Origin: Chitinophagales bacterium
GTDB taxonomy: Bacteria; Bacteroidota; Bacteroidia; Chitinophagales; Chitinophagaceae
Assembly (NCBI GenBank): GCA_030832085.1
Contig: JAURJU010000077.1
Location: forward strand, 1-64,000
Reading direction: 5' to 3'
DNA length: 64,000 nucleotides
Under the pieces are notes generated by a model. The model did not search any database. It saw only the letters and a program-made list of their open reading frames with translations, and was not told the DNA's origin. Positions within the stretch are counted from its first letter, which is position 1, and every line of letters begins with the position of its first letter. A program made the position numbers and the translations under genes. Positions 1 to 64,000 of this stretch are shown piece by piece.

Positions 1-549
<549 letters not shown>

Positions 550-586
550 TTATTTTAAGGGTTGTTCTGTTTGAATGGGATAAAAA

Positions 587-1498
587 TCAATTGGCCACCC
601 CGGTTAGGTTCCTGAAAATATCCTCCAGGCGCCGGGTTTGCGTGTGCAAAGAAACGATATTCACATTATGTTGCAAAGCGAAAGCCATAAGTTCTTTGCC
701 CAGCGCATCTGGGTCGGAGGTTTCAAGTTCCCAATCGTTGCTGCCGACATGAACAACGCCTTTCACCCCGGCTATGGCAGCAAGGGCATTTTGCGCAACC
801 GGTTCCCGGAACCCAACGCTGATCCTTGAGGATTGTTGCTGCTTTTTCAGGTTTTCAAGGCGGTCATCCGCCACAATTTTTCCTTTGTTGATGACGATGA
901 CCCTGTCACAAAGGGCTTCCACTTCCTGCAAAATATGGGTTGAAAAAAGAATGGTTTTGTTTTTTCCAAGGCCCCTGATCACTTCCCTGATTTCCACAAT
1001 CTGGTTGGGATCCAGACCTGTTGTGGGCTCATCCAGGATCAATACTTCAGGATCGTGCAACAGCGCAGCTGCCAATCCAACCCTTTGTTTATACCCCTTG
1101 GAAAGCTGCCCAATTTCCTTGTTGGCTTCCACCGACAGCCCAGTCATGTCAATTACCGCTTCAATTCTATCTTTTGGAGAAGGAACATGGTGCAGGCCCG
1201 CCATCATGCCCAGGTATTCCCGCATATACATTTCATGGTATAGGGGATTCAATTCTGGCAGGTACCCAATCTTTTTTTTGGTGGCGATGGCTTCGCCTTC
1301 AACCGGTATGCCACAAACGGTAATTTTCCCCTCATCAGGTTGGAGAAATCCAGTGATCATTTTCATGGTGGTGGATTTTCCAGCCCCATTGGGACCTAAA
1401 AATCCAACAATCTCTCCGGCGCCCACTTCAAAACTGACATGGTCTACCGCTTTCTGAATGCCGTATTGCTTGAAGATATGGTCAACTTTGATGGACAT
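587..1498 (-). CDS. gldA: Gliding motility-associated ABC transporter ATP-binding protein GldA
   Basis: ABC-type ATPase of 303 residues. Walker A GPNGAGKST lies near residues 35-43, the signature region is LSKGYKQRVGLA near 133-144, and Walker B with the D-loop is LILDEPTTGLD. The H-loop is FSTHILQE. The length and the C-terminal extension (residues about 220-303) fit the GldA subgroup that pairs with the GldF/GldG membrane proteins in gliding Bacteroidota; neither partner is in this window. By family, it would energise a membrane complex at the inner membrane. Other ABC-2 type exporter ATPases look similar, so the GldA name is an inference from overall likeness. The start is the ATG at 1498. 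Confidence 0.8.
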   Translation of the reverse strand: MSIKVDHIFKQYGIQKAVDHVSFEVGAGEIVGFLGPNGAGKSTTMKMITGFLQPDEGKITVCGIPVEGEAIATKKKIGYLPELNPLYHEMYMREYLGMMAGLHHVPSPKDRIEAVIDMTGLSVEANKEIGQLSKGYKQRVGLAAALLHDPEVLILDEPTTGLDPNQIVEIREVIRGLGKNKTILFSTHILQEVEALCDRVIVINKGKIVADDRLENLKKQQQSSRISVGFREPVAQNALAAIAGVKGVVHVGSNDWELETSDPDALGKELMAFALQHNVNIVSLHTQTRRLEDIFRNLTGVAN

Positions 1499-1507
1499 GG
1501 GTTTTGC

Positions 1508-1753
1508 TTAGTCTTCCACCTGATCGCTGGCAACTGGCAGGTGGTCGTAAGCCCCTTTGAATGCCATCCAACCAAACATCACGAATCCAATCGCAATGGG
1601 CAAAAAGATGATGGCAAATATACTCCATTGGATGATGGTATCGGTTGTTGGCAACAGTTTCATCCGTTCAATGGCCGTTTTTAACAAAATGCTGTAGGAA
1701 TAGACGGCCAGTGCAATCCAAACAAGGCCCAAATATTTTTTAATCGTGTTCAT
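1508..1753 (-). CDS. Small two-helix membrane protein beside MHS transporter
   Basis: An 81-residue protein with two predicted membrane helices, about residues 7-26 and 40-66, joined by a short charged loop, and an acidic C-terminal tail. It lies 50 bp downstream of the MHS-family transporter gene on the same strand and 9 bp upstream of gldA. Small proteins of this kind are found beside MHS-type carriers in Bacteroidota, so a role as accessory subunit or stabiliser of the carrier is possible, but that is inference. I do not recognise a named domain. The start is the ATG at 1753. Confidence 0.75.
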   Translation of the reverse strand: MNTIKKYLGLVWIALAVYSYSILLKTAIERMKLLPTTDTIIQWSIFAIIFLPIAIGFVMFGWMAFKGAYDHLPVASDQVED

Positions 1754-1803
1754 CTTCGTGGTTTATGTGTTTTGTATAACGTGATGCAGTCACGCTGTCA
1801 ACA

Positions 1804-3339
1804 TCAATCGTTTACTTCCGGATCAATTTTATTGGACAGGTAGATGGTACCAATCACCAGGCAGACAACAGCAATGGCGATGGGATACCAGAGTCCGACC
1901 AAAACATCACCGGCATACAAGGTTCCCAGCAATACGGCAATGAATGGCGTCATGCCCCCAAACACTCCATTGCCCAGGTGATAAGGAAGGCTCATGGAAG
2001 TGTACCTGATTTTTGTAGGGAAAATCTCCACCAAAAAAGCTGCAATCGGACCATATACCATCGTAACAAAAACAATTTGCACAAAGATCAATACTACCAT
2101 TGTCCAGTATCCTTCATCAGGAAGCTCTTTTGAAAGTTTGTCAAGGCTTTGTGGCTTTTCAAGTCCATTGGCATATAGGGTATCCTTGTGCACCAGTTTC
2201 TCGGTGATGCCATTTTGATACAAACGAACCGTGGTGGTGGTTTGTATGCTGTGGTCCTTGCCATTGACTGGGTTGATGACCCGCTCAATCTTTGTTTTGG
2301 ATTCGTCCAACACAACATCATTGGTGGACGCCACGGCCAGCATCTTGGTATAGATAGGGCGATAGGAAATCACCGCCAGGAACAAACCCGCCATGATGAT
2401 CCATTTCCTTCCGATTTTGTCGCTGAGGTTGCCAAAGAAAATGAAAAGTGGTGTGGCGAATATGATGGCCCAGATGAGGATGGTCCTGGTTTGTTCAAAA
2501 TCGACCTTACAGGCGGTCTCCAAAAAGGTTTGTGCATAAAACTGTCCAGTGTACCAGACCACCCCCTGCCCCATCGTAGCACCAAACAGGGAGAGCAACA
2601 CCATCTTGAGGTTGCCCTTGTGCATGAGACTCTCCTTGATGGGATTCTTGGAAGTTTTGCCTTCCGCCTTCAACTTGCTGAACAGCGGCGATTCATGCAT
2701 CTTCAGCCTGATGTAAATGCTCATGCCCACCAGCACAACAGAAAACCAAAACGGTATGCGCCATCCCCAGTCTTCAAAGGCTTTGATGGAGTCCGCATCA
2801 TTGGGGGCAAGGCTTTTTCGGGTGATCAGGATGATGCCCAGCGACAAGAGCAAACCCAAGGTGGCTGTGGTTTGTATCCAACTGGTATAGTATCCCCTGC
2901 GTTCAGCAGGAGAGTGTTCTGCAACATAGGTGGCTGCACCGCCGTATTCCCCTCCCAATGCAAGACCTTGTACCAAACGCAACAGCAAAACAATCAACGG
3001 TGCGGCAAATCCAATTGAATCATATCCAGGAACCAATCCAATGGCAAAGGTGGAACCGCCCATCAGGATCAGGGTCAAGAGGAACGTGTATTTTCTTCCT
3101 ACCATGTCGCCCAACCTTCCAAAGACCAGTGCGCCAAAAGGCCTGACAATAAAGCCTGCAGCAAAAGTGGCAAGGGTGGACAGCAATGCGGCAGTGGGAT
3201 TGGTCTTGGGGAAAAACTGAGAGGCAATGATGGGAGCAAGACTACCAAAAATGTAAAAATCGTACCATTCGATCAGCGTACCCACCGAGGAGGCAAATAT
3301 CACTTTTCTGATCTGGTTTTTTTCTGCAGTTGATTGCAT
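1804..3339 (-). CDS. MFS transporter, metabolite:H+ symporter (MHS) family
   Basis: Twelve-helix carrier of about 511 residues. The N-terminal SSVGTLIEWYDFYIFG and GALVFGRLGDMVGRKYTF segments are hallmarks of the MHS branch (ProP, ShiA, KgtP), and LVQGLALGGEYGGAATYVAEHSP is the classic helix-4/5 region. An unusual hydrophilic insertion of about 80 residues, rich in charged and Thr residues, lies between two helices in the C-terminal half. The best start is the ATG at 3339; extension to 3348 would use TTG. It is divergently oriented to acetyl-CoA synthetase across about 100 bp, which suggests uptake of acetate or another short acid. That substrate is inferred from context only. Confidence 0.88.
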   Translation of the reverse strand: MQSTAEKNQIRKVIFASSVGTLIEWYDFYIFGSLAPIIASQFFPKTNPTAALLSTLATFAAGFIVRPFGALVFGRLGDMVGRKYTFLLTLILMGGSTFAIGLVPGYDSIGFAAPLIVLLLRLVQGLALGGEYGGAATYVAEHSPAERRGYYTSWIQTTATLGLLLSLGIILITRKSLAPNDADSIKAFEDWGWRIPFWFSVVLVGMSIYIRLKMHESPLFSKLKAEGKTSKNPIKESLMHKGNLKMVLLSLFGATMGQGVVWYTGQFYAQTFLETACKVDFEQTRTILIWAIIFATPLFIFFGNLSDKIGRKWIIMAGLFLAVISYRPIYTKMLAVASTNDVVLDESKTKIERVINPVNGKDHSIQTTTTVRLYQNGITEKLVHKDTLYANGLEKPQSLDKLSKELPDEGYWTMVVLIFVQIVFVTMVYGPIAAFLVEIFPTKIRYTSMSLPYHLGNGVFGGMTPFIAVLLGTLYAGDVLVGLWYPIAIAVVCLVIGTIYLSNKIDPEVND

Positions 3340-3441
3340 GTCAGGCAATTGTTTTAAGCGGTTAATTTGCTTTCAAGATAAAAATATATCGGGAAGAATC
3401 TCTTTTTTTTTAACTTACCGCTCTTAAATTTCAAAAGCCTT

Positions 3442-5355
3442 ATGAGCCATCCATACCAGATCACATCGTTCGAAGGTTACCAAAAAGCATGGAAGAAAAG
3501 CGTAGAAGACCCTGAAGGTTTTTGGGGGGATGTGGCCAGCCATTTCCAGTGGAAGAAGCCCTGGGACAAGGTTCTGGATTGGAATTTCAAGGAGCCTTCC
3601 ATCAAATGGTTCAGCGGCGCCCAGCTCAACATCACAGAAAATTGCATCGACAGGCACCTTATAGACAAGGCCAACCAACCTGCCATCATCTGGGAACCCA
3701 ATGACCCGAGTGATCACCACCGCTTGATTACCTATGCCCAGCTGCACCATAAGGTCAACCAGTTTGCCAATGTGTTGAAGAACAATGGCGTCAAGAAAGG
3801 CGACCGTGTATGCATCTACATGGGAATGATCCCGGAACTGGCCATTGCTGTGTTGGGATGTGCAAGAATAGGAGCCATCCACTCTGTCATTTTTGGCGGA
3901 TTCAGTGCACAAAGCATTGCAGACCGCCTACAAGATGCCAACGCGGAATTCATCATCACCTGTGATGGGGCCTTCCGCGGAGCAAAGGACATCCCGCTCA
4001 AAAATGTGATCGATGATGCACTGATCAGCTGCAAGTTTGTTAAACGTGTTATCGTCTATACCCATACCCGTTCAGCTGTCAGCATGATCAAGGGACGCGA
4101 TGTATGGTGGGAAGATGAGGTGCGCAAGGTTGAGACCGCCGGCAATCCTGATTGCCCCGCTGAACCCATGGATGCTGAAGACCCGCTTTTCATCCTCTAT
4201 ACCTCCGGCTCAACCGGAAAGCCAAAAGGAGTAGTGCATACCTGCGGCGGTTACATGGTGTATACCAACTATACCTTTGTAAATGTTTTTCAATACAAGC
4301 CGCAGGAAATCCATTTTTGTACAGCTGATATCGGATGGATAACCGGGCACTCTTATATTGTTTATGGACCGCTCAGCGCAGGTGCCACATCATTGATGTT
4401 TGAAGGCATCCCGACCTTTCCTGATGCAGGCAGGTTCTGGGACATCATCGACAAATTCAAGGTCAATATCCTCTACACTGCGCCTACAGCCATCAGAAGC
4501 CTGATGGCATTTGGTCTTGGCCCTGTGAAGGACAAAGACCTCAGCTCCCTTCGGGTACTGGGTACGGTTGGGGAACCCATCAATGAAGAAGCATGGCAAT
4601 GGTATGATGAACACATCGGAAAAAGAAAATGCCCAATCGTTGATACCTGGTGGCAAACAGAAACCGGTGGTGTATTGATCAGCAACCTCGCCGGCATCAC
4701 CCCTTCCAAACCGAGCTATGCCACACTGCCAATGCCCGGCGTACAGCCATTGCTGGTAGATGAAAAAGGGCAGGAAATCACAGAAAACAACGTGACTGGC
4801 AACCTTTGCATCAAGTCGCCCTGGCCTGCAACGCTCAGGACCACCTATGGCGACCATGAACGCTGCAGAACCAATTATTTTGCCACCTATGAGAACCTTT
4901 ATTTCACAGGGGATGGGGCTTTCAGGGATGAGAATGGTTTCTACAGGATAACCGGAAGGGTGGACGATGTGCTGAACGTCAGCGGACACCGCATTGGAAC
5001 TGCCGAGGTGGAGAACGCCATCAACATGCATGCAGGTGTGGTCGAAAGCGCCGTTGTTGGATATCCGCATGATGTAAAGGGGCAGGGCATCTATGCATTT
5101 GTCATCTACAGTGGAACACATGGCGATGAGGAAATGACCCGCCGCGACATCACTGCAACCGTGAGCCGCATCATCGGTCCAATTGCCAAACCAGATAAAA
5201 TACAACTGGTCCCGGGGTTGCCCAAGACCAGGAGTGGTAAAATCATGCGCCGCATCCTCCGCAAGATTGCCGAAAATGAACTCGACAACATTGGAGATAC
5301 ATCAACCTTGCTTGATCCTGCTGTTGTAGAAGAGATCAAGAGAGGGAGAAAATAA
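3442..5355 (+). CDS. acs: Acetyl-CoA synthetase (AMP-forming)
   Basis: A 637-residue acyl-adenylate-forming enzyme that converts acetate, ATP and CoA to acetyl-CoA. The phosphate-binding loop LYTSGSTGKPKGVVHT is near residues 252-267. WWQTETGG, the Acs-type acetate pocket, follows near 410. The hinge and C-terminal domain include GRVDDVLNVSGHRIGTAE, and the C-terminal PKTRSGKIMRR carries the catalytic Lys that is the usual target of reversible acetylation. The length equals that of typical Acs. It is divergent from the MHS transporter and its small partner, making a plausible acetate uptake and activation module. Confidence 0.97.
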   Translation: MSHPYQITSFEGYQKAWKKSVEDPEGFWGDVASHFQWKKPWDKVLDWNFKEPSIKWFSGAQLNITENCIDRHLIDKANQPAIIWEPNDPSDHHRLITYAQLHHKVNQFANVLKNNGVKKGDRVCIYMGMIPELAIAVLGCARIGAIHSVIFGGFSAQSIADRLQDANAEFIITCDGAFRGAKDIPLKNVIDDALISCKFVKRVIVYTHTRSAVSMIKGRDVWWEDEVRKVETAGNPDCPAEPMDAEDPLFILYTSGSTGKPKGVVHTCGGYMVYTNYTFVNVFQYKPQEIHFCTADIGWITGHSYIVYGPLSAGATSLMFEGIPTFPDAGRFWDIIDKFKVNILYTAPTAIRSLMAFGLGPVKDKDLSSLRVLGTVGEPINEEAWQWYDEHIGKRKCPIVDTWWQTETGGVLISNLAGITPSKPSYATLPMPGVQPLLVDEKGQEITENNVTGNLCIKSPWPATLRTTYGDHERCRTNYFATYENLYFTGDGAFRDENGFYRITGRVDDVLNVSGHRIGTAEVENAINMHAGVVESAVVGYPHDVKGQGIYAFVIYSGTHGDEEMTRRDITATVSRIIGPIAKPDKIQLVPGLPKTRSGKIMRRILRKIAENELDNIGDTSTLLDPAVVEEIKRGRK

Positions 5356-5360
5356 AAGGC

Positions 5361-6323
5361 CTAATTTGAAAACCTCAGGCCCAATGTATACGGTACTTGT
5401 TCTACACCGTATTGGTGCATGGGCCTTGTTGCAACTGAGCCATAGAGTTTTACTGGACCAAGACCCAGTTCGGCCACATAGGAAAGCTTAAACTGTTCAA
5501 GGTTAAAGTTGGACTTTGTCTTGTCTGTACCTCCAGGACCTTTCTGCTTCTGTCTTGCACTGGAAAGGTAACCACCACTAATCCCCGCAGAGAACTGGAA
5601 TCCGCGTTTGCCCTTCATGGGATTGGTATTGATGTTCAGCATCACAGGAACAGTCAGGTAATTGGCAACCAATTTGTTCTTGCTCAACTCATTCACTCCG
5701 CCTCGCCTCGCATACACGGAAACATCGTCTACATAGGTAATGCCTGTTTTGAAGAAGTAGTTGTTGCTTTCAATCCCCAGTCCGTATTTAAGGTTCAATA
5801 CACTTTCAATGATGCTCACCCTTTGCATGAAGAACCAAAGGTTGAAGTTGGAAACCCTGGAGGTTTTCAAAGCAAAATCCCCTTTGGATGCGGGCACGAT
5901 TCCAAAAGGCTTTACAAATGCCTGTGCTGCAGATGTAGCATAATTGGTATTGTCATTGTATCCTGCAAAACCGATATCATAGACAAACCAATTGGTGGAT
6001 ACTTTCTTAAGCCTTTTCTTTTTCAGCACATCTGTAGCCACATCTCCAATCTTCTTCAAATCAATTCCTTCGATGGCCTTGCCCAGCTTATTGATACCCT
6101 CAGAAACACCCTTTCCCACGATGACCAAACCGCCCATTTTGACGGTATCTTCTCCAATTTTTAAGGTGTCTGTTTTATGGGCAGCACCAGCCTCAGGTTT
6201 CATGATGGTCATGTTTCCAATCTTGATGATGGCTGTGCCTTTTTTTACCTTGGCACTGTCTTCCTGCGCCATTCCTTGTGTTGACAGAACACCCAATAAC
6301 AATGCCATTGCTACATGTTTCAT
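5361..6323 (-). CDS. Secreted outer-membrane beta-barrel-like protein
   Basis: A 320-residue protein with a signal peptide ending near residue 19 (GMAQ/ED). The first half is low in aromatics and includes IGEDTVKMGGLVIVGKG. The second half (from about 120) alternates aromatic and polar residues in a way typical of outer-membrane barrels, and the protein ends LGLRFSN, with the common C-terminal aromatic-polar pattern. It is the last gene of a sigma factor / anti-sigma / OMP set on the minus strand, 23 bp after the anti-sigma gene, so it is a likely regulatory target or sensor partner of that pair. No named family is recognised. Confidence 0.8.
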   Translation of the reverse strand: MKHVAMALLLGVLSTQGMAQEDSAKVKKGTAIIKIGNMTIMKPEAGAAHKTDTLKIGEDTVKMGGLVIVGKGVSEGINKLGKAIEGIDLKKIGDVATDVLKKKRLKKVSTNWFVYDIGFAGYNDNTNYATSAAQAFVKPFGIVPASKGDFALKTSRVSNFNLWFFMQRVSIIESVLNLKYGLGIESNNYFFKTGITYVDDVSVYARRGGVNELSKNKLVANYLTVPVMLNINTNPMKGKRGFQFSAGISGGYLSSARQKQKGPGGTDKTKSNFNLEQFKLSYVAELGLGPVKLYGSVATRPMHQYGVEQVPYTLGLRFSN

Positions 6324-6346
6324 AACGATCTATTTGGTTTGATGAA

Positions 6347-7315
6347 TTATTTATTGACGGGGATATAAAAATTAGCGACCTGAATGAATTTTTTATCCGC
6401 CGGCGGTTCTTGCTCATTGAGCAGTCTTCTGTTGATGATCCGGATAAGGCTGCTCAAGGCGGATTTTTTTTCAGTTTTTAATGCCGCATTGATCAGCACT
6501 GCTGCATTGGGTTCAGATGACATTGGCACTGCATTTATTGCCATGCGTTCTGCAGCAGCCACCAGTGTGGCTTCTGACAGGTTTCCCCTCGGGGTTGGTT
6601 TTGCAGATGCATCAATGATGGATGCTTTGCTGGCATCAATGTTAATTTGATTTCGCTCTTCATCTTCACCGATCTGTAGCCCGGCATTTTCTTTTTGAAC
6701 ATCTTGTTGCAGTGCTGCTGTATTTGCTACTGTTGAAGCAATCAAGGAAGGGAGGACTGCAGCAGCAATCGCTTTTACTGCATTGGGTTTATGCCCGGCT
6801 TGCTGAATCTCAGTTGCATTTTGAATGTTGCTCTCCCGCACACCGATTGCTGAAACAACGGCATCTTCAGGATTTGAAGACATGGGCTTTTTTTGCTGAA
6901 CGGGAATTGCCAGTTGCACAATGGAAGCGTCCTGCTGTTTTTCTCCCATCACCAACCAAAGGATACCCGCGGTAAAAAGTATTGCGGCAGCCGCAGCAAA
7001 CATCCTGAAGCCATAAACAATTGCACCCTTCTCTTTTTTATAAAGCGCCGATTTGTTGGGACAGGTAATGGAAAGATCTGGTTCAAATGCATACAATGTT
7101 TCCAGGTCTTCTTTAATTTCTTTTTTTAAGATTGATGTATCCATCTTCACCAAATCCTTTCCTGGATTGAATTTTAAACGACAAAAGAGACTGAATTCCT
7201 CTTCGAGTGAAGGATGCTGCTGCACAAATTCCAAAACAGATTCCTGCTCAGCTGGCGACAATTCGCCATCGGCATAGAGCAGGAAAAATGTTTCGTAATT
7301 CAGCAAATTGATCAT
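6347..7315 (-). CDS. Anti-sigma factor-like single-pass membrane protein
   Basis: A 322-residue protein. The N-terminal 60 residues (LYADGELSPAEQESVLEFVQ) look like the cytoplasmic anti-sigma domain common in Bacteroidota, without an obvious zinc-binding His-Cys pair. One membrane helix lies near residues 103-125 (rich in Ala, ending LWLVMGE). The remaining 190 residues are low-complexity and Ala/Ser/Asn-rich, presumably periplasmic. It directly follows the ECF sigma gene (45 bp gap) in the same direction, the standard arrangement for a cognate pair in which the membrane protein holds the sigma factor inactive. The function is inferred from position and topology. Confidence 0.75.
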   Translation of the reverse strand: MINLLNYETFFLLYADGELSPAEQESVLEFVQQHPSLEEEFSLFCRLKFNPGKDLVKMDTSILKKEIKEDLETLYAFEPDLSITCPNKSALYKKEKGAIVYGFRMFAAAAAILFTAGILWLVMGEKQQDASIVQLAIPVQQKKPMSSNPEDAVVSAIGVRESNIQNATEIQQAGHKPNAVKAIAAAVLPSLIASTVANTAALQQDVQKENAGLQIGEDEERNQINIDASKASIIDASAKPTPRGNLSEATLVAAAERMAINAVPMSSEPNAAVLINAALKTEKKSALSSLIRIINRRLLNEQEPPADKKFIQVANFYIPVNK

Positions 7316-7360
7316 CGCGCGTTTAATTTTTTCAAATGGTTTATGCTATACGATGGATTG

Positions 7361-7846
7361 TCAAATGATGTTTTCAAGTTTCCCGACATATTCCTTCAAC
7401 TGCAGCCTTGCCCTGTGCAAGTAAACTTTTACCTGGCTCGCATTCAATGCCGTAATTCCCCCAATCTCCTCGTACGAATACCCTTCATAATCTTTCAACA
7501 ATACAAGGGATTTTTGCAAGGGTGTCAATCGCTGCAGTGCCTTTTCCAGCTCCTGTTTCAGGTCTGGTGATACTCCTCTGCTGACCCTGCTCCCCTCTTC
7601 AAAAGTGTCCACCAATTGTATCCGCTTATTTTTTCTGATGTGGTCGATCATCTGGTGATAGGCCACTGTGAAAAGGTAGGATTTTGATGTCTCTTGTACG
7701 ATGGAAGACCGGTTCTTCCACATTTTCTCAAATGCCGTTTGAACAATATCACGCGCATCCTCTTCGTGCTGCAGGTTCTTCAAAATGAACCTGAACACGC
7801 CGTCCGCATGGGCGTCAACACAATCATTGTATTCTTTCTCTGTCAT
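7361..7846 (-). CDS. ECF-type RNA polymerase sigma-70 factor
   Basis: A 161-residue sigma factor with only regions 2 and 4. Region 2 is seen in HEEDARDIVQTAFEKMWKN and the TVAYHQMIDHIRKNKR segment. Region 4 is LTPLQKSLVLLKDYEGYSYEEIGGITAL followed by the recognition helix ending in VKVYLHRARLQLKE. It heads an operon with an anti-sigma-like membrane protein and an outer-membrane protein, so it probably answers an envelope signal. A TACATTTG -7 box lies 11 bp upstream of the ATG on the minus strand. The start is the ATG at 7846. Confidence 0.92.
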   Translation of the reverse strand: MTEKEYNDCVDAHADGVFRFILKNLQHEEDARDIVQTAFEKMWKNRSSIVQETSKSYLFTVAYHQMIDHIRKNKRIQLVDTFEEGSRVSRGVSPDLKQELEKALQRLTPLQKSLVLLKDYEGYSYEEIGGITALNASQVKVYLHRARLQLKEYVGKLENII

Positions 7847-7856
7847 TTTGCTCTGG

Positions 7857-7864
7857 CAAATGTA
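7857..7864 (-). promoter_or_regulatory. Bacteroidota -7 box for sigma-factor operon
   Basis: On the minus strand the site reads TACATTTG, a perfect TANNTTTG match, 11 bp before the sigma gene start. A TTG that could serve as -33 lies 23 bp further upstream, slightly longer than the usual 19-21 bp. Confidence 0.45.
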
Positions 7865-8011
7865 CCACCTTCAATTGTACGAAATGCCAAGGGAAAAGTT
7901 ACAGGCAAACTGCAAAAAATCATCGAAGCTGGTTGCCGTAGTAGAGACGCAGCAGTTTTTTACAAAAGTTGCGAATTTTAATTGAATTTTGTGGTACCCA
8001 AAACCCATCGC

Positions 8012-9196
8012 ATGAACGAATCGATCATCAACCGTCTCCAGTCAGAACTTGCTGAAATAAAAACATCTGGACTTTTCAAGAAAGAGAGAATCATTGAAAG
8101 CCCTCAAGGTCCTGTCATTGCTGTTGGGGGACAGGAAGTCATCAACCTCTGCGCCAACAACTACCTGGGATTGTCCTCCCACCCAAAGATCATCGAGGCT
8201 GCAAAAAAATACATTGATGAAAGGGGATTTGGATTGAGTTCAGTCCGCTTCATTTGTGGAACGCAGGACATTCACAAGGAGCTGGAACAAAAAATTTCCG
8301 CATTTTTAGGAACGGAAGATACCATTCTTTATGCAGCTGCATTTGATGCCAATGGTGGCGTATTTGAGCCCCTCTTCAACGATCAGGATGCCATCATTTC
8401 GGATGAACTGAACCATGCCTCCATCATTGATGGCGTAAGACTCTGCAAAGCACAGCGCTACCGCTATAAGCACAATGACATGGCCGACCTGGAAGAGCAA
8501 TTGAAAGCGGCTGCCCACCTGCGCAACAGGATCATCGTTACCGATGGATCCTTCAGCATGGATGGTACGATTGCCCAGCTCGACAAGATTGTGGCCCTAG
8601 CCGAACAATATGATGCAGCCGTCATGATCGATGAGTGCCATTCATCGGGCTTTCTTGGAAAGACAGGGCGTGGCACCCACGAACATTGTGGGGTGGTAGG
8701 CAAGATTGACATCATTACCGGAACGCTCGGTAAAGCCCTGGGTGGAGCATCCGGTGGATTCACCAGTGGCAGAAAGGAAGTGATTGAGATGCTTCGCCAG
8801 CGCAGCAGGCCTTATCTATTCTCCAATACACTTGCACCGAGCATTGTGGGCGGATCCATCGCCGTACTGGACTTGCTCAGCGAAACCACTGCCCTGCGCG
8901 ACAAGCTCGAAGAAAACACCCTGTATTTCAGGAACGAAATGACCAAGGCCGGATTCGACATCAAACCAGGTGTTCACCCCATTGTTCCCATCATGTTGTA
9001 TGAAGCAACAGTAGCGCAAGAGATGGCAGCCAAATTACTGGAAGAAGGGATTTATGTTATCGGATTCTTCTTCCCGGTTGTAGCCAAGGGCAAGGCCAGG
9101 ATAAGGGTTCAATTGAGCGCGGCCCATGAAAGGGAACATCTCGACAAGGCGATTGCGGCTTTTGTAAAGGTGGGGAAAGAGATGGGGGTTATCTGA
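8012..9196 (+). CDS. kbl: Glycine C-acetyltransferase (2-amino-3-ketobutyrate CoA ligase)
   Basis: A 394-residue PLP-dependent alpha-oxoamine synthase. By family it cleaves 2-amino-3-ketobutyrate with CoA to glycine and acetyl-CoA, the second step of threonine catabolism. Visible landmarks are LCANNYLGLSSHP, the GFGLSSVRFICGTQDIHKELE substrate segment that marks Kbl rather than BioF, DECHSSGFLGKTGRGTHEH, and the PLP-binding Lys in TGTLGKALGGASGG. The ATG at 8012 gives a length close to that of other Kbl proteins; a TTG at 7982 would add ten residues of poor similarity. No threonine dehydrogenase is adjacent, so the partner would be elsewhere. Confidence 0.93.
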   Translation: MNESIINRLQSELAEIKTSGLFKKERIIESPQGPVIAVGGQEVINLCANNYLGLSSHPKIIEAAKKYIDERGFGLSSVRFICGTQDIHKELEQKISAFLGTEDTILYAAAFDANGGVFEPLFNDQDAIISDELNHASIIDGVRLCKAQRYRYKHNDMADLEEQLKAAAHLRNRIIVTDGSFSMDGTIAQLDKIVALAEQYDAAVMIDECHSSGFLGKTGRGTHEHCGVVGKIDIITGTLGKALGGASGGFTSGRKEVIEMLRQRSRPYLFSNTLAPSIVGGSIAVLDLLSETTALRDKLEENTLYFRNEMTKAGFDIKPGVHPIVPIMLYEATVAQEMAAKLLEEGIYVIGFFFPVVAKGKARIRVQLSAAHEREHLDKAIAAFVKVGKEMGVI

Positions 9197-9270
9197 GGGA
9201 TGAGGGGGAAGGGAACAGCCAGGGACGAGGGACAGGGGACGAGGGACAAGGCACGAGTGGAACAGCCGGG
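9197..9270. repeat. Purine-rich degenerate repeat, copy A
   Basis: Starting right after the kbl stop, about 75 bp made almost only of A and G on the plus strand. It has two copies of a GGAACAGCC core and several GGGACGAGGGACA-like units. The same units recur at 24699-24840 in the same orientation. It has no coding potential beyond spurious open frames, and its function is unknown. Confidence 0.85.
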
Positions 9271-9312
9271 TGGAGCCTGCAAACTGATGGCTGCTGAACA
9301 ACAAATGATTTT

Positions 9313-10158
9313 ATGAGATACCTTTTGCTGTTGTTTTGTTTCTGTTTTTCCAGCAAGATTTTTGCCCAACAAAATCAATTGGTTAAAAAGGTTTTAAAGA
9401 CGAAAAACTTGATTGCCTTGTGGGATTTTCATGAAGCCGCTGGTAACGATCGGGTTTCATTGAAAGGAAACTTTGCACTGACAGAAATCAATGGTCAAAT
9501 TGAACGAAACAATGCAGGCCCTTTGTCTGGCTATTCCGCTCAGTTTGGACAGGGCCCTTATCTTTCCTTGTCCAATGGCAAAACAAAATCCCTGAATATT
9601 TATGGGCGAAACCAGGGAATAACAGTAGTTGCATGGGTTAATTGGACTGGAGAGCAAACGGGTTTTGTGGGAGGAATGTGGAACGAATACCAAGATGGGG
9701 GCAAAAGACAATATGGGCTATTTGTTTCCCTTCCCCATTACAATGGGAAAAACCAGGTATGCGGTCATATCTCCTTAACAGGAAAGCCTACTCCTCCATT
9801 CCCATACTCCAAAGATTATTCTGCCAGCGAGCAAGAAGTGCCTGCGAATGCATGGACCTGTATTGCCTTTAACTATGATGGGCAATTCATACGGTCTTAT
9901 GTCAATGGAAAATTCATGGCCCGGGAAAAAGAACTCATCAATAATACCAAAGGCTTCGAGGGCTACCCCAATGGACTGATTGAATCCAAAAACCCATACT
10001 ATTTCCCCAATGGAATAGGAAACAATGGTTCTGATTTTACTGTTGGTGCAGTATTGTTGAAGCGTGGAATGGGAAATTTTTTCAAAGGACAAATCGGAGG
10101 GCTGGCAGTATTCAATCGTTGCTTAACTGATAAAGAACTTGCGCGCATCGTCAAGTGA
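9313..10158 (+). CDS. Secreted LamG/concanavalin A-like domain protein
   Basis: A 281-residue protein with a signal peptide (hydrophobic Leu/Phe run, cleavage near FAQQ at about residue 19). The rest is one jelly-roll domain of the LamG type: LIALWDFHEAAGNDR opens it, GITVVAWVNWTG is the typical central strand, WTCIAFNYDGQFIRSYVNGKF is the family signature, and GQIGGLAVFNRCLTDKEL is the standard closing segment. Such domains bind carbohydrate or appear beside secreted hydrolases, but no catalytic domain is present here. It ends convergently with a GT2 gene. No partner is obvious. Confidence 0.85.
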   Translation: MRYLLLLFCFCFSSKIFAQQNQLVKKVLKTKNLIALWDFHEAAGNDRVSLKGNFALTEINGQIERNNAGPLSGYSAQFGQGPYLSLSNGKTKSLNIYGRNQGITVVAWVNWTGEQTGFVGGMWNEYQDGGKRQYGLFVSLPHYNGKNQVCGHISLTGKPTPPFPYSKDYSASEQEVPANAWTCIAFNYDGQFIRSYVNGKFMAREKELINNTKGFEGYPNGLIESKNPYYFPNGIGNNGSDFTVGAVLLKRGMGNFFKGQIGGLAVFNRCLTDKELARIVK

Positions 10159-10196
10159 TGTGCACCTATGCTTGATGAAGGTTTGCACTGCGATGA

Positions 10197-11078
10197 TTAC
10201 TGTTGCAATAGCTGTTTTATCATCAACCTTCTTGTTTTTGAAAACGGAAAACCAAGCAACAAGGTCAGCATGGTATCAACCAGTAAAGTCAATTCCATTA
10301 GACTTCTGCCAGGGCCTTTGAAATGCTTGTTGATGTACATGAATGTTGACTGGATGACGGCAGATTTTGTGATGGCCTTTGTCTGGTGATTGATGCGCGA
10401 AGAACCTCCATGCGAATGCGTGCAAACCAATTCATTGTACATCACCCGCAGCCAACCCAAGTCTGAAGCTCGTTTGCTCAGGTCCATGTCTTCACAGTAC
10501 ATCCAAAAACGTTCATCCCATCCTCCCAACGATTCAAAGTCAGTTTTTCGGATCAGCACAAAGGATCCTGAAATCCAGTCTGGATAGGCAACAGGGGCAG
10601 TACTTAAATATTGTTTGCTGGATTTCTCTCCCTTCACCAATCTTTCTAAACTTCTCATGGGCGCCCATACATTCCACCATTTTAAAAACAAGCCATGTGG
10701 ATGGGTGTCTTTCCCACGATCGTTGAGTTGACGAATACCAATCAGTTTCCATGCAGGCTCATTGGTAACCTTTGTCATCAATGGGGTCAGGGTATTGGCC
10801 TTTAAAACCGTGTCCGGATTCAGGAACAACAACCAACTTCCTTTTGCATCCCTGGCTCCCCTGTTGCATGCCTGCGCAAATCCTGCATTGGTGTCCTGCA
10901 ATATGAACCTGACCTCCGGATGCATGCTGATGAAATGATGCACCATTCCATCATCAGAGTGGTTGTCCACAACAATCACCTCGATTTCATGGATCCCCTG
11001 TAAAGCAATGCTCTTCAAACAAGCATCCAGCCTGTTCCAGGAACGATAGCTCACAATGATAATGGACAAGGAAATCAT
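10197..11078 (-). CDS. Glycosyltransferase family 2 (rhamnosyltransferase-like)
   Basis: A 293-residue GT-A fold glycosyltransferase. The N-terminus SLSIIIVSYRSWNRLDACLKS is the nucleotide-sugar strand. IEVIVVDNHSDDG contains the first Asp pair, LLFLNPDTVLK replaces the DxD by NPD as in WbbL-type rhamnosyltransferases, and WISGSFVLIRKTDFESLGGWDERFWMYCEDMDLS carries the acceptor-side ED. By family it adds a sugar in surface polysaccharide or lipopolysaccharide synthesis on the cytoplasmic side. It stands alone, not within a polysaccharide cluster. A TACCTTTG -7 box lies 20 bp upstream. Confidence 0.9.
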   Translation of the reverse strand: MISLSIIIVSYRSWNRLDACLKSIALQGIHEIEVIVVDNHSDDGMVHHFISMHPEVRFILQDTNAGFAQACNRGARDAKGSWLLFLNPDTVLKANTLTPLMTKVTNEPAWKLIGIRQLNDRGKDTHPHGLFLKWWNVWAPMRSLERLVKGEKSSKQYLSTAPVAYPDWISGSFVLIRKTDFESLGGWDERFWMYCEDMDLSKRASDLGWLRVMYNELVCTHSHGGSSRINHQTKAITKSAVIQSTFMYINKHFKGPGRSLMELTLLVDTMLTLLLGFPFSKTRRLMIKQLLQQ

Positions 11079-11098
11079 CTGTTCAGTTCAATTTAATG

Positions 11099-11106
11099 CA
11101 AAGGTA
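11099..11106 (-). promoter_or_regulatory. -7 box for GT2 gene
   Basis: The minus strand reads TACCTTTG, a perfect TANNTTTG match, 20 bp before the GT2 ATG. No good TTTG is seen at the usual -33 distance. Confidence 0.4.
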
Positions 11107-11271
11107 TCAGAAAATGAGGCAACCTTCATCGGAATAGGGATTTTGCATACTTTAGTTACGATCAAAGTATGGTTGATGATTTTAACATAAAGCTGCTGAT
11201 GCTGGAAGGGGTTAGAAAGTATATGTAGCCGTTGGTCATAGGCAATTGGAATTCATAGGGTACAAAGTGTT

Positions 11272-11279
11272 TACCTTTG
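11272..11279 (+). promoter_or_regulatory. -7 box for nucleoside hydrolase-like operon
   Basis: The site reads TACCTTTG on the plus strand, 24 bp before the chosen ATG at 11304, with a TTG 23 bp upstream of it as a possible -33 element. The placement argues that the start is 11304 rather than the TTG at 11277, which lies inside the box. Confidence 0.5.
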
Positions 11280-11303
11280 CTGGGATTTAGATTTCACTTG
11301 AAC

Positions 11304-12329
11304 ATGATCACAAAAAGATTCACTTTTCTTGTTGTTTTTTTGATAACTGTTGTTGCAGGAATATGCCAAGATGTTTCTGAAAAGATATCATTTACAAAAA
11401 GAATGCGGGTCATTATAGACAATGATTTTAGCGGTGATCCGGACGGCTTGTTTCAATTGACGCATTTGTTGCTCTCGCCTTCTGTAGAAACCAGAGCAAT
11501 TATTGGTTCCCACATAGGAATAAAAGACTTTATCGACCCGTCGGATAGGCAAGCAGATAATGCAGCGAAGAAAGCAAAGGAAGTTTTAAAGCTGATGAAT
11601 GTAGAAAACAGTATTCCTGTTTTGACGGGTTCCAATCTGGCCATGCAAAACGACTCTACTCCGGTTAGAAGTGATGCTGTCGATTTTATCATAAAAGAAG
11701 CGTTGCGCAATGACACTAAACTTCCCCTTTACATCCTTTGCGGTGGAGGACTTACAGAAGTTGCATCAGCCTTGCTTACCAATCCAATGATTGCAGGAAA
11801 ATTCACATTGATCTGGATTGGTGGGCCTGAATATCCAACAATAGCATACCCTCCACCAAAGGCTTCAAAAGTCGAATATAACCTGAACATTGATATTCAT
11901 GCTGCCTGGGTAGTTTTCAATCAATCGGCAGTTGAGTTTTGGCAAGTACCAAGAGATGCTTACCGACAAGCAATTGTGCCTTATTCACAAATACTCTTGA
12001 AGGTAAAACCCAAAGGCCAAATCGGACAATTTCTATTTCAAGAACTGATCCAATTGATGAATAAACTACACCGCGTTGGAGAAACCTATATCTTGGGTGA
12101 TAACCCGTTGGTTTTACTGACGGCCCTACAAACATATTTTGAACCAGATCCGGCATCAAGCAGTTACCAAAAGTTAAAAGCACCGAGAATAAACAGCAAT
12201 GGCCAATATGAAGACCATCCAAATGGACGCACCATAAGGGTATATACCAAATTAGATGTGCCTTTGATGTTTAATGATTTTTTCATGAAACTGGATTTAC
12301 ATCATCAATTGAACAATATAAAAAAATGA
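11304..12329 (+). CDS. Secreted nucleoside hydrolase-like protein
   Basis: A 341-residue protein with a signal peptide (MITKRFTFLVVFLITVVAG, cleavage near ICQD). The mature N-terminus MRVIIDNDFSGDPDGLFQL matches the inosine/uridine-preferring nucleoside hydrolase calcium site, with D-N-D-F-S-G-D-P-D standing for the usual D-x-D-x-x-x-D-D. The later segments ILCGGGLTEVASALL, WIGGPEYP and YNLNIDIHAAWVVF also fit. The final Asp ligand region (LGDNPLVLL) is recognisable. It would cleave the N-glycosidic bond of nucleosides or related ribosides outside the cytoplasm. It overlaps the SDR gene by 4 bp, so the two are translated together. Confidence 0.85.
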   Translation: MITKRFTFLVVFLITVVAGICQDVSEKISFTKRMRVIIDNDFSGDPDGLFQLTHLLLSPSVETRAIIGSHIGIKDFIDPSDRQADNAAKKAKEVLKLMNVENSIPVLTGSNLAMQNDSTPVRSDAVDFIIKEALRNDTKLPLYILCGGGLTEVASALLTNPMIAGKFTLIWIGGPEYPTIAYPPPKASKVEYNLNIDIHAAWVVFNQSAVEFWQVPRDAYRQAIVPYSQILLKVKPKGQIGQFLFQELIQLMNKLHRVGETYILGDNPLVLLTALQTYFEPDPASSSYQKLKAPRINSNGQYEDHPNGRTIRVYTKLDVPLMFNDFFMKLDLHHQLNNIKK

Positions 12330-13102
12330 CAACAGCATTAATAACAGGAGCGTCAAACGGAATAGGTCTTGAATTGGCTAAAATTCACGCATCAAAAGGT
12401 GGAAATTTGGTTTTGGTTGCAAGAAACAAATCCAAATTAGACGAACTTAAAAATGAGCTGGAAGAACAATTCAATATTTCTGTTTACACGATTGGCAAAG
12501 ACCTTTCGGAACTCAATTCAGCTCAAGAGGTATATAACGAAACTAAGAAGCAAAACATCCAGGTTGACTATTTAATCAATAATGCAGGTTTTGGTGGCTT
12601 TGGAATGTTGGATGAAACTGAATGGAACAAAGAACTGCAAATGATCAATTTGAACATTACCACTTTGACATTATTTACAAAACTTTATGTTCAAGACATG
12701 GTTAAGCGAAGAAGTGGCAAGATCATGAATGTAGCGTCTACGGCAGCTTTCCAACCTGGGCCAACAATGGCGGTGTATTGTGCAACAAAATCCTATGTAT
12801 TAAGTTTTACTGAGGCCCTGAGCAATGAAGTGAGTGATAAAGGAATAACGATAACTGCTCTTTGTCCTGGTGCTACTGAGACTGGATTCCAGGCTGCAGG
12901 AGGCCTGGATGAAAGTGAACTTTTCAAGGGTAAAAAACTACCAAGAGCCAAAGACGTTGCCGAATATGGTTACCGTGCAATGATGAATGGAAGAACTGTT
13001 GCCATACATGGGTTTATGAATTATATATTGTCTAGTTCTGTCAGTTTTATGCCTAGAAATTTGGTCGTAAAAGTTGCACGAAAAATGTTAGACAAAAAAT
13101 AA
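12326..13102 (+). CDS. Short-chain dehydrogenase/reductase (SDR)
   Basis: A 258-residue classical SDR. The Rossmann motif is TGASNGIGLELA (TGxxxGIG), followed by the NNAG motif in YLINNAGFGGFG. The catalytic tetrad is Ser in NVASTAAF and Tyr/Lys in YCATKSYVLSF, then CPGATETGF. The Arg/Lys pattern after the second strand (VARNKSKLDEL) suggests NADP(H) preference. The substrate is not predictable. It overlaps the nucleoside hydrolase-like gene by ATGA and is followed 11 bp later by a VOC gene. Codon use is more A+T rich than in the neighbouring chromosomal genes. Confidence 0.93.
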   Translation: MTTALITGASNGIGLELAKIHASKGGNLVLVARNKSKLDELKNELEEQFNISVYTIGKDLSELNSAQEVYNETKKQNIQVDYLINNAGFGGFGMLDETEWNKELQMINLNITTLTLFTKLYVQDMVKRRSGKIMNVASTAAFQPGPTMAVYCATKSYVLSFTEALSNEVSDKGITITALCPGATETGFQAAGGLDESELFKGKKLPRAKDVAEYGYRAMMNGRTVAIHGFMNYILSSSVSFMPRNLVVKVARKMLDKK

Positions 13103-13113
13103 CTTTAAAAACT

Positions 13114-13536
13114 ATGACACATAAAATTTACCCATGCTTATGGTTTGACGGAAACGCCAAAGAAGCAGCTGATCATTACTGTTCTGTTTTTAAAGATTCA
13201 AGAATAGTTTCTGAAAATCCTATTACCGTGGTTTTTGAACTCAATGGAACAAAAATCATGGCACTCAATGGTGGGCCACATTTCAAATTTACGCCTGCCA
13301 ACTCCTATGTGATCACTTGTGATACACAAGAAGAAATTGACCACTATTGGGAAAAGCTTGGCGATGGTGGAAAGTATCGTCAGTGTGGTTGGCTTGACGA
13401 TAAATTTGGTGTGTCTTGGCAAATTGTGCCTGCAATTTTAGGAGAACTGATGAACGATCCCCAAAAATCTCAAAAAGTAATGGAAGCATTCATGCAGATG
13501 ACCAAGTTTGAGATTCAAAAACTAATCAACGCTTAA
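13114..13536 (+). CDS. VOC/PhnB-like protein (glyoxalase superfamily) 1
   Basis: A 140-residue single-domain protein of the PhnB / 3-demethylubiquinone-methyltransferase-like branch of the vicinal oxygen chelate fold. It opens IYPCLWFDGNAKEAADHYCSVF, the standard first strand and helix. The closing half has FGVSWQIVPAILGELM and PQKSQKVMEAFMQMTKFEI, which is diagnostic for this branch. Metal-dependent activity is not certain for these proteins and many have no known substrate. It lies between the SDR and a second VOC gene in an apparent four-gene operon. Confidence 0.88.
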   Translation: MTHKIYPCLWFDGNAKEAADHYCSVFKDSRIVSENPITVVFELNGTKIMALNGGPHFKFTPANSYVITCDTQEEIDHYWEKLGDGGKYRQCGWLDDKFGVSWQIVPAILGELMNDPQKSQKVMEAFMQMTKFEIQKLINA

Positions 13537-13545
13537 AAATCAATC

Positions 13546-13977
13546 ATGGCAAGTATCAATCCTCATATCAATTTCAACGGCAATGCGGAAGAGGCATTTC
13601 AGTTTTACCAATCAGTATTTGGCGGAGTGTTCTCTACAATCATTCGCTTCAAAGATTTGGCAAGTGCAGACTTTCCGGTCTCTGAACATGAAGAGAATAA
13701 AATCATGCACATTGCTTTGCCAATCGGTAAGAGTATCTTAATGGGCAATGATGTACCTGAAATTCTTGGCAGAACCAACGAAGATGAGAACAGAAGCAAA
13801 ATTGTCATTGCTGCAGAAACCAAAGAAGAAGCCGACAAATTATTCATTGGACTTTCAGTTGGTGGACAAATTGAAATGCCCATCATGGACAGTCCTTGGG
13901 GCACATATTTCGGCATGTTCAGAGACAAATACGGAATTGAATGGATGGTGGAATTTAATCCAAATCAAATTGGTTAA
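13546..13977 (+). CDS. VOC/PhnB-like protein (glyoxalase superfamily) 2
   Basis: A 143-residue VOC protein opening INPHINFNGNAEEAFQFYQSVFGG, typical of PhnB-like proteins. ILMGNDVPE and the C-terminal MDSPWGTYFGMFRDKYGIEWMVEF complete the two beta-alpha-beta-beta-beta modules. It lies 9 bp after the first VOC gene and is a diverged relative, not a recent duplicate. It is last in the operon. Substrate unknown. Confidence 0.88.
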   Translation: MASINPHINFNGNAEEAFQFYQSVFGGVFSTIIRFKDLASADFPVSEHEENKIMHIALPIGKSILMGNDVPEILGRTNEDENRSKIVIAAETKEEADKLFIGLSVGGQIEMPIMDSPWGTYFGMFRDKYGIEWMVEFNPNQIG

Positions 13978-14034
13978 TCAAGTATATCAAAATTTAATGA
14001 TGACACTTAAAAACACATTGATTTTATAGGAAAC

Positions 14035-14115
14035 ATGTGGTGGGGAGCAGGAAATGGACTCTTTCGGTTTGATGGGAGAAGATTCTACCAAGTGAAACAG
14101 AATGGGCCTTGGTAA
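14035..14115 (+). pseudogene. Remnant of a two-component-regulator propeller gene
   Basis: A 26-codon open frame whose translation begins MWWGAGNGLFRFDGRRFYQV. This matches the Reg_prop pattern (W-G-x-x-x-G-L-x-x-F-D-G) found at the C-terminal end of secreted beta-propeller proteins in Bacteroidota. The frame is closed on both sides and no propeller gene is nearby, so it looks like the tail end of a deleted gene. The rest of the 13978-14187 spacer shows no other coding signal. Confidence 0.55.
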
Positions 14116-14187
14116 TGCATTTCCATTATGACATTCCAGAAGGTTGAAAGAAAATCAAGCGGAGAAAGATGAACGAGGCATAAACAT

Positions 14188-16221
14188 CTAAACCGGCTCC
14201 ACCCAGGCACCACTGTCTTTCAGCAATTGGATCAGCTCGTCTACAGCCACTTCGCTGTCAACATTTTTCTTGACGATTTCCTTGCTGCGATAAAGCGTTA
14301 TTTTACCAGGACCACTTCCCACGTAACCGAAATCGGCATCCGCCATTTCTCCGGGACCGTTAACAATGCATCCCATGATGGCAATTTTCACACCCTTGAG
14401 GTGATTGGTCACTGAACGAATCTTTGCAGTCGTTTCCTGCAGATCAAAAAGTGTTCTGCCGCAGCTTGGGCAACTGATGTATTCTGTTTTGGAAATGCGC
14501 GTTCGTGTAGCTTGCAAAATACTGAAAGCGGTATTGTTGCTGAACTGGTAAATGTCCTTGACAGGAAGATAGGTGCGGCCCTTTGCTTTTGTGTTATCCA
14601 TGATGGCCTTCCCATTGAAACCCAGTGAAATTCCGTCTCCCATGCCATCGAGCAACAGTGCGCCTGTTTCAGTGGCAAAATGAATGAGGTGCTCATCGGG
14701 GGTATGCATGCCACTATCCGTGACCAGCACCACAGGATTTTTGATGCCAAGCATGGCCAACTCGACAAACATGCGGCGCACACTTTGCATGGCATTGCGG
14801 TTCTTGCTGCTCAAACAAAATACAACCGTTTGATTTTTTGCAGCAGCTTGTATCATCTCAAGCTGTCTTTGCAAAACATGAGAGGCTTCTTCTCCTGTGA
14901 CGATTTCACCAGAAGCTGCGGCAGGATAACAATCCACCATCACAAAATTGATGCGTGTGCTTTTTGAACCCGCAGCAATAAAATCAGCAAGTTCAAAAAT
15001 CGGGAACTGTGATTCTCTTGATGCATCCCAAATAGAAGCATTCACAATATTCTTCAAGGTTCCGGGCAGTGGAAATGAAATGGGCGTAGAAGCGGTATAG
15101 ATATAATCGGCAGCGGCATCGCCTATGCTCCACTTGTCTGTGGGCTCATCGTAGGTGTAACCAATGCTTTGCAGTTGCTCTGGGTTGAAGATGCCTGCGC
15201 TGCTCATGTCTGCAACCACCACAGGGACCTGCTTTGCGCCGATGTTTTCAACCGCAATGCTGTCGCGCCTTTTGTATTCGAATGGTGAATAAGGCAACTT
15301 GGTGATTTCCGGAAGGGTTGAAGTGGATGAAATACCATTGTAGCGCTTGACAAGATCAAGGCATACGGGAATTTCAAACTCAGGATCTTCAGTAAGTGAA
15401 ACTCTAATGGTATCCCCTATTCCATCCTCCAATAAAGTTCCAATACCAATTGCAGATTTAATTCTCCCATCTTCACCATCACCCGCTTCTGTTACACCAA
15501 GGTGGAGAGGATAACAAATGCCAAACTCATTGGTCATGGTTTGAACCAACAGTCGATAGGCCTGGACCATCACCTGTGGATTGCTCGACTTCATGCTGAG
15601 CACAATGTTGTGGTAAGATTCACCTCTTGCGATGCGCAGAAACTCCATGGCACTTTCCACCATGCCGATGGCACTGTCGCCATAACGGCTCATGATCCTG
15701 TCGCTCAATGAACCATGGTTTGTGCCGATGCGCATGGCAGTTCCATATTCCTTGCAAATTTTAACAAGTGGTGTGAACCTTTCGCGAATGCGATCGATTT
15801 CCTCCTGATAATTAGCGTCCGTATACTCAATGAATTCAAACTTTTTCCTGTCGGCATAATTACCTGGATTCACTCTTACCTTTTCAATGATGCGTGCAGC
15901 AATCTCGGCTGCATTGGGCGTGAAATGAATATCCGCAACAAGTGGTGTTTGGTAGCCACGCTTGCGCAATTCTTTTTTGATTTCAAGAAGATTGTTTGCC
16001 TCGTTTTTTGAAGGTGCAGTAATTCTCACCATTTCTGCGCCTGCTTCAATGCAACGGATAGACTGTTCAACAGTTGCAAGTGTATCCATGGTATCTGTGG
16101 TGGTCATGGTCTGGACCCTGATGGGGTGGCCATTGCCCAACAACAAATCTCCGATCTTGACTTCTGCCGTTTGCAACCGCTTGTACGATACGAGGCCTGA
16201 AAATGAATTATGTTCTTGCAT
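14188..16221 (-). CDS. ispG: 4-hydroxy-3-methylbut-2-enyl-diphosphate synthase, long type
   Basis: IspG/GcpE of the MEP isoprenoid pathway, which reductively converts MEcPP to HMBPP with a [4Fe-4S] cluster. At about 677 residues it is the three-domain form with a central insertion, as in plants and Bacteroidota, not the 370-residue E. coli form. The N-terminal TIM barrel has GNGHPIRVQTMTTTDT, VRITAPSKNEANN and RVNPGNYAD. The C-terminal cluster domain has CPSCGRTLFD and GCIVNGPGEM, giving three Cys and one Glu ligand. The start is taken as the ATG at 16221 (MQEHNSFSG); the upstream TTG at 16230 adds only three residues. Confidence 0.96.
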   Translation of the reverse strand: MQEHNSFSGLVSYKRLQTAEVKIGDLLLGNGHPIRVQTMTTTDTMDTLATVEQSIRCIEAGAEMVRITAPSKNEANNLLEIKKELRKRGYQTPLVADIHFTPNAAEIAARIIEKVRVNPGNYADRKKFEFIEYTDANYQEEIDRIRERFTPLVKICKEYGTAMRIGTNHGSLSDRIMSRYGDSAIGMVESAMEFLRIARGESYHNIVLSMKSSNPQVMVQAYRLLVQTMTNEFGICYPLHLGVTEAGDGEDGRIKSAIGIGTLLEDGIGDTIRVSLTEDPEFEIPVCLDLVKRYNGISSTSTLPEITKLPYSPFEYKRRDSIAVENIGAKQVPVVVADMSSAGIFNPEQLQSIGYTYDEPTDKWSIGDAAADYIYTASTPISFPLPGTLKNIVNASIWDASRESQFPIFELADFIAAGSKSTRINFVMVDCYPAAASGEIVTGEEASHVLQRQLEMIQAAAKNQTVVFCLSSKNRNAMQSVRRMFVELAMLGIKNPVVLVTDSGMHTPDEHLIHFATETGALLLDGMGDGISLGFNGKAIMDNTKAKGRTYLPVKDIYQFSNNTAFSILQATRTRISKTEYISCPSCGRTLFDLQETTAKIRSVTNHLKGVKIAIMGCIVNGPGEMADADFGYVGSGPGKITLYRSKEIVKKNVDSEVAVDELIQLLKDSGAWVEPV

Positions 16222-16310
16222 CAATTGCAATTTACACTATTGTACGATAGAATCTTTTACGGCAGGACGCCTGGTTGCATTTCTCTTTTAACCATTCTCT
16301 GATTGGAACA

Positions 16311-17102
16311 CTACATGATGCCCTTGAAAAAACCGATGTGCGCGAGGATATCATCCATGAGTTGCTTGCCAATGGCGTTGGTATCTGCTTCGGCACCTGC
16401 ATCAAAGTTGATGACAAATGGATAGACATGCCTGTTTTCCTCAACCCATCCAACAACCCAACCCAGCTGCCTGCCCTTGAGGCGCACCGAACCCAACTGA
16501 TAAGCCGTTTGAAACTGTGCATTGTTCTCTACAATCAGCATTTTTTTAAGGCTTTCCTGCACACTGGCCCTGATGGGATGCTGCTTGAAATACAAGCGCT
16601 TGATCAATCCAAGCTGTTCATCCGCAGAGATTTGCAGGCTATCGTTCATCCAAAAATGCTGAAGATCGTTTCCGATTTTCCTGTTGCCGTATTTGAGGCT
16701 GTCCACCCAAAACTTCATGGTGTCTTTGCCAATCAGCGAAGCCACCGTTTCAAAATGTGGTGTTGAGTTGGCGCGGAATGCAGTATAAATATTGAGGCTT
16801 GATCCTGATGAATCATTTGCCTTGACCATTGAACTGTCGTCCGTGAGTTTTCCGGTGTGCAACGCCACCATTGTACTTACAATATTGAAAGTCTGTCCCG
16901 GCGCATAATTCTGCTTGAACCGATCCAAATCGTATACCGTAAATGTTCCCCTGCTGTTGTCAAACATGCCGAAAGTGCCCTTGACATTGTGTTTTTCAAG
17001 GATACCACCAATTTCATCATCAATGGTAACATTGTTGACGGTACATGCATTGAAGGCAAATACAGAAAGGAGAATGACAAAAAGCGACAGGATCCTTTTC
17101 AT
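16311..17102 (-). CDS. Class D beta-lactamase-like lipoprotein, catalytic residues lost
   Basis: A 263-residue protein with a lipobox (FNAC, Cys20). The fold is that of OXA-type serine beta-lactamases and penicillin sensors: YAPGQTFNIVSTMVALHTG aligns with the active-site helix, Y138-G139-N140 is the retained YGN motif, and QLGWVVGWVE (211-221 region) is the typical strand before the C-terminal helix. The catalytic STFK is replaced by QTFN (residues 70-73), so both nucleophile and carboxylated Lys are gone, and KTG reads QLG near 202-204. It should not hydrolyse beta-lactams and probably cannot be acylated. It may act as a structural or binding lipoprotein in the periplasm. The start is the ATG at 17102. 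Confidence 0.82.
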   Translation of the reverse strand: MKRILSLFVILLSVFAFNACTVNNVTIDDEIGGILEKHNVKGTFGMFDNSRGTFTVYDLDRFKQNYAPGQTFNIVSTMVALHTGKLTDDSSMVKANDSSGSSLNIYTAFRANSTPHFETVASLIGKDTMKFWVDSLKYGNRKIGNDLQHFWMNDSLQISADEQLGLIKRLYFKQHPIRASVQESLKKMLIVENNAQFQTAYQLGSVRLKGRQLGWVVGWVEENRHVYPFVINFDAGAEADTNAIGKQLMDDILAHIGFFKGIM

Positions 17103-17124
17103 GAAACTGGTTTGTGGGGATGAA

Positions 17125-17352
17125 TTATTCAGGCGTTTGGTTCAGTCCTCCGCCTTTCCACCACCTGAAGCCAACAAAGCCGATGATGGCCAAAGGTGCA
17201 ATCATCAGGTAGATGATCCCGCTGTTCAGGCCTTGTGCAGGCTTGTGTCCAAGTTGCTGGGCTGTTTTGGTACAGATGGAACATTGGGCACTTGCATCGT
17301 TCGCAACTGCGAAGAGCAAAAACATGCTGAATGTGATCAGGTACCTTTTCAT
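17125..17352 (-). CDS. Small secreted/membrane protein with CxxC
   Basis: A 75-residue protein. A signal peptide (MKRYLITFSMFLLFAVANDASA) is followed by QCSICTKTAQQLG, a CxxC pair right after the predicted cleavage site. A membrane helix (GIIYLMIAPLAIIGFVGF) and a short basic tail ending in LNQTPE complete it. The ATG at 17352 is used because the longer reading frame runs into typA. It sits 5 bp after typA on the same strand and 22 bp before the beta-lactamase-like gene. The CxxC could bind metal or heme or act as a thiol pair; no family is recognised. Confidence 0.72.
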   Translation of the reverse strand: MKRYLITFSMFLLFAVANDASAQCSICTKTAQQLGHKPAQGLNSGIIYLMIAPLAIIGFVGFRWWKGGGLNQTPE

Positions 17353-17357
17353 GTTGT

Positions 17358-19166
<1,809 letters not shown>

Positions 19167-19184
19167 ATTCTTGTTTAGAGGCCG

Positions 19185-19192
19185 CAAAGTTA
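19185..19192 (-). promoter_or_regulatory. -7 box for typA
   Basis: The minus strand reads TAACTTTG (perfect TANNTTTG) 19 bp before the typA ATG, a distance that leaves a short leader. Confidence 0.5.
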
Positions 19193-19221
19193 AGCCTTTT
19201 CAGGCGGGTGGGCAATTTAAA

Positions 19222-19806
19222 TTACTGTTCTGGCCTGTACAGGAACAGATGGTTTTGCCAATAGACCCTGCATTGCTCATAAATCGGTTTTTTCAGCCGA
19301 TGGTCTGGAAGGGGCATTGAGGGAGGACCGGGGAACGCCGTAATGAATACATGACCGTTATTCGTTGGCCGCAGTACCAGTGTGTATTCCCATGTCGGAG
19401 GGATTTCATCCACTTCCAGGTGCAGCAGGTCAATACCCCTGTTTCGGCGGATAAAAATGCGATTCCGGTTTTCAAGAGGAATCTCAGCAACAGGCAGAAC
19501 CGCCCTGCTCCCGATGCCATTGGGGAAATCGGCACTGTCTGCAGTTCCATGCAGCAAGAGGTTGCCATTGTCTCCCAAGATTTCCTTGTAAGGGTATTTG
19601 AAAACCTTTTCCAGCAATGAGGGGATGTCTTGCGCAAACACTGGAAAAAACCTCGATCCTGGCTCGGTCAGTTCCCTCTTGATGCCCTTTGCAGTATAGC
19701 CGGCCCTCAACAACCTTTCCTCAAGCCCATCAGCCAATCCCTCAAAATGCCTCAGCATGTGCATCTGATTGACCAGTGTATATTTGATGTTGTTTGCTTC
19801 CAACAT
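19222..19806 (-). CDS. Hypothetical protein, 194 residues
   Basis: I do not recognise this family. The ATG at 19806 gives 194 residues starting MLEANNIKYTLVNQ; a GTG at 19866 would overlap the divergent nuclease gene. There is no signal peptide or membrane helix. The N-terminal 70 residues look helical (LADGLEERLLRAGYTAKGIKREL). The C-terminal half is strand-rich (RIFIRRNRGIDLLHLEV, WEYTLVLRPTNNGHVFITAFPG) with several His and Arg that could form an active site. It is divergent from a secreted nuclease gene and separated from typA by 55 bp. Confidence 0.7.
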   Translation of the reverse strand: MLEANNIKYTLVNQMHMLRHFEGLADGLEERLLRAGYTAKGIKRELTEPGSRFFPVFAQDIPSLLEKVFKYPYKEILGDNGNLLLHGTADSADFPNGIGSRAVLPVAEIPLENRNRIFIRRNRGIDLLHLEVDEIPPTWEYTLVLRPTNNGHVFITAFPGPPSMPLPDHRLKKPIYEQCRVYWQNHLFLYRPEQ

Positions 19807-19853
19807 GGCTATCTTTATTCCCTGCAAAGGAACTCCTTTGTTGGCGCCCCACC

Positions 19854-20471
19854 ATGAAAATATCACTCTTATACCTGGTTTTCATCTGTCAGTTTTTACA
19901 GGTCAAATCCCAACAGATTGATACGGTAGTCCAAAAACCGGCCTACACTTCCTATTATTCTTTCCTGGTCAAGTCTCCCCTTTACGTGGTGTATTATTTG
20001 TACAAGGGGGGCGGAGATTGTTCACGACAAAGACTCTCCTTCACCAGGGAATACAGGTCTGCCAGCAACAAGGACTATGCAAAAAGTGGGTATGACCGCG
20101 GGCACCTGGCCAATGCAGAAGATTTTGCCTTTGATTGTGCAATGGAAAAATGCACGTTCTCCTACTACAATTGCATCCCGCAACACCAGCGCCTGAACAG
20201 GGGTTCCTGGAAAACATGGGAGGCCACCATCAGAAAGGAAAGCCAGCGCGACAGGCTGAAAATCTATACCGGTGGCATTTACGGCAAACAGACCATCGGA
20301 AGCGGAGTGGGTGTGCCGGATTACTGCTGGAAAGTCGTTTACAATACCAGGACCAAACTGATCCTTCACGCCCTTCTTTTCAAGAACGATGAAACTGAAG
20401 CTGTTCAAAGGATTACCACCACGCAGTTGAAGGCCATGCTGAATTACCCGATTGCTTTCAATGCCAACTGA
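19854..20471 (+). CDS. Secreted DNA/RNA non-specific endonuclease
   Basis: A 205-residue protein with a signal peptide (MKISLLYLVFICQFLQVKS, cleavage near QQ). The beta-beta-alpha metal motif of the NUC family is YDRGHLANAEDFAFD, where His of DRGH is the general base. The Mg-binding Asn lies in YYNCIPQHQRLNRGSWKTWE, the usual N-x-x-P-Q-x-x-x-x-N-x-G-x-W pattern. Four Cys are visible (DCSRQ, FDCAMEKC, YNC), fitting an exported protein. It probably degrades nucleic acid outside the cell for nutrient use or defence. The start is the ATG at 19854, and it ends back to back with heme A synthase. Confidence 0.88.
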   Translation: MKISLLYLVFICQFLQVKSQQIDTVVQKPAYTSYYSFLVKSPLYVVYYLYKGGGDCSRQRLSFTREYRSASNKDYAKSGYDRGHLANAEDFAFDCAMEKCTFSYYNCIPQHQRLNRGSWKTWEATIRKESQRDRLKIYTGGIYGKQTIGSGVGVPDYCWKVVYNTRTKLILHALLFKNDETEAVQRITTTQLKAMLNYPIAFNAN

Positions 20472-21512
20472 TCATTTTCTCCTGATCAGGTATGCCATCC
20501 CGACCATCAGCAACAAAAACATCATTCCAGTGAACTGGTGCGCAACGCCCAGCCACAGCAATGCTGTTTTGTTGTCGGCAAACAATACGGTAAGAATGCC
20601 CAGGAGCACCTGCAAAAAGACCAAGAACAAGGGCAGGGATCTGGTTTTTGTGAACATGGTTCCGCCAACAATTTTTTTGGCTTGAAGGTGCCAGACAATT
20701 ACCAGGCCTGCGATGAGGTATGCCAACATGCGGTGAATGAAATGAACCGCCAACGGATCATGGGTAAAGTTGGACAAGGTATCATTCGAAAAAGACGATG
20801 GAACAAATTCACCATTGATCGAGGGCCATGTGGTGGCGAAGTTTGCTGCCTTCAACCCTGCCATGAATGCACCAAATACCAGCTGAACCACGAGCAGTGC
20901 CAACAACCAAAGGGTGAACTTCCGGAGTGATGGGTTCACCACATGTTGGTCCTTGGATACCAACAGCATCATGGCAAACCAGTAGGTATAGCAAAGCAAT
21001 CCAAGGGCAGATATAAAATGAATGGCCAGGCGGATATGGTCAACATACAATTTTTCATCGTTGAGCCCACTGGCCACCATGATCCAACCGATCAGCCCCT
21101 GTGCTGCACCCAACAGAAAGAGGATGAACAAGGGATTGATCATTTCTTTCCTGAACATTTTTTTGGCCAGAAAATAAATGAAGGGGATGAGAAAAACCAG
21201 GGCGATCAACCTCGCCCATTCGCGGTGAAACCATTCCCAGAAATAAATGAACTTGAAGTCAGAAAGTGTAAACTCAAAATTGAGGTGTTTGAATTGCCCA
21301 ATCTGTTTGTATTGCTCAAATGCCTTCAGCCAGGATGACTCATTCAATGGTGGGATGGCCCCCAGGATGGGCTTCCACTCGGTGATGGATAGTCCTGACC
21401 CTGTCAGCCTTGTGATCCCGCCCAGCAGAACCTGAACAATGATCATTCCCACTCCGATCAACAACCATATCGCTACGGCATTTGACTTGGGGGCATCGGT
21501 TTTTGCTATCAT
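20472..21512 (-). CDS. ctaA: Heme A synthase, COX15/CtaA family
   Basis: A 346-residue polytopic membrane protein. VLLGGITRLTGSGLSITEWKPILGAIPPL is the conserved first loop with the heme-O pocket residues. WEWFHREWARLIAL holds the first conserved His, HIRLAIHFISALGL and HFIHRMLAYLIAG give the others, and the C-terminal LGVAHQFTGMMF has the last. About eight helices are seen. It hydroxylates heme O to heme A for cytochrome oxidase in the inner membrane. The ATG at 21512 is right behind a TACCTTTG -7 box, so the leader must be very short. No ctaB or cytochrome oxidase genes are adjacent. Confidence 0.93.
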   Translation of the reverse strand: MIAKTDAPKSNAVAIWLLIGVGMIIVQVLLGGITRLTGSGLSITEWKPILGAIPPLNESSWLKAFEQYKQIGQFKHLNFEFTLSDFKFIYFWEWFHREWARLIALVFLIPFIYFLAKKMFRKEMINPLFILFLLGAAQGLIGWIMVASGLNDEKLYVDHIRLAIHFISALGLLCYTYWFAMMLLVSKDQHVVNPSLRKFTLWLLALLVVQLVFGAFMAGLKAANFATTWPSINGEFVPSSFSNDTLSNFTHDPLAVHFIHRMLAYLIAGLVIVWHLQAKKIVGGTMFTKTRSLPLFLVFLQVLLGILTVLFADNKTALLWLGVAHQFTGMMFLLLMVGMAYLIRRK

Positions 21513-21516
21513 GCTG

Positions 21517-21524
21517 CAAAGGTA
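21517..21524 (-). promoter_or_regulatory. -7 box for ctaA
   Basis: The minus strand reads TACCTTTG, ending 4 bp before the ATG. Transcription would begin at or next to the start codon, suggesting a leaderless message. Confidence 0.4.
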
Positions 21525-21581
21525 TTGCAGTTGTGCATGGAAGGGATTTTTTGATGAATTTTTCTTGCTACTTTGCAACAG

Positions 21582-22172
21582 ATGCTCAAACCATTTTACC
21601 AAGACCTTCACCCTGAAGCAGGATGCGACGAAGCCGGAAGAGGCTGTTTGGCAGGGCCGGTATTTGCAGCAGCCGTCGTGCTTCCGCCCGATTTCTCGGA
21701 TCCAGTGTTGAACGACTCGAAAAAGATCAGCGAAAAAACGCGCTATGCCCTGCGGGAAATGATCCAAAAGCTTGCCCTCAGTTGGGCCGTGGCCAGAATT
21801 GATGCGGCAGAAATAGACCAGATCAATATCCTGAATGCCTCCATCAAAGCCATGCACCTGGCACTGGACCAACTCAAGAAAAAGCCATCCTTCATCATCA
21901 TTGATGGCAACCGGTTCAAGCCATATCAATCAACACCACATGCCACCATCATCAAGGGTGATGGTAAATATTTTTCCATCGCGGCAGCCAGCATCCTGGC
22001 AAAAACCTACCGCGATGACTTCATGCTGGAGCAGCATGAAAAATACCCACAGTACAATTGGATCAGGAACAAGGGCTACGGGACGCTTGACCACAGAAAG
22101 GCCATGGAATCATTTGGCAATTGCATCCTGCACAGAAAAAGTTTCAAGGTCAGGCCAATGGAAGGGCCATAG
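21582..22172 (+). CDS. rnhB: Ribonuclease HII
   Basis: A 196-residue RNase HII, which cuts the RNA strand at ribonucleotides embedded in DNA and in RNA/DNA hybrids. The catalytic DE pair is in AGCDEAGRGCLAGPV near residues 15-29. LNDSKKISEKTR follows, the third acidic residue is the Asp in FIIIDGNRF, and YFSIAAASILAKTYRDDFM has the last catalytic Asp and the family helix. GYGTLDHRKAMESFG is the usual C-terminal motif. The ATG at 21582 is chosen over a TTG three codons earlier. It is divergent from ctaA across 69 bp. Confidence 0.96.
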   Translation: MLKPFYQDLHPEAGCDEAGRGCLAGPVFAAAVVLPPDFSDPVLNDSKKISEKTRYALREMIQKLALSWAVARIDAAEIDQINILNASIKAMHLALDQLKKKPSFIIIDGNRFKPYQSTPHATIIKGDGKYFSIAAASILAKTYRDDFMLEQHEKYPQYNWIRNKGYGTLDHRKAMESFGNCILHRKSFKVRPMEGP

Positions 22173-22267
22173 ACTGTTAAAAATCCCATTTAAATCATAA
22201 ACCACTGAGAACCTTTAAACCTTTTGAATTGGTGATGGTCAATAAGGAAACGACTAAATCTACGATC

Positions 22268-22504
22268 ATGATAACAAAAAATCTCATCCTTTTGACCTTC
22301 GCCATGTTCATGGCATTTGCCAGTTCAGAAGTAAAAGCCAATGTCAACAACATTAACAACATTACATTTCAGCACCAGCTTCATCCCAGGCATGGCAAGG
22401 TTGCAAAACGGAAAGCCAAGCATGTCAAGCATCAATTGATCAAAAGAGAATTTAAAAAAAGGGCGCTGAGGTCCAGACGCCGGGGAATCACCATCGTGAT
22501 CTGA
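22268..22504 (+). CDS. Small exported basic protein
   Basis: A 78-residue protein from the ATG at 22268. A clear signal peptide (MITKNLILLTFAMFMAFASS) is cleaved near VKA, followed by an Asn-rich linker and a tail of about 40 residues that is very rich in Lys, Arg and His (KVAKRKAKHVKHQLIKRE, then KKRALRSRRRG). It is followed by a perfect hairpin terminator, which supports it as a real gene. It has no known domain. A basic secreted peptide might bind nucleic acid, polysaccharide or membranes. Upstream ATG or TTG codons at 22229-22235 would add 11-13 residues and spoil the signal peptide. Confidence 0.65.
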   Translation: MITKNLILLTFAMFMAFASSEVKANVNNINNITFQHQLHPRHGKVAKRKAKHVKHQLIKREFKKRALRSRRRGITIVI

Positions 22505-22522
22505 TCATATCCATTTCTACAT

Positions 22523-22551
22523 AAAAAGGCCATGCACAACATGGCCTTTTT
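22523..22551. terminator. Bidirectional hairpin terminator
   Basis: A perfect 12-bp stem, AAAAAGGCCATG paired with CATGGCCTTTTT, with a 5-nt loop. A-run and T-run flank the GC core, so it can end transcription from both the small basic gene (plus) and the Sua5/YrdC gene (minus), whose stop codon overlaps it. Confidence 0.85.
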
Positions 22552-23155
22552 ACATCAGTTGACCCATCCCCTGCCTGGTCACCACCGCCTCATCATCAGT
22601 CATGTCCACGATGGTTGAATGCTCCAAACCACCAATTCCACCATCAACAACGATGTCAACCAGTTTGTGAAACTTTTCATGGATCAGTTCAGGATCGGTG
22701 TATTCTTCGACCATGTCTCCAGGCAAGGATGAACTCAGGATGGGATTGCCCAACGCCGCAGCAATGGCATGGGTAATGTTGTGATCGGGTACCCTTAGTC
22801 CAATGGTATCCTTTTTACTTTTCAGGATTTTAGGCACTTCCTTGCTGGCAGGAAGAATAAAAGTGAATGGACCAGGAATATGGTTCTTGATGAGACGATA
22901 CTGCGGAGTGGAGATGGCCCTTGCATATTTGCTCAGATCAGAAAGATCGCTGCAAATGAAGGATAGGTTGGCCTTTGAGGGATCAATGCCCTTGATGCGG
23001 CATATCCTTTCAACTGCTTTGGGTTGAAAAATATCACAACCCAGCCCATAAACAGTGTCGGTGGGATAAATGATCACACCGCCGTTGCGCAAACAATCTG
23101 CAATCTGCTTGATCAAACGCACTTGAGGGTCTTTTGGATGCACAGTAATCAGCAT
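22550..23155 (-). CDS. Sua5/YciO/YrdC family (L-threonylcarbamoyladenylate synthase-like)
   Basis: A 201-residue YrdC-fold protein. GGVIIYPTDTVYGLGCDIFQPKAVERICRIKGID is the ATP/nucleotide-binding region. FICSDLSDLSKYA, PGPFTFILPASKEVPK and TIGLRVPDH follow in family order, as do the conserved Ser-rich ILSSSLP and STIVDM. The family makes threonylcarbamoyl-AMP for tRNA t6A37 synthesis (TsaC/Sua5). The YciO-like start (a short N-terminus then LIKQIADCLRNGG) leaves open a paralogue of less clear function. The gene ends inside a shared terminator and has a TATATTTG box 5 bp before its ATG. Confidence 0.88.
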   Translation of the reverse strand: MLITVHPKDPQVRLIKQIADCLRNGGVIIYPTDTVYGLGCDIFQPKAVERICRIKGIDPSKANLSFICSDLSDLSKYARAISTPQYRLIKNHIPGPFTFILPASKEVPKILKSKKDTIGLRVPDHNITHAIAAALGNPILSSSLPGDMVEEYTDPELIHEKFHKLVDIVVDGGIGGLEHSTIVDMTDDEAVVTRQGMGQLM

Positions 23156-23160
23156 GGCTT

Positions 23161-23168
23161 CAAATATA
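23161..23168 (-). promoter_or_regulatory. -7 box for Sua5/YrdC gene
   Basis: The minus strand reads TATATTTG (TANNTTTG) immediately upstream of the ATG at 23155. No clear -33 TTTG is seen. Confidence 0.35.
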
Positions 23169-23233
23169 ATCAGATTGAAGCGACTGCTGTTGTGCTGCCA
23201 CCGACAAGCCTGAATTAATTGCTTAAACCCAAC

Positions 23234-24268
23234 TTATGAAATGGTCCAGGTTTCGCCACCACGGAGCAACTTGTTGAGGTCTCCGAGGCCTTTTTTGGCA
23301 ATCACCTCATCAATCTGCATTTGCATTTGGTCTTCGTAGCAGGCCCTTTCGGTTTCATAGAAAACACCAAAAGGCCTTGGAAGATGGCCAGCGATACGGG
23401 GATCATCAAACATACGGACAAGTATCTGCGCCTTGTAGAAATCATGGTCATCGTGGATCCAGCAATCATCTGCGCTGGCACCATCAGTGAGGTCAACAAC
23501 AACAGGTTTGAATCCGTCAAGCTTGATTCCCTTTTCCTTGTTGGCACCAAAAATCAATGGCTTGCCTTGCTCAAGGAAAAGTGTTTCCATGGGCTTAGAA
23601 GCCTTGTCTGTAAAGATTTCAAATGCACCATCATTGAAGATGTTGCAGTTCTGGTATATTTCAAGAAAGGATGCTCCCTTGTGGGCATTGCTCCTCAGCA
23701 GGGATTCCTGAAGATGCTTGGGGTCCCTGTCCATTGTCCTCGCGATAAAGGTGGCATCAGCGCCCATGGCCAATGCCAGGGGATTGAAAGGATGGTCGAT
23801 GCTGCCAAAAGGAGTGGACTTGGTCACCTTGTGTTCTTCTGATGTTGGAGAATATTGTCCCTTTGTCAAACCATAGATCTGGTTGTTGAACATCATGATG
23901 TTCACATCAAAATTCCTCCTGAGCAAATGGATGGTATGGTTTCCACCGATACTCAAAGAATCACCATCACCTGTTACAATCCAAACACTGAGTTCGGGCC
24001 TCGTTGCCTTCAACCCACTGGCAATGGCGGTGGCCCTTCCGTGGATGGAATGCATTCCGAAGGTTTCCATGTAATAAGGAAAGCGGCTTGAACAACCGAT
24101 TCCTGAAACAATGACTATGTTTTCCCTCGGGATGCCCAGGGTTGGCATCACCTTCTGTACCTGTGCCAAGATGGAATAATCGCCACATCCCGGACACCAA
24201 CGCACTTCCTGGTCAGTTTGAAAATCCTTTGAAGTCAATGGCGCTGCTGTTTGTAAAACCTCACTCAT
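23234..24268 (-). CDS. korB: 2-oxoacid:ferredoxin oxidoreductase, beta subunit
   Basis: A 344-residue TPP-binding beta subunit. EVRWCPGCGDYSILAQVQKVMP has the conserved WCPGCG. GIGCSSRFPYYMETFGMHSIHGRATAIASGLK is the pyrophosphate-proximal region. The TPP/Mg motif is GDGDSLSIGGNHTIHLLRRN, with FNNQIYGLTKGQYSPTS following. It would pair with an alpha/gamma subunit to oxidise 2-oxoglutarate (or pyruvate) with ferredoxin. The alpha subunit, normally the neighbour, is not in the window, which is unusual. The start is the ATG at 24268; the gene sits 31 bp after an AhpD-like gene. Confidence 0.9.
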   Translation of the reverse strand: MSEVLQTAAPLTSKDFQTDQEVRWCPGCGDYSILAQVQKVMPTLGIPRENIVIVSGIGCSSRFPYYMETFGMHSIHGRATAIASGLKATRPELSVWIVTGDGDSLSIGGNHTIHLLRRNFDVNIMMFNNQIYGLTKGQYSPTSEEHKVTKSTPFGSIDHPFNPLALAMGADATFIARTMDRDPKHLQESLLRSNAHKGASFLEIYQNCNIFNDGAFEIFTDKASKPMETLFLEQGKPLIFGANKEKGIKLDGFKPVVVDLTDGASADDCWIHDDHDFYKAQILVRMFDDPRIAGHLPRPFGVFYETERACYEDQMQMQIDEVIAKKGLGDLNKLLRGGETWTIS

Positions 24269-24299
24269 AAAACGCTTTTATTCCTTTAAATATACTCAA

Positions 24300-24653
24300 T
24301 TATTTTGTTTCGTTGGATGACTGCAACGCTTCCCAATATTCTGCACCCCTTCTGGTATGGGGGATGACGATGGTGCCACCGACAATGTTGGCCACAGAGA
24401 ATACCTCATACACTTCATCGGTTGTCAATCCCAGTTCATGGCATTTGCCCAAGTGGTATTTGATGCAATCATCACAGCGCAAGACCATGCTGGCCACCAG
24501 GCCCAGCATTTCCTTGGTTTTCACGTCCAAAGCCCCTTCCTGATAGGTATGGGTGTCAAGGTTCCACAAACGCTTCATCACCAGATTGCCCTTGCCCAGG
24601 ATGACATCATTCATCCTTTCCCTGTATTCGTTGAATTCATTTACGATGCTCAT
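24300..24653 (-). CDS. Carboxymuconolactone decarboxylase/AhpD-like protein
   Basis: A 117-residue helical protein of the AhpD/CMD fold. The thiol site is RCDDCIKYHLGKCHELG, a CxxC with the following His as in AhpD. The start MSIVNEFNEYRERMNDVIL and the segment GLVASMVL fit the small CMD family. It may act in peroxide reduction or as a generic thiol-disulfide catalyst. It precedes the korB gene by 31 bp on the same strand, so protection of the oxygen-sensitive ferredoxin enzyme is a reasonable guess. Confidence 0.88.
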   Translation of the reverse strand: MSIVNEFNEYRERMNDVILGKGNLVMKRLWNLDTHTYQEGALDVKTKEMLGLVASMVLRCDDCIKYHLGKCHELGLTTDEVYEVFSVANIVGGTIVIPHTRRGAEYWEALQSSNETK

Positions 24654-24698
24654 GTGTTAGATTGTAGTGCAAAGTTGCAGAAAAGAATTGGGATTGGG

Positions 24699-24840
24699 GG
24701 TGAGGGAACAGCCAGGGACGAGGGATGAGGGAGCAGCCAGGGACAAGGGACGAGGGACAGGGGACGAGGGAACAGCCGGGGATGAGGGATGATGGGAACA
24801 GCCAGGGACAAGGGACGGGGGAACAGCCGGGGATGAGGGA
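24699..24840. repeat. Purine-rich degenerate repeat, copy B
   Basis: About 140 bp, nearly all A and G on the plus strand. It holds five copies of a GG-A/G-A/G-CAGCC core separated by GGGACGAGGGA and GGGATGAGGGA units of variable number. It is the same element as at 9197-9270, in the same orientation. It lies between the AhpD-like gene start and the RRM gene terminator. It gives only spurious open frames. Confidence 0.85.
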
Positions 24841-24890
24841 AATGCATTTTGCTGGTTTGACGCTGCTTTTTTTCTTCAGGGCTTAAACAG

Positions 24891-24917
24891 AAAAAGGGAA
24901 CCAATGGTTCCCTTTTT
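24891..24917. terminator. Hairpin terminator of the RRM gene
   Basis: A perfect 12-bp stem, AAAAAGGGAACC paired with GGTTCCCTTTTT, with an AAT loop. It is 20 bp past the stop codon of the minus-strand RRM gene and gives a U-run in that direction; the symmetric A-run would also serve the other strand. Confidence 0.85.
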
Positions 24918-24937
24918 CAATCAGATGGTTGATGCGA

Positions 24938-25258
24938 TTACCAACGGTTTCCACCGCCGCCGCCACCGAAATTACGGCGAGGAGCACCACCGCCACCACC
25001 ATTGCTGGGGCGCGCTTCACGAGGCTTCGCCTCGCTTACTTTGATGGCACGGCCTTCAACAGTTGCACCATCCAATTCTTGGATAGCCTTCTGTGCGGCT
25101 GCATCGTCAGACATTTCAACAAAACCGAAGCCACGGCTACGACCAGTGAATTTGTCTGTGATAACTTTTGCTGAAGTAACTTCTCCATACTCAGCAAAAA
25201 ATTCTTTCAAGTCTTCATCCTGTACGTTGAAGCTCAAATTTGAAACATAAATGTTCAT
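24938..25258 (-). CDS. RRM RNA-binding protein with Gly-rich tail
   Basis: A 106-residue protein with one RRM. RNP2 is IYVSNLSF at residues 3-10, and RNP1 is RGFGFVEM near 43-50. The C-terminal 25 residues are a Gly/Arg tail (NGGGGGAPRRNFGGGGGG). This is the cold-inducible, glycine-rich RRM type found in Bacteroidota and cyanobacteria, thought to act as an RNA chaperone in the place of CspA. A well-formed promoter gives a 5' leader of about 120 nt, longer than usual here, which would suit post-transcriptional cold control. A hairpin terminator follows. It is monocistronic. Confidence 0.94.
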   Translation of the reverse strand: MNIYVSNLSFNVQDEDLKEFFAEYGEVTSAKVITDKFTGRSRGFGFVEMSDDAAAQKAIQELDGATVEGRAIKVSEAKPREARPSNGGGGGAPRRNFGGGGGGNRW

Positions 25259-25387
25259 TTCAAAAAAATAAAAAATTAAAAAAGGATGAGAGAAACACAG
25301 ACGTAAAGAAGAATTACTATTAGCAGAACATGCGTAGCAGAAAATACTTTCACTTACTAAATACTGTACTTAACTCAAATTACTGGA

Positions 25388-25417
25388 CAAAGCTAGCCTT
25401 TAAAATTTGATTTGCAA
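25388..25417 (-). promoter_or_regulatory. Promoter of the RRM gene
   Basis: On the minus strand, TTG then 19 bp then TAGCTTTG, close to the Bacteroidota consensus TTTG-N19-TANNTTTG. It predicts transcription from about 25380, leaving a leader of roughly 120 nt before the ATG at 25258. The leader (25259-25380) holds no open frame and is A+T rich near the start codon. Confidence 0.6.
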
Positions 25418-25468
25418 GAAATAATTAAAGAAAAGTGTGATTTTTTGCACATTTTAACAACATTTTTC

Positions 25469-26698
25469 TTAAAAAGGGACAGCTTTTTTCTCTGCCTGAA
25501 GGCTGCGGAAGGTGATAACGGTGCTGAACAAAAAGAAAAAGGCTCCTGCAATAAAAGGCGCTCCCGGGAAATAAACAGCTGCATCATCCCTGCTGAAAAA
25601 AGAAAACAGATTGGTCATCAGGGGTGGTCCAACGATGGCTGTTGCACTGATCAGGCTGGTAAGCGCGCCTTGAAGTTCTCCCTGTTCATTGGCTGGAACA
25701 TGGGAAGATATGATGCCCTGAAGGGCAGGGCCGGCAATGCCTCCAAGGCAATACACCACACAAAAGGCAAACATCATGTAGGTGCTGGCTGCAAACGCAA
25801 AGCAGACCATTCCAAGGGTATACATGACCAATCCAACAAACAAAGCCCTGGTCTGGCCAAGTTTGGGTATGGCAACCCGGATCAGTCCTCCCTGAACAAT
25901 GGCAATCATCAGTCCTACAAAGGCAAGTGAATACCCGACCATGGCAGGGTTCCAACTGAATTTCTTCATGGTATAATAACTCCAGGTACTCTGCACCGCA
26001 TTTCCGCCAATGTAAATGAATGTAAGGGAGAGCACAAGTCCGGCAACTGCAGGATATTTTCTAAGGTGGACCAGTGAACCCACCGGATTGGCCCGCTTCC
26101 ACTCAAATTTCCTCCGCTGGTCTTTTGACAATGATTCCGGGAGGATGAACAGACCATACAACCAGTTGACCATGGTGAGCCCGGCTGCAAAAAGAAAAGG
26201 CACCCTTTCCCCAAACTGGCCAAGTACGCCCCCAATCAACGGACCAATGATGAAGCCCATTCCAAAAGCTGCACCAATCATTCCAAAATTCTGGGCACGT
26301 TTTTCAGGACTGCTGATGTCGGCAATATAGGCCGACGCTGTTGTGAAACTGGCGCCAGTGATGCCAGATAAAATCCTTGCAAAGAACAACCAACCAATGC
26401 TGGGTGCCCAGGCCAACAGCAGGTAGTCCAGTCCAAATCCCAGCAAGGAAAAAAGAATCACAGGCCTTCTGCCATATTGATCGCTCAGGCTTCCCAGCAC
26501 TGGAGCAATGAGAAATTGCATGAAGGCATAGGTGAACATAAGCCATCCGCCGTACCTCGAAGCCACACTCATGTCGCCGCCTGTCAACTGCTGTATCAGC
26601 TTGGGCAATACGGGAATGATGATCCCCAGCCCAATCACATCAACCAGAACGGTTACAAAAATGAAGCCCAATGCTGCAGTTCGGCCTTTTCCAAACAT
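25469..26698 (-). CDS. MFS drug exporter, TetA/TCR-like
   Basis: A 409-residue twelve-helix transporter. [31 protein letters not shown] carries the MFS motif A between helices 2 and 3. [46 protein letters not shown] is the helix 4-5 region typical of the TCR/Tet exporter group. Such proteins are often chromosomal and have a broad or unknown substrate in Bacteroidota; tetracycline resistance cannot be claimed from the sequence. No TetR-type regulator is adjacent. The start is the ATG at 26698, 14 bp after the Dabb gene stop. Confidence 0.88.
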
Positions 26699-26712
26699 AA
26701 TATTACAATTGA

Positions 26713-27030
26713 TCAGTGTTGCAATGAATCATAGACCTTGACCTTGCTCCAGAGCTTGGAACAATCGGCAATGAATTTCAAGTGCTTTGGATGCGTTTGG
26801 TAAATATCATGGTCTTCTGAAGTTTCGAAAATATTCAACCATGAAATGGAATAGGAATTGTCAATCACTTCCCTATCGGTGGGTGCGGGCACGCCGATAT
26901 GGTACATCTTGATTTCTTCAACAGATGCCAATGCTTCTAGCCCCGCTACCAATTGCTGGAGGTCTTCCTTGCTTTCGGGATGCTTGAGCCAAAAATAAAC
27001 GTGGTGAATGAATGTGTTTTTGAGTTCCAT
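26713..27030 (-). CDS. Dabb (stress-responsive A/B barrel) domain protein
   Basis: A 105-residue dimeric alpha/beta barrel protein. [30 protein letters not shown] opens it, with the family His-x-V-x-F-W. [10 protein letters not shown] and [31 protein letters not shown] follow, with the usual H-P-x-H near the C-terminus. The ATG at 27030 gives the family length. Function in bacteria is mostly unknown. It is 14 bp before the exporter gene and 33 bp after the amidase gene, so all three may be one unit. Confidence 0.87.
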
Positions 27031-27063
27031 TGTTTTGATTTGTGTCGCTAAGGTATGCAATTA

Positions 27064-28272
27064 TCAGCGGGCCTCCTGCAGCCAATCCTGGATGCCAAGC
27101 CGAATTTTTCTGGCCACATTCGCAGGTGATTTTTTGGAAAGGATAAACTTTTCATCAGACAAGTTGCTGAGAAAAGCCACTTCCACCAGACAATTGGGAT
27201 AATCAGTAGGGCCACTCAGCGCAAAGTTGAAACTGCCGACATTGCCAAACTCATTGAGACCCAACTCCATCATCCGTTTCAAAATGGTTTGGGTAAGGGG
27301 CCGAAAACCGATATGCCGGTAAAAGGTACTTGTTCCCCTGACCGTATCCACGGAGGAAGAATTGAAATGGATGCTGATGAGCAGGTCTGGTGCAGTATCC
27401 CTCAACATCTTGATGCGCTCTGGCATGCTCAGGGAGGTATCGGAAGTTCTGGTCATAAAAACCCTTTTGATCCCGGCCTTTTTTAACTCTTTTTCCAATG
27501 CTGACGCGTATTCCAGGGTGAGGGTCTTCTCCAGTTTGGATGAAGTTCTTCCTGCTGCACCGGAATTGTCTCCTCCATGCCCGGCATCTACCGCAATAAA
27601 AACGTTCTTGATTTTCTTGTCTGGTGCATGTTTGATCCTGATGGTCAACCTGGAACCGATGCTGTCATAATACACGGTATACCCCCAATGCATTTTACTT
27701 TTCAGGTCAACATATACCCTTAGGACCCCATTTTCCAGTTGTTCAAACCAGGTATTCCTGGCTTCACTGAGCATTCCTTTTTGTGTAATCCAGTTGGTAT
27801 TTGAGGTGATGCCAAAAAGATCAATGGCAAGCCTGTTTGGATTTACCTGCATGGTTCCCCGGTATGGAAGCCTTTCGGGCATGGAGATGGTGATATAATC
27901 AAAACGATCATCACTGTATGTTTTCCAGTTGCCGCTGAGGTAGTAGGGCCTGAGCTTGAAGGTGGAGTCGAAGCGCAGGCTCGGTTTTGCCACAAATGCC
28001 TTGAGGTTGTTGGCCAATTCTATGATATAATCATTGTTAAGGCTATCGATGACTTTCACCAGTACACCGGTGTCCATATAGGTCATCTTTGCGCCACCCA
28101 GTCTGTCATCGCCCGGACCATACTCAAAGAAAGGAAGTGTTCCAGTTGTTCTTGCAAGCCTTGTTGTTTTGCCGTTGGCAGATCCAGATTGACTTCCATT
28201 GAGCACAGGCTGACCCTGAACAACGGCAAACAAGGAGAGATACACCAGAAACTGAACAACTTTCTTTTGCAT
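27064..28272 (-). CDS. N-acetylmuramoyl-L-alanine amidase, AmiA/C-like
   Basis: A 402-residue exported peptidoglycan amidase. A signal peptide ends near residue 20 (VQGQP). Residues about 60-210 form an AMIN-like or linker region rich in strands. The Amidase_3 domain spans about 220-400 and has the zinc and catalytic residues in order: VDAGHGGDNSG, the Glu in SKLEKTL, the His in ISIHFNSS, and the final Glu in CLVEVAFLSN. It cleaves the amide between MurNAc and the stem peptide, in cell separation or wall turnover. No sign of a link to the injection-system operon. Confidence 0.92.
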   Translation of the reverse strand: MQKKVVQFLVYLSLFAVVQGQPVLNGSQSGSANGKTTRLARTTGTLPFFEYGPGDDRLGGAKMTYMDTGVLVKVIDSLNNDYIIELANNLKAFVAKPSLRFDSTFKLRPYYLSGNWKTYSDDRFDYITISMPERLPYRGTMQVNPNRLAIDLFGITSNTNWITQKGMLSEARNTWFEQLENGVLRVYVDLKSKMHWGYTVYYDSIGSRLTIRIKHAPDKKIKNVFIAVDAGHGGDNSGAAGRTSSKLEKTLTLEYASALEKELKKAGIKRVFMTRTSDTSLSMPERIKMLRDTAPDLLISIHFNSSSVDTVRGTSTFYRHIGFRPLTQTILKRMMELGLNEFGNVGSFNFALSGPTDYPNCLVEVAFLSNLSDEKFILSKKSPANVARKIRLGIQDWLQEAR

Positions 28273-28458
28273 GCCCCTAAGTTAGTTTTTTTACGTAGCC
28301 CTGCATATGGTTACACGGATCAAAAATCAATTTCAACGAATTTTCACAGATTTAAGTGCTATATAGGAATGGATCTTACAGCGTTTTAACAATGCTGGCA
28401 ATGAAAAAATGATTTTACAGCATAATTGATGAAATTTAACTGCTGATTGAACCAACCC

Positions 28459-29577
28459 ATGACCATTCTTTTCATCACATCTCTTGCACTGCTCTTGCCT
28501 TACCGTTTCATTATCCGCCGTGCAAACAGGCAGTTGATGTTGCTGAAAAAGTTTGTGCCAAGAGAAATTACAAAGACGAAAGCCAGCATCATCATTGCAG
28601 CAAGAAACGAGGAACTGAACATAGGGAATTGCCTGGAGTCCTTGCTGAAACAGGATTTCCCAAGAGATCAAGTGGAAATCATTGTGGTGGATGACCAGTC
28701 GGTTGACGAAACTGTGGGTGTGGTAAAAACTTATGCCGAAAAGGGCATACGACTGATCTGCCTGGGCACGGGCGATGCAGCTGGGAAAAAAGCCGCCATT
28801 GCAAGGGGCATTGCCATGGCATCACACGACACCATCATCACAACGGATGCAGATTGCAGTTTTCCACCAACATGGCTCAACACCATGCTGTCTTTCAAGG
28901 AAGAGATGGACGCAGTATTTGTGGCAGGTCCCGTGCAATTCAGGAAGGAAAAAACAATGCTCGACCGTTTTCAGTCTCTTGATTTCATGGCCCTGCAGGG
29001 AATCACCGCTGCAGCAGTCAGCAACAAGCAATTGAACATGTGCAATGGAGCCAACCTGCTGTATACCAAAGAAGCATTTTTAGCAGTCAATGGATTTGAG
29101 GGAATAGATCATGTTGCGTCGGGTGACGACATGCTGCTGATGGAAAAGATAGACAAGGCGCTTCCGGGCGGCGTCGCCTACTGTTTTTCAAATGGTGCAA
29201 TTGTGGTTACCGAACCTGCAGTTTCTTGGAATGCATTCATCCAGCAAAGGATTCGCTGGTCGAGCAAAGCGAAAAACTATAAAGGCTTTTTTATCAAAGC
29301 AACCCTACTGCTGGTTTATCTTGTAAATGCTGCCTCGGTGTGTTTTTTGTTGGCTGGTGCATTTGATGCGCAGTTGCTGCAGTATTGGCTCTTGCTCACC
29401 ACCATGAAAACAATTGTGGAGTTGCCCTTCATGATCCGCATTGCAGCCTTTTTCGGTAAATCATCTTTGATTCCCTGGTTCATTCCATTCCAGCCGATTC
29501 ATTCCATCTACACCGTCTTGGCTGGAACATTTGGGTTGTTCTCCAAGTACAACTGGAAAGGCAGAAAGGTGGGCTGA
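28459..29577 (+). CDS. Glycosyltransferase family 2, membrane-linked
   Basis: A 372-residue processive-type GT2. ASIIIAARNEELNIGNCLESLLKQD is the first strand/helix, EIIVVDDQSVDET the nucleotide site, TTDADCSFPP the DxD, and ASGDDMLLMEKI with IQQRIRWSSKAKNYKGF gives the catalytic Asp and the QxxRW motif of chitin/hyaluronan/cellulose-type synthases. One N-terminal helix and two or three C-terminal helices anchor it in the inner membrane. The product cannot be told. The ATG at 28459 is used; four residues more would need a TTG. It stands alone. Confidence 0.9.
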   Translation: MTILFITSLALLLPYRFIIRRANRQLMLLKKFVPREITKTKASIIIAARNEELNIGNCLESLLKQDFPRDQVEIIVVDDQSVDETVGVVKTYAEKGIRLICLGTGDAAGKKAAIARGIAMASHDTIITTDADCSFPPTWLNTMLSFKEEMDAVFVAGPVQFRKEKTMLDRFQSLDFMALQGITAAAVSNKQLNMCNGANLLYTKEAFLAVNGFEGIDHVASGDDMLLMEKIDKALPGGVAYCFSNGAIVVTEPAVSWNAFIQQRIRWSSKAKNYKGFFIKATLLLVYLVNAASVCFLLAGAFDAQLLQYWLLLTTMKTIVELPFMIRIAAFFGKSSLIPWFIPFQPIHSIYTVLAGTFGLFSKYNWKGRKVG

Positions 29578-29592
29578 TGATCACTCACTTCA

Positions 29593-30060
29593 TCAGCCGG
29601 CAACAGGAACGTGGCGGTTGAAACTTTCGTCAAGGGAGATGAAGGTTTCTGTACGCTCGATGCCCTTGATTTTCTGAAGTTGATCATGCAATACAAAGCG
29701 CAACTGGGTAATGTCTTTTGCAACAACTTCCAGGAACATGCTGTAGTTTCCTGTTGTATAATTCAAGCGCACGATTTCAGGGATTTTTTTCAGGTCTTCT
29801 GCCACCTGATCATAAAGCGAACTTTTTTCAAGAAAGATTCCAACAAATGCTGTAATATCGTAGCCCAAAAGTTTAAGGTCTACATTCAGCCTGGTTCCTT
29901 TTACGATGCCTATCTCTTGCAGTTTCTTGATCCGCACATGGATTGTTCCACCTGAAACAAAAAGCTGCTTGCCAAGATCGGCATAAGAAATTCCAGCATC
30001 TCCCATCATGATCTGAATGATCTGGAGATCGAGTTTGTCAAGATTCAATTTTGAGGCCAT
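29593..30060 (-). CDS. Lrp/AsnC family transcriptional regulator
   Basis: A 155-residue regulator. The N-terminal helix-turn-helix is LDLQIIQIMMGDAGISYADLGKQLFVSGGTIHVRIKKLQEIGIVKG. The C-terminal RAM/AsnC ligand domain spans about 65-150 (DITAFVGIFLEKSS, VRLNYTTGNYSMFLEVVAKD). It forms octamers and responds to amino acids in the family. A TATATTTG box lies 25 bp upstream with TTG 22 bp further. It is divergent from the tRNA-like RNA gene and convergent with a GT2 gene. The target genes are unknown. Confidence 0.94.
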   Translation of the reverse strand: MASKLNLDKLDLQIIQIMMGDAGISYADLGKQLFVSGGTIHVRIKKLQEIGIVKGTRLNVDLKLLGYDITAFVGIFLEKSSLYDQVAEDLKKIPEIVRLNYTTGNYSMFLEVVAKDITQLRFVLHDQLQKIKGIERTETFISLDESFNRHVPVAG

Positions 30061-30085
30061 ATAGGGATGTGTTTTTAATATTTTT

Positions 30086-30118
30086 CAAATATAAATACTA
30101 ATTCTTAAATATTGTCAA
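30086..30118 (-). promoter_or_regulatory. Promoter of the Lrp/AsnC gene
   Basis: The minus strand shows TTGAC, 22 bp, then TATATTTG (perfect -7 box at 30086-30093). The spacing is slightly above the consensus. Confidence 0.5.
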
Positions 30119-30167
30119 TAAATTAAAAATATTTGTTGAATTATTATCAATAAAATGTCAATTGCCT

Positions 30168-30175
30168 TAATTTTG
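30168..30175 (+). promoter_or_regulatory. -7 box for the tRNA-like RNA
   Basis: TAATTTTG on the plus strand (TANNTTTG) lies 17 bp before the acceptor stem of the RNA. No good TTTG at -33 distance is seen, so this is a moderate call. Confidence 0.4.
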
Positions 30176-30192
30176 TATCAGTTCTTTATCAA

Positions 30193-30357
30193 TGTGGGGT
30201 GATGAAATTTTGGCAGACATGCCCTCTTGTCTCGAGGGTGGGGATAACAGGATAAACGTAGTGTAGAGCCGTCTCGCAACAGGCGACCAGGGTCGACCAC
30301 TGAACTTTGCGCTACAGCTAACTGCCTCGTGGAGGTTCGATCCCTCCCCCTACAGCA
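30193..30357 (+). ncRNA. tRNA-like RNA with about 92-nt insertion before the T-arm
   Basis: A structured RNA. The acceptor stem TGTGGGG (30193-30199) pairs with CCCTACA (30348-30354) over 7 bp with one G-U. The D-arm is ATG/CAT around a Leu/Ser-type loop ending TTGGCAGA. An anticodon-like hairpin CCCTC / GAGGG (30222-30238) has a 7-nt loop TTGTCTC, whose central triplet is GTC. The T-arm is perfect: GGAGG, loop TTCGATC, CCTCC (30331-30347). Between the hairpin and the T-arm are 92 nt that can fold on themselves, e.g. TGTAGAGC with GCGCTACA and TCGC with GCGA. The 3' end reads GCA, not CCA. A hairpin terminator follows 11 bp later. An ordinary tRNA variable arm is far shorter; it could be an unusual class II tRNA, a tmRNA-like RNA or a decayed tRNA with insertion. 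Confidence 0.65.
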
Positions 30358-30365
30358 TTATTAAG

Positions 30366-30404
30366 TCCCTATTTAATTGTAAATCAATTGAATAGGGATT
30401 TTTT
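30366..30404 (+). terminator. Terminator of the tRNA-like RNA
   Basis: A 14-bp stem (TCCCTATTTAATTG with CAATTGAATAGGGA, one T-G pair) with a TAAAT loop, followed by six T. It shows the upstream RNA is an independent transcript. The further stretch to the Fic gene stop (30405-30501) has an inverted repeat AGGGG...CCCCT at 30414-30443 enclosing TGTCTCGAA, whose TGTCTCGA also occurs in the anticodon-like loop of the RNA. Confidence 0.85.
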
Positions 30405-30501
30405 ATTTCAAATAGGGGAACTTACAGGGTGTCTCGAACCCCTAATAACTAGACAAACCTTCGATATTGATTATACTGTTTTGAGATTATTTTTCTACTG
30501 C

Positions 30502-31614
30502 TCACAACAATGATAATACCAATACATAACTTGTATTCTTTCCAAGACCCTCTTCCTTTGTTAACACACCTTTTTCCATCAGATCAGTAACATCTCTCAA
30601 TGCCGTGTCTCTGGAACACTTGGTGATTTTTGCATATTTGGTGGTTGTCAGTTTTCCCTCAAAACCATCCAACAACTTGTTGACGATGGCATGCTGACGA
30701 TTGTTCAAATGAACAGCAACATTCGTCTTCCAAAATTCAGCCTTTTGTAAAATTTTTGAAAGGGATGCCTCGGTTGATGCATACGTCCGCTCTAAACAAC
30801 CGAAATACCATTGAATCCAGATGGTTATGTCTGTGGATCCACGTTGCGTTTGCTCAAGAATGAAATAATAATCATTGCGTTCTTTCCTTATTTGAGCACT
30901 CATGCTGTAAAAACGATATGAAGTTTCATCGGCCCGGGCCAATTGCATGTCTGTTATAGCTCTTGCCATTCTCCCATTCCCATCCTCAAATGGATGAATT
31001 GTAACAAACCACAAATGTGCAATGGCGGCTTTCATGAGTGCATCCAACTCCTTCGCGTTGAACCAGTCAATGAAGATATCCATCTCTTTTTCAATACGCA
31101 TTGAAGAAGGGGCTTCAAAATGCACCTTTTCCTTGCCCATCGCACCTGAAACAACCTGCATCGGATCATCCTCGTTGTTTGTTCTCCATTGGGCCACTTC
31201 TATTTTTGACATCCCGCTATAACCCGTTGGAAACAAGGCCGCATGCCAACCATACAACCGCTCTTTGGTCAAAGCCGACGCATGGTTTTGTGTAGCATCT
31301 ATCATCATTTCAACCACCCCGTCCACATGTCTGTCGGATGGAACCAGGCCTGAAATCTCCAACCCGAGTTTCCTGGCTACAGATGACCGTACCTCATGAA
31401 AATCCAATATTTCACCCTCGATTTCACTTGACTTTATCACATCTTGGGTAATTGTTTCAAGGTTGGCTTCAATTTTTAGATCAAAACCCAATGCCTCCAT
31501 TTTGCCCAATAACCTGCCTTGTTGCATCCGCAACTTCACCAACAATGGATGCAATGTATCCTCCTGCCAAGTAAAGTTTGGCCAATCGGACAGTTGATGG
31601 ATGAATCTGCTCAT
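30502..31614 (-). CDS. Fic family protein with N-terminal inhibitory motif and C-terminal wHTH
   Basis: A 370-residue Fic protein. The N-terminal 100 residues are a DUF4172-like helical domain containing SSEIEGE (near residue 72), which fits the (S/T)xxxE(G/N) inhibitory-helix motif of class II Fic enzymes. The Fic core motif is HPFEDGNGRMARAI, with all catalytic residues (His, Asp or Glu, GNGR). A winged-helix domain lies at about 310-370 (KLTTTKYAKITKCSRDTALRDVTDLMEKGVL). By family it would transfer AMP to a protein hydroxyl. No small antitoxin is next to it. Inverted repeats directly upstream suggest self-regulation through the wHTH. The start is the ATG at 31614. Confidence 0.92.
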   Translation of the reverse strand: MSRFIHQLSDWPNFTWQEDTLHPLLVKLRMQQGRLLGKMEALGFDLKIEANLETITQDVIKSSEIEGEILDFHEVRSSVARKLGLEISGLVPSDRHVDGVVEMMIDATQNHASALTKERLYGWHAALFPTGYSGMSKIEVAQWRTNNEDDPMQVVSGAMGKEKVHFEAPSSMRIEKEMDIFIDWFNAKELDALMKAAIAHLWFVTIHPFEDGNGRMARAITDMQLARADETSYRFYSMSAQIRKERNDYYFILEQTQRGSTDITIWIQWYFGCLERTYASTEASLSKILQKAEFWKTNVAVHLNNRQHAIVNKLLDGFEGKLTTTKYAKITKCSRDTALRDVTDLMEKGVLTKEEGLGKNTSYVLVLSLL

Positions 31615-31624
31615 TTGATCTAAA

Positions 31625-31687
31625 TAAGGCGAATTTACCTATAATTTGCCTTAAAAGCAATTATTCGCCTTATTTTTTAAGGCGAAT
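31625..31687 (-). promoter_or_regulatory. Four operator-like half-sites upstream of the Fic gene
   Basis: Two inverted repeats built on the same 10-mer: TAAGGCGAAT (31625-31634) with ATTTGCCTTA (31644-31653, one mismatch), and ATTCGCCTTA (31663-31672) with a perfect TAAGGCGAAT (31678-31687) across five T. They start 11 bp before the Fic start codon. The Fic protein carries its own winged helix, so it is the obvious candidate to bind here. Confidence 0.7.
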
Positions 31688-31932
31688 ATTGGTTTTTTGG
31701 GCTTAAAACAGCAAAGCCTAACACATCCATAGGCAATGATCCTCTTTTAATATAAACAGCATATTGTATCAAGGGATTCTATACAGTTTCGTCTTTCCCA
31801 TCCCTAAGTCGATATAACAATGATTTGTCTCAACCCAGTCAAATCCCTGCTTCAAATTGTTTGAAATATCCAGAGCAAGTCAAAATCTTGTATCAAATCC
31901 CACCAATGAACATGAAAACACCATTAATCCAT
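31688..31932. other. Spacer between the Fic gene and the injection-system operon
   Basis: About 245 bp of A+T-rich DNA. No gene, RNA or hairpin terminator can be supported in it. Open frames reaching in from 31857 lack similarity to anything and overlap the first operon gene in another frame. Confidence 0.6.
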
Positions 31933-31940
31933 TATATTTG
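31933..31940 (+). promoter_or_regulatory. -7 box for the contractile injection operon
   Basis: TATATTTG (perfect TANNTTTG) 19 bp before the first ATG of the operon, predicting a leader of about 13 nt. No TTTG is seen at the expected -33 position, so an alternative sigma factor or an activator may be needed. Confidence 0.5.
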
Positions 31941-31959
31941 AAGCATATACTTTCGGGCC

Positions 31960-32184
31960 ATGTCAAAATTTTTAGCCGAGTTAAAATGGTTTTTTGGTGC
32001 GCTTTTGGCAGCTTGTATGTTATCTTTTTTGTTTCTGTTGATGGCTAAAATCAGCTTTCAACATGAAGATCCTCCGCCTTTTTTTACGCTGAGAAAATAT
32101 TTGGTCGGGATTGCAGTGATGCTCTGTGCGGTATATTCCACCCGATGGATGTTAGGGGCCATAAAACAGGCATTGTTGGGTTAG
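31960..32184 (+). CDS. Small two-helix membrane protein heading the eCIS operon
   Basis: A 74-residue protein with two predicted helices (about residues 9-30 and 47-66), a short loop FQHEDPPPFFTLRKY, and few charges. It is the first gene of the injection-system operon, 15 bp before the DUF4255 gene. It has no named domain. A membrane protein at the head of an eCIS operon is not part of the textbook particle; it could anchor the particle, act as a holin-like release protein or be unrelated. The ATG at 31960 follows the predicted promoter directly. Confidence 0.72.
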   Translation: MSKFLAELKWFFGALLAACMLSFLFLLMAKISFQHEDPPPFFTLRKYLVGIAVMLCAVYSTRWMLGAIKQALLG

Positions 32185-32199
32185 TACATACCATATTCT

Positions 32200-32850
32200 A
32201 TGATCCATCAGATTGTTTCCGCCTTTGTAAGCCAGTTAAACGAGTTCATTCGCAATGAACTGGGATTGGCTGACGATATTGTAATCGCCTCCAATTTAAT
32301 GGACATTAAAGGCGGGGCACTGATGCAGATTGACAACAAGGTCTGTGTCTTTGTGCAGAACATTGAGGAGGAAAAACTTTTAAAGAATACCAGCTTCCAT
32401 TCAAACAATGGCATGGCTTCTCAAATGTTCATCAACATTTATGTGGTTTTTGCAGCAAACTTTCCAGAGCCCAATTATCAAGAAGCCCTCCGTTATGTTT
32501 CATTGGTCATTGAGTTTTTTCAGGGTAAGCCATTGTTCGACAGGTCAAATACCCCGGAGTTGCCAACTTCGGTGGACAAGGTTGCCGTTGAATTTTTCAA
32601 TCAATCGATCCAGGACCTCAACAACTTGTGGAGTTTGATCGGAGCCAAATATGTGCCGTCAGTGGTGTACAAGGTGAAGACCTTGCCATTCCATCAGCAG
32701 ATGATCAAGCAGGATGTTGGTCAGATCCTGTCCGGACAAGACCTGGATGCGGCAAGAAAGAATTTGTTGCGAAGATTGGCTGCAGATGGGCTGTCTGAAG
32801 CCTTGGCGTTAGGAGAGAAACAAGCCAAAACAGATGAAACAAGAAATTAG
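32200..32850 (+). CDS. DUF4255 protein, tail terminator/cap of the eCIS (Afp16/Pvc16-like)
   Basis: A 216-residue protein of the DUF4255 family, known in Afp and PVC particles as the terminator at the end of tube and sheath. It opens MIHQIVSAFVSQLNEFIRNELGL. The conserved block NIYVVFAANFPEPNYQEALRYVSLVIEFFQGKPLFD follows near residues 85-120, and EFFNQSIQDLNNLWSLIGAKYVPSVVYKV near 135-165, both hallmarks of the family. In canonical loci this gene comes last; here it precedes the sheath. It would limit the length of the growing sheath and tube. Confidence 0.9.
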   Translation: MIHQIVSAFVSQLNEFIRNELGLADDIVIASNLMDIKGGALMQIDNKVCVFVQNIEEEKLLKNTSFHSNNGMASQMFINIYVVFAANFPEPNYQEALRYVSLVIEFFQGKPLFDRSNTPELPTSVDKVAVEFFNQSIQDLNNLWSLIGAKYVPSVVYKVKTLPFHQQMIKQDVGQILSGQDLDAARKNLLRRLAADGLSEALALGEKQAKTDETRN

Positions 32851-33692
32851 TGGGGCAAGAAAAGCAAATATCCAAATCATCCACGCAATTCGGACTGTCG
32901 GTTCGTTTTTTTGTTCTGCACGACTACTATGTCAACGGAATTTGTCCTGATTTTGGTTTTCAACCCACCACCGAAACCTTGCTTAAACTTCGGAACAACC
33001 GGCTTAAGTTCAGGGCGCTGAACAATGGGCTGGAATTGGCCTTGGACATGTACCATGATTTCTCGCATCCGATTTTTCAGCAGGAGCAGACATTTACCTT
33101 CATCTTCAGGAATACGAATCCTCAATTTCTTCAGTTCACGGAAATGCCTTTTCAATCTTCTGGCTTGCTGCTGTTTGATACGGCAAATGCCCGGGGGGAA
33201 TGCTTGCATGAGGAAAATTTCGTTGGCCCTCAGTATTTTCTGGAAACAGATAAAGATGGGATACACGGCGTCCTGCATTTGAGGCATCAACGCAGTAAAC
33301 CATTGTGGGGTGAAGGTGCCAAGCCTTACCAATATTATATTCGTTTCCCCGCCAGGAAAGTTCGGATTCGGTACATTTTTTATGGCATAACGGATTTGGC
33401 AAAGATTTTTTCAAAATATACTATTGAAAAAATTGATAATTCGCATCAAATCTTTACATTTAGCTCTGCTAAGATGATCGAACTAAAAAATGGAGAACCT
33501 GCCTTTGAGTGCACCTCAGAACAGGAAATTTTCATGAAAAACCTCTGGGATACCCCGTTGATGGTGAAACGTGAGAAAGGCGACGGCGCTCCATTTGATT
33601 ATCGAAAAACATTGCCTCATCCTAAACCAGATGGGGTGAAACACGACAAAACCATAAATGGCTTTGTCACAGAAGTATTCGTAAAACTATAA
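32850..33692 (+). CDS. Unknown beta-rich eCIS protein, cap or cap-adaptor candidate
   Basis: A 280-residue protein with a GTG start overlapping the previous TAG by one base, so it is tightly coupled to the DUF4255 gene. No known domain is recognised. It is rich in strands and aromatics (FGLSVRFFVLHDYYVNGICPDFGF; YQYYIRFPARKVRIRYIFYG) and has a C-terminal stretch of charged residues. There is no signal peptide or helix. Its place between the terminator and the sheath suggests a structural part at the distal end of the particle, but that is inference. It ends 10 bp before the sheath gene. Confidence 0.85.
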   Translation: MGQEKQISKSSTQFGLSVRFFVLHDYYVNGICPDFGFQPTTETLLKLRNNRLKFRALNNGLELALDMYHDFSHPIFQQEQTFTFIFRNTNPQFLQFTEMPFQSSGLLLFDTANARGECLHEENFVGPQYFLETDKDGIHGVLHLRHQRSKPLWGEGAKPYQYYIRFPARKVRIRYIFYGITDLAKIFSKYTIEKIDNSHQIFTFSSAKMIELKNGEPAFECTSEQEIFMKNLWDTPLMVKREKGDGAPFDYRKTLPHPKPDGVKHDKTINGFVTEVFVKL

Positions 33693-33702
33693 CACATAAA
33701 CA

Positions 33703-35205
33703 ATGGCAACAGTTCTAGCAACCCCAGGCGTTTATATAGAAGAAAAAAGCGCTTTCGCCTCGTCCGTAGTTTCAGTAGCAACTGCAGTTCCTGCCTTCAT
33801 TGGGTATACCCAAACGGCCAGAAGAGGAACAAAGTCAATCAAGAATGTACCTACAAGAATTTCTTCGTTCGCAGAGTTTGAAGAGTTCTTTGGCAGTGCA
33901 CCCAAGACCCAATTCACCTTGTCAGAAGATGCTGGCGCAGTGGGCTACAAGTTAGATGTCAATCCGGCATCACACTTTATTCTGCACAGCGCCATGCGTT
34001 TCTTTTTCGCCAATGGTGGCAGTGATTGCTACATTGTATCTATCGGCGATTATTCCAACGGAGTGAATGCCAAGGATTTCAATGATCTGGCAACTGAATC
34101 TGGTTTGCCAACCTTGTTAAAGGAAATGGAACCAACATTGGTGGTCATTCCTGAAGCTGTACTGTTGAGTGAGGAAGAGTGTTTTTCTCTACAGCAGGCA
34201 ATGCTTTTGCATTGTGGCTTCGAAATGAAAAATCGCTTTGCAATTCTCGATGTTTACAATGGCAACAAGGCAAGAACATTTGATGAGTCAGATTTGGCAA
34301 ATCGTTTCCGTGAAGGCATTGGATCCAATTTCCTTCAATGGGGTGCAGCTTACTACCCATTTGTAAAAACAACAATTATTGCTTCAAGCGAGGTGGATTT
34401 TACCAATATCGAAAACCGGGATGCGTTGGTAGAACTCTTGTCCAAAGACGTAAATAGCGATTTGGAAGCCAAGATCATCAACCAGGCACGTGCCGAAGCC
34501 ATTAAGGCTGAGATAGCAAAGATCAGTACAGCTTCTTCTTCAAATGATATCAGCTCATTGCAAGCTACACTGAAAACCATCAGCCCAAAACTGAATGGTA
34601 TTCTTAAGGATATGGTGGACTTCCTGAATGTATTGCCTCCAAGTGCAGGCATGGCGGGTGTTTTTACCATGGTTGATGCATCCATCAATGTGGCCAAATC
34701 TCCGGCAAATGTGAGCCTTGGTTCAGTGGTTTCCCCTGCAGTGTTGATTACCGGCGACAATCAGGAGGAGTTAAATCTTCCATTGAATGGTAAAGCAATC
34801 AATGCAATCAGAAGCTTCCCAGGCCGTGGTGTTCTTGTATGGGGAGCACGTACATTGGACGGTAACAGTCAAGATTGGAGATATGTAAGCGTTCGCCGTA
34901 CCATGACCTTCTTGGAGCAAAGTATCAAAAGTGCTGCAGAAGGCTTTGTATTTGAACCAAACAATGATACAACATGGTCTACGTTACGCGCAACTGTAAA
35001 CAACTTCCTGGTCAATCAGTGGCAATCGGGACTACTGGCAGGATTGTCACCAGAAGATGCTTTCGAGGTTAATATTGGATTAGGTGTTACCATGACTCCT
35101 AATGATATTTTGGATGGTATTTTGCGCATGTCTATAAAAGTAGCGATCACAAGACCTGCTGAATTCATCGTGATTACCTTCGAACAACAACAGCAAAAAT
35201 CCTAA
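33703..35205 (+). CDS. Contractile sheath protein (Afp2/Pvc2-like)
   Basis: A 500-residue tail sheath subunit. The N-terminus TPGVYIEEKSAFASSVVSVATAVPAFIGYTQTA is the classic sheath start, used for the linker to the next subunit. The C-terminal domain has IRSFPGRGVLVWGARTLDGNSQDWRYVSVRRTMTFLEQSI, and DGILRMSIKVAITRPAEFIVITFEQ is the C-terminal linker strand. Only one sheath gene is present, unlike the three of Afp. Contraction of this sheath drives the tube into a target. It is followed by tube protein 1 after 46 bp. Confidence 0.96.
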   Translation: MATVLATPGVYIEEKSAFASSVVSVATAVPAFIGYTQTARRGTKSIKNVPTRISSFAEFEEFFGSAPKTQFTLSEDAGAVGYKLDVNPASHFILHSAMRFFFANGGSDCYIVSIGDYSNGVNAKDFNDLATESGLPTLLKEMEPTLVVIPEAVLLSEEECFSLQQAMLLHCGFEMKNRFAILDVYNGNKARTFDESDLANRFREGIGSNFLQWGAAYYPFVKTTIIASSEVDFTNIENRDALVELLSKDVNSDLEAKIINQARAEAIKAEIAKISTASSSNDISSLQATLKTISPKLNGILKDMVDFLNVLPPSAGMAGVFTMVDASINVAKSPANVSLGSVVSPAVLITGDNQEELNLPLNGKAINAIRSFPGRGVLVWGARTLDGNSQDWRYVSVRRTMTFLEQSIKSAAEGFVFEPNNDTTWSTLRATVNNFLVNQWQSGLLAGLSPEDAFEVNIGLGVTMTPNDILDGILRMSIKVAITRPAEFIVITFEQQQQKS

Positions 35206-35251
35206 GAAAAGTATTAGAACTTATTAATTAATACCAATTAAATTATAAAAA

Positions 35252-35722
35252 ATGGCAGCTCCTACAGCCGGTGCAGGCGATAATCAAGATCAATTTTGGC
35301 CCTTACCGAAATTTTATTTTTCTGTTGATATTGGAGATCAAACAGATATTGCCTTCCAGGAAGTTTCTGGTTTGGACATTGATACGGATGTTATCGAATA
35401 CCGTCATGGCAACAGTAAGATCCACTCCACCATTAAAATGCCAGGCCTCAAGAAATATGGTGACATCACCATGAAAAAAGGTGTATTTACAAAAGACAAC
35501 AGGTTCTTTGATTGGATCAAGGAAATCAGCCTCAACACCTACAAGCGTCTTACCGTTGTGGTTCGCTTGATGGATGAGGATGGAAATGCCAAGATGACCT
35601 GGACGCTGACCAATGCTTGGCCTAAACAAGTTACTTCTACAGATATGAACTCTCAAAGCAGCGAAGCCGCGATTGAAACCATCGTATTCGTTCATGAGGG
35701 TCTTACTGTCGCTGCAGCTTAA
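35252..35722 (+). CDS. Inner tube protein 1 (gp19/Hcp-like, Afp1-like)
   Basis: A 156-residue tube protein of the T4 gp19 family. PKFYFSVDIGDQTDIAFQEVSGLDIDTDVIEYRHGN is the family opening, followed by MPGLKKYGDITMKKGVFTKDNRFFDWIKEI and the closing EAAIETIVFVHEGLTV. It would stack as hexamers to form the main tube lumen. A strong hairpin terminator lies 18 bp after the stop, so sheath and tube 1 can be made in excess over the rest of the operon, matching their high copy number in the particle. Confidence 0.95.
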   Translation: MAAPTAGAGDNQDQFWPLPKFYFSVDIGDQTDIAFQEVSGLDIDTDVIEYRHGNSKIHSTIKMPGLKKYGDITMKKGVFTKDNRFFDWIKEISLNTYKRLTVVVRLMDEDGNAKMTWTLTNAWPKQVTSTDMNSQSSEAAIETIVFVHEGLTVAAA

Positions 35723-35739
35723 TCTCATTAGAATCCCAT

Positions 35740-35774
35740 AAGGAGCACCTTTTTGTGGGTGCTCCTTTTTTTTT
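35740..35774 (+). terminator. Intra-operon hairpin terminator after tube 1
   Basis: A 10-bp stem, AAGGAGCACC with GGTGCTCCTT, around an 8-nt loop TTTTTGTG, followed by a run of T. It is a text-book intrinsic terminator, placed between tube 1 and tube 2, so it would act as an attenuator: most transcripts stop after sheath and tube 1 and few read through to baseplate genes. Confidence 0.88.
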
Positions 35775-35790
35775 GTGAAGATTACAGGGA

Positions 35791-36345
35791 ATGGCAAGAA
35801 AATCATCCAATAAAACAGGAAAAAGTTCTGGAAGCAGTTCCAAAACGTCAAGAAGTTCCAAATCGGGAATCACAAAAGTGATTACGCCTACGCTTTCTTT
35901 TAATTTTCATGTATTTATAGATGGTTTTAAGTCAGAGGCAGATTCCATGTTCAATGAAATTGGAGGAATGTCGTTTGAGCTGTCCGTTGAAGCCTATTCA
36001 GATGGGGGCAATAATGGTACTGTTCACCACCTGCCCAATGGATCGAAACATTCCAACCTGATCCTCAAAAGAGGGATTTCCCCAATGGGCTCACAGTTGA
36101 CAACGTGGTGCATGCAAACCATGAACTTTAAGGACAATAAAATCAGTCCTAAGGTTATTTCCATCATGTTAATGGGGCCTGATCCGAAAGCCAGTGAAAA
36201 TCCCCAATTGATTCCCATCCACACCTGGGAATTTTATGATGCCTTTCCCGTTAAATGGCAGATAAGTGAATTTGTTGCTGATAAATCCGCTTATGCCATA
36301 GAGTCCATTGAATTTGTTTATGCTGGAATTAAATCATTTGTTTAA
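35791..36345 (+). CDS. Tube protein 2 (Afp5-like) with basic Ser-rich N-terminus
   Basis: A 184-residue member of the gp19 tube family: LSFNFHVFIDGFKSEADSMFNEIGGMSFELSVEAYSDGG opens the domain, HSNLILKRGISPMGSQLTTWCMQTM follows, and AIESIEFVYAGIKSF closes it. In Afp-type particles such a second tube protein joins the tube to the baseplate hub. Here about 30 residues of Ser, Lys, Arg and Thr precede the domain (MARKSSNKTGKSSGSSSKTS and on), which is unusual. It is the first gene beyond the terminator. Confidence 0.92.
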   Translation: MARKSSNKTGKSSGSSSKTSRSSKSGITKVITPTLSFNFHVFIDGFKSEADSMFNEIGGMSFELSVEAYSDGGNNGTVHHLPNGSKHSNLILKRGISPMGSQLTTWCMQTMNFKDNKISPKVISIMLMGPDPKASENPQLIPIHTWEFYDAFPVKWQISEFVADKSAYAIESIEFVYAGIKSFV

Positions 36346-36356
36346 ACACTTAGAAA

Positions 36357-36572
36357 ATGCCTGTAGAAATTAAGGAATTGGTGATTCAAGCCAAAGCACA
36401 ATCAGCAGGAAATGGACAAAATAAAACTGCTGCAGAAGCGAATGATAAGGAAAAAGTTGCCAGTTCAGCTTCCGGTGTTGTTGGCAGGATCACCCATGAT
36501 CTTCGCCGGCAAATCGTGGAAGATTGCGTTGCGGAGGTCCTGGAAAAGCTTGAAAAAAATAGAATGATATGA
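36357..36572 (+). CDS. DUF5908 family small protein
   Basis: A 71-residue protein starting MPVEIKELVIQAKAQ, the opening of the DUF5908 family found in Bacteroidota injection-system operons between tube and LysM genes. The middle is low-complexity (Ala, Asn, Lys), and the C-terminal helix is RRQIVEDCVAEVLEKLEKN. It may be a small assembly factor or the counterpart of Afp6. It overlaps the next gene by 4 bp (ATGA). Confidence 0.85.
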   Translation: MPVEIKELVIQAKAQSAGNGQNKTAAEANDKEKVASSASGVVGRITHDLRRQIVEDCVAEVLEKLEKNRMI

Positions 36573-37261
36573 GTGGTGGCCTGAGTTCTCTGAGTATCAA
36601 TGGGTTCAAATCCTTCAGCAACGGTGTCACAAAAGACTCAGTAGGACGTTTCGTTTTGCAATTGAATCCGGCAGAACTTAAAGTTGGATATGTTGTAAAT
36701 GACAAAAAAGGCCCAGAAAACAACGAAGAGGCTAAATCAGCCGTAGGAAATCCAACCAATCCACAAACACTTTCTAAAGCAAAAGAATCAATAAGCTTTG
36801 ATTTCATTATTGATACCACTGGGGCAGTAAAACAAAACGCATCAGTAAAAACAGTTGCCAAAGCTGTTGCACAATTGCGTAAAATTACCGTTGATAAAAT
36901 CAGTGGAACACATTCCACCCCCTATGTTTCAGTACAATGGGGTGGTATTATTTTCAAGGGAAAAGTGGATTCACTAAAAGTAGATTACACCCTTTTTGAC
37001 AAAGACGGGAATCCCATAAGAGCTAAAATTTCCATCAGCATTACTGAACATTATGACACCAGTGCAGATTCTGTCAACAACCAGAGTCCGGACATCACGC
37101 GCATACCTACCATAAAGCAAGGCGATAGCTTGATTTCACTGTGCGATGAATTTTATGATGACCCCAATATGTTTATTCGTATTGCAGAATATAACGCTCT
37201 GCCTACCTTTCGAAGACTTACCCCTGGAACCATATTAGAGTTCCCTCCTATTGAAAAATAA
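36569..37261 (+). CDS. LysM-containing baseplate hub protein (Afp7-like)
   Basis: A 230-residue protein. The first 160 residues form a tail-tube-initiator-like domain: VGRFVLQLNPAELKVGYVVN is the typical opening and PYVSVQWGGIIFKGKVDSLKVDYTLFDKDGNPIRAKISISI the conserved core. A C-terminal LysM-type segment (IKQGDSLISLCDEFYDDPNMFIRIAEYNAL...LTPGTILEFPP) occupies about 185-228. In Afp/PVC it connects spike and tube. It is translationally coupled to DUF5908 upstream and abuts the VgrG-like gene downstream. Confidence 0.92.
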   Translation: MSGGLSSLSINGFKSFSNGVTKDSVGRFVLQLNPAELKVGYVVNDKKGPENNEEAKSAVGNPTNPQTLSKAKESISFDFIIDTTGAVKQNASVKTVAKAVAQLRKITVDKISGTHSTPYVSVQWGGIIFKGKVDSLKVDYTLFDKDGNPIRAKISISITEHYDTSADSVNNQSPDITRIPTIKQGDSLISLCDEFYDDPNMFIRIAEYNALPTFRRLTPGTILEFPPIEK

Positions 37262-37265
37262 ACCA

Positions 37266-39077
37266 ATGGCAACATCAAAGCTCACCCCGCTAAGTACCTC
37301 TTCAGATCCTGTTTCGTACACCATAAAAGTGAACAAAAAGGAATTGAAAAGTGATTTGATTCTAATGAGGGTTGATGTTTGGGGAGAAATCAATAAAATC
37401 AGTCGGGCCTCCATTTCTATCATTGGCGGCAATATTCATTTGAATACATTCAAGGAAAGTGAGCTTGCTGATTTTGAACCGGGTAAAGAAGTAGAAATTT
37501 CGTTGGGATTTAAGCAAGCCAACTCCATTGTATTCAAAGGAATCATACTTAAACACCGCATTGAAGTAAGGGCAGGGTATGAACGACTGAGAACCAGAAG
37601 CGTATTGATATTGGAATGTGCCGATAAGGCAATAAAAATGTCGATTGGAAGAAAATCCGAAATCTTTGAAAACAAAAAAGACAGCGAAGTATTGACCTCC
37701 CTTGCTTCTGCTGCAGGACTAACCAAAACAATTTCACCCACCACCACCAAACACGCTTTTCTCACCCAGTATGATATGACAGACTGGGACTTTATGCTTC
37801 GCCGCGCAAAAGCAAATGGTTTGGTGGTCATCAACACGGAAAACGGCTTGAACATCAAGCCGCCAGCCATTTCCGGTGCCAGTGCGGCTACCATCACATA
37901 CGGAAAAGATACAACCAGTTTTCAGGGAGAAGTTGATTCTTCTTCACAATTACAGGGACTGGAAGCCTTTGCCTGGGATTATTTCAAAGAGACAGATGTT
38001 AAACAAAAAGGATCAGAACCAGCCAACTTGTCAAAACCTGGTAACCTCACTGGAAAAACAATTGGGAAAACTGCAAGTCCAGCTACCTATACCCTAGGCT
38101 TAAAAACGCCAATTGATATCTCAACGGAAGTAAAAGACCTTGCCAATGCGGGCCTTGTGGAATCCAGGTTGAAACGGGTTCGTGGCAGTATTACATTCAG
38201 GGGAATGAACAAAATAAAGCTTGGCTCCATCATCACCCTTGCTGGTTTTGGCACCCGTATGAATGGTGATACACTTGTTACTTCTGTACGCCATCTTTTA
38301 GAAGACGGCGTATTTTCCACTACAGCAGGATTTGGACTTCCAAGAAATGATCAGGAACCCGATCTGATGGAAGAAAACAATTCATGGATCAGTGCCATCA
38401 AGGGATTGCATGTGGGCATCGTGAAGAAAATTGATGGTGACCCTGCTAAAAAAAATCGCATTCAGGTCAATATACCATCTTTAAAAGGTACAGGAAACGG
38501 ATTGTGGTGCATCCTCTCCCAATTTTATACTACCAATCAGGCAGGAAGTTTTTTTATTCCCGAATTGAACACCCCTGTGGTTGTTGGATTTTTGAATGAA
38601 GACCCGCGCTACCCTGTTGTACTCGGTTGTTTGTACAACAACAAATCGAAGCCAAAAGAAACCATCAACAAAGACAATACTGTAAAATCAATCCTTACGA
38701 AGGCCAAACTCAACTTGAAATTTGATGATAAGGATAAGGTGATCACCATTCAAACCCCCGGTGGCCACAGCATCATGATTTCAGATAAGAAAAAAGGAAT
38801 CAGCGTTGTTGATAAAAATGGAAATTCTATGGTAACCAGTGACAAGGGCATCACCATTAGCAGCAAAAAAAGCATTATATTGGATAGCAAGGACAAGATC
38901 AAGATCACTGCCACCAAAGGAGTGACGACCTCCGCATCAGGGGGAGATATTGTCATGAGTGGCAAGGGCGTTTCCGCCAAAGCCACTGCAAAAATATCCA
39001 TGAAAGCCAATGGTGGGGCAGATATCAATTCTACTGCCACAATTAATATTAAGGGATCAATGGTGAACATCAACTAA
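37266..39077 (+). CDS. Spike protein, VgrG/gp27-gp5-like (Afp8-like)
   Basis: A 603-residue protein. The N-terminal gp27-like region (about 1-370) includes FEPGKEVEISLGFKQANSIVFKGIILKHRIEV and TQYDMTDWDFMLRRAKANGLVVINT, diagnostic of VgrG/phage late control D proteins. An OB-fold follows (GLHVGIVKKIDGDPAKKNRIQVNIPS...GSFFIPELNTPVVVGFLNEDPRYPVVLGCLYN). The C-terminal 130 residues form a triple beta-helix needle of Lys, Ser and Ile-rich repeats. No C-terminal toxin domain is added. It punctures the target envelope. The ATG at 37266 is preferred to a TTG at 37251. Confidence 0.94.
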   Translation: MATSKLTPLSTSSDPVSYTIKVNKKELKSDLILMRVDVWGEINKISRASISIIGGNIHLNTFKESELADFEPGKEVEISLGFKQANSIVFKGIILKHRIEVRAGYERLRTRSVLILECADKAIKMSIGRKSEIFENKKDSEVLTSLASAAGLTKTISPTTTKHAFLTQYDMTDWDFMLRRAKANGLVVINTENGLNIKPPAISGASAATITYGKDTTSFQGEVDSSSQLQGLEAFAWDYFKETDVKQKGSEPANLSKPGNLTGKTIGKTASPATYTLGLKTPIDISTEVKDLANAGLVESRLKRVRGSITFRGMNKIKLGSIITLAGFGTRMNGDTLVTSVRHLLEDGVFSTTAGFGLPRNDQEPDLMEENNSWISAIKGLHVGIVKKIDGDPAKKNRIQVNIPSLKGTGNGLWCILSQFYTTNQAGSFFIPELNTPVVVGFLNEDPRYPVVLGCLYNNKSKPKETINKDNTVKSILTKAKLNLKFDDKDKVITIQTPGGHSIMISDKKKGISVVDKNGNSMVTSDKGITISSKKSIILDSKDKIKITATKGVTTSASGGDIVMSGKGVSAKATAKISMKANGGADINSTATINIKGSMVNIN

Positions 39078-39087
39078 AATAATTGAT

Positions 39088-39414
39088 ATGGGAAATCCGG
39101 TAGCCAGTTTATTGTCCATGCACAAATGCAACACAGCTGATGCTGCAGGCACACACCTTACCATACCTATTTTTTTCCCATGCAGTGCCAATGTAAAGGT
39201 TATGAGCCTCAAAGCAGCCATTCAAGGAGACATGACATTGTGCCTGAACCGAATTGCTACACCATTTGGACCCGTCCCCATCCCCACACCCAATACCATT
39301 CAAAAAGGGTCGCAAAAAGTAAAATTCGGTGGAAAGCCGGCTGCAAGGGCAAAAGATAAAATGGCGCATGGTGGAGAGATTTCCATGGGCATACCTAATG
39401 TAAAAATTGGATAA
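39088..39414 (+). CDS. PAAR-like spike tip protein (Afp10-like)
   Basis: A 108-residue PAAR-type protein that caps the spike needle. It has GNPVASLLSMHKCNTADAAGTHLT, PCSANVKV, MTLCLNRIATPFGPVPIPTPN and IQKGSQKVKFGGKPAARAKDKMAHGG, with the His and Cys residues expected for the metal site at the tip. There is no fused effector. The gene follows the spike gene directly and abuts gp25 (stop and start are adjacent). Confidence 0.86.
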   Translation: MGNPVASLLSMHKCNTADAAGTHLTIPIFFPCSANVKVMSLKAAIQGDMTLCLNRIATPFGPVPIPTPNTIQKGSQKVKFGGKPAARAKDKMAHGGEISMGIPNVKIG

Positions 39415-39825
39415 ATGAAAAACGGCAAATCTTTTTTAGGCAGAGGATGGTCGTTTCCACCAATCTTCAACAAAGAGCTGGGATCAGTTGAGCTGGTATC
39501 TGAAATTGAGGATATCCGCCAAAGTTTGCACATCTACTTGTCTACCCGAAGGGGAGAAAGGTTGATGCGCTTAGACTATGGAAGCTTTATTCATGAAAAT
39601 ATTTATGATCCTGCCGGAGCCAACAATTTGAGTTTTCTTGCTGAACAATTGCGAATTGATATCCGAAGATATGAACCACGGATTATAGTTCATGAGGTTG
39701 AAATTGATGACGCCAATATTGCACAAGGAGTTATTCAGTTTAAAATCAATTTTGAGGTCCAGGCGAACAACGTTCGTGATAACATAGTATTCCCTTATTA
39801 TATTCTAGAAGGCACCCATATTTAA
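39415..39825 (+). CDS. Baseplate wedge protein, gp25/GPW family (Afp9-like)
   Basis: A 136-residue gp25-like protein: LVSEIEDIRQSLHIYLSTRRGERLMRLDYGSFIHENIYDP contains the conserved EIRxxLxxxLxTxxGERxxxPxxG pattern with Asp instead of the common Pro, and VEIDDANIAQGVIQFKINFEV closes the domain. It nucleates sheath assembly on the baseplate. It is adjacent to the baseplate J gene (1-bp gap). Confidence 0.94.
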   Translation: MKNGKSFLGRGWSFPPIFNKELGSVELVSEIEDIRQSLHIYLSTRRGERLMRLDYGSFIHENIYDPAGANNLSFLAEQLRIDIRRYEPRIIVHEVEIDDANIAQGVIQFKINFEVQANNVRDNIVFPYYILEGTHI

Positions 39826-39826
39826 C

Positions 39827-42800
39827 ATGGCAGATCGCGTTTACGATATCAATAAATTAACCCTGGAGCTTTCCAACAAAGCGCTGAACCCAAGGCATTT
39901 CCTTCCTGACGAACGGAAATTCAGTGATTTGTTAACCTTCATCAATCGTTTATCCAAAAAGATACAGTACTACAACCTTCAAAATAAACCTGATGGAAAC
40001 TGGTACGAGTTCTTTATTTCAGATGAAATATTTTTATTGGCAGAGATCGATAATTTCCCCTTGGGCGAATTGGAGAAGCAGCGGATAAACGCCATGGTTT
40101 CCTTTGAAAATCAAAATGTAGTTGGGGAAAAACAACAAATTATTCAGGCCTTCTATCGTACCATTTTGATTTTGTTGCAACACATGAACAAGTGGTATAG
40201 CATCTCCTCCAGATTCAACAAGAACAAAGAGGCTTCACCAATTGAAAATGAATTGACCGCAGCAATTGAATTTACCGGGCAAGATGCATTGCACAGGTTA
40301 AAGTCCATTTATAACGGTACTGTTGGCAAGCAAAACAAACCGTTTTTTGAATTTGATGAAACCCCGTTTCTCAAAATATGGAATCTCTCCGCATCTGTTG
40401 ATCCTGAAAATATCCTAGACAATAAATCCATTAAAGATGCCTTAAGTCTTGCCCTCAAACAATTGTTGTTGATTTATAAGCCTGTTTACAAAACCATGTC
40501 AACCCTCATGGTACGGGCCAAGTCGCTCTTACAACAATCGTTGCATCACCAGTCCAGCCATCAACCACACATTGGATTGATCCTGGCATTTTTAGAGCTT
40601 TACAAATACGCCCAGCACGATTTGAATGTTATACCGGAACGCCAGCTGGAGTTTTATTTGTATAAAGTATTGGGGCAGAAAAAAAGACCACAAATTCCAG
40701 ACAGGATGTTTTGTGCTTTTGAAATCAGTCCGGACTTTAAAGAGGTATTGTTGCCAAAAGGCAACAGAATTTTGGCGAGTCAAAATGAGGAAGGAAACGA
40801 TCGCATATACATCACGGAAAGGGATGCAGTGTTAAATCATGCCAGACTAACCGCATTACAAACATTGTTTGTATCCCGAAACCCGTTAATCGATCAAAAC
40901 TCCCGCTTTCAACTGGTTTCTGGTATCTACCAAAAACAAATTGATCCTGATTTTGCTGAAGAAATTTCAATCGCCAGTTTAGGCGAGGAACAACGGTTTT
41001 TTCCAAATGAAGAAAAAACAATGAAGGAGGGAGAGATTGGTTTTGCCGTGGTTTCCAATGCACTAAAATTACAGGCAGGTCAACGGGAAATATCATTGAC
41101 CTTTCAATTTACCGAACAAAGCTTTCACTATCTCACCAATGTCTTGATGGATATTGCGGCCAAAAGGGAGATCAAACCTGATGAGGCTTTCTTTTCGGTT
41201 TTCTCCCAGTCGGTTTTTCCGGAATACACAGCAGAAACAGGATGGCTGTCATTTTCAGAGGTGGATATGGTAGCACCAGAAGATTGGAGCATGCGCCAAT
41301 TTTCGATGAGAATGAAATTGTCGAAAGCCATGCCTGCAATGGTTTCATACAACGAAGACATTCACGCACAAGGATGGGATGTGCATCAACCTGCAATTCG
41401 GATCCTTTTAAAGGGAAACAACAGCTATCATCCATACTCACATTTGCATTTTCTTGAATTGGATCAAATATCCATAGATGTCAATGTTGAGGAATTGAGA
41501 CAGTTTCAATTGTTGACCAACAGTGGAGCAGTAGATGACACCGCGCCTTTTGAACTGTTGGGTTCTACGCCCAAGAAAGGATCTTATTTGCTTGTTGGTA
41601 ATGATGAATTGTTTTGCAAGCAGTTGACCAAGCTTGAAGCCGGATGGGATTATTTTTCATTGCCTACCAGGGAACAAGGATTAAGTGGATATTATGCAGG
41701 GTATCCATACCCCATGGGCAATGAAAATTTCACTTTCACGGTGAGTGCATTGACAGATTTTGGTTTCCGTCCTGCCAAAGGGGAACAAGCACAACGTTAT
41801 GCATTATTTGACCATGACGACATGAATGGCCCCGTTCATGACACGCGAGTCATCAAAGACATAAACTTATCCTTGCTCAATATCCAACCCAAGCCCGATC
41901 TCAGCATGGAGGATCTCCAAGAATATCATCCAAGGCTTGAAACCGGATTTTTAAAATTTGAGTTGGATTCGCCTGATGTAGGATTTGGATATGAAGTGTA
42001 TACTGCTGTGTACAATACTGCCGTTACAAAAGCTGCAGATACTAAAAGTACCAAAACAGCCAGTCATCTCCATATCCAAACACCCAATGATCCGTTTTCT
42101 CCATTGGCACAAAACTTTTATATCAATTATCAGGCACAAACACAATTGATTTTCAACGGACAACGTTCGTTTGCGAACAACAAACAGGATGAAAATGCGT
42201 TCATCCACATTCATCCATTTGGCAGTCATCCCATTTTTGAATATTCCACACCAAACAGCAACCGATTGGTGCCATACTTTGAACTGGAAGGGTCTATTCA
42301 CTTGGGTTTTGAAAATCTCTCTTCGAATGAGGTAGTTAACATGCTTTGGGATTTGGTACCCAATGACAAATGGACTTATGGAGACGGTGCAGACGTAAAG
42401 TGGCATTATTTGTCGAGGAATGAATGGGTGCCATTAAAGGGACAGCATCTGTTGTTTGATGAAACCAATGGATTGATAAACTCAGGCATCATCAGCATTG
42501 AAATACCATCCGATGCGTCAACCGAACATCAATCAATGCCTTCCGGAAAAATTTGGCTAAGGGCAGGTGTTTCGCAAAAAGCAGAATTGGTGAGCAGACT
42601 GAAACGTATTTATTTGAGAGCCGCCAGTGCCGTTTATCAGTTTTTACCGGAAGGTGAAGAAGATCATCCAATTTCCTTGGAAGCATATTCTGCAGATGCC
42701 ATGGCAGACAATGTAGATGGAATTTTATCTGTAATTCAACCCCTTGCAACTTCAGGTGGAAGAGCCAAGGAAACGGAAGGTGAGTTCATGTCCAGAATTA

Positions 42801-43612
42801 GTGAATATATGCGGCATAAACAGCGTGCGATTACAACTTGGGATATGGAAAAAATGTTGTTGAGGGAGTTTGATCAACTGGCATATGTTAGGGCATTTGG
42901 TCATTTCGGAAATGAATTGTTTGTAGCGCCCGGCGAAGTCGTGATTGCAGCGGTACCCAAGATTTATAACACAGATGTTTTCTATCAACCTAAATTAAAT
43001 TTAGGTGAGATCAAGGTGATGGAAGAGTATTTGAAAAAAGTAAGCAGTCCTTTTGCTAAAATCACTGTTCGCAATCCACTGTTTGAGTTTGTATGGGTAA
43101 AATGCAGAATTGTGCTGAATTCCAAAGAGACTGGGGCCATTTTAAAACAACTACACCAAGATCTCCTGCACTATTTATGTCCATGGTTTTATGAGGATCC
43201 CAAATTGGCCATGACCATCCGATCCATAAGGCGTTCAGATGTATTCATATTTTTACAAAGCCGACCTTATATCGGTTATATTACCGGATTTTCCCTTGTT
43301 CATCTTACAATTGATGATCAAGGGAGGTACCATATTCAGGATACCGCACAATCGAACAACCAGAACGACGAAATCATCTGCACCCGCCCTTGGACGGTAC
43401 TTATACCATTGGAGGGCAATCATATAGAAGTGATAAAAGAACCTGAATATTTTGAGCCGGAACCCACACATTTTGAAGACATGATCATTGGTACGAACCT
43501 AGTAATAGGAGGTGATTTGACTCCTCAGCCTGAGGTAGAACAAATAAAAGACTTGATACCTGAAAAAGAAAAACCTGCACCCCCTATTTACAGTTTCACT
43601 TTAAAACTTTGA
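39827..43612 (+). CDS. Baseplate J-like wedge protein (Afp11/gp6-like)
   Basis: A 1261-residue protein, long for the family. The N-terminal 800 residues are weakly conserved and include YLYKVLGQKKRPQIPDRMFCAFEI and many strands. The C-terminal part has the baseplate J signature from about residue 980: ETEGEFMSRISEYMRHKQRAITTWDMEKMLLREFDQLAYVRAF, then VAPGEVVIAAVPK and a helix-strand repeat around VMEEYLKKVSSPFAKITVRNPLFEFVWVKCRIVL. It forms the ring of wedges around the hub, with Afp12-like and gp25. It ends with a Pro/Glu-rich tail. Confidence 0.92.
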   Translation: MADRVYDINKLTLELSNKALNPRHFLPDERKFSDLLTFINRLSKKIQYYNLQNKPDGNWYEFFISDEIFLLAEIDNFPLGELEKQRINAMVSFENQNVVGEKQQIIQAFYRTILILLQHMNKWYSISSRFNKNKEASPIENELTAAIEFTGQDALHRLKSIYNGTVGKQNKPFFEFDETPFLKIWNLSASVDPENILDNKSIKDALSLALKQLLLIYKPVYKTMSTLMVRAKSLLQQSLHHQSSHQPHIGLILAFLELYKYAQHDLNVIPERQLEFYLYKVLGQKKRPQIPDRMFCAFEISPDFKEVLLPKGNRILASQNEEGNDRIYITERDAVLNHARLTALQTLFVSRNPLIDQNSRFQLVSGIYQKQIDPDFAEEISIASLGEEQRFFPNEEKTMKEGEIGFAVVSNALKLQAGQREISLTFQFTEQSFHYLTNVLMDIAAKREIKPDEAFFSVFSQSVFPEYTAETGWLSFSEVDMVAPEDWSMRQFSMRMKLSKAMPAMVSYNEDIHAQGWDVHQPAIRILLKGNNSYHPYSHLHFLELDQISIDVNVEELRQFQLLTNSGAVDDTAPFELLGSTPKKGSYLLVGNDELFCKQLTKLEAGWDYFSLPTREQGLSGYYAGYPYPMGNENFTFTVSALTDFGFRPAKGEQAQRYALFDHDDMNGPVHDTRVIKDINLSLLNIQPKPDLSMEDLQEYHPRLETGFLKFELDSPDVGFGYEVYTAVYNTAVTKAADTKSTKTASHLHIQTPNDPFSPLAQNFYINYQAQTQLIFNGQRSFANNKQDENAFIHIHPFGSHPIFEYSTPNSNRLVPYFELEGSIHLGFENLSSNEVVNMLWDLVPNDKWTYGDGADVKWHYLSRNEWVPLKGQHLLFDETNGLINSGIISIEIPSDASTEHQSMPSGKIWLRAGVSQKAELVSRLKRIYLRAASAVYQFLPEGEEDHPISLEAYSADAMADNVDGILSVIQPLATSGGRAKETEGEFMSRISEYMRHKQRAITTWDMEKMLLREFDQLAYVRAFGHFGNELFVAPGEVVIAAVPKIYNTDVFYQPKLNLGEIKVMEEYLKKVSSPFAKITVRNPLFEFVWVKCRIVLNSKETGAILKQLHQDLLHYLCPWFYEDPKLAMTIRSIRRSDVFIFLQSRPYIGYITGFSLVHLTIDDQGRYHIQDTAQSNNQNDEIICTRPWTVLIPLEGNHIEVIKEPEYFEPEPTHFEDMIIGTNLVIGGDLTPQPEVEQIKDLIPEKEKPAPPIYSFTLKL

Positions 43613-43616
43613 TTGT

Positions 43617-44357
43617 ATGGCACTGTTGAATCGACAAAGTCTGAAAAATTATTTTAAAAAAGGGAACGCTCCCACAGAGCAACATTTTATAGACCTTATA
43701 GAATCTTCTATCAATATTGTGGATGATGGTATAGCCCGTGGTGCTGATCAAGGATACAGGATTTCGCCTATTGGAAATTCGAACAGATTGATTTCCTTTT
43801 TCAGAAACATGCAAAAAAGAGATCCTGATTGGTTTATCAGTTTAAATGAGAATGATATTCCAGGGATTGCATTCCAAGAGCAAGGGAAAGGACCAAGATT
43901 GGTATTGAAAGAGGGTGGTCAAGTAGGTATTGGGGTAAACAATCCAAAGTACACACTGGAAGTTAAAGGCACCGTTGGATTCACCAATAGAGTCGGAACA
44001 TTGTACCAAGGCAAGGTTCCTGGTGATGGGAAATGGCATGACATGGTTTCAGGATTGAGAGAACCTTCCGCCTTTGAAGTTATGGCCATCATCAATGGTA
44101 GAAAAGGAAGTGGGAAATATGCCCTCGCCCATGCCATTGCTTTGAATACATTCGGAGGAAAATTGTCATTTGGTGGAATTAAAAAAACATCTGCATGCTA
44201 TGGAAGTTTTTTCAATCGTCTTCGCTTTCGTTGGACTGGAGAACTGTATGACTATTCCCTTCAAGTAAAGACTGCAAGTCCTTACGGTATTGATGAACAA
44301 AATGGTGAACCATTCCCAATTCAATTCCAAATAACAGGTTTATTAGAGAATAGATAG
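43617..44357 (+). CDS. Putative tail-fibre/tail-collar-like protein
   Basis: A 246-residue protein located where Afp13-type fibre genes or adaptors are found. The N-terminus NRQSLKNYFKKGNAPTEQHFIDLIESSIN looks like an attachment helix seen in Bacteroidota fibre-like proteins. The middle has VGIGVNNPKYTLEVKGTVGF, the V-G-I-G-x-x-x-P-x-x-x-L-x-V-x-G motif of trimeric phage fibres. The C-terminal 130 residues form a beta-rich domain with four to five aromatic strands that may bind a target. It lacks a signal peptide. Receptor function is inferred from the motif and place only. Confidence 0.82.
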   Translation: MALLNRQSLKNYFKKGNAPTEQHFIDLIESSINIVDDGIARGADQGYRISPIGNSNRLISFFRNMQKRDPDWFISLNENDIPGIAFQEQGKGPRLVLKEGGQVGIGVNNPKYTLEVKGTVGFTNRVGTLYQGKVPGDGKWHDMVSGLREPSAFEVMAIINGRKGSGKYALAHAIALNTFGGKLSFGGIKKTSACYGSFFNRLRFRWTGELYDYSLQVKTASPYGIDEQNGEPFPIQFQITGLLENR

Positions 44358-44358
44358 G

Positions 44359-47154
44359 ATGAAAAATACTAAAAATAGTGTGAAAACGGGAGAGCATGAA
44401 AATCCAGGATTGCGGTTTTCGGATTTGTTTGAAGAAGGGATCAAACTTGCCCAAAAGTTTTCAGGTGACCACTGGACAGATTTCAACTATCATGACCCAG
44501 GAGTAACGATATTGGAATATGCCATCTATGCATTGATGGATCTTAGCTATCGTTCCAATTTGCCCATCGAAGATCTTTTTTTAATAGGAGTTGATGATTT
44601 TAACAATGAAAGTGAAAACCTGCTCTATGCTCCACATGATGTATTTCCAACAGATCCATATACATCGGAAGACTATCGGAAAATGATCATTGATCGTGTA
44701 AAGCTGGTTAAAAATGCATGGGTAAACCCCATTTACCAGGATCCTGCAGGGCACAAAGGCCTGTTTGAGGTATTGATACAGGGGCAGGATGATATGCACG
44801 AATCAGAAGCTGCAAAATTAGAACAGGAAATTCGTCAACTCTTTCATCAACACCGAAATCTGGGGCACGACTTGAGCGTATTAAAACTCTTGACCAGTGT
44901 TCCACTTTCCCTGGTGGGAGATATCCATTTGGAAACAGATGCAGTTGCCGAATATGTCATGGCGAAAATCTTTACGGAGTTGGATCATTATGTCAATCCG
45001 GAAATCAGAATGGAGAATCCATTTGAACTTATGGAGGAAGGGCATTCCCCAGAGACAGTATTTTCAGGCCCTAAACCTGTTCATGGCATCATCCAAGGGC
45101 ATCATCTAAAACCAAAAACTGATACGGTATACGTATCACAAATACGCAATATCATTGCGAATGTTGAAGGTGTGAAAGGTGTAGGACAAATTCAAGTAAT
45201 GCGAAAAGGACTGCCCATAAATGAAAATCAAATTTCATTCAATGCAGATACGTTTCCAACCATTGAGTTTCAAAACCTGCAAAACGAAAATTCCCATCAG
45301 CTAAAATTATTTAAAAATAACATTGAACAAGATGTTGATCCAGTAACCACCCAACAACTGATTGATTTCAATCTTGCTGAACAAAGAACGCATTACATGC
45401 GCAAGATTGAGTATAAAAATTCGCTTCCAAAAAGCAATGTCACCAAAGAACAATTGAATGTTCACTTTGCGGTACACAATGAATTTCCAGAAAATTATGC
45501 CATAGGAAAATTAAGTCAACCCAAAAATGCATCTCCTGATCGGCAGGCACAAGCCAAACAACTCAAAGCTTATTTGGCAATATTTGAACAGGTCGTGGCC
45601 AATCATTTGAGCCAACTTACGCATATGCGGGAATTGATGTCCATATCATCAAAAATTGATAAGACCTATTTCACACAAATCCCATTGGACATTGATGAAA
45701 TCCAAGAGGTACTTACCGATGACATCCCAAGCTATGAAGATTTTTTGAATGAAATTTCAAATGATCCTGCAGGTTATGCAGATCGTCGAAATAGAATTCT
45801 TGATCATTTATTGGCGCGTTTTGGAGAACAACTGGATAGTGAGATTATCAGGAAATATAAAATGCCCAACAGCAAGGAAAAAGATTGGGAAATAAGCAAT
45901 GAAATCATTCAAACAAAGGTCAATTTGCTGCAGAACATCATTTCATTGTCCCGATCCAGGAATATCTCTTTTAATTATTTGGATAAAAAAACCTGGGACA
46001 GCGATAATATTTCCAAACTTGAATGGAAACTCTTCATATCACTCAATTTCCGACACCGTAGGCGAAGGAGTTTGGTTAATCCCCTGTTGGATCATTTGCA
46101 GATGCGCCGTACCGATGATGGATCAAAGAATCTGTGGAAGGAGGAGTTGATTGACATTGTTGAATTGGGAAAACTAAAAGTTTGGAAAAGGGATAAGGAT
46201 CAATATCTATCCGAAGAGATCAGATTCCCTGATATGGAAATTAGTTTTGTAAACCGTCTTTTTTCACAGGGAACGAATCCAAAATATTTAAGGGTTGTTT
46301 CTATCCGGGAAAAAGGAGGCATTGGATTTGCAATATTGCTCCGTGGACTTGAACCTATGCAGGATCTGCTCATCTTTCAGCATCAAGATCAAACCACCTG
46401 TGAACATGTATTGGATCGATATGTTTCTTCTGTTCATGAAATCAGTATGGAGTGTGAAGGATTTCATCTTTTGGAACACATTTTGCTTCGTCCATTGGAA
46501 TTGAAATTGTTTGTTTTTTCAATCATGGATAAAAAAGGTGAAGTCCTGATGAGCGGATATTTACCAGGCAGTATTGAACAGCAGTCATTACTGGCTGAGG
46601 AATTGCCAGTAATCGGATCAAAAATAGAAAATTACAGCGTAGTTGCAGAACCTGACAGCAATTTGTTTCAGGTGGTGCTCTATGATGCAAACTATCAACC
46701 GGTCGCAAAACTCAAAAAAGCATTTCACTCTCGTGTTGGTGCGGAAAATGAACTGGCAAGGGCAGCCAAATACCTTACTTCTATTTTGGAGCGAAAAATT
46801 TTATTGGAACAAGTACTTGAAATTAACAGTATCAATGGAGAATCGATCGAGGTTCCAAACTATTTTGAATTTTCTCATTCTCTGAGTTTTATTCTGCCCA
46901 ATTGGCCATCTCGATTTGGAAATGAAGAGTTCATTCATCGGTTCAAGGGATTAATCAAGGAAAATATACCGGCTCATTTCACAGCGCATGTTTATTTATT
47001 GGATCCCGCAACGATGTACAGATTTGAAGATTTGTATTCAAAATGGCTTAAAGCAAAGGCATCCGACAATCAGCCATTGTCAACAATAGATCAACTTTCG
47101 GCGCGTATCATACAACTGCTGGTTGAATGTAAAACCAATGGAATGTTGAAATGA
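44359..47154 (+). CDS. Baseplate wedge protein, Afp12/gp7-like
   Basis: A 931-residue protein. The N-terminal region has FNYHDPGVTILEYAIYALMDLSYRSNLPIEDLF (about residues 41-73), a hallmark of the Afp12-like baseplate family. Later blocks such as QAKQLKAYLAIFEQVVANHLSQLTHMRELMS (about 395-425) and FHLLEHILLRPL (about 705) are typical. It partners baseplate J in the wedge. It follows the fibre-like gene by 1 bp and overlaps the tape-measure gene by ATGA. Confidence 0.9.
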   Translation: MKNTKNSVKTGEHENPGLRFSDLFEEGIKLAQKFSGDHWTDFNYHDPGVTILEYAIYALMDLSYRSNLPIEDLFLIGVDDFNNESENLLYAPHDVFPTDPYTSEDYRKMIIDRVKLVKNAWVNPIYQDPAGHKGLFEVLIQGQDDMHESEAAKLEQEIRQLFHQHRNLGHDLSVLKLLTSVPLSLVGDIHLETDAVAEYVMAKIFTELDHYVNPEIRMENPFELMEEGHSPETVFSGPKPVHGIIQGHHLKPKTDTVYVSQIRNIIANVEGVKGVGQIQVMRKGLPINENQISFNADTFPTIEFQNLQNENSHQLKLFKNNIEQDVDPVTTQQLIDFNLAEQRTHYMRKIEYKNSLPKSNVTKEQLNVHFAVHNEFPENYAIGKLSQPKNASPDRQAQAKQLKAYLAIFEQVVANHLSQLTHMRELMSISSKIDKTYFTQIPLDIDEIQEVLTDDIPSYEDFLNEISNDPAGYADRRNRILDHLLARFGEQLDSEIIRKYKMPNSKEKDWEISNEIIQTKVNLLQNIISLSRSRNISFNYLDKKTWDSDNISKLEWKLFISLNFRHRRRRSLVNPLLDHLQMRRTDDGSKNLWKEELIDIVELGKLKVWKRDKDQYLSEEIRFPDMEISFVNRLFSQGTNPKYLRVVSIREKGGIGFAILLRGLEPMQDLLIFQHQDQTTCEHVLDRYVSSVHEISMECEGFHLLEHILLRPLELKLFVFSIMDKKGEVLMSGYLPGSIEQQSLLAEELPVIGSKIENYSVVAEPDSNLFQVVLYDANYQPVAKLKKAFHSRVGAENELARAAKYLTSILERKILLEQVLEINSINGESIEVPNYFEFSHSLSFILPNWPSRFGNEEFIHRFKGLIKENIPAHFTAHVYLLDPATMYRFEDLYSKWLKAKASDNQPLSTIDQLSARIIQLLVECKTNGMLK

Positions 47155-50100
47155 GTGATACTCATCTTATCCAGCGACAAGTATTTCAAATTGATATTGA
47201 TTCTGAATCAGAATTTAAACCGGTGAGCGATATATTGATGCAACTCATGAAAAATGAATTGCGTTTGTTTATCGATAAAACATTGAGTGCTACAGTAAAA
47301 TCAAATGAATATGTTCAAATTGATCGTCTGGAAATAAATTTGGGTAATCTTGATTTGAAAAATATCAGGGAGGAGGTGATAACAGCTTTTAAAAATATTT
47401 TTCCTTCCCTCGTCAATCAAAAAATATCTACGCTTCGTACAGCAAAAAAAAGCATATTTCGCTCAAGGGACAGAAACCATCAGGCGATTTTATATTTTAT
47501 TGCCTATGGGAAAAAGGCATCATGGTCTCCATCTGATGCACCATCAATAGATCATTCAATAAGAACATTTGTCCGAAAGAGAAAACGAAATGGTGTATTG
47601 AAATTATGGCAATATGGCTCCAAGGATGCAACAATCAGAGCACGAATCCTCAATTTACTGAGAATTGACGATCTTCTACATCTATACTTGACCACCTCCA
47701 AAGGAGTGGTTATAAAGGAAAAGAAAATCTGGGACAACATCATACAGTTGCTGCAACAGCATATTTCTTATATACCAGGAAAAGGGGAAATTAATGCAGT
47801 GATCAAAGAAAATTTGATGGAATTTTTAATCCGTTCTTCTGCGTCACAAAAGATGGATCCTTTGCACAATGATCCCCTAGATCTGCTGTTAGGACTTCAT
47901 ATTGATAGCATGCCTGCTTCAGTTGCGGCGAAAATACTAAATGGAAAAAAGGGATGGAATAAATCACCCACTGCAACAGCTGCAATACCTCATCTTGAAA
48001 GGCTATTGACAAGAACAGGAAACAGTGAAATCGACATATCTATACCTCCGTTGGCAGATTTTAAACTTTTTTTAGAAAGAGGCTATATTCCACGTCCATT
48101 GCATGACAGGGGATATTCAAACATAAATGCGCTGTTTCGGTATTTGATGCATCACCATATTGAGGAATTGCGTGTATTCTTGAAGGTAATGGGGCGCAAG
48201 ACCTTGGCCCGGGGACGTTTTCTGGATAGGGTTGCGCAACCCAATATTGAGATGTTTTTTGCTAAAGTTGCTCCAGAAAATGCCGAGATGTTCAAATGGA
48301 TTAAAGATGCATATTTACCCGTACATAAAATTCATCATCTCATCAAGCAACCCCTTGCTAAAATAATAAAATCCATCAATGAGATAACACTTGACATCTT
48401 TACGCGTGAAAACTTCAATGGCATTTCAAATGAAGCGTTTATAGAAATGCATATCAGGGGAATGTCTCAGAAACTCAATGTCAAAACCGAAATATTACTG
48501 CATTCCATTTTTCAGGTTGAAAGACACAAGAATAATCTGTTAGACAATAAATTTGAAAATTTTGTTGCTGCAATAAAAAATATAAAAAAAGGGAAAGGGC
48601 AAACCAGGTTTCAAGTTCCAGCATTGGATGAAAAAGGAATTGAAGGAAAAAACAAGCTTGAAGACAGCTGGAATAAATCTGTGGATAGAGATTTTATTTT
48701 GCCTACGGCTGTACTGAAAGAGCTTCTTTTTCTAAAAAAAACAGGCATTTTAGGTTCATATCAAGTCAGGGTGCATGAATTCTTACAAGATCAAATCAAA
48801 CTGCGAAAAGCAAATCAGGTTAATAGCGAGATAGTTAATGATGACATTTTTATCAAATTGGTACAGTACCTCCAATTGAATGAAACTTTTTTTGAAGAAA
48901 TAATTTTATTGAGCAGGGAATTGCTTACTTCTTCATCAGTAAATAATCAAAGTTTACTCGTAAAGAGCGTAGAAAAACAAAACTCTTATTCTGCAGAAAA
49001 TGAGAATGGAAAGGGATTATTGGAACATTTGATCAAGCACAGAGAAAGATACCAGCCGCAGGATATACGTGTTTTAGTGAATTCATTCTTGAAAAAAGAA
49101 AGGGTTTCACAGCATATTTTTGAACAGCTTGTTCTTATACTTTTTAATGACAGAAGCAAGCAGATCATAAAATCATTGAAAACATGGTTCAAGATCAATT
49201 CAATGCATTTGAATAAAAACATGATTGATTCGTTACAGTCAAGATTTATACATTTGTCCCTTCAATTTACTGATCCACAAAGAAACCTCTCACGCATCTT
49301 CATAAATTTGCAAGAGACCGTTGATCAAGAAATACAACAACATTTAAAAACTCCAGAAGAAGTAAGAAATGTATTTAGTGACAGGGGCGAGCTGGTATTT
49401 CAACAACAAAAAGCCAAAAAGAGATCCCCGGTTTTTATTAAAGAAAATCAACTGCTTGCGCTATATTCAATCATTCAACTCGAAAATGAGTTGGAAGGAA
49501 TTGTAAGTGACTCTTTTTACAACAATATCATTTACAGCTTTGATCTCTTGAGATGGAAATACCGAGATGAATTTTTTGAGATTCTCCAAAAGAATAGCAC
49601 AAATCCCGAGTTTATTCAATTTTTGACAGATGAATCAAATCTACCAATTTGGAAAGCAATTGTATCTATAATTCCTGAGTTGGTAAGCAGGAGAATGAAT
49701 GAACTAATAAGGTCAACCAATTTTCTCTTTCAATTTCTATCACTCACCACCTTGACAAAAGAGAAACTACAAGAATTTATCATCTCTAATGCAATCGGCT
49801 TTTATTTTCTGTCAACAGATGAACTTCCAGATGCATACTCCTTCTTTATGCATGCAATTGCGCAAGCTAAAAAAGAAGACGTATTGACCAACGAACAAGA
49901 CTTGGTTTCGGTGAAAAGATTGCATAAAAATTGGCCTACTTTTTTGAGGTATATAAAACTAACGAATGAAGATAAGAAGTTAAGCATTGCCAATAAACAA
50001 CCGGAACTTTTACTAAAGGCTGTTAAAGAAACATATACATGGCCCTTAGATTTTATACCTACGCTATCAACAAGAGCAGAAAAGGATATAATTCTTCAAA

Positions 50101-53100
50101 CCTCTTTCTTTACATTTCAGTTTGTACTCAATAAATTCTCATTTCCTCCCGGACATGCTTTTGAAAATGAAAGTATATGGCAAAATGCTTTGTATTTCCG
50201 TACATTACTCCAGCAGGAAATTGGTTTATTAACCCGTGTTTGGTCATTGGCAAAAACACCAAGGCAAAAGGAATTGTTTTTAAAATGGGTCGATGAACCC
50301 ATGGCCTTTGAATTGTTGGCCTTGATTTTCAACAGTACTGAAGAACAAATAAAATTATTGATTGGTGAATGGACAACTCGATTCTCTTTTCTAAAAGCAA
50401 CAGATTGGACTACTGATCTTATTGATTTTATACAAACCAGAAAAAAGCCCAATGATTTACAAGAATTGATTGTTCAGTATTTGATTCAGTATACCAGAAT
50501 TCACCAACTTGATGTATTGACAGTAAAGAAAGAGATTGATGTGGTGAACGGCTTCTCAGTACTCAGGAGCTTACCGATCAAGACAATTCGATGGAAAGAA
50601 CTGCCATTCATCTTATCACTGTATGAACCCAACAAACCCGAATGGCATAATTTCATCTTGAAATGGGCAATTGCATTGGATGTTTTTGCGCCATCAGTTT
50701 CCAGCAAGGTAAAACTAAAATTCTTCTTAAGGTTAATTGAACGCAGCCAAGAAAAACAATCTAAAATTGAAATAAGCAAGGATATTGAATTTTATTTTAA
50801 GATTTTGAGCAAATTATCAGCAGCTGATGCAATCCCTTTCTTGCATTTGCTACATGAGGAAGGAGTGGAGCTTTTAGAATTTGTTCGACATCAACCTGGA
50901 TTAATGACATCAGATCATTTCCCTTATGAGCAGATTGTTTTGAGAGTAAGTGCAACGCACTTAAAAGACGCAGATCGTGATACTATTTTTGCGCGTATAT
51001 TAGAAGAATTGGGCTCCTCTACCAACAGTAGATTAATCCCTACTGCACTCAGCAAAAAGCTGTTCTCCAAAACAGGTCAAATTTCTACCAAAAATCATTT
51101 GGCCAAAATAACAGATGTTTGGTACAACGATTTATCAAAAGATTTCCCATTTCAATTTTCAGACCATCTATCTCTTACCCAAGAGGCTATACAAGAAGTA
51201 CAAAAGAAATGGTCAACAACTTTTATTCGGATCTATGGCGTTTGGATGAACGGTTTAAGCAATTTGACCTTGGGTACAAGCGAGCCCAACCAAATTTTCT
51301 TGTTCAAGGCCTTGGCCAAAATTCATAAAAGGAATCTCCATGGAAGTGAAAAGATTCATGCCGTGATTTTTTTGGAAATCATAAAATCGTTGCCCGCTGG
51401 TGAAAAAGAGGTACTTGATGTTTTGAGAGCAATGAATGGATTGATTTCTTTTGAATTCTTGTTGAATACCGATGTGTTTTATTGGCTAAGCTACAATTTG
51501 AGCAAATTAGAAGGTATTACAAAGTATTTGGACGAAACAAACAAAGAGATCCATGAAAAATGGATGCACAAATTGGGACAATCTGAGATTGCTGAATCCC
51601 CAGTGGAAAAGCACCCAGTACTGTTTGATAAAAAAGAGCTCAGCTTGATGTATGAGGACGATTTTTTATTTTCGAAAATTCAAGCTGCAGCCATCTCACC
51701 AGAAATGAGCATGTGGCTGAATGAAGGATTTGTTGATCTTGGGCATGAAATGAATATCAGGATCGAAATCCACAAGACGCCTGTTATGCTATTGCTGAAA
51801 AGTACCTTTCTGCATAAAACTGTAATAAGTAAATTGGTTGATTGGCTTGGACCTTCGGAATTGGGCCGACAGTTTGAATTGCTCTTGAAAGCAAATATTC
51901 ACTCAAGCACGGCCTATCAAAGTTTTCAAAAACTATTGGTTTACTTTTTTGAACATGCTGAAAAAAATGAGCATGTTCAATTTATATTGTTGTTGAATAA
52001 ACTTATACAACGAAATAAATACTGGAACAAGGAGAAATTTTGGGTACAATTTTTCCAAGATACAGCAGCTTTACCAACAATGGAAGGGGCAATAATACAG
52101 CATGCAATCAAAAGGCCGAGCCTGCGCAAATCAGGCGCAATAAAACAAATCATACAATGGCATTTGGACCAATCCAGCACAACAACCATTGCTCCATTAA
52201 TGGTCTTGGAAAAATACATCATTGGAGATGCACTCACTTTAATCAATTCCAACTGGACTTTGCACAAAATAAAAAAATCGATTAAACAGGTTTGGACCTC
52301 AAAAGACAAGCACTTCCCTTTTTTACTCTTTACATTGAGCAGCCAGGAGTTGTACAGGAGACGCATTCTGGAACTCATGGAAGAGTTTGGAGAGCAGACA
52401 ATATTGGAAAAAATTCATCCAAGATTATGGGCAGAATGGAATTTGTTGGAAAATATTTTTGTACAGAATTTTGGCATATCCATACCCCTTAATTTGGGTG
52501 TGAAAAATGACAAGGACTTGTGGGATATGTTTTTATACAATTGGTCTGTAAAAGGATATAAGCTCATTGACCCATTGATATTATTGAGAGAGGTAGTGCT
52601 GTTGTTGGTCCCCAAGTTGGATCTCGTTGCACTAAATACCATTCGAACTTTTGATTCAACAGTTTTGGGTTATACTGAAAAAACAACCTGGAAGCGATTG
52701 ATAACAATGGTTCCTGAACTAAGACCAGCATCGGTTGAAAAGTCAAAGCCGTGGAAGCAAACACGGGAAACAGAGATTGATTTACCAGATGAAGAAGATG
52801 CAGCCGAAGGAATAACCATACAAAATGCGGGATTGGTATTGCTGTGGCCGTACTTGAGCCGTTATTTTAAATTATTAAAATTGATGGAGGGAAATGCCTT
52901 CGTAGACGACAGGGCATTGGAACGGGCCATTCAGCTTACACAGTATTTGGTCAATTTTAAAACAAATATTGATGAAAAGGAGTTGATGTTGAACAAGTTA
53001 TTGTGCGGCGCTGCATTCAAATTTCCTATAGGTACAGATTTTGAACCCAATGCTGAAGAAGCTTCAATGTCTAGGAAAATATTACAAGGTGCGGTTCAAA

Positions 53101-53306
53101 ATTGGGACCAGATGAAAAATACCAGACCAGAAACCTTTCAGGAAACATTTCTGCAAAGGGAAGGACGCCTTTATAAGATGGAAGATCGATGGGAGTTGGT
53201 AGTGGAGAAGAAGGCTTATGATATGCTCTTGGATAGTTTGCCATGGAATATTTCTATGATCCAATTGAGTTGGATGTCCGATAGATTAGTAGTAATTTGG
53301 AGATGA
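47151..53306 (+). CDS. Contractile injection system tape-measure protein (Afp14-like)
   Basis: A 2051-residue protein. The N-terminal 90 residues match the CIS_TMP start: IQRQVFQIDIDSESEFKPVSD and YVQIDRLEINLGNLDL. The C-terminal block is conserved too: GLVLLWPYLSRYFKLL near 1893-1908, then TQYLVN, DEKELMLNKLLCGAAFKFPIG near 1940-1960. Between them lie about 1800 helical, poorly conserved residues with Leu-rich stretches. It sets the particle length, so this large size hints at a long particle. It has the highest A+T content in the window. It overlaps the AAA+ gene by ATGA. Confidence 0.93.
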   Translation: MSDTHLIQRQVFQIDIDSESEFKPVSDILMQLMKNELRLFIDKTLSATVKSNEYVQIDRLEINLGNLDLKNIREEVITAFKNIFPSLVNQKISTLRTAKKSIFRSRDRNHQAILYFIAYGKKASWSPSDAPSIDHSIRTFVRKRKRNGVLKLWQYGSKDATIRARILNLLRIDDLLHLYLTTSKGVVIKEKKIWDNIIQLLQQHISYIPGKGEINAVIKENLMEFLIRSSASQKMDPLHNDPLDLLLGLHIDSMPASVAAKILNGKKGWNKSPTATAAIPHLERLLTRTGNSEIDISIPPLADFKLFLERGYIPRPLHDRGYSNINALFRYLMHHHIEELRVFLKVMGRKTLARGRFLDRVAQPNIEMFFAKVAPENAEMFKWIKDAYLPVHKIHHLIKQPLAKIIKSINEITLDIFTRENFNGISNEAFIEMHIRGMSQKLNVKTEILLHSIFQVERHKNNLLDNKFENFVAAIKNIKKGKGQTRFQVPALDEKGIEGKNKLEDSWNKSVDRDFILPTAVLKELLFLKKTGILGSYQVRVHEFLQDQIKLRKANQVNSEIVNDDIFIKLVQYLQLNETFFEEIILLSRELLTSSSVNNQSLLVKSVEKQNSYSAENENGKGLLEHLIKHRERYQPQDIRVLVNSFLKKERVSQHIFEQLVLILFNDRSKQIIKSLKTWFKINSMHLNKNMIDSLQSRFIHLSLQFTDPQRNLSRIFINLQETVDQEIQQHLKTPEEVRNVFSDRGELVFQQQKAKKRSPVFIKENQLLALYSIIQLENELEGIVSDSFYNNIIYSFDLLRWKYRDEFFEILQKNSTNPEFIQFLTDESNLPIWKAIVSIIPELVSRRMNELIRSTNFLFQFLSLTTLTKEKLQEFIISNAIGFYFLSTDELPDAYSFFMHAIAQAKKEDVLTNEQDLVSVKRLHKNWPTFLRYIKLTNEDKKLSIANKQPELLLKAVKETYTWPLDFIPTLSTRAEKDIILQTSFFTFQFVLNKFSFPPGHAFENESIWQNALYFRTLLQQEIGLLTRVWSLAKTPRQKELFLKWVDEPMAFELLALIFNSTEEQIKLLIGEWTTRFSFLKATDWTTDLIDFIQTRKKPNDLQELIVQYLIQYTRIHQLDVLTVKKEIDVVNGFSVLRSLPIKTIRWKELPFILSLYEPNKPEWHNFILKWAIALDVFAPSVSSKVKLKFFLRLIERSQEKQSKIEISKDIEFYFKILSKLSAADAIPFLHLLHEEGVELLEFVRHQPGLMTSDHFPYEQIVLRVSATHLKDADRDTIFARILEELGSSTNSRLIPTALSKKLFSKTGQISTKNHLAKITDVWYNDLSKDFPFQFSDHLSLTQEAIQEVQKKWSTTFIRIYGVWMNGLSNLTLGTSEPNQIFLFKALAKIHKRNLHGSEKIHAVIFLEIIKSLPAGEKEVLDVLRAMNGLISFEFLLNTDVFYWLSYNLSKLEGITKYLDETNKEIHEKWMHKLGQSEIAESPVEKHPVLFDKKELSLMYEDDFLFSKIQAAAISPEMSMWLNEGFVDLGHEMNIRIEIHKTPVMLLLKSTFLHKTVISKLVDWLGPSELGRQFELLLKANIHSSTAYQSFQKLLVYFFEHAEKNEHVQFILLLNKLIQRNKYWNKEKFWVQFFQDTAALPTMEGAIIQHAIKRPSLRKSGAIKQIIQWHLDQSSTTTIAPLMVLEKYIIGDALTLINSNWTLHKIKKSIKQVWTSKDKHFPFLLFTLSSQELYRRRILELMEEFGEQTILEKIHPRLWAEWNLLENIFVQNFGISIPLNLGVKNDKDLWDMFLYNWSVKGYKLIDPLILLREVVLLLVPKLDLVALNTIRTFDSTVLGYTEKTTWKRLITMVPELRPASVEKSKPWKQTRETEIDLPDEEDAAEGITIQNAGLVLLWPYLSRYFKLLKLMEGNAFVDDRALERAIQLTQYLVNFKTNIDEKELMLNKLLCGAAFKFPIGTDFEPNAEEASMSRKILQGAVQNWDQMKNTRPETFQETFLQREGRLYKMEDRWELVVEKKAYDMLLDSLPWNISMIQLSWMSDRLVVIWR

Positions 53307-54652
53307 AAATGATCGAAAACATACATAGCACAAAATTCATAGAAAAGGAAATCAAATGGTTTTCACAGGTGCTGGATGCCAGGATGGAGAGTTACTTTCA
53401 AGATCAGGAATTTACGGTTGAATCGTTGGCAGCCCCCGCTGTGAATGCCAAAGAAAGTTTTTATGAAGAGCTGCTCTTGCGATTTCAAATGGGTCTTGCA
53501 GAACGGATTGCACTGATTATGGCACTTATCCCTCATCTGCAACCCTCAGTATTTGATCGCTTTTTTATTCAAAATAAATCTATTGGAAGAATTTTTTCTG
53601 AGTTTGGAGGCATTGATAACAGCATGCACAGGGGATTTATTCCAACGGGCGAAACGGTAAGTTTTGTCATTGCCGGAAAAGATATTTTCTTGCGCAAGGA
53701 AGTTGCCAAGTTGTTTACTGAGCATCACTTTTTTCGAAAACAGAACATTTTACGGTTGAATTACAATGGCAGTTCGGAAACAATTTGGGCTGGCAAATTG
53801 ACCATCTCTCAAGAATATTTATCTTATTTGGTCAAAGAGGAAAATTTTGAACCTGATTTTGATGCACAGTTTCCTGCTTCCAGAATCAATACATCATTGA
53901 ATATTCATGATTTGATTCTTAGCCCCAACATCATGGAAGAAGTACGGCACATACAAATCTGGATGGATCACCAGAAAGAGCTGAGCCAAAATGAACATCT
54001 TAGAAAGCGGTTTAAAAAAGGATACAGGGCTTTATTTTACGGATCACCGGGCACAGGTAAAACACTAACTGCCTCACTGTTGGGTGCAACCCATAATAGA
54101 AAAGTATATAGAATTGATCTGTCGCAAATCGTGTCGAAGTATATTGGTGAAACAGAGAAAAATTTAGCCAATATATTTGACATGGCTGAAAATAAAGATT
54201 GGATCCTGTTTTTTGATGAAGCCGAATCGCTGTTTTCCAAAAGAACTGATATTGGTGATTCAAAAGATAAATTTGCAAATCAGGAAACCTCTTTTTTGCT
54301 TCAACGCATCGAAGATTATGACGGGTTGATAATTTTGGCGACCAATTTAAAACCCAATATTGACAGGGCTTTTACCAGGCGTTTCCAATCTATTGTTAAC
54401 TTTACCATGCCGCAATCCAAAGAGCGGGAACAATTGTGGAGTAAAGCATTGAACAATATGGAAGTATCAGATAATGTAAGTTTTTCTGATTTGGCAAGAA
54501 AATTTGAGCTGTCAGGCGGATCAATCAACAATGCGGTTCAATTTGCCTGGTTACAGTCCAGAACAAGAGACCCTAAAGTCATCACTGTTGAAGATCTGAT
54601 ATTGGGAGCAACCCGCGAGTTGGGAAAAGAAGGAAAGTCATCAAAAAGTTAA
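53303..54652 (+). CDS. AAA+ ATPase of the eCIS (Afp15-like)
   Basis: A 449-residue AAA+ protein. An N-terminal helical domain (about 1-180) is followed by the ATPase: Walker A GSPGTGKT near residue 247, Walker B WILFFDEAESLFSKR near 303, sensor 1 in LIILATNLKPNID, and the Arg-finger region DRAFTRRFQSIV. It is the sign gene that separates eCIS from T6SS, which uses ClpV. Its role is in assembly of the particle. It is translationally coupled to the tape-measure gene (4-bp overlap at 53303-53306). The ATG at 53303 is used rather than a TTG at 53297. Confidence 0.95.
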   Translation: MKMIENIHSTKFIEKEIKWFSQVLDARMESYFQDQEFTVESLAAPAVNAKESFYEELLLRFQMGLAERIALIMALIPHLQPSVFDRFFIQNKSIGRIFSEFGGIDNSMHRGFIPTGETVSFVIAGKDIFLRKEVAKLFTEHHFFRKQNILRLNYNGSSETIWAGKLTISQEYLSYLVKEENFEPDFDAQFPASRINTSLNIHDLILSPNIMEEVRHIQIWMDHQKELSQNEHLRKRFKKGYRALFYGSPGTGKTLTASLLGATHNRKVYRIDLSQIVSKYIGETEKNLANIFDMAENKDWILFFDEAESLFSKRTDIGDSKDKFANQETSFLLQRIEDYDGLIILATNLKPNIDRAFTRRFQSIVNFTMPQSKEREQLWSKALNNMEVSDNVSFSDLARKFELSGGSINNAVQFAWLQSRTRDPKVITVEDLILGATRELGKEGKSSKS

Positions 54653-54653
54653 T

Positions 54654-55748
54654 ATGTTTCAATACCTGCACTGGCCTAAAGACTGGGGAACAGAAATTGC
54701 ATTGCAATTGTCGAGGGCTCAATATCAGGTATTGTTTGTAGTTGATGGAAACAATTTTGACAAGATTGAAGCTGAACTTTTTCGCTTTCAAAACAGGGGT
54801 GGGCACATAGAGCTCATTGCGTGTTTATATGCTTGGGAAAAAAACATCAGAAGTGTAAATGCACTGAAAAGATTGGCCAATGGGGGTGCAACTATCGGCT
54901 TGATCTCACTATCGGAAATGACTACCCCACCTGCCAATTCTGTAGTAATTGATAAAAGTAGATTAATAAGTGAAGTGGCTCTTGCAGAGGCTGAAAATCC
55001 TGGTGAAATTATTTTTTCTCAGGAAAGAATTTGGAAACAGTTGTTCGACAGGGCAGAACATTTTCAACCCTCGGAAACAGAGGTACAATTGCATTTCCAG
55101 GTTCAACCAAGTCATGTTGAACCTGGAGGCTTGGTAAAATTATATTGGGAAGTTCGTGATGCTGATTTTGCTGAGATTGAACCCGGTATAGGTGCAGTAC
55201 CAATGGTTGGACAATTGGAAGTTCCTGTTTTTGAAGACACACTATTTAGATTAAAGGGCAGCAACAAGTCATTGCTGCGGACAAAATCAGTATTCATAAA
55301 GACAGCACAACAAAATAACATTGTTCTATCCGTATTTGTTTTTGATGTGGTATCTAAAGCGTATATACCATTGGAATCAACAAAAGAACAGGGACATGTG
55401 TATGCTATTTTTGTTGGTGATAGAATAAGGATTGATTGGAATTCCTTGCCCATCGGAGTTTTATCTGAAGCAAAATTGGGTGATATACCCAATGAAAGTT
55501 CAATAAATCTTGAAGTCTTTTCGGATGAATCATTCAAATTTAAGCTTCGAACCATACAAGAGGATTTCATAGAGACGCTGCAAATTCTTGCCATTTCTGA
55601 TGAAAAAATAGATAGACCACTTAAAACAGTGAACCATGACCAATCAATTGAAACAACCGTGTTGAACAAAAAGAATCAAGAGCACAAACATGATGCTTCA
55701 ACAAGCTTTTTCCAAAAAATAGTTAATCTGTTAAGGATATGGAAATAA
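54654..55748 (+). CDS. Unknown eCIS-linked protein with Ig-like region
   Basis: A 364-residue protein 1 bp after the AAA+ gene. The first 150 residues look alpha/beta (QYQVLFVVDGNNFDKIEAELFRFQNRGGHIELIACLYAWEKN, then GGATIGLISLSEM), and could be a nucleotide-binding or PLD-like fold without a visible HKD motif. Residues about 165-225 form an Ig-like strand domain: VEPGGLVKLYWEVRDADFAEIEPGIG. The C-terminus is Lys-rich and may contact a partner. No signal peptide. Ten bases overlap the DUF4407 gene, so the two are co-translated. Confidence 0.82.
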   Translation: MFQYLHWPKDWGTEIALQLSRAQYQVLFVVDGNNFDKIEAELFRFQNRGGHIELIACLYAWEKNIRSVNALKRLANGGATIGLISLSEMTTPPANSVVIDKSRLISEVALAEAENPGEIIFSQERIWKQLFDRAEHFQPSETEVQLHFQVQPSHVEPGGLVKLYWEVRDADFAEIEPGIGAVPMVGQLEVPVFEDTLFRLKGSNKSLLRTKSVFIKTAQQNNIVLSVFVFDVVSKAYIPLESTKEQGHVYAIFVGDRIRIDWNSLPIGVLSEAKLGDIPNESSINLEVFSDESFKFKLRTIQEDFIETLQILAISDEKIDRPLKTVNHDQSIETTVLNKKNQEHKHDASTSFFQKIVNLLRIWK

Positions 55749-56839
55749 GACCGGTAAAGCCCTTAACACGTTTATTCATATTCTGCGCAGGAAGCAGCAT
55801 TGATGTGTTGATGCAATGCCCGCGTTCAGAATGGATTAAGCACAGTGGTATTGGAGTTACGGTTTTCTTTACTGGGTTGTTGGCAACACTTTCATCATTT
55901 TATGCCTTCCAGCTCATCTTCCCCAATATTGTAGTAAGTTTTTTACTGGCATTGTTATGGGGTGCTATTATTTTCAACCTGGATCGTTATATCGTGTCTA
56001 GCTTTAGAATGAACCAAACCACAAAGGAGGAAATTTTTCAGTTGATTCCACGCATGATAATGGCAATTGCTATTTCAATCGTAATTTCAAAACCCCTGGA
56101 AATTGAGGTTTTTAAATTTGAAATCAATCAGGTTTTGGAGGGGGATAAAATTGTTCTGTTGGATTCATTTTCGCAACAGCATCAAAGAGAAATGGAAAAA
56201 TGGGATACGAAGACTGGTTCACTCAAAAATGAATTGAGGGGATATTTTGACCTAAAAGAAACCTATTACCGGGAATATTCATGTGAATGTGATGGCACCT
56301 GTGGAACCGGAAAAAAAGGCAGGGGAATAGAATGCTTCAATAAAAAAGAAAAATACGAATCCTACACCATAGAATATGAACAACATAAGCTGCGCATTGA
56401 AAAATTGATAAGAGAAATTGAGAAAGAAAAACAAAAAGCAACAGCAACTTTTGAAAAAAACAAAAAGACAATGGAAGATAGTTTTTCTTATGGCTTTTTG
56501 GCAAGGTTGAATGCATTGGGCAAATTAGACAGCATGGCAGCTTGGGCGATTACCATATTGTTGGCTTTGGTAGAAATTACACCGGTATTGACAAAAGTTT
56601 TTGCACCCAAAGGGCCTTATGATCATTTGCTGCAAATGGGGGAATATGATTATAAGGTAAAATATGTGCAAACTGTTTACAGAAAAAACCAGGAGTTTTA
56701 CCAAATGTCACCAGTAAATGCATCGCTTGAAAACAAGACCGAAAAAATTGAAAAAGAAGCAAGTCGCTCAGGTGAAAAAACAGAAGGAATAGAGCGATAC
56801 CGTAGATTAAAGGAACAAATTCAAAAATTAAACCCTTAA
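55739..56839 (+). CDS. DUF4407 membrane protein with Cys-rich coiled-coil loop
   Basis: A 366-residue membrane protein of the DUF4407 family. Three helices lie in the first 120 residues (GIGVTVFFTGLLATLSSFYAF; IVVSFLLALLWGAIIFNLDRY; LIPRMIMAIAISIVISKPLEIEVF). A long loop of about 140 residues has coiled-coil character and a Cys cluster (YREYSCECDGTCGTGKKGRG). A fourth helix is WAITILLALVEITPVLTKVF. A Lys/Glu-rich cytoplasmic tail follows. Its topology suggests a sensor or anchor; its position in the operon suggests that the particle interacts with the inner membrane. Confidence 0.9.
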   Translation: MEIRPVKPLTRLFIFCAGSSIDVLMQCPRSEWIKHSGIGVTVFFTGLLATLSSFYAFQLIFPNIVVSFLLALLWGAIIFNLDRYIVSSFRMNQTTKEEIFQLIPRMIMAIAISIVISKPLEIEVFKFEINQVLEGDKIVLLDSFSQQHQREMEKWDTKTGSLKNELRGYFDLKETYYREYSCECDGTCGTGKKGRGIECFNKKEKYESYTIEYEQHKLRIEKLIREIEKEKQKATATFEKNKKTMEDSFSYGFLARLNALGKLDSMAAWAITILLALVEITPVLTKVFAPKGPYDHLLQMGEYDYKVKYVQTVYRKNQEFYQMSPVNASLENKTEKIEKEASRSGEKTEGIERYRRLKEQIQKLNP

Positions 56840-56840
56840 A

Positions 56841-58115
56841 GTGAAATTGTTGTTTATTGACAAGTTAAGCTTGCTGATGATTTTATTTGTCCAACCATTT
56901 TTTTCTGATGGACAAGAATTGTCGTTGAAAAAAGAAAAGCAGTTTGCATTGCCAGCAAGCAATAAAGAAATTATTGTTGAAAACTTTAATGTAAACAAAG
57001 AGGATTTTCTTAAGAAACTCATTCCTCAAAATACTGCCACAGCCTCCGATTTTGTTCCAGATGTTTCACTTGGTGATAGTTTAAAAGTATTGCTAAGAGA
57101 CAGTGGAAAACTGAAAATCGGTTTGGATAGCATATACTTATTAAACCATCTCGTTCTTGAGGAAAATAAAATTCAATACCTGGCAAATATTGTCTTTTCC
57201 GTTAAGAGGTTAGGTGCTACGAAAAGTTTAAATTATGCGGTCAAGAAAGGCGATACCATCAGATTTAGTTATACCATTTTGAAAGGGGCTGGCTTGGATG
57301 AACTTGAGGTACTGGAAGGAAAAGAATTGAGATATGGTTTCTCAAAATCAAAAAAAAACGTAGAACAAAATGGTGAGTTTGTGGCCTCAGCCGATGAAAT
57401 AGTTGTTTTTAATCTTACCAACAAGGGAATCAACAGTTCTAAAGGGAAACTGCTGATTACCAGAAAGGAAATGCAACAAAAACTAAGTTTTGTTTTCAGC
57501 TGCGATACCCTTGACCACATTGTAAAGGAAATCAAGCAATTGCAAGATACGGTTACTGAAATATTGGTTAAAAAAACATTCAGCACTCCATCGAAAACGG
57601 ATATCACCCAATCAAATCGCGTTCAATTGAACATTCCTGTGCCTCCCAATAAAACACCCATTGCCATTGCATATTGGTTTGGAACCAAAGAACAAAACAG
57701 ATTGCAATGGAATGTGCTATCAGAAGCCGATAAGGAACACTCACCTTTAGAGGCTTATGTAACAAGAGAAATTTCTCGAGATGGAACATTAAACTTGCCT
57801 GAAGAACAAGGTTCTGAGATTGATATTTCCCTAAAAGACAAGGAGGGCTTGAGCCTAAGGCTATCAAACGGTGCAGTAAAAAAAACAAATTATGCTACGC
57901 CTACCTTAAATAAAAAATGGAACTACGCATGCTTCTCTATTCAAAAAAATATTTTTTTCCCAGAAACTTTCATCCTGGAGGTACAAAACAATTCAACTTT
58001 GTACAATACCATCACTGAGTTTGAAATGATAGGATTGTTTTTAAACGAATATCAAGCAGAAATAGAAACCAAAATAACCACTTGTAAAGAGTACGTAACA
58101 ATAAAGACATTATGA
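56841..58115 (+). CDS. Exported unknown protein in eCIS operon
   Basis: A 424-residue protein with a GTG start just after the DUF4407 stop. A signal peptide (MKLLFIDKLSLLMILFVQPFFSDG, cleavage near QEL) is followed by a strand-rich body of about 400 residues without a named family, e.g. VKKGDTIRFSYTILKGAGLDELEVLEGKELRYGFS. It resembles periplasmic or surface proteins with Ig-like folds. It overlaps the GH18-like gene by 4 bp. Exported proteins are not part of particles made in the cytoplasm, so this points to an envelope module. Confidence 0.82.
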   Translation: MKLLFIDKLSLLMILFVQPFFSDGQELSLKKEKQFALPASNKEIIVENFNVNKEDFLKKLIPQNTATASDFVPDVSLGDSLKVLLRDSGKLKIGLDSIYLLNHLVLEENKIQYLANIVFSVKRLGATKSLNYAVKKGDTIRFSYTILKGAGLDELEVLEGKELRYGFSKSKKNVEQNGEFVASADEIVVFNLTNKGINSSKGKLLITRKEMQQKLSFVFSCDTLDHIVKEIKQLQDTVTEILVKKTFSTPSKTDITQSNRVQLNIPVPPNKTPIAIAYWFGTKEQNRLQWNVLSEADKEHSPLEAYVTREISRDGTLNLPEEQGSEIDISLKDKEGLSLRLSNGAVKKTNYATPTLNKKWNYACFSIQKNIFFPETFILEVQNNSTLYNTITEFEMIGLFLNEYQAEIETKITTCKEYVTIKTL

Positions 58116-59830
58116 TTCATTATTTAAAAATATTTTTGCTCCTCCTGTTTTTGAATATTTTTTCAGGTTGCAAGGAATATTCAAAATTGAAAAGCGGCAC
58201 ACGCAGGGTTTCTTCAGAACTTTCCCTCCTTAAAAAATCAGGTAACTTTATAAAGGGGCTTGGAGCTGATCGCAATGCGCCTGACTCTGCAGATTTGGTG
58301 ATGACACCAATCAAGCAAAAAAACCTTTTAAACAGTTATGATTATTTGTACGATTGGTTAAATGGAAAAAATTCAACTTTACGGGCAGATAATTTTCAAT
58401 GGGATTCAAGCCGTAACACATATACAATATTTGATTCATCATCCAGAAGACTTCATCCCGATATTGAAGTATATGGATGGCATCCATATTTTATGGGTGA
58501 ACTGTGGAAAACATACCCATATGCGTTGCTTTCTACGATTTCATTTTTTTCATATGCTGTAGATGAAGAAACAGGATCATATAGCAATCCGGATCACATC
58601 AACCAATGGAGAAATATAGGCATGGTCGACTCTGCGCATGCCCACAACAAAAGAGCCCTGCTCACCGTCTCTTGTCATGGTGACAAACAGGCAAACCGCT
58701 TTTTAGAAAATAATTTGGCCTGGACAACCTTGGCTGATTCTGTTAGTAGCTTATTGCAGGAAAAAAATGCAGATGGCGTTGAACTTGATTTCAGAAATTT
58801 TTCTGAAGACAAGCGTGTTGCATTTGTGAATTTTGTAAAGTACTTCAGGGAGCGGATGGAAAAGAAAATAACAAACAAAATATTTTATCTGGCAGTCAGC
58901 TTGCCGCCTGGCAATGTCAACCAATTGTTTGATGTAAAAGAGATTCAGGTTTATGCTGAGGCCATGGTCATCAGAGGGTATGATCTTCATGAATTAAATC
59001 AAGAAAAAGGATATGCTGCTGTTGCTCCTCTGCGTGTAGATGATGCTGAGGGCTTTAGCCTTGAGTCTGTTGTGAACGAATATTTGAATGCTGGAATTGA
59101 TGCGTCAAAAACCATTTTAGCTTTACCGCTTTATGGTACACAATGGAAAGGATCAAATAATGGGGATGATTTCTATGCATCTGATTTTGATAAAAAAATC
59201 ACATATAAAGAGATCAAGGACCTGTACAACTCTTTGGATACCACGTTAGAATTAGTAGCGAATTTAGATCCAGTGATGATGACCAACTATTACATGTTGG
59301 AATTCCCTGACAGTACCAATGTTGAATGCTGGTTTGACGATGATTACACATTAGGAAAAAAAATGAACTTCGCATTCGCCAGAAAGTTGAAAGGAGTTGG
59401 ACTTTGGGCATTGGGCTATGACAATGGACGGTCGGAAATTTGGAATCTCATCGACAAAAAATTGACAACAGATACTTTGGAAGTAACCGATCCAATTATG
59501 GAAATCGAAGGATATCCCATTAAAGTGGCTTCTTATATTGACAAGCACTCCAATCTGTTCCTGACAACGTCTATCATTATGGCTTTGGCATTTTTAATCG
59601 CATTGCTTATTGCTTTTTCAGATTGGCGTGTACGTGATGCCATTTTCAACAATCAGTTCAACCATTTTGTATTTATTATTGTAGCGACGTTGACAATCCT
59701 GCCCATATTATCAATGGTTGGTTTTTTGGGAAGGGGCAAATGGCAGATTGTGTTATCCTTTTTAACTGGAATATTGGTCGGTTATGTCTTTTTGCAGTTG
59801 AAAACTTATTTACGCTTCAAACGGCCTTAG
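58112..59830 (+). CDS. GH18-like lipoprotein with membrane helices, altered catalytic motif
   Basis: A 572-residue protein. The N-terminus has a lipobox (NIFSGCKE, Cys near residue 20). The GH18-like barrel spans about 100-460: IEVYGWHPYFMGELWKTYPYALLSTISFFSY, KRALLTVSCHGD, then D221-G-V-E-L-D-F-R-N, and ILALPLYGTQWKG and FARKLKGVGLWALGYDNGR. The family motif DxxDxDxE thus has Glu for the middle Asp and Arg for the catalytic Glu. Three helices near the C-terminus fix it in the membrane. A chitinase-like or peptidoglycan-binding protein without hydrolytic activity is likely. It may help the injector through the wall. Confidence 0.85.
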   Translation: MIHYLKIFLLLLFLNIFSGCKEYSKLKSGTRRVSSELSLLKKSGNFIKGLGADRNAPDSADLVMTPIKQKNLLNSYDYLYDWLNGKNSTLRADNFQWDSSRNTYTIFDSSSRRLHPDIEVYGWHPYFMGELWKTYPYALLSTISFFSYAVDEETGSYSNPDHINQWRNIGMVDSAHAHNKRALLTVSCHGDKQANRFLENNLAWTTLADSVSSLLQEKNADGVELDFRNFSEDKRVAFVNFVKYFRERMEKKITNKIFYLAVSLPPGNVNQLFDVKEIQVYAEAMVIRGYDLHELNQEKGYAAVAPLRVDDAEGFSLESVVNEYLNAGIDASKTILALPLYGTQWKGSNNGDDFYASDFDKKITYKEIKDLYNSLDTTLELVANLDPVMMTNYYMLEFPDSTNVECWFDDDYTLGKKMNFAFARKLKGVGLWALGYDNGRSEIWNLIDKKLTTDTLEVTDPIMEIEGYPIKVASYIDKHSNLFLTTSIIMALAFLIALLIAFSDWRVRDAIFNNQFNHFVFIIVATLTILPILSMVGFLGRGKWQIVLSFLTGILVGYVFLQLKTYLRFKRP

Positions 59831-59831
59831 C

Positions 59832-60092
59832 ATGTTGAAAAAAATAGCAGATGAACTGGGATTCTTTATCATAAAACTGGTGATTGCCTTAGCCATTCTT
59901 CCCGTTTTACTGTATTGGTTTGATTTTAGATCTTCCAACGAGGCAATGAACAAGGTTGAACAACTTTTTTTAATCGAAATATGCGTACTGGTTTTATTCT
60001 GTTCACTATTTGTTCTATACATCCTTCGATTTCTGCTCTCCCTCTTGTTTAAACAAAATAAAGAAAAAACGGAGGGTAAAAAACAACCATAG
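59832..60092 (+). CDS. Small two-helix membrane protein ending the eCIS operon
   Basis: An 86-residue protein 1 bp after the GH18-like gene. Two helices are predicted (about residues 10-28 and 47-71), followed by a Lys/Glu-rich tail (NKEKTEGKKQP). It has no named domain. Its size and topology resemble those of the first gene of the operon, but there is no clear sequence likeness. Small membrane proteins at both ends of the operon could be release or anchoring factors. Confidence 0.75.
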   Translation: MLKKIADELGFFIIKLVIALAILPVLLYWFDFRSSNEAMNKVEQLFLIEICVLVLFCSLFVLYILRFLLSLLFKQNKEKTEGKKQP

Positions 60093-60113
60093 AAACTGGG
60101 TTGGAACTTCAAG

Positions 60114-60135
60114 GAAAAACTGAATCAAGTTTTTC
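60114..60135. terminator. Weak convergent terminator
   Basis: An 8-bp A/T stem, GAAAAACT with AGTTTTTC, around a 6-nt loop, between the last eCIS gene (plus) and the TonB receptor gene (minus). The stem is poor in GC, so strength is doubtful. Confidence 0.4.
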
Positions 60136-60150
60136 TACCCATTGGGAAGT

Positions 60151-63078
60151 CTAATGAATGTTGTATGTGATTTTCAATCTTATAAAACGTCCTCTTTGCG
60201 ACATGAATGGAACGTTTTGATCACTATATGGAGCGTTTTTTTCTCCCCATGGCATATTGAATGAAGCTTCAGCCTGACGAGGTCCTGCCGCATAATACAA
60301 TTTTCCCTTTGGATCAAGCAGGTTCATGTTCAGAATGTTTTCGACACCAAGGTCTAACCGCAAATACGGAAATCCTTTTGCTGCTATTCCCAAGTTTCCA
60401 TTGAAAATGATATAGTCAGGCAATGTTCTGCTGGAGTCAACCCCAAGATTCTTTTTTACTGTTGTGTTTTCCCCCACTCGCCTGCCCGATACATAATTGC
60501 CCCTCAAGTTAAGTGAAGCCCTGAATGGCCCAGCTTTATCCAGATAAGTGGTCAGTCCAACATTCAAATGATGTGAGGCAATATCACCCAATCTGATGTT
60601 CTTCACACTAGAGTCAATTTTGGAAGCTGTTTGATAAGGTATTATGTAGGTGTGATTTGCATTGATCGTCAAGTAAGGTGTGGGCTTTAAACTAATATTG
60701 GTCATCATGCCCTTGATCTCATATTTTCCAGAATGTACATTGATCTTTATGGATGTACCCGGGAGGGTTTTAGATGCCACTGCATTGTTCACCCAATACC
60801 AAAAACCGATAATATTCCAGTTCAATAAAGATTTATTGGGATTGGGATTGATACGGCCGTTGAATTCCAGATTGACATAGTCAATGTTTTCTGTACGAAG
60901 GTCAGGATTGGCCACACGCCCACCTCCTGTTGAATACTTGGTCCATTGTGAAACACTTTGAACACCGTGTGAATAAATCGCCTTTGCATTGAACAAATGA
61001 TGATATTGATAAACCAGCGCCAAGCGAGGAGATATTTTTACTCCAAAGCCCTCAGAATTTCGAATGGTATTACGATCGCGACGCGTACCGGCAAATATGG
61101 AGAATTGCTTATTGAAGGCATAAGAGAACTGACCAAAAACGCCAAAATCAACAATATCGTATAAATTGCTTCCCGCTATATTGCTCTCAGCTATACCTTT
61201 TTCCTTGGCCAAGAAAATATTTTTTTGCTTGTCTTCAAATTCCTTGACAGATGCACTTTTGGTATCAAAATCCTGATAGATCAGATAATCCCCTTGTGTT
61301 TGTGTGTAGCGTAAATCTAACCCACTTATAACATCAAACTTTTTATTTTTACTTGTATAGAAGTAGCGCAATTCGTTTCTGGCTTGTAATGCTTTGTAAT
61401 AATAGTACTTGTTTCTCCATCCATGTTGCACCAGTGATAATCGTTCCAATTGATAACCCTCAGTCCCATACATATCAGTAACTTCGCTGGTAAGACCAGG
61501 CTTTCCAGGAAGCAAAGCATCAGGGTAAAGTAAATTTGCAAAATGAAGTTTCGTTCCCGGATCTCCAAAAGCCATAAAGTTTACACGGTTTGATTCCTTA
61601 TCCAGGCTATGGACCTCGAATGTAGTAAGGTTTGTTATCTCAGAGCGTTCACTTAATTTTTTTTGGACATTAGCATACAGCGTTGTGTTGACAGGTGCCC
61701 ATATAGATCCATTGTTTGATCCAGCTTCGTTTATATCCTGATAAAAGTTAACCCCCTCTTTCAATTTCCAATGTCGGAAACCAAGTGTAAAATCAGATAC
61801 TTTCAATTTTATTCCAAAGTAGTAATCTTCTGTTGCATTGGAATATCCAACTGGCGCGCCATTTACCATGCCATTATAAGATGCCTTGTCCAATTGACGG
61901 GCACGATAGATTCCTTGTTGTGTTAGCGCAATTTTGGAAACATTGCCCTGATTATCCATGGATACGGTATAGTAAGGACTAACCATGGGCAACTTCATGT
62001 CACTCATGTATTTTTTCAATCCACCTGTCCAACTGATATTGGTCATCGTAAAGTTATCGTAGGTCAATGAATCGATATCGCTATCCTCATAATCATAGAA
62101 CTCACCTTTCATTTGATGTTCATCTGACCTGTAATAACGGCCTGTAAGCTGAACACTGAAATTTGATCCTGGCTTACCTTTTAGGTTCATTGTAAGGTCT
62201 GCACTTTTGGTCTTGTATCCGCCTTGCAGCACATTTCCATAAAGGGAAAATTTGGCCGACTTGTTGTTATCGGGTTTGCCTTTGTTTTTTTTCAACAAGG
62301 GATCTGTTGGGTCTTCACTTGGATCCAGGGTGATGATGTTAATGGCTCCCACAAATGATCTTGGACCATACATGGTAGACGATGGGCCATACAGTACTTC
62401 AATTGCTTTGACTGCTGTTAATGGGTATTGACGGGATAAATACGCCCAGTTCAACCAAAGATCATTTTCTTCCACTCCATCCACCATCAAAAGCGTTCTT
62501 TCTGTATTTTCCTGGCGAAACCCAAGCTGAAAAATGTTGGCATAGGTTACAGAATAAATTTTATTCACATCGAATCCCGGAAGGTCTTGGATTGCATCCA
62601 CCAGATCCAAATAACCGCGCTCAATCATTTCATTCCGTGTAACCAACAAAACTGAAGCTGGGGCTTCATTGATATCTTCCACTTTTTTGGATACGGAGCT
62701 CACACGCATTTCGACCCCTTCCTGAGACAACCGATCAAAAATATCGCGAAATACAATATTCTTCAGGTCTGTAGGCTGGGTATAATTCGGTTTTAAAACA
62801 ACAATTGACTTGATGTAGTTTTCTGCCTCTTCAAGGGAATCAATGGCAATATAGGTCAAGGCCAATAATTCATAGGCCTGGGCTTTGGTGTCTGCAGAAC
62901 CCAATCCGTCTTCACGAACACATTTTCCGAGTGAATCAATCACCTTTTGAAAATCACCAATCAGGTAATACGATTTTACCTGATCGAGATTAACTGAACA
63001 ATAAGTCGTTTTTTGTGCAAAAACTGCAACAAAACTGAAGACGGTAAAACAAAGTGTCAAAAAAAATAAGCGACTCAT
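60151..63078 (-). CDS. TonB-dependent receptor with N-terminal helical extension
   Basis: A 975-residue outer-membrane receptor. A signal peptide ends at about residue 21 (VFAQ). Residues about 25-115 form a helical TPR-like or STN-like region (LIGDFQKVIDSLGKCV; AYELLALTYIAIDSLEEAENYIKS). The plug begins at SVSKKVEDINEAPASVLLVTRNEMIERGYLDLVDAIQDLPGFDV and has LLMVDGVEEND and VEVLYGPSSTMYGP-like segments (here IEVLYGPSSTMYGP). A 22-strand barrel follows, ending RGRFIRLKITYNIH. No SusD partner is present, so it may import a metal complex or small ligand. It is 104 bp downstream of the propeller gene. Confidence 0.9.
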   Translation of the reverse strand: MSRLFFLTLCFTVFSFVAVFAQKTTYCSVNLDQVKSYYLIGDFQKVIDSLGKCVREDGLGSADTKAQAYELLALTYIAIDSLEEAENYIKSIVVLKPNYTQPTDLKNIVFRDIFDRLSQEGVEMRVSSVSKKVEDINEAPASVLLVTRNEMIERGYLDLVDAIQDLPGFDVNKIYSVTYANIFQLGFRQENTERTLLMVDGVEENDLWLNWAYLSRQYPLTAVKAIEVLYGPSSTMYGPRSFVGAINIITLDPSEDPTDPLLKKNKGKPDNNKSAKFSLYGNVLQGGYKTKSADLTMNLKGKPGSNFSVQLTGRYYRSDEHQMKGEFYDYEDSDIDSLTYDNFTMTNISWTGGLKKYMSDMKLPMVSPYYTVSMDNQGNVSKIALTQQGIYRARQLDKASYNGMVNGAPVGYSNATEDYYFGIKLKVSDFTLGFRHWKLKEGVNFYQDINEAGSNNGSIWAPVNTTLYANVQKKLSERSEITNLTTFEVHSLDKESNRVNFMAFGDPGTKLHFANLLYPDALLPGKPGLTSEVTDMYGTEGYQLERLSLVQHGWRNKYYYYKALQARNELRYFYTSKNKKFDVISGLDLRYTQTQGDYLIYQDFDTKSASVKEFEDKQKNIFLAKEKGIAESNIAGSNLYDIVDFGVFGQFSYAFNKQFSIFAGTRRDRNTIRNSEGFGVKISPRLALVYQYHHLFNAKAIYSHGVQSVSQWTKYSTGGGRVANPDLRTENIDYVNLEFNGRINPNPNKSLLNWNIIGFWYWVNNAVASKTLPGTSIKINVHSGKYEIKGMMTNISLKPTPYLTINANHTYIIPYQTASKIDSSVKNIRLGDIASHHLNVGLTTYLDKAGPFRASLNLRGNYVSGRRVGENTTVKKNLGVDSSRTLPDYIIFNGNLGIAAKGFPYLRLDLGVENILNMNLLDPKGKLYYAAGPRQAEASFNMPWGEKNAPYSDQNVPFMSQRGRFIRLKITYNIH

Positions 63079-63182
63079 GTATGATTCATTTTTTCAGATG
63101 AATGGGCAGCTTTTCTCTGGCAATTGAAATAATTGCATTGAGAAAAGAATTCAAGGATGGTAACATTTGAGATATTGAAATT

Positions 63183-64000
63183 TTATCTTTTGTTGTTCTG
63201 CTGTTTCCAATTCAATACATCTTTGTATAAATCATCCATTCTGGTACTCCACTTCAACAACTCTCCACCCTCGTCAACAGTAAGCAATTCTGTGCGTCCA
63301 TTCGCTTTCATCAATCCTAAATCCCAAATCCATTTTCTGAAACCTTTGAGAATTAGTACGTTTTCTTCCCAAGAGCTGAAATTGTCAGAAGAGATATTAT
63401 AAATATTGGCTGTATTGTCCATGCTTGCGGTAATCAGTTGCTGTGATTCCCTGTCCACCAACATTGATGTTATTTTAGTTTTATGCGGTTTAAATGTTTC
63501 ATAAGGTTGAATTTTGCTGCCATTCAACGGGCTACAAATAAAGACTTGTCCAGCATCTGATCCCCAAAAGCTGTATTTGTCAGAAACCGCTACACTGGAA
63601 ACTTTACCGACTGGCATGTTGTTGGGCAAGATCAAGGCAGTGGCTGTCTCTCGCTTTAGATCATACAAATACAATTCAGAAGCGGTTTTTAAGATCACCT
63701 GTTTATCGTTCAGCTCAAACAATTGAAGAATGCCTTTGGGCGCCTTAAGCATTTCACGTGCCCCCGAGTTGATTGTTATTTTTTCAAGCATCCCTTTGTT
63801 CAGTGTAATCAACTGATCGTTAAAAACAATTAAACTGGAAATGATGTCCTGTTCCAATCTGGCGATTTTTCTCTCCCGTTCAGCAGGAGTTTTACCATTT
63901 CGATTGAACAAGAATATCTCTCCTGCTACATTGGTGAACAAGACAGATGACTCATTATAAAACTTGACTGTACGGATACGATTTTGATTGAATTTGGTAT
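63183..64000 (-). CDS. WD40-like propeller protein, C-terminal part (runs off right edge)
   Basis: The open frame continues without a stop to the right edge; its true start is outside the window. About 272 residues are visible, made of WD40-type blades: SSVAVSDKYSFWGSDAGQVFICS, FKPHKTKITSMLVDRESQQLITASMDNTANIYNI and LLTVDEGGELLKWS. The end is MDDLYKDVLNWKQQNNKR. WD40 proteins of Bacteroidota in such places often carry a caspase-like or kinase domain upstream, but that part cannot be seen. It is in the same direction as the TonB receptor. Confidence 0.82.
   Translation of the reverse strand, partial: TKFNQNRIRTVKFYNESSVLFTNVAGEIFLFNRNGKTPAERERKIARLEQDIISSLIVFNDQLITLNKGMLEKITINSGAREMLKAPKGILQLFELNDKQVILKTASELYLYDLKRETATALILPNNMPVGKVSSVAVSDKYSFWGSDAGQVFICSPLNGSKIQPYETFKPHKTKITSMLVDRESQQLITASMDNTANIYNISSDNFSSWEENVLILKGFRKWIWDLGLMKANGRTELLTVDEGGELLKWSTRMDDLYKDVLNWKQQNNKR

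Follow-up and report, generated by a model that had tools for sequence, protein, structure and literature searches.

A contractile injection system (CIS) locus from a Chitinophagales bacterium is followed by five genes that form an envelope module, and we found that the module and the particle genes share inheritance. (Shared inheritance does not imply that the proteins touch.) We put the chances at about even that the contractile particle encoded here docks at its own cell's envelope, which would be T6SS-like in action and built from other parts. How eCIS-type particles become free, membrane-anchored, or self-killing is an open question, and few anchoring solutions are described in the literature that we consulted. 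A conserved envelope module that is tied to one clade of CIS makes the anchoring question testable.

Genes of the particle and of the envelope module

The genes lie at positions 31960-60092 of the window (the whole stretch of 64,000 nucleotides that we analyzed; Table 1). All of them are on the + strand, and the intergenic gaps are -11 to +15 bases, except for gaps of 46, 68, and 223 bases in the tube and hub part. From the AAA+ gene onward, the spacings are +1, -10, +1, -4, and +1. The initial annotation had described a closely packed run with a complete set of particle genes, a small membrane protein gene at its head, and four membrane or exported proteins among the five trailing genes. All of this was borne out. 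Matches to Pfam, to PDB chains, and to homologues account for the particle gene by gene, the head gene is present as an open reading frame, and the remaining trailing gene (g15) encodes a soluble protein with no membrane helix by hydropathy. (Signal-like starts, lipoboxes, and membrane helices were called with regular expressions and simple hydropathy.) A scan of the locus for promoters and terminators gave no more sites than shuffled sequences did.

Table 1. Features of the window, with the matches that identify them
Feature	Positions	Strand	Evidence
Small two-helix membrane protein, head copy (smTM)	31960..32184	+	smTM HMM 1.6e-9
Tail terminator/cap, Pvc16_N	32200..32850	+	PF14065 1.9e-25
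Possible second cap protein (Cis16b-like)	32850..33692	+	weak PDB match "SalCis16b - cap", E 0.057
Sheath	33703..35205	+	PF17482 1.4e-13; PDB 9r9h 9.3e-146; AlgoCIS 2e-100
Inner tube 1 (gp19)	35252..35722	+	PF06841 3.5e-45
Inner tube 2 (gp19)	35791..36345	+	PF06841 3.3e-29
CIS_tube family protein	36569..37261	+	PF19266 1.8e-30
VgrG-like hub/spike	37251..39077	+	PF04717 5.5e-17; PF05954 8e-10; NF033848 8.3e-37, under its cut-off
PAAR spike tip	39088..39414	+	PF05488 6.7e-16
gp25 baseplate wedge	39415..39825	+	PF04965 1.9e-19
Baseplate J/Cis11-like, 1261 aa	39827..43612	+	PDB AlgoCIS baseplate J 6.4e-84; tCIS All3317 2e-77
Short fibre, Cis13-type (g11)	43617..44357	+	family profile vs tCIS Cis13 and Bd2133
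Afp12/Cis12-like baseplate wedge, 931 aa	44359..47154	+	TIGR02243 2e-5, far under cut-off
Tape measure (CIS_TMP), 2051 aa	47151..53306	+	PF19268 3e-82
AAA+ ATPase of CIS	53297..54652	+	PF00004 3.7e-26
Module gene 1 (g15), soluble; N-terminal part PLD-like but degenerate, then Ig-like part and basic C-terminus	54654..55748	+	family profile
Module gene 2, DUF4407, four hydrophobic segments	55739..56839	+	PF14362 3.6e-65
Module gene 3 (exp), exported protein	56841..58115	+	signal-like start, alignment
Module gene 4, GH18-like, lipobox, three C-terminal hydrophobic segments	58112..59830	+	PF00704 2.5e-28
Module gene 5, small two-helix membrane protein, tail copy (smTM)	59832..60092	+	smTM HMM 1.4e-10; two hydrophobic segments
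nSTAND1-WD40 protein, C-terminal part, possible regulator	63183..64000	-	nSTAND1 2.6e-49; frame about 63186-66413, past window end

With a terminator, sheath, tube, hub/spike, gp25, baseplate J, tape measure, and AAA+ ATPase all found, the locus is by gene content a CIS of the eCIS/T6SS-iv lineage. The baseplate J protein has no match in Pfam. The Afp12-like protein has a homologue in genome G450 (8e-113) at the same gene position, and homologues of the possible second cap protein come after pvc16 in many related loci. We presume that the CIS_tube protein acts as a hub adaptor. Homologues of the AAA+ protein adjoin the tape measures of other CIS; in a PADLOC scan, it matches IetA models.

We then examined the module proteins. 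The DUF4407 protein scores 220.6 bits against a gathering cut-off of 31.3, and its Cys-bearing loop contains CECDGTCGTGKKGRGIEC. This Cys motif was found in none of the 43 other DUF4407 rows that we compared. g15 by itself has no Pfam match, and its family profile matches a PLDc_2 protein with a probability of 99.8. One of the 34 members of the exported family matches GOLD/p24 (1.4e-7). In profile searches against the PDB, the best E values were 0.38 for the g15 family and 0.063 for the exported family. PHROGs and NCBIfam gave nothing useful for the module proteins that lack an assigned family, and PADLOC had no match for the four module proteins that were scanned. None of the five module proteins was recognised as an outer-membrane pore, which counts against docking. 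Membrane-complex proteins of T6SS subtypes i-iii were absent from the module's matches in Pfam (E ≤0.1) and NCBIfam (E ≤0.01), and a Bacteroidota complex may fall outside these libraries.

For the small membrane proteins, we built an HMM from 12 smTM genes that lie just upstream of pvc16 in other loci (11 of them directly after a GH18 gene), with the window's copies left out. This HMM has two matches among the window's 1143 open reading frames, which are the head and tail copies, and none among reversed proteins. A direct comparison of the two gives only 0.031. Judged from their sequences, the head and tail proteins are homologous.

Inheritance of the module with one clade of CIS

The initial annotation took the trailing genes to belong to the particle. 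This is strongly supported by a gene order that is shared in many lineages and by three further lines of evidence.

First, the module is linked to CIS genes. A search for DUF4407 proteins with the Cys motif gave 54 stretches of DNA (51 titled Bacteroidota and 3 untitled), including matches in Belliella aquatica CGMCC 1.12479, Mongoliibacter ruber DSM 27929, Psychroflexus salis CGMCC 1.12925, Neolewinella lacunae KCTC 42187, and Lewinella sp. W8. CIS genes are present in the stretch, or a tape-measure match lies within 28 kb on the same contig, for 46 of the 54; five of the other eight end at contig ends. Chance proximity is ruled out by this linkage. In related loci, the module lies upstream or downstream of the CIS operon with the same neighbours, so the linkage outlasts rearrangement. 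At the level of genomes, CIS_TMP is found in 44/48 of those with the motif versus 61/296 in a sample of the phylum. Because the stretches were picked by the Cys motif, every module has it by construction, and because most stretches are only 8 kb, gene counts in them are lower bounds. (One stretch, L088, comes from the organism of the window or from one nearly identical to it, at 99.9% over 8000 bases. L115 and L127 are from one genome, as are L091 and L136. The genome-level check for tape measures covered 50 of the 54 loci; CIS genes were already in view at L090, L102, L104, and L111, which were left out.)

Second, distances between module proteins track those of AAA+ and Pvc16 (Mantel r 0.81-0.98), and in each of the 8 tests, none of 5000 permutations was as high.

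Third, in a tree of sheaths built without fragments shorter than 1100 bases, a branch supported at 98/92 sets all 12 module-bearing rows apart, and the 24 remaining rows all fall outside this group. The window's sheath groups with the other module-bearing sheaths.

The initial annotation proposed looking for the same trailing genes in other Bacteroidota eCIS loci and named their regular absence from related loci as a refuting result. In one sense, that result was obtained. The genes are kept in one clade, but most sampled CIS genomes lack the module: DUF4407 is near a tape measure in just 1 of the 61 CIS genomes from the sample of 296. So the module marks one clade and not eCIS generally, which rules it out as a general feature of Bacteroidota eCIS.

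Another explanation for the linkage is that general envelope or conflict genes ride with CIS operons and do no joint work with the particle. We consider this very unlikely. It is true that DUF4407 is frequent without CIS (above the cut-off in 92 of the 296 genomes, which rules it out as a marker by itself). Also, in G335, a related trio (exported protein, g15, and DUF4407) lies in 60 kb of sequence in which we saw no CIS gene, and in G521 and G489, the module is apart from CIS in the 20 kb read of 47 and 35 kb, on contigs without a tape measure. But the DUF4407 proteins with the Cys motif are mostly CIS-linked, the module has the same neighbours at two different positions, and the module diverged along with the particle genes. 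The tie between GH18 and a short fibre, described below, also argues against passengers.

The GH18-like protein and the short fibre

The catalytic motif of GH18 is DxDxE. The window's protein reads ELDFR at this motif, with arginine in place of the catalytic glutamate, so by its motif it would not qualify as an active glycosidase. In an alignment of 39 family members, the glutamate is absent from 17 (including the window's) and kept in 22, and the whole motif is present in 4. (Exact copies and fragments shorter than 295 aa were removed from 56 rows to give the 39, which still include L096, a shorter copy of L143.) The missing glutamates favour grip over lysis, and our favoured reading is that the GH18-like protein grips glycan and is not lytic.

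The gene at 43617-44357, which the initial annotation did not single out, we identified as a short Cis13-type fibre. Its family profile matches residues 1-38 of Cis13 (All3316) from the tCIS of Anabaena (1.7e-4) and Bd2133 from Bdellovibrio (2.2e-10). The fibre has no membrane helix: among 11 rows, the top mean hydropathy over 19 residues is 1.4. In 8 of 11 pairs, the sheath is better conserved than the fibre tip, and in the other 3 the reverse holds, so tip conservation supports docking weakly.

GH18 is found at the CIS in 6/6 CIS genomes with the short fibre versus 0/55 others (Fisher 1.8e-8, not corrected for kinship; contig ends were not bridged for the 0/55). Among the 55, G254 and G178 have a longer fibre that has only the baseplate end in common, and they have no GH18 at the CIS, which ties GH18 to the short form of the fibre. 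The membrane-anchored GH18 (GH18-TM) and the short Cis13-type fibre are a wider core than the full module. Together, they are a candidate sequence marker for a CIS's mode of action.

These proteins also bear on whether the module serves to release particles. Membrane and periplasmic proteins might open the envelope for egress, and the particles would then act outside the cell via the short fibre. We find this doubtful. The parts would be a holin-like small protein, a GH18 that attacks peptidoglycan, and an exported protein in a spanin-like role. The module does include a small two-helix protein and a GH18 fold, the catalytic glutamate is kept in more than half of the rows, and in G064, which has a related CIS, an M23 peptidase gene lies two genes past GH18. 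eCIS are generally described as released by lysis, and AlgoCIS is compatible with this (PMC8894135). Co-inheritance would be expected for a release cassette too, which counts against docking. On the other hand, GH18 bears three anchor segments, and release by itself does not account for the tie of GH18 to one short fibre. The rows without the catalytic glutamate count against release in part only.

Proposed docking and its relation to known systems

The initial annotation read the gene order as pointing to a particle that either docks at its own envelope or exits through it. The tie between module and particle stands; docking is the best reading of what the tie is for, with release as a rival. 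Starting from what is established here (the genes, their order and spacing, their shared inheritance, and the loss of GH18 catalytic residues), we propose that the particle would dock at the inner face of its maker's envelope. The GH18-like protein, the small two-helix protein, DUF4407, and the exported protein would assemble into a platform that reaches from the inner membrane to the periplasm. GH18 would place a putative glycan-binding fold in the periplasm on three predicted inner-membrane helices, and DUF4407 would contribute four helices and its large Cys-bearing loop (topologies are from hydropathy). The soluble PLD/Ig-like protein could be the platform's cytosolic face. The short fibre may join the baseplate to the platform, and docked particles would fire outward, as a T6SS does. 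The nSTAND1-WD40 protein is a candidate sensor that perhaps controls firing. A fuller version, which we hold tentatively and rate somewhat below even, is that an eCIS-derived particle became cell-bound through a new envelope complex, with a mostly degenerate GH18 gripping the cell's own glycan wall, a short fibre of a kind that finds prey in other systems turned into a plug, and an nSTAND sensor that may license firing.

Alternatively, particles could dock in their own cell's membrane and fire there when phage or stress triggers nSTAND1-WD40, as programmed death has been proposed for the CIS of Anabaena and Streptomyces. We think this is unlikely, although less so than passenger genes. An nSTAND-WD40 gene is near the window's module and in 13 of the 54 related stretches (a raw count, with no background rate beside other operons). 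In Streptomyces, CISSc needs a CIS-encoded membrane protein, CisA, for its function (PMC12237407), and tCIS has been linked to stress and to ghost cells (PMC8894136). But no sensor gene is seen in 41 of the 54 stretches, which are mostly just 8 kb long, and in the window, a gene for a TonB receptor intervenes between the module and the sensor. Among the matches listed in a literature search on STAND proteins and contractile injection, none contained "contractile injection"; among those listed for contractile injection and GH18, none was on injection systems, which does not imply absence.

If docking holds, the window's CIS and tCIS are alike in action. They have similar baseplate J proteins, and the baseplate end of Cis13 is common to both. 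tCIS is anchored in thylakoids by Cis12 and by a C-terminal membrane helix of Cis13 (PMC8894136). Unlike in tCIS, the window's fibre has no membrane helix, and separate membrane proteins are encoded. Also, by their descriptions, CisA is one single-pass protein whereas the window has several membrane or exported proteins. T6SS subtype 4 (from Amoebophilus) and the Bacteroidales injection systems are likewise CIS of Bacteroidota, and homologues of Aasi_0556 have been suggested to help anchor them (PMC12210884).

AlgoCIS (from Algoriphagus machipongonensis) is a related particle by its sheath, but that sheath is in the other half of the sheath tree. In the available part of its report, AlgoCIS is seen in the cytoplasm and never anchored (PMC8894135); it binds bacteria via Alg19, a fibre of 1443 residues (PMC13314943). 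The mini-fibres of eBAP2, which are also found in Bacteroidota, are short, have a baseplate end of ~50 residues, and were read as target binders (PMC12923769). By description, the window's fibre resembles them in its shortness and its baseplate end; the available part of that source does not mention GH18.

The closest solved sheath is from SalCIS (PDB 9r9h, 9r9i, 9r9n, and 9rce). Our literature search (no preprints and few subscription papers) found neither SalCIS by name nor a paper on DUF4407 and contractile injection systems. SalCIS was solved as a particle; since such a close relative is in the PDB, part of the window's system may be known elsewhere. The SalCIS sheath groups with those of G092 and G282 (support 99/96), and both of these genomes have the short fibre as well as a GH18 gene at the CIS.

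Layout of the operon and its trailing module

A complete set of contractile injection system (CIS) genes lies on the forward strand of the window, and five further genes follow it directly. Across the run, the gaps between genes are at most 15 bases, except for gaps of 46, 68, and 223 bases in the tube and hub part. From the AAA+ gene onward, the spacings are +1, -10, +1, -4, and +1. When we scanned positions 53200-60200, promoter- and terminator-like sites were no more numerous than in shuffled sequences. The CIS genes and the trailing genes are likely to form one expression unit. (JAURIR010000013.1 is 99.9% identical to the window over 8000 bases.)

Features in and beside the CIS operon of the window (topology of the trailing proteins is from a hydropathy count, not a trained predictor)
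Feature	Position	Strand	Remarks
Fic protein with DUF4172 N-part	30502-31614	-	Adjoins the CIS start; Fic 2.2e-17; PADLOC SoFic 8.7e-44
CIS gene set and trailing genes	31960-60092	+	
Short fibre	43617-44357	+	Flanked by the baseplate J and Afp12-like genes
g15	54654-55748	+	Soluble, without a membrane helix; basic C-terminus in most relatives
DUF4407 protein		+	Pfam 3.6e-65; four hydrophobic segments, the third and fourth separated by a large loop
Exported protein		+	Signal-like start; cysteine near that start in some relatives
GH18-like protein		+	Lipobox and three hydrophobic segments at the C-terminus
Last module gene	59832-60092	+	Two-helix protein
TonB-dependent receptor	60151-63078	-	Between the module and an nSTAND1-WD40 gene; Plug 6.4e-13

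The g15 protein of the window has no Pfam match itself. A PLD-like domain (1.9e-26) is recognizable in a homologue from another sampled genome (G335). This PLD-like protein is matched by a profile of 39 g15-family members with a probability of 99.8 over 345 columns. Among 34 members of the exported-protein family, one matches the GOLD family (1.4e-7).

Linkage of the module to injection systems

In a sample of 296 genomes from the phylum, the tape-measure family CIS_TMP is present in 61 genomes and DUF4407 is above the cut-off in 92. The two are close together only in the window's genome (place tables compared by reading). The window's DUF4407 protein has a cysteine motif, CECDGTCGTGK[KR]GRGxEC, in common with that of a distant relative, Lewinella sp. 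W8. This motif is absent from the 43 other DUF4407 rows (41 genes) that we compared. We searched for the module across a genome collection with a DNA pattern for CxC[DN]GTCGTG and obtained 54 stretches; 51 are titled as Bacteroidota groups and three (L098, L119, and L133) only as bacterium. The reversed pattern, as a control, had zero matches in 48 genomes, and the window is the only match to the pattern in the 296-genome sample. All 54 stretches have DUF4407, and at least 52 have g15, 45 the exported protein, 42 GH18, 22 the small membrane protein, and 13 an nSTAND-WD40 gene (all lower bounds).

Of the 54 stretches, 46 either contain CIS genes within the sequence retrieved or sit on a contig with a tape-measure match no more than 28 kb away. 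As for the other eight, five (L092, L095, L096, L128, and L135) reach contig ends. In the 20 kb read from their contigs (35 and 47 kb long), no CIS genes were seen at L100 and L137, and both genomes have a tape measure elsewhere. The last, L136, consists of a second DUF4407 gene standing alone on a contig of 6.7 kb. (In genome G480, a second DUF4407 gene with the motif, L158, is on a 6.7-kb contig without other module genes.) By genome, CIS_TMP is found in 44 of the 48 that bear the motif, and two of the remaining four (L094/L154 and L125) have CIS genes within the sequence retrieved. Among the publications that our searches listed, we found none linking this module to CIS, a result that does not establish absence for GH18 with CIS.

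Two gene orders recur. The module either precedes the operon (g15, DUF4407, exported protein, GH18, small membrane protein, pvc16, sheath) or lies behind the AAA+ gene, as in the window. In Lewinella sp. W8, g15 and DUF4407 are inverted. A hidden Markov model of the small membrane protein, built from 12 proteins encoded immediately ahead of pvc16 at other loci, matches 2 of the window's 1143 ORFs, which are the copies at the head and tail of the run. The simplest account would be that the module shifted from the front of the operon to its back, with the small gene left at both ends.

Genome G483 (L154) has an nSTAND-WD40 gene inside the CIS operon, on the opposite strand, between both tube genes. 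In G335 (L065 6487-10260), an exported protein, a PLD/Ig protein (PLDc_2 1.9e-26), and a DUF4407 without the cysteine motif are grouped, with no CIS gene around them in the 60 kb read. Their neighbors are a GHKL-like gene (REase_II model 6.8e-12) and, by eye, a methylase-like gene. Perhaps this trio represents the same components employed in a defence-like role.

Shared inheritance of module and particle

The closest solved relative of the window's CIS is SalCIS, whose depositors may already know part of this account. In a sheath tree of 38 rows, all 12 rows from module loci form one side of a 98/92 branch, and AlgoCIS and 16 of the 24 non-module rows lie beyond a 100/100 split. In the near half of the tree, five genomes (G088, G064, G158, G092, and G282) have GH18 at the CIS without a DUF4407 with the cysteine motif, and three (G206, G289, and G174) have neither the short fibre nor GH18 there. 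We counted C-terminal hydrophobic segments in four of those five GH18 proteins, and the G092 match extends to profile position 567 of 573.

Pairwise distances for the module proteins track the AAA+ distances (n = 9-17) and the Pvc16 distances (n = 10-12), with r of 0.81-0.98; in each of the eight tests, 0 of 5000 permutations were as high as observed. This co-divergence is shared inheritance of module and particle genes and does not demonstrate contact.

At the G064 CIS locus, the second gene past GH18 encodes an M23 peptidase with a Csd3_N2 domain (L182 5911-7353, reverse strand), and a G158 gene (L183 5425-6873) resembles it in length and start.

The short fibre and the GH18-like protein

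A profile of the short-fibre family hits Anabaena Cis13 over residues 1-38 (1.7e-4), as well as fibre proteins from Bdellovibrio (best 2.2e-10). A terminal helix of Cis13 anchors the Anabaena CIS in thylakoids (PMC8894136). In contrast, the short fibre has the baseplate end of Cis13 and no helix (11 rows).

Full-length matches to the short fibre (E < 1e-90) occur in 6 of the 61 CIS genomes. In all six, GH18 and the tape measure are on one contig, 3-20 kb apart; in the other 55, the contig of the tape measure has no GH18 match up to 100 kb away (Fisher 1.8e-8, uncorrected for kinship, with only a few independent events in the tree). The short fibre combines a Cis13-type baseplate end, lacking the helix, with a GH18 partner at the CIS in all six sampled fibre genomes. 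The most economical reading is that it would plug into a separate membrane platform.

Two of the 55 (G254 and G178) have a longer fibre at the CIS that has only the baseplate end in common with the short fibre. The G178 one (L166 7503-9527) has the short fibre's N-end and, by eye, an S74-chaperone-like region at its end; there is no GH18 at that CIS.

Identity to the window over eight pairs is 32-80% for the fibre tip and 43-89% for the sheath. Of 11 pairs compared, the sheath is the better conserved of the two in eight and the tip in three.

Residues common to the GH18 members include W123, P125, G222, Y341, and W444. Of 39 rows, 22 retain the catalytic glutamate and only 4 have an intact DxDxE motif, so wall binding would fit better than wall cutting in many members, including the window's. 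Another residue, R508, is nearly invariant and sits between the first two anchor segments. If the predicted topology is correct, R508 would be on the cytosolic side, and it is a candidate contact residue.
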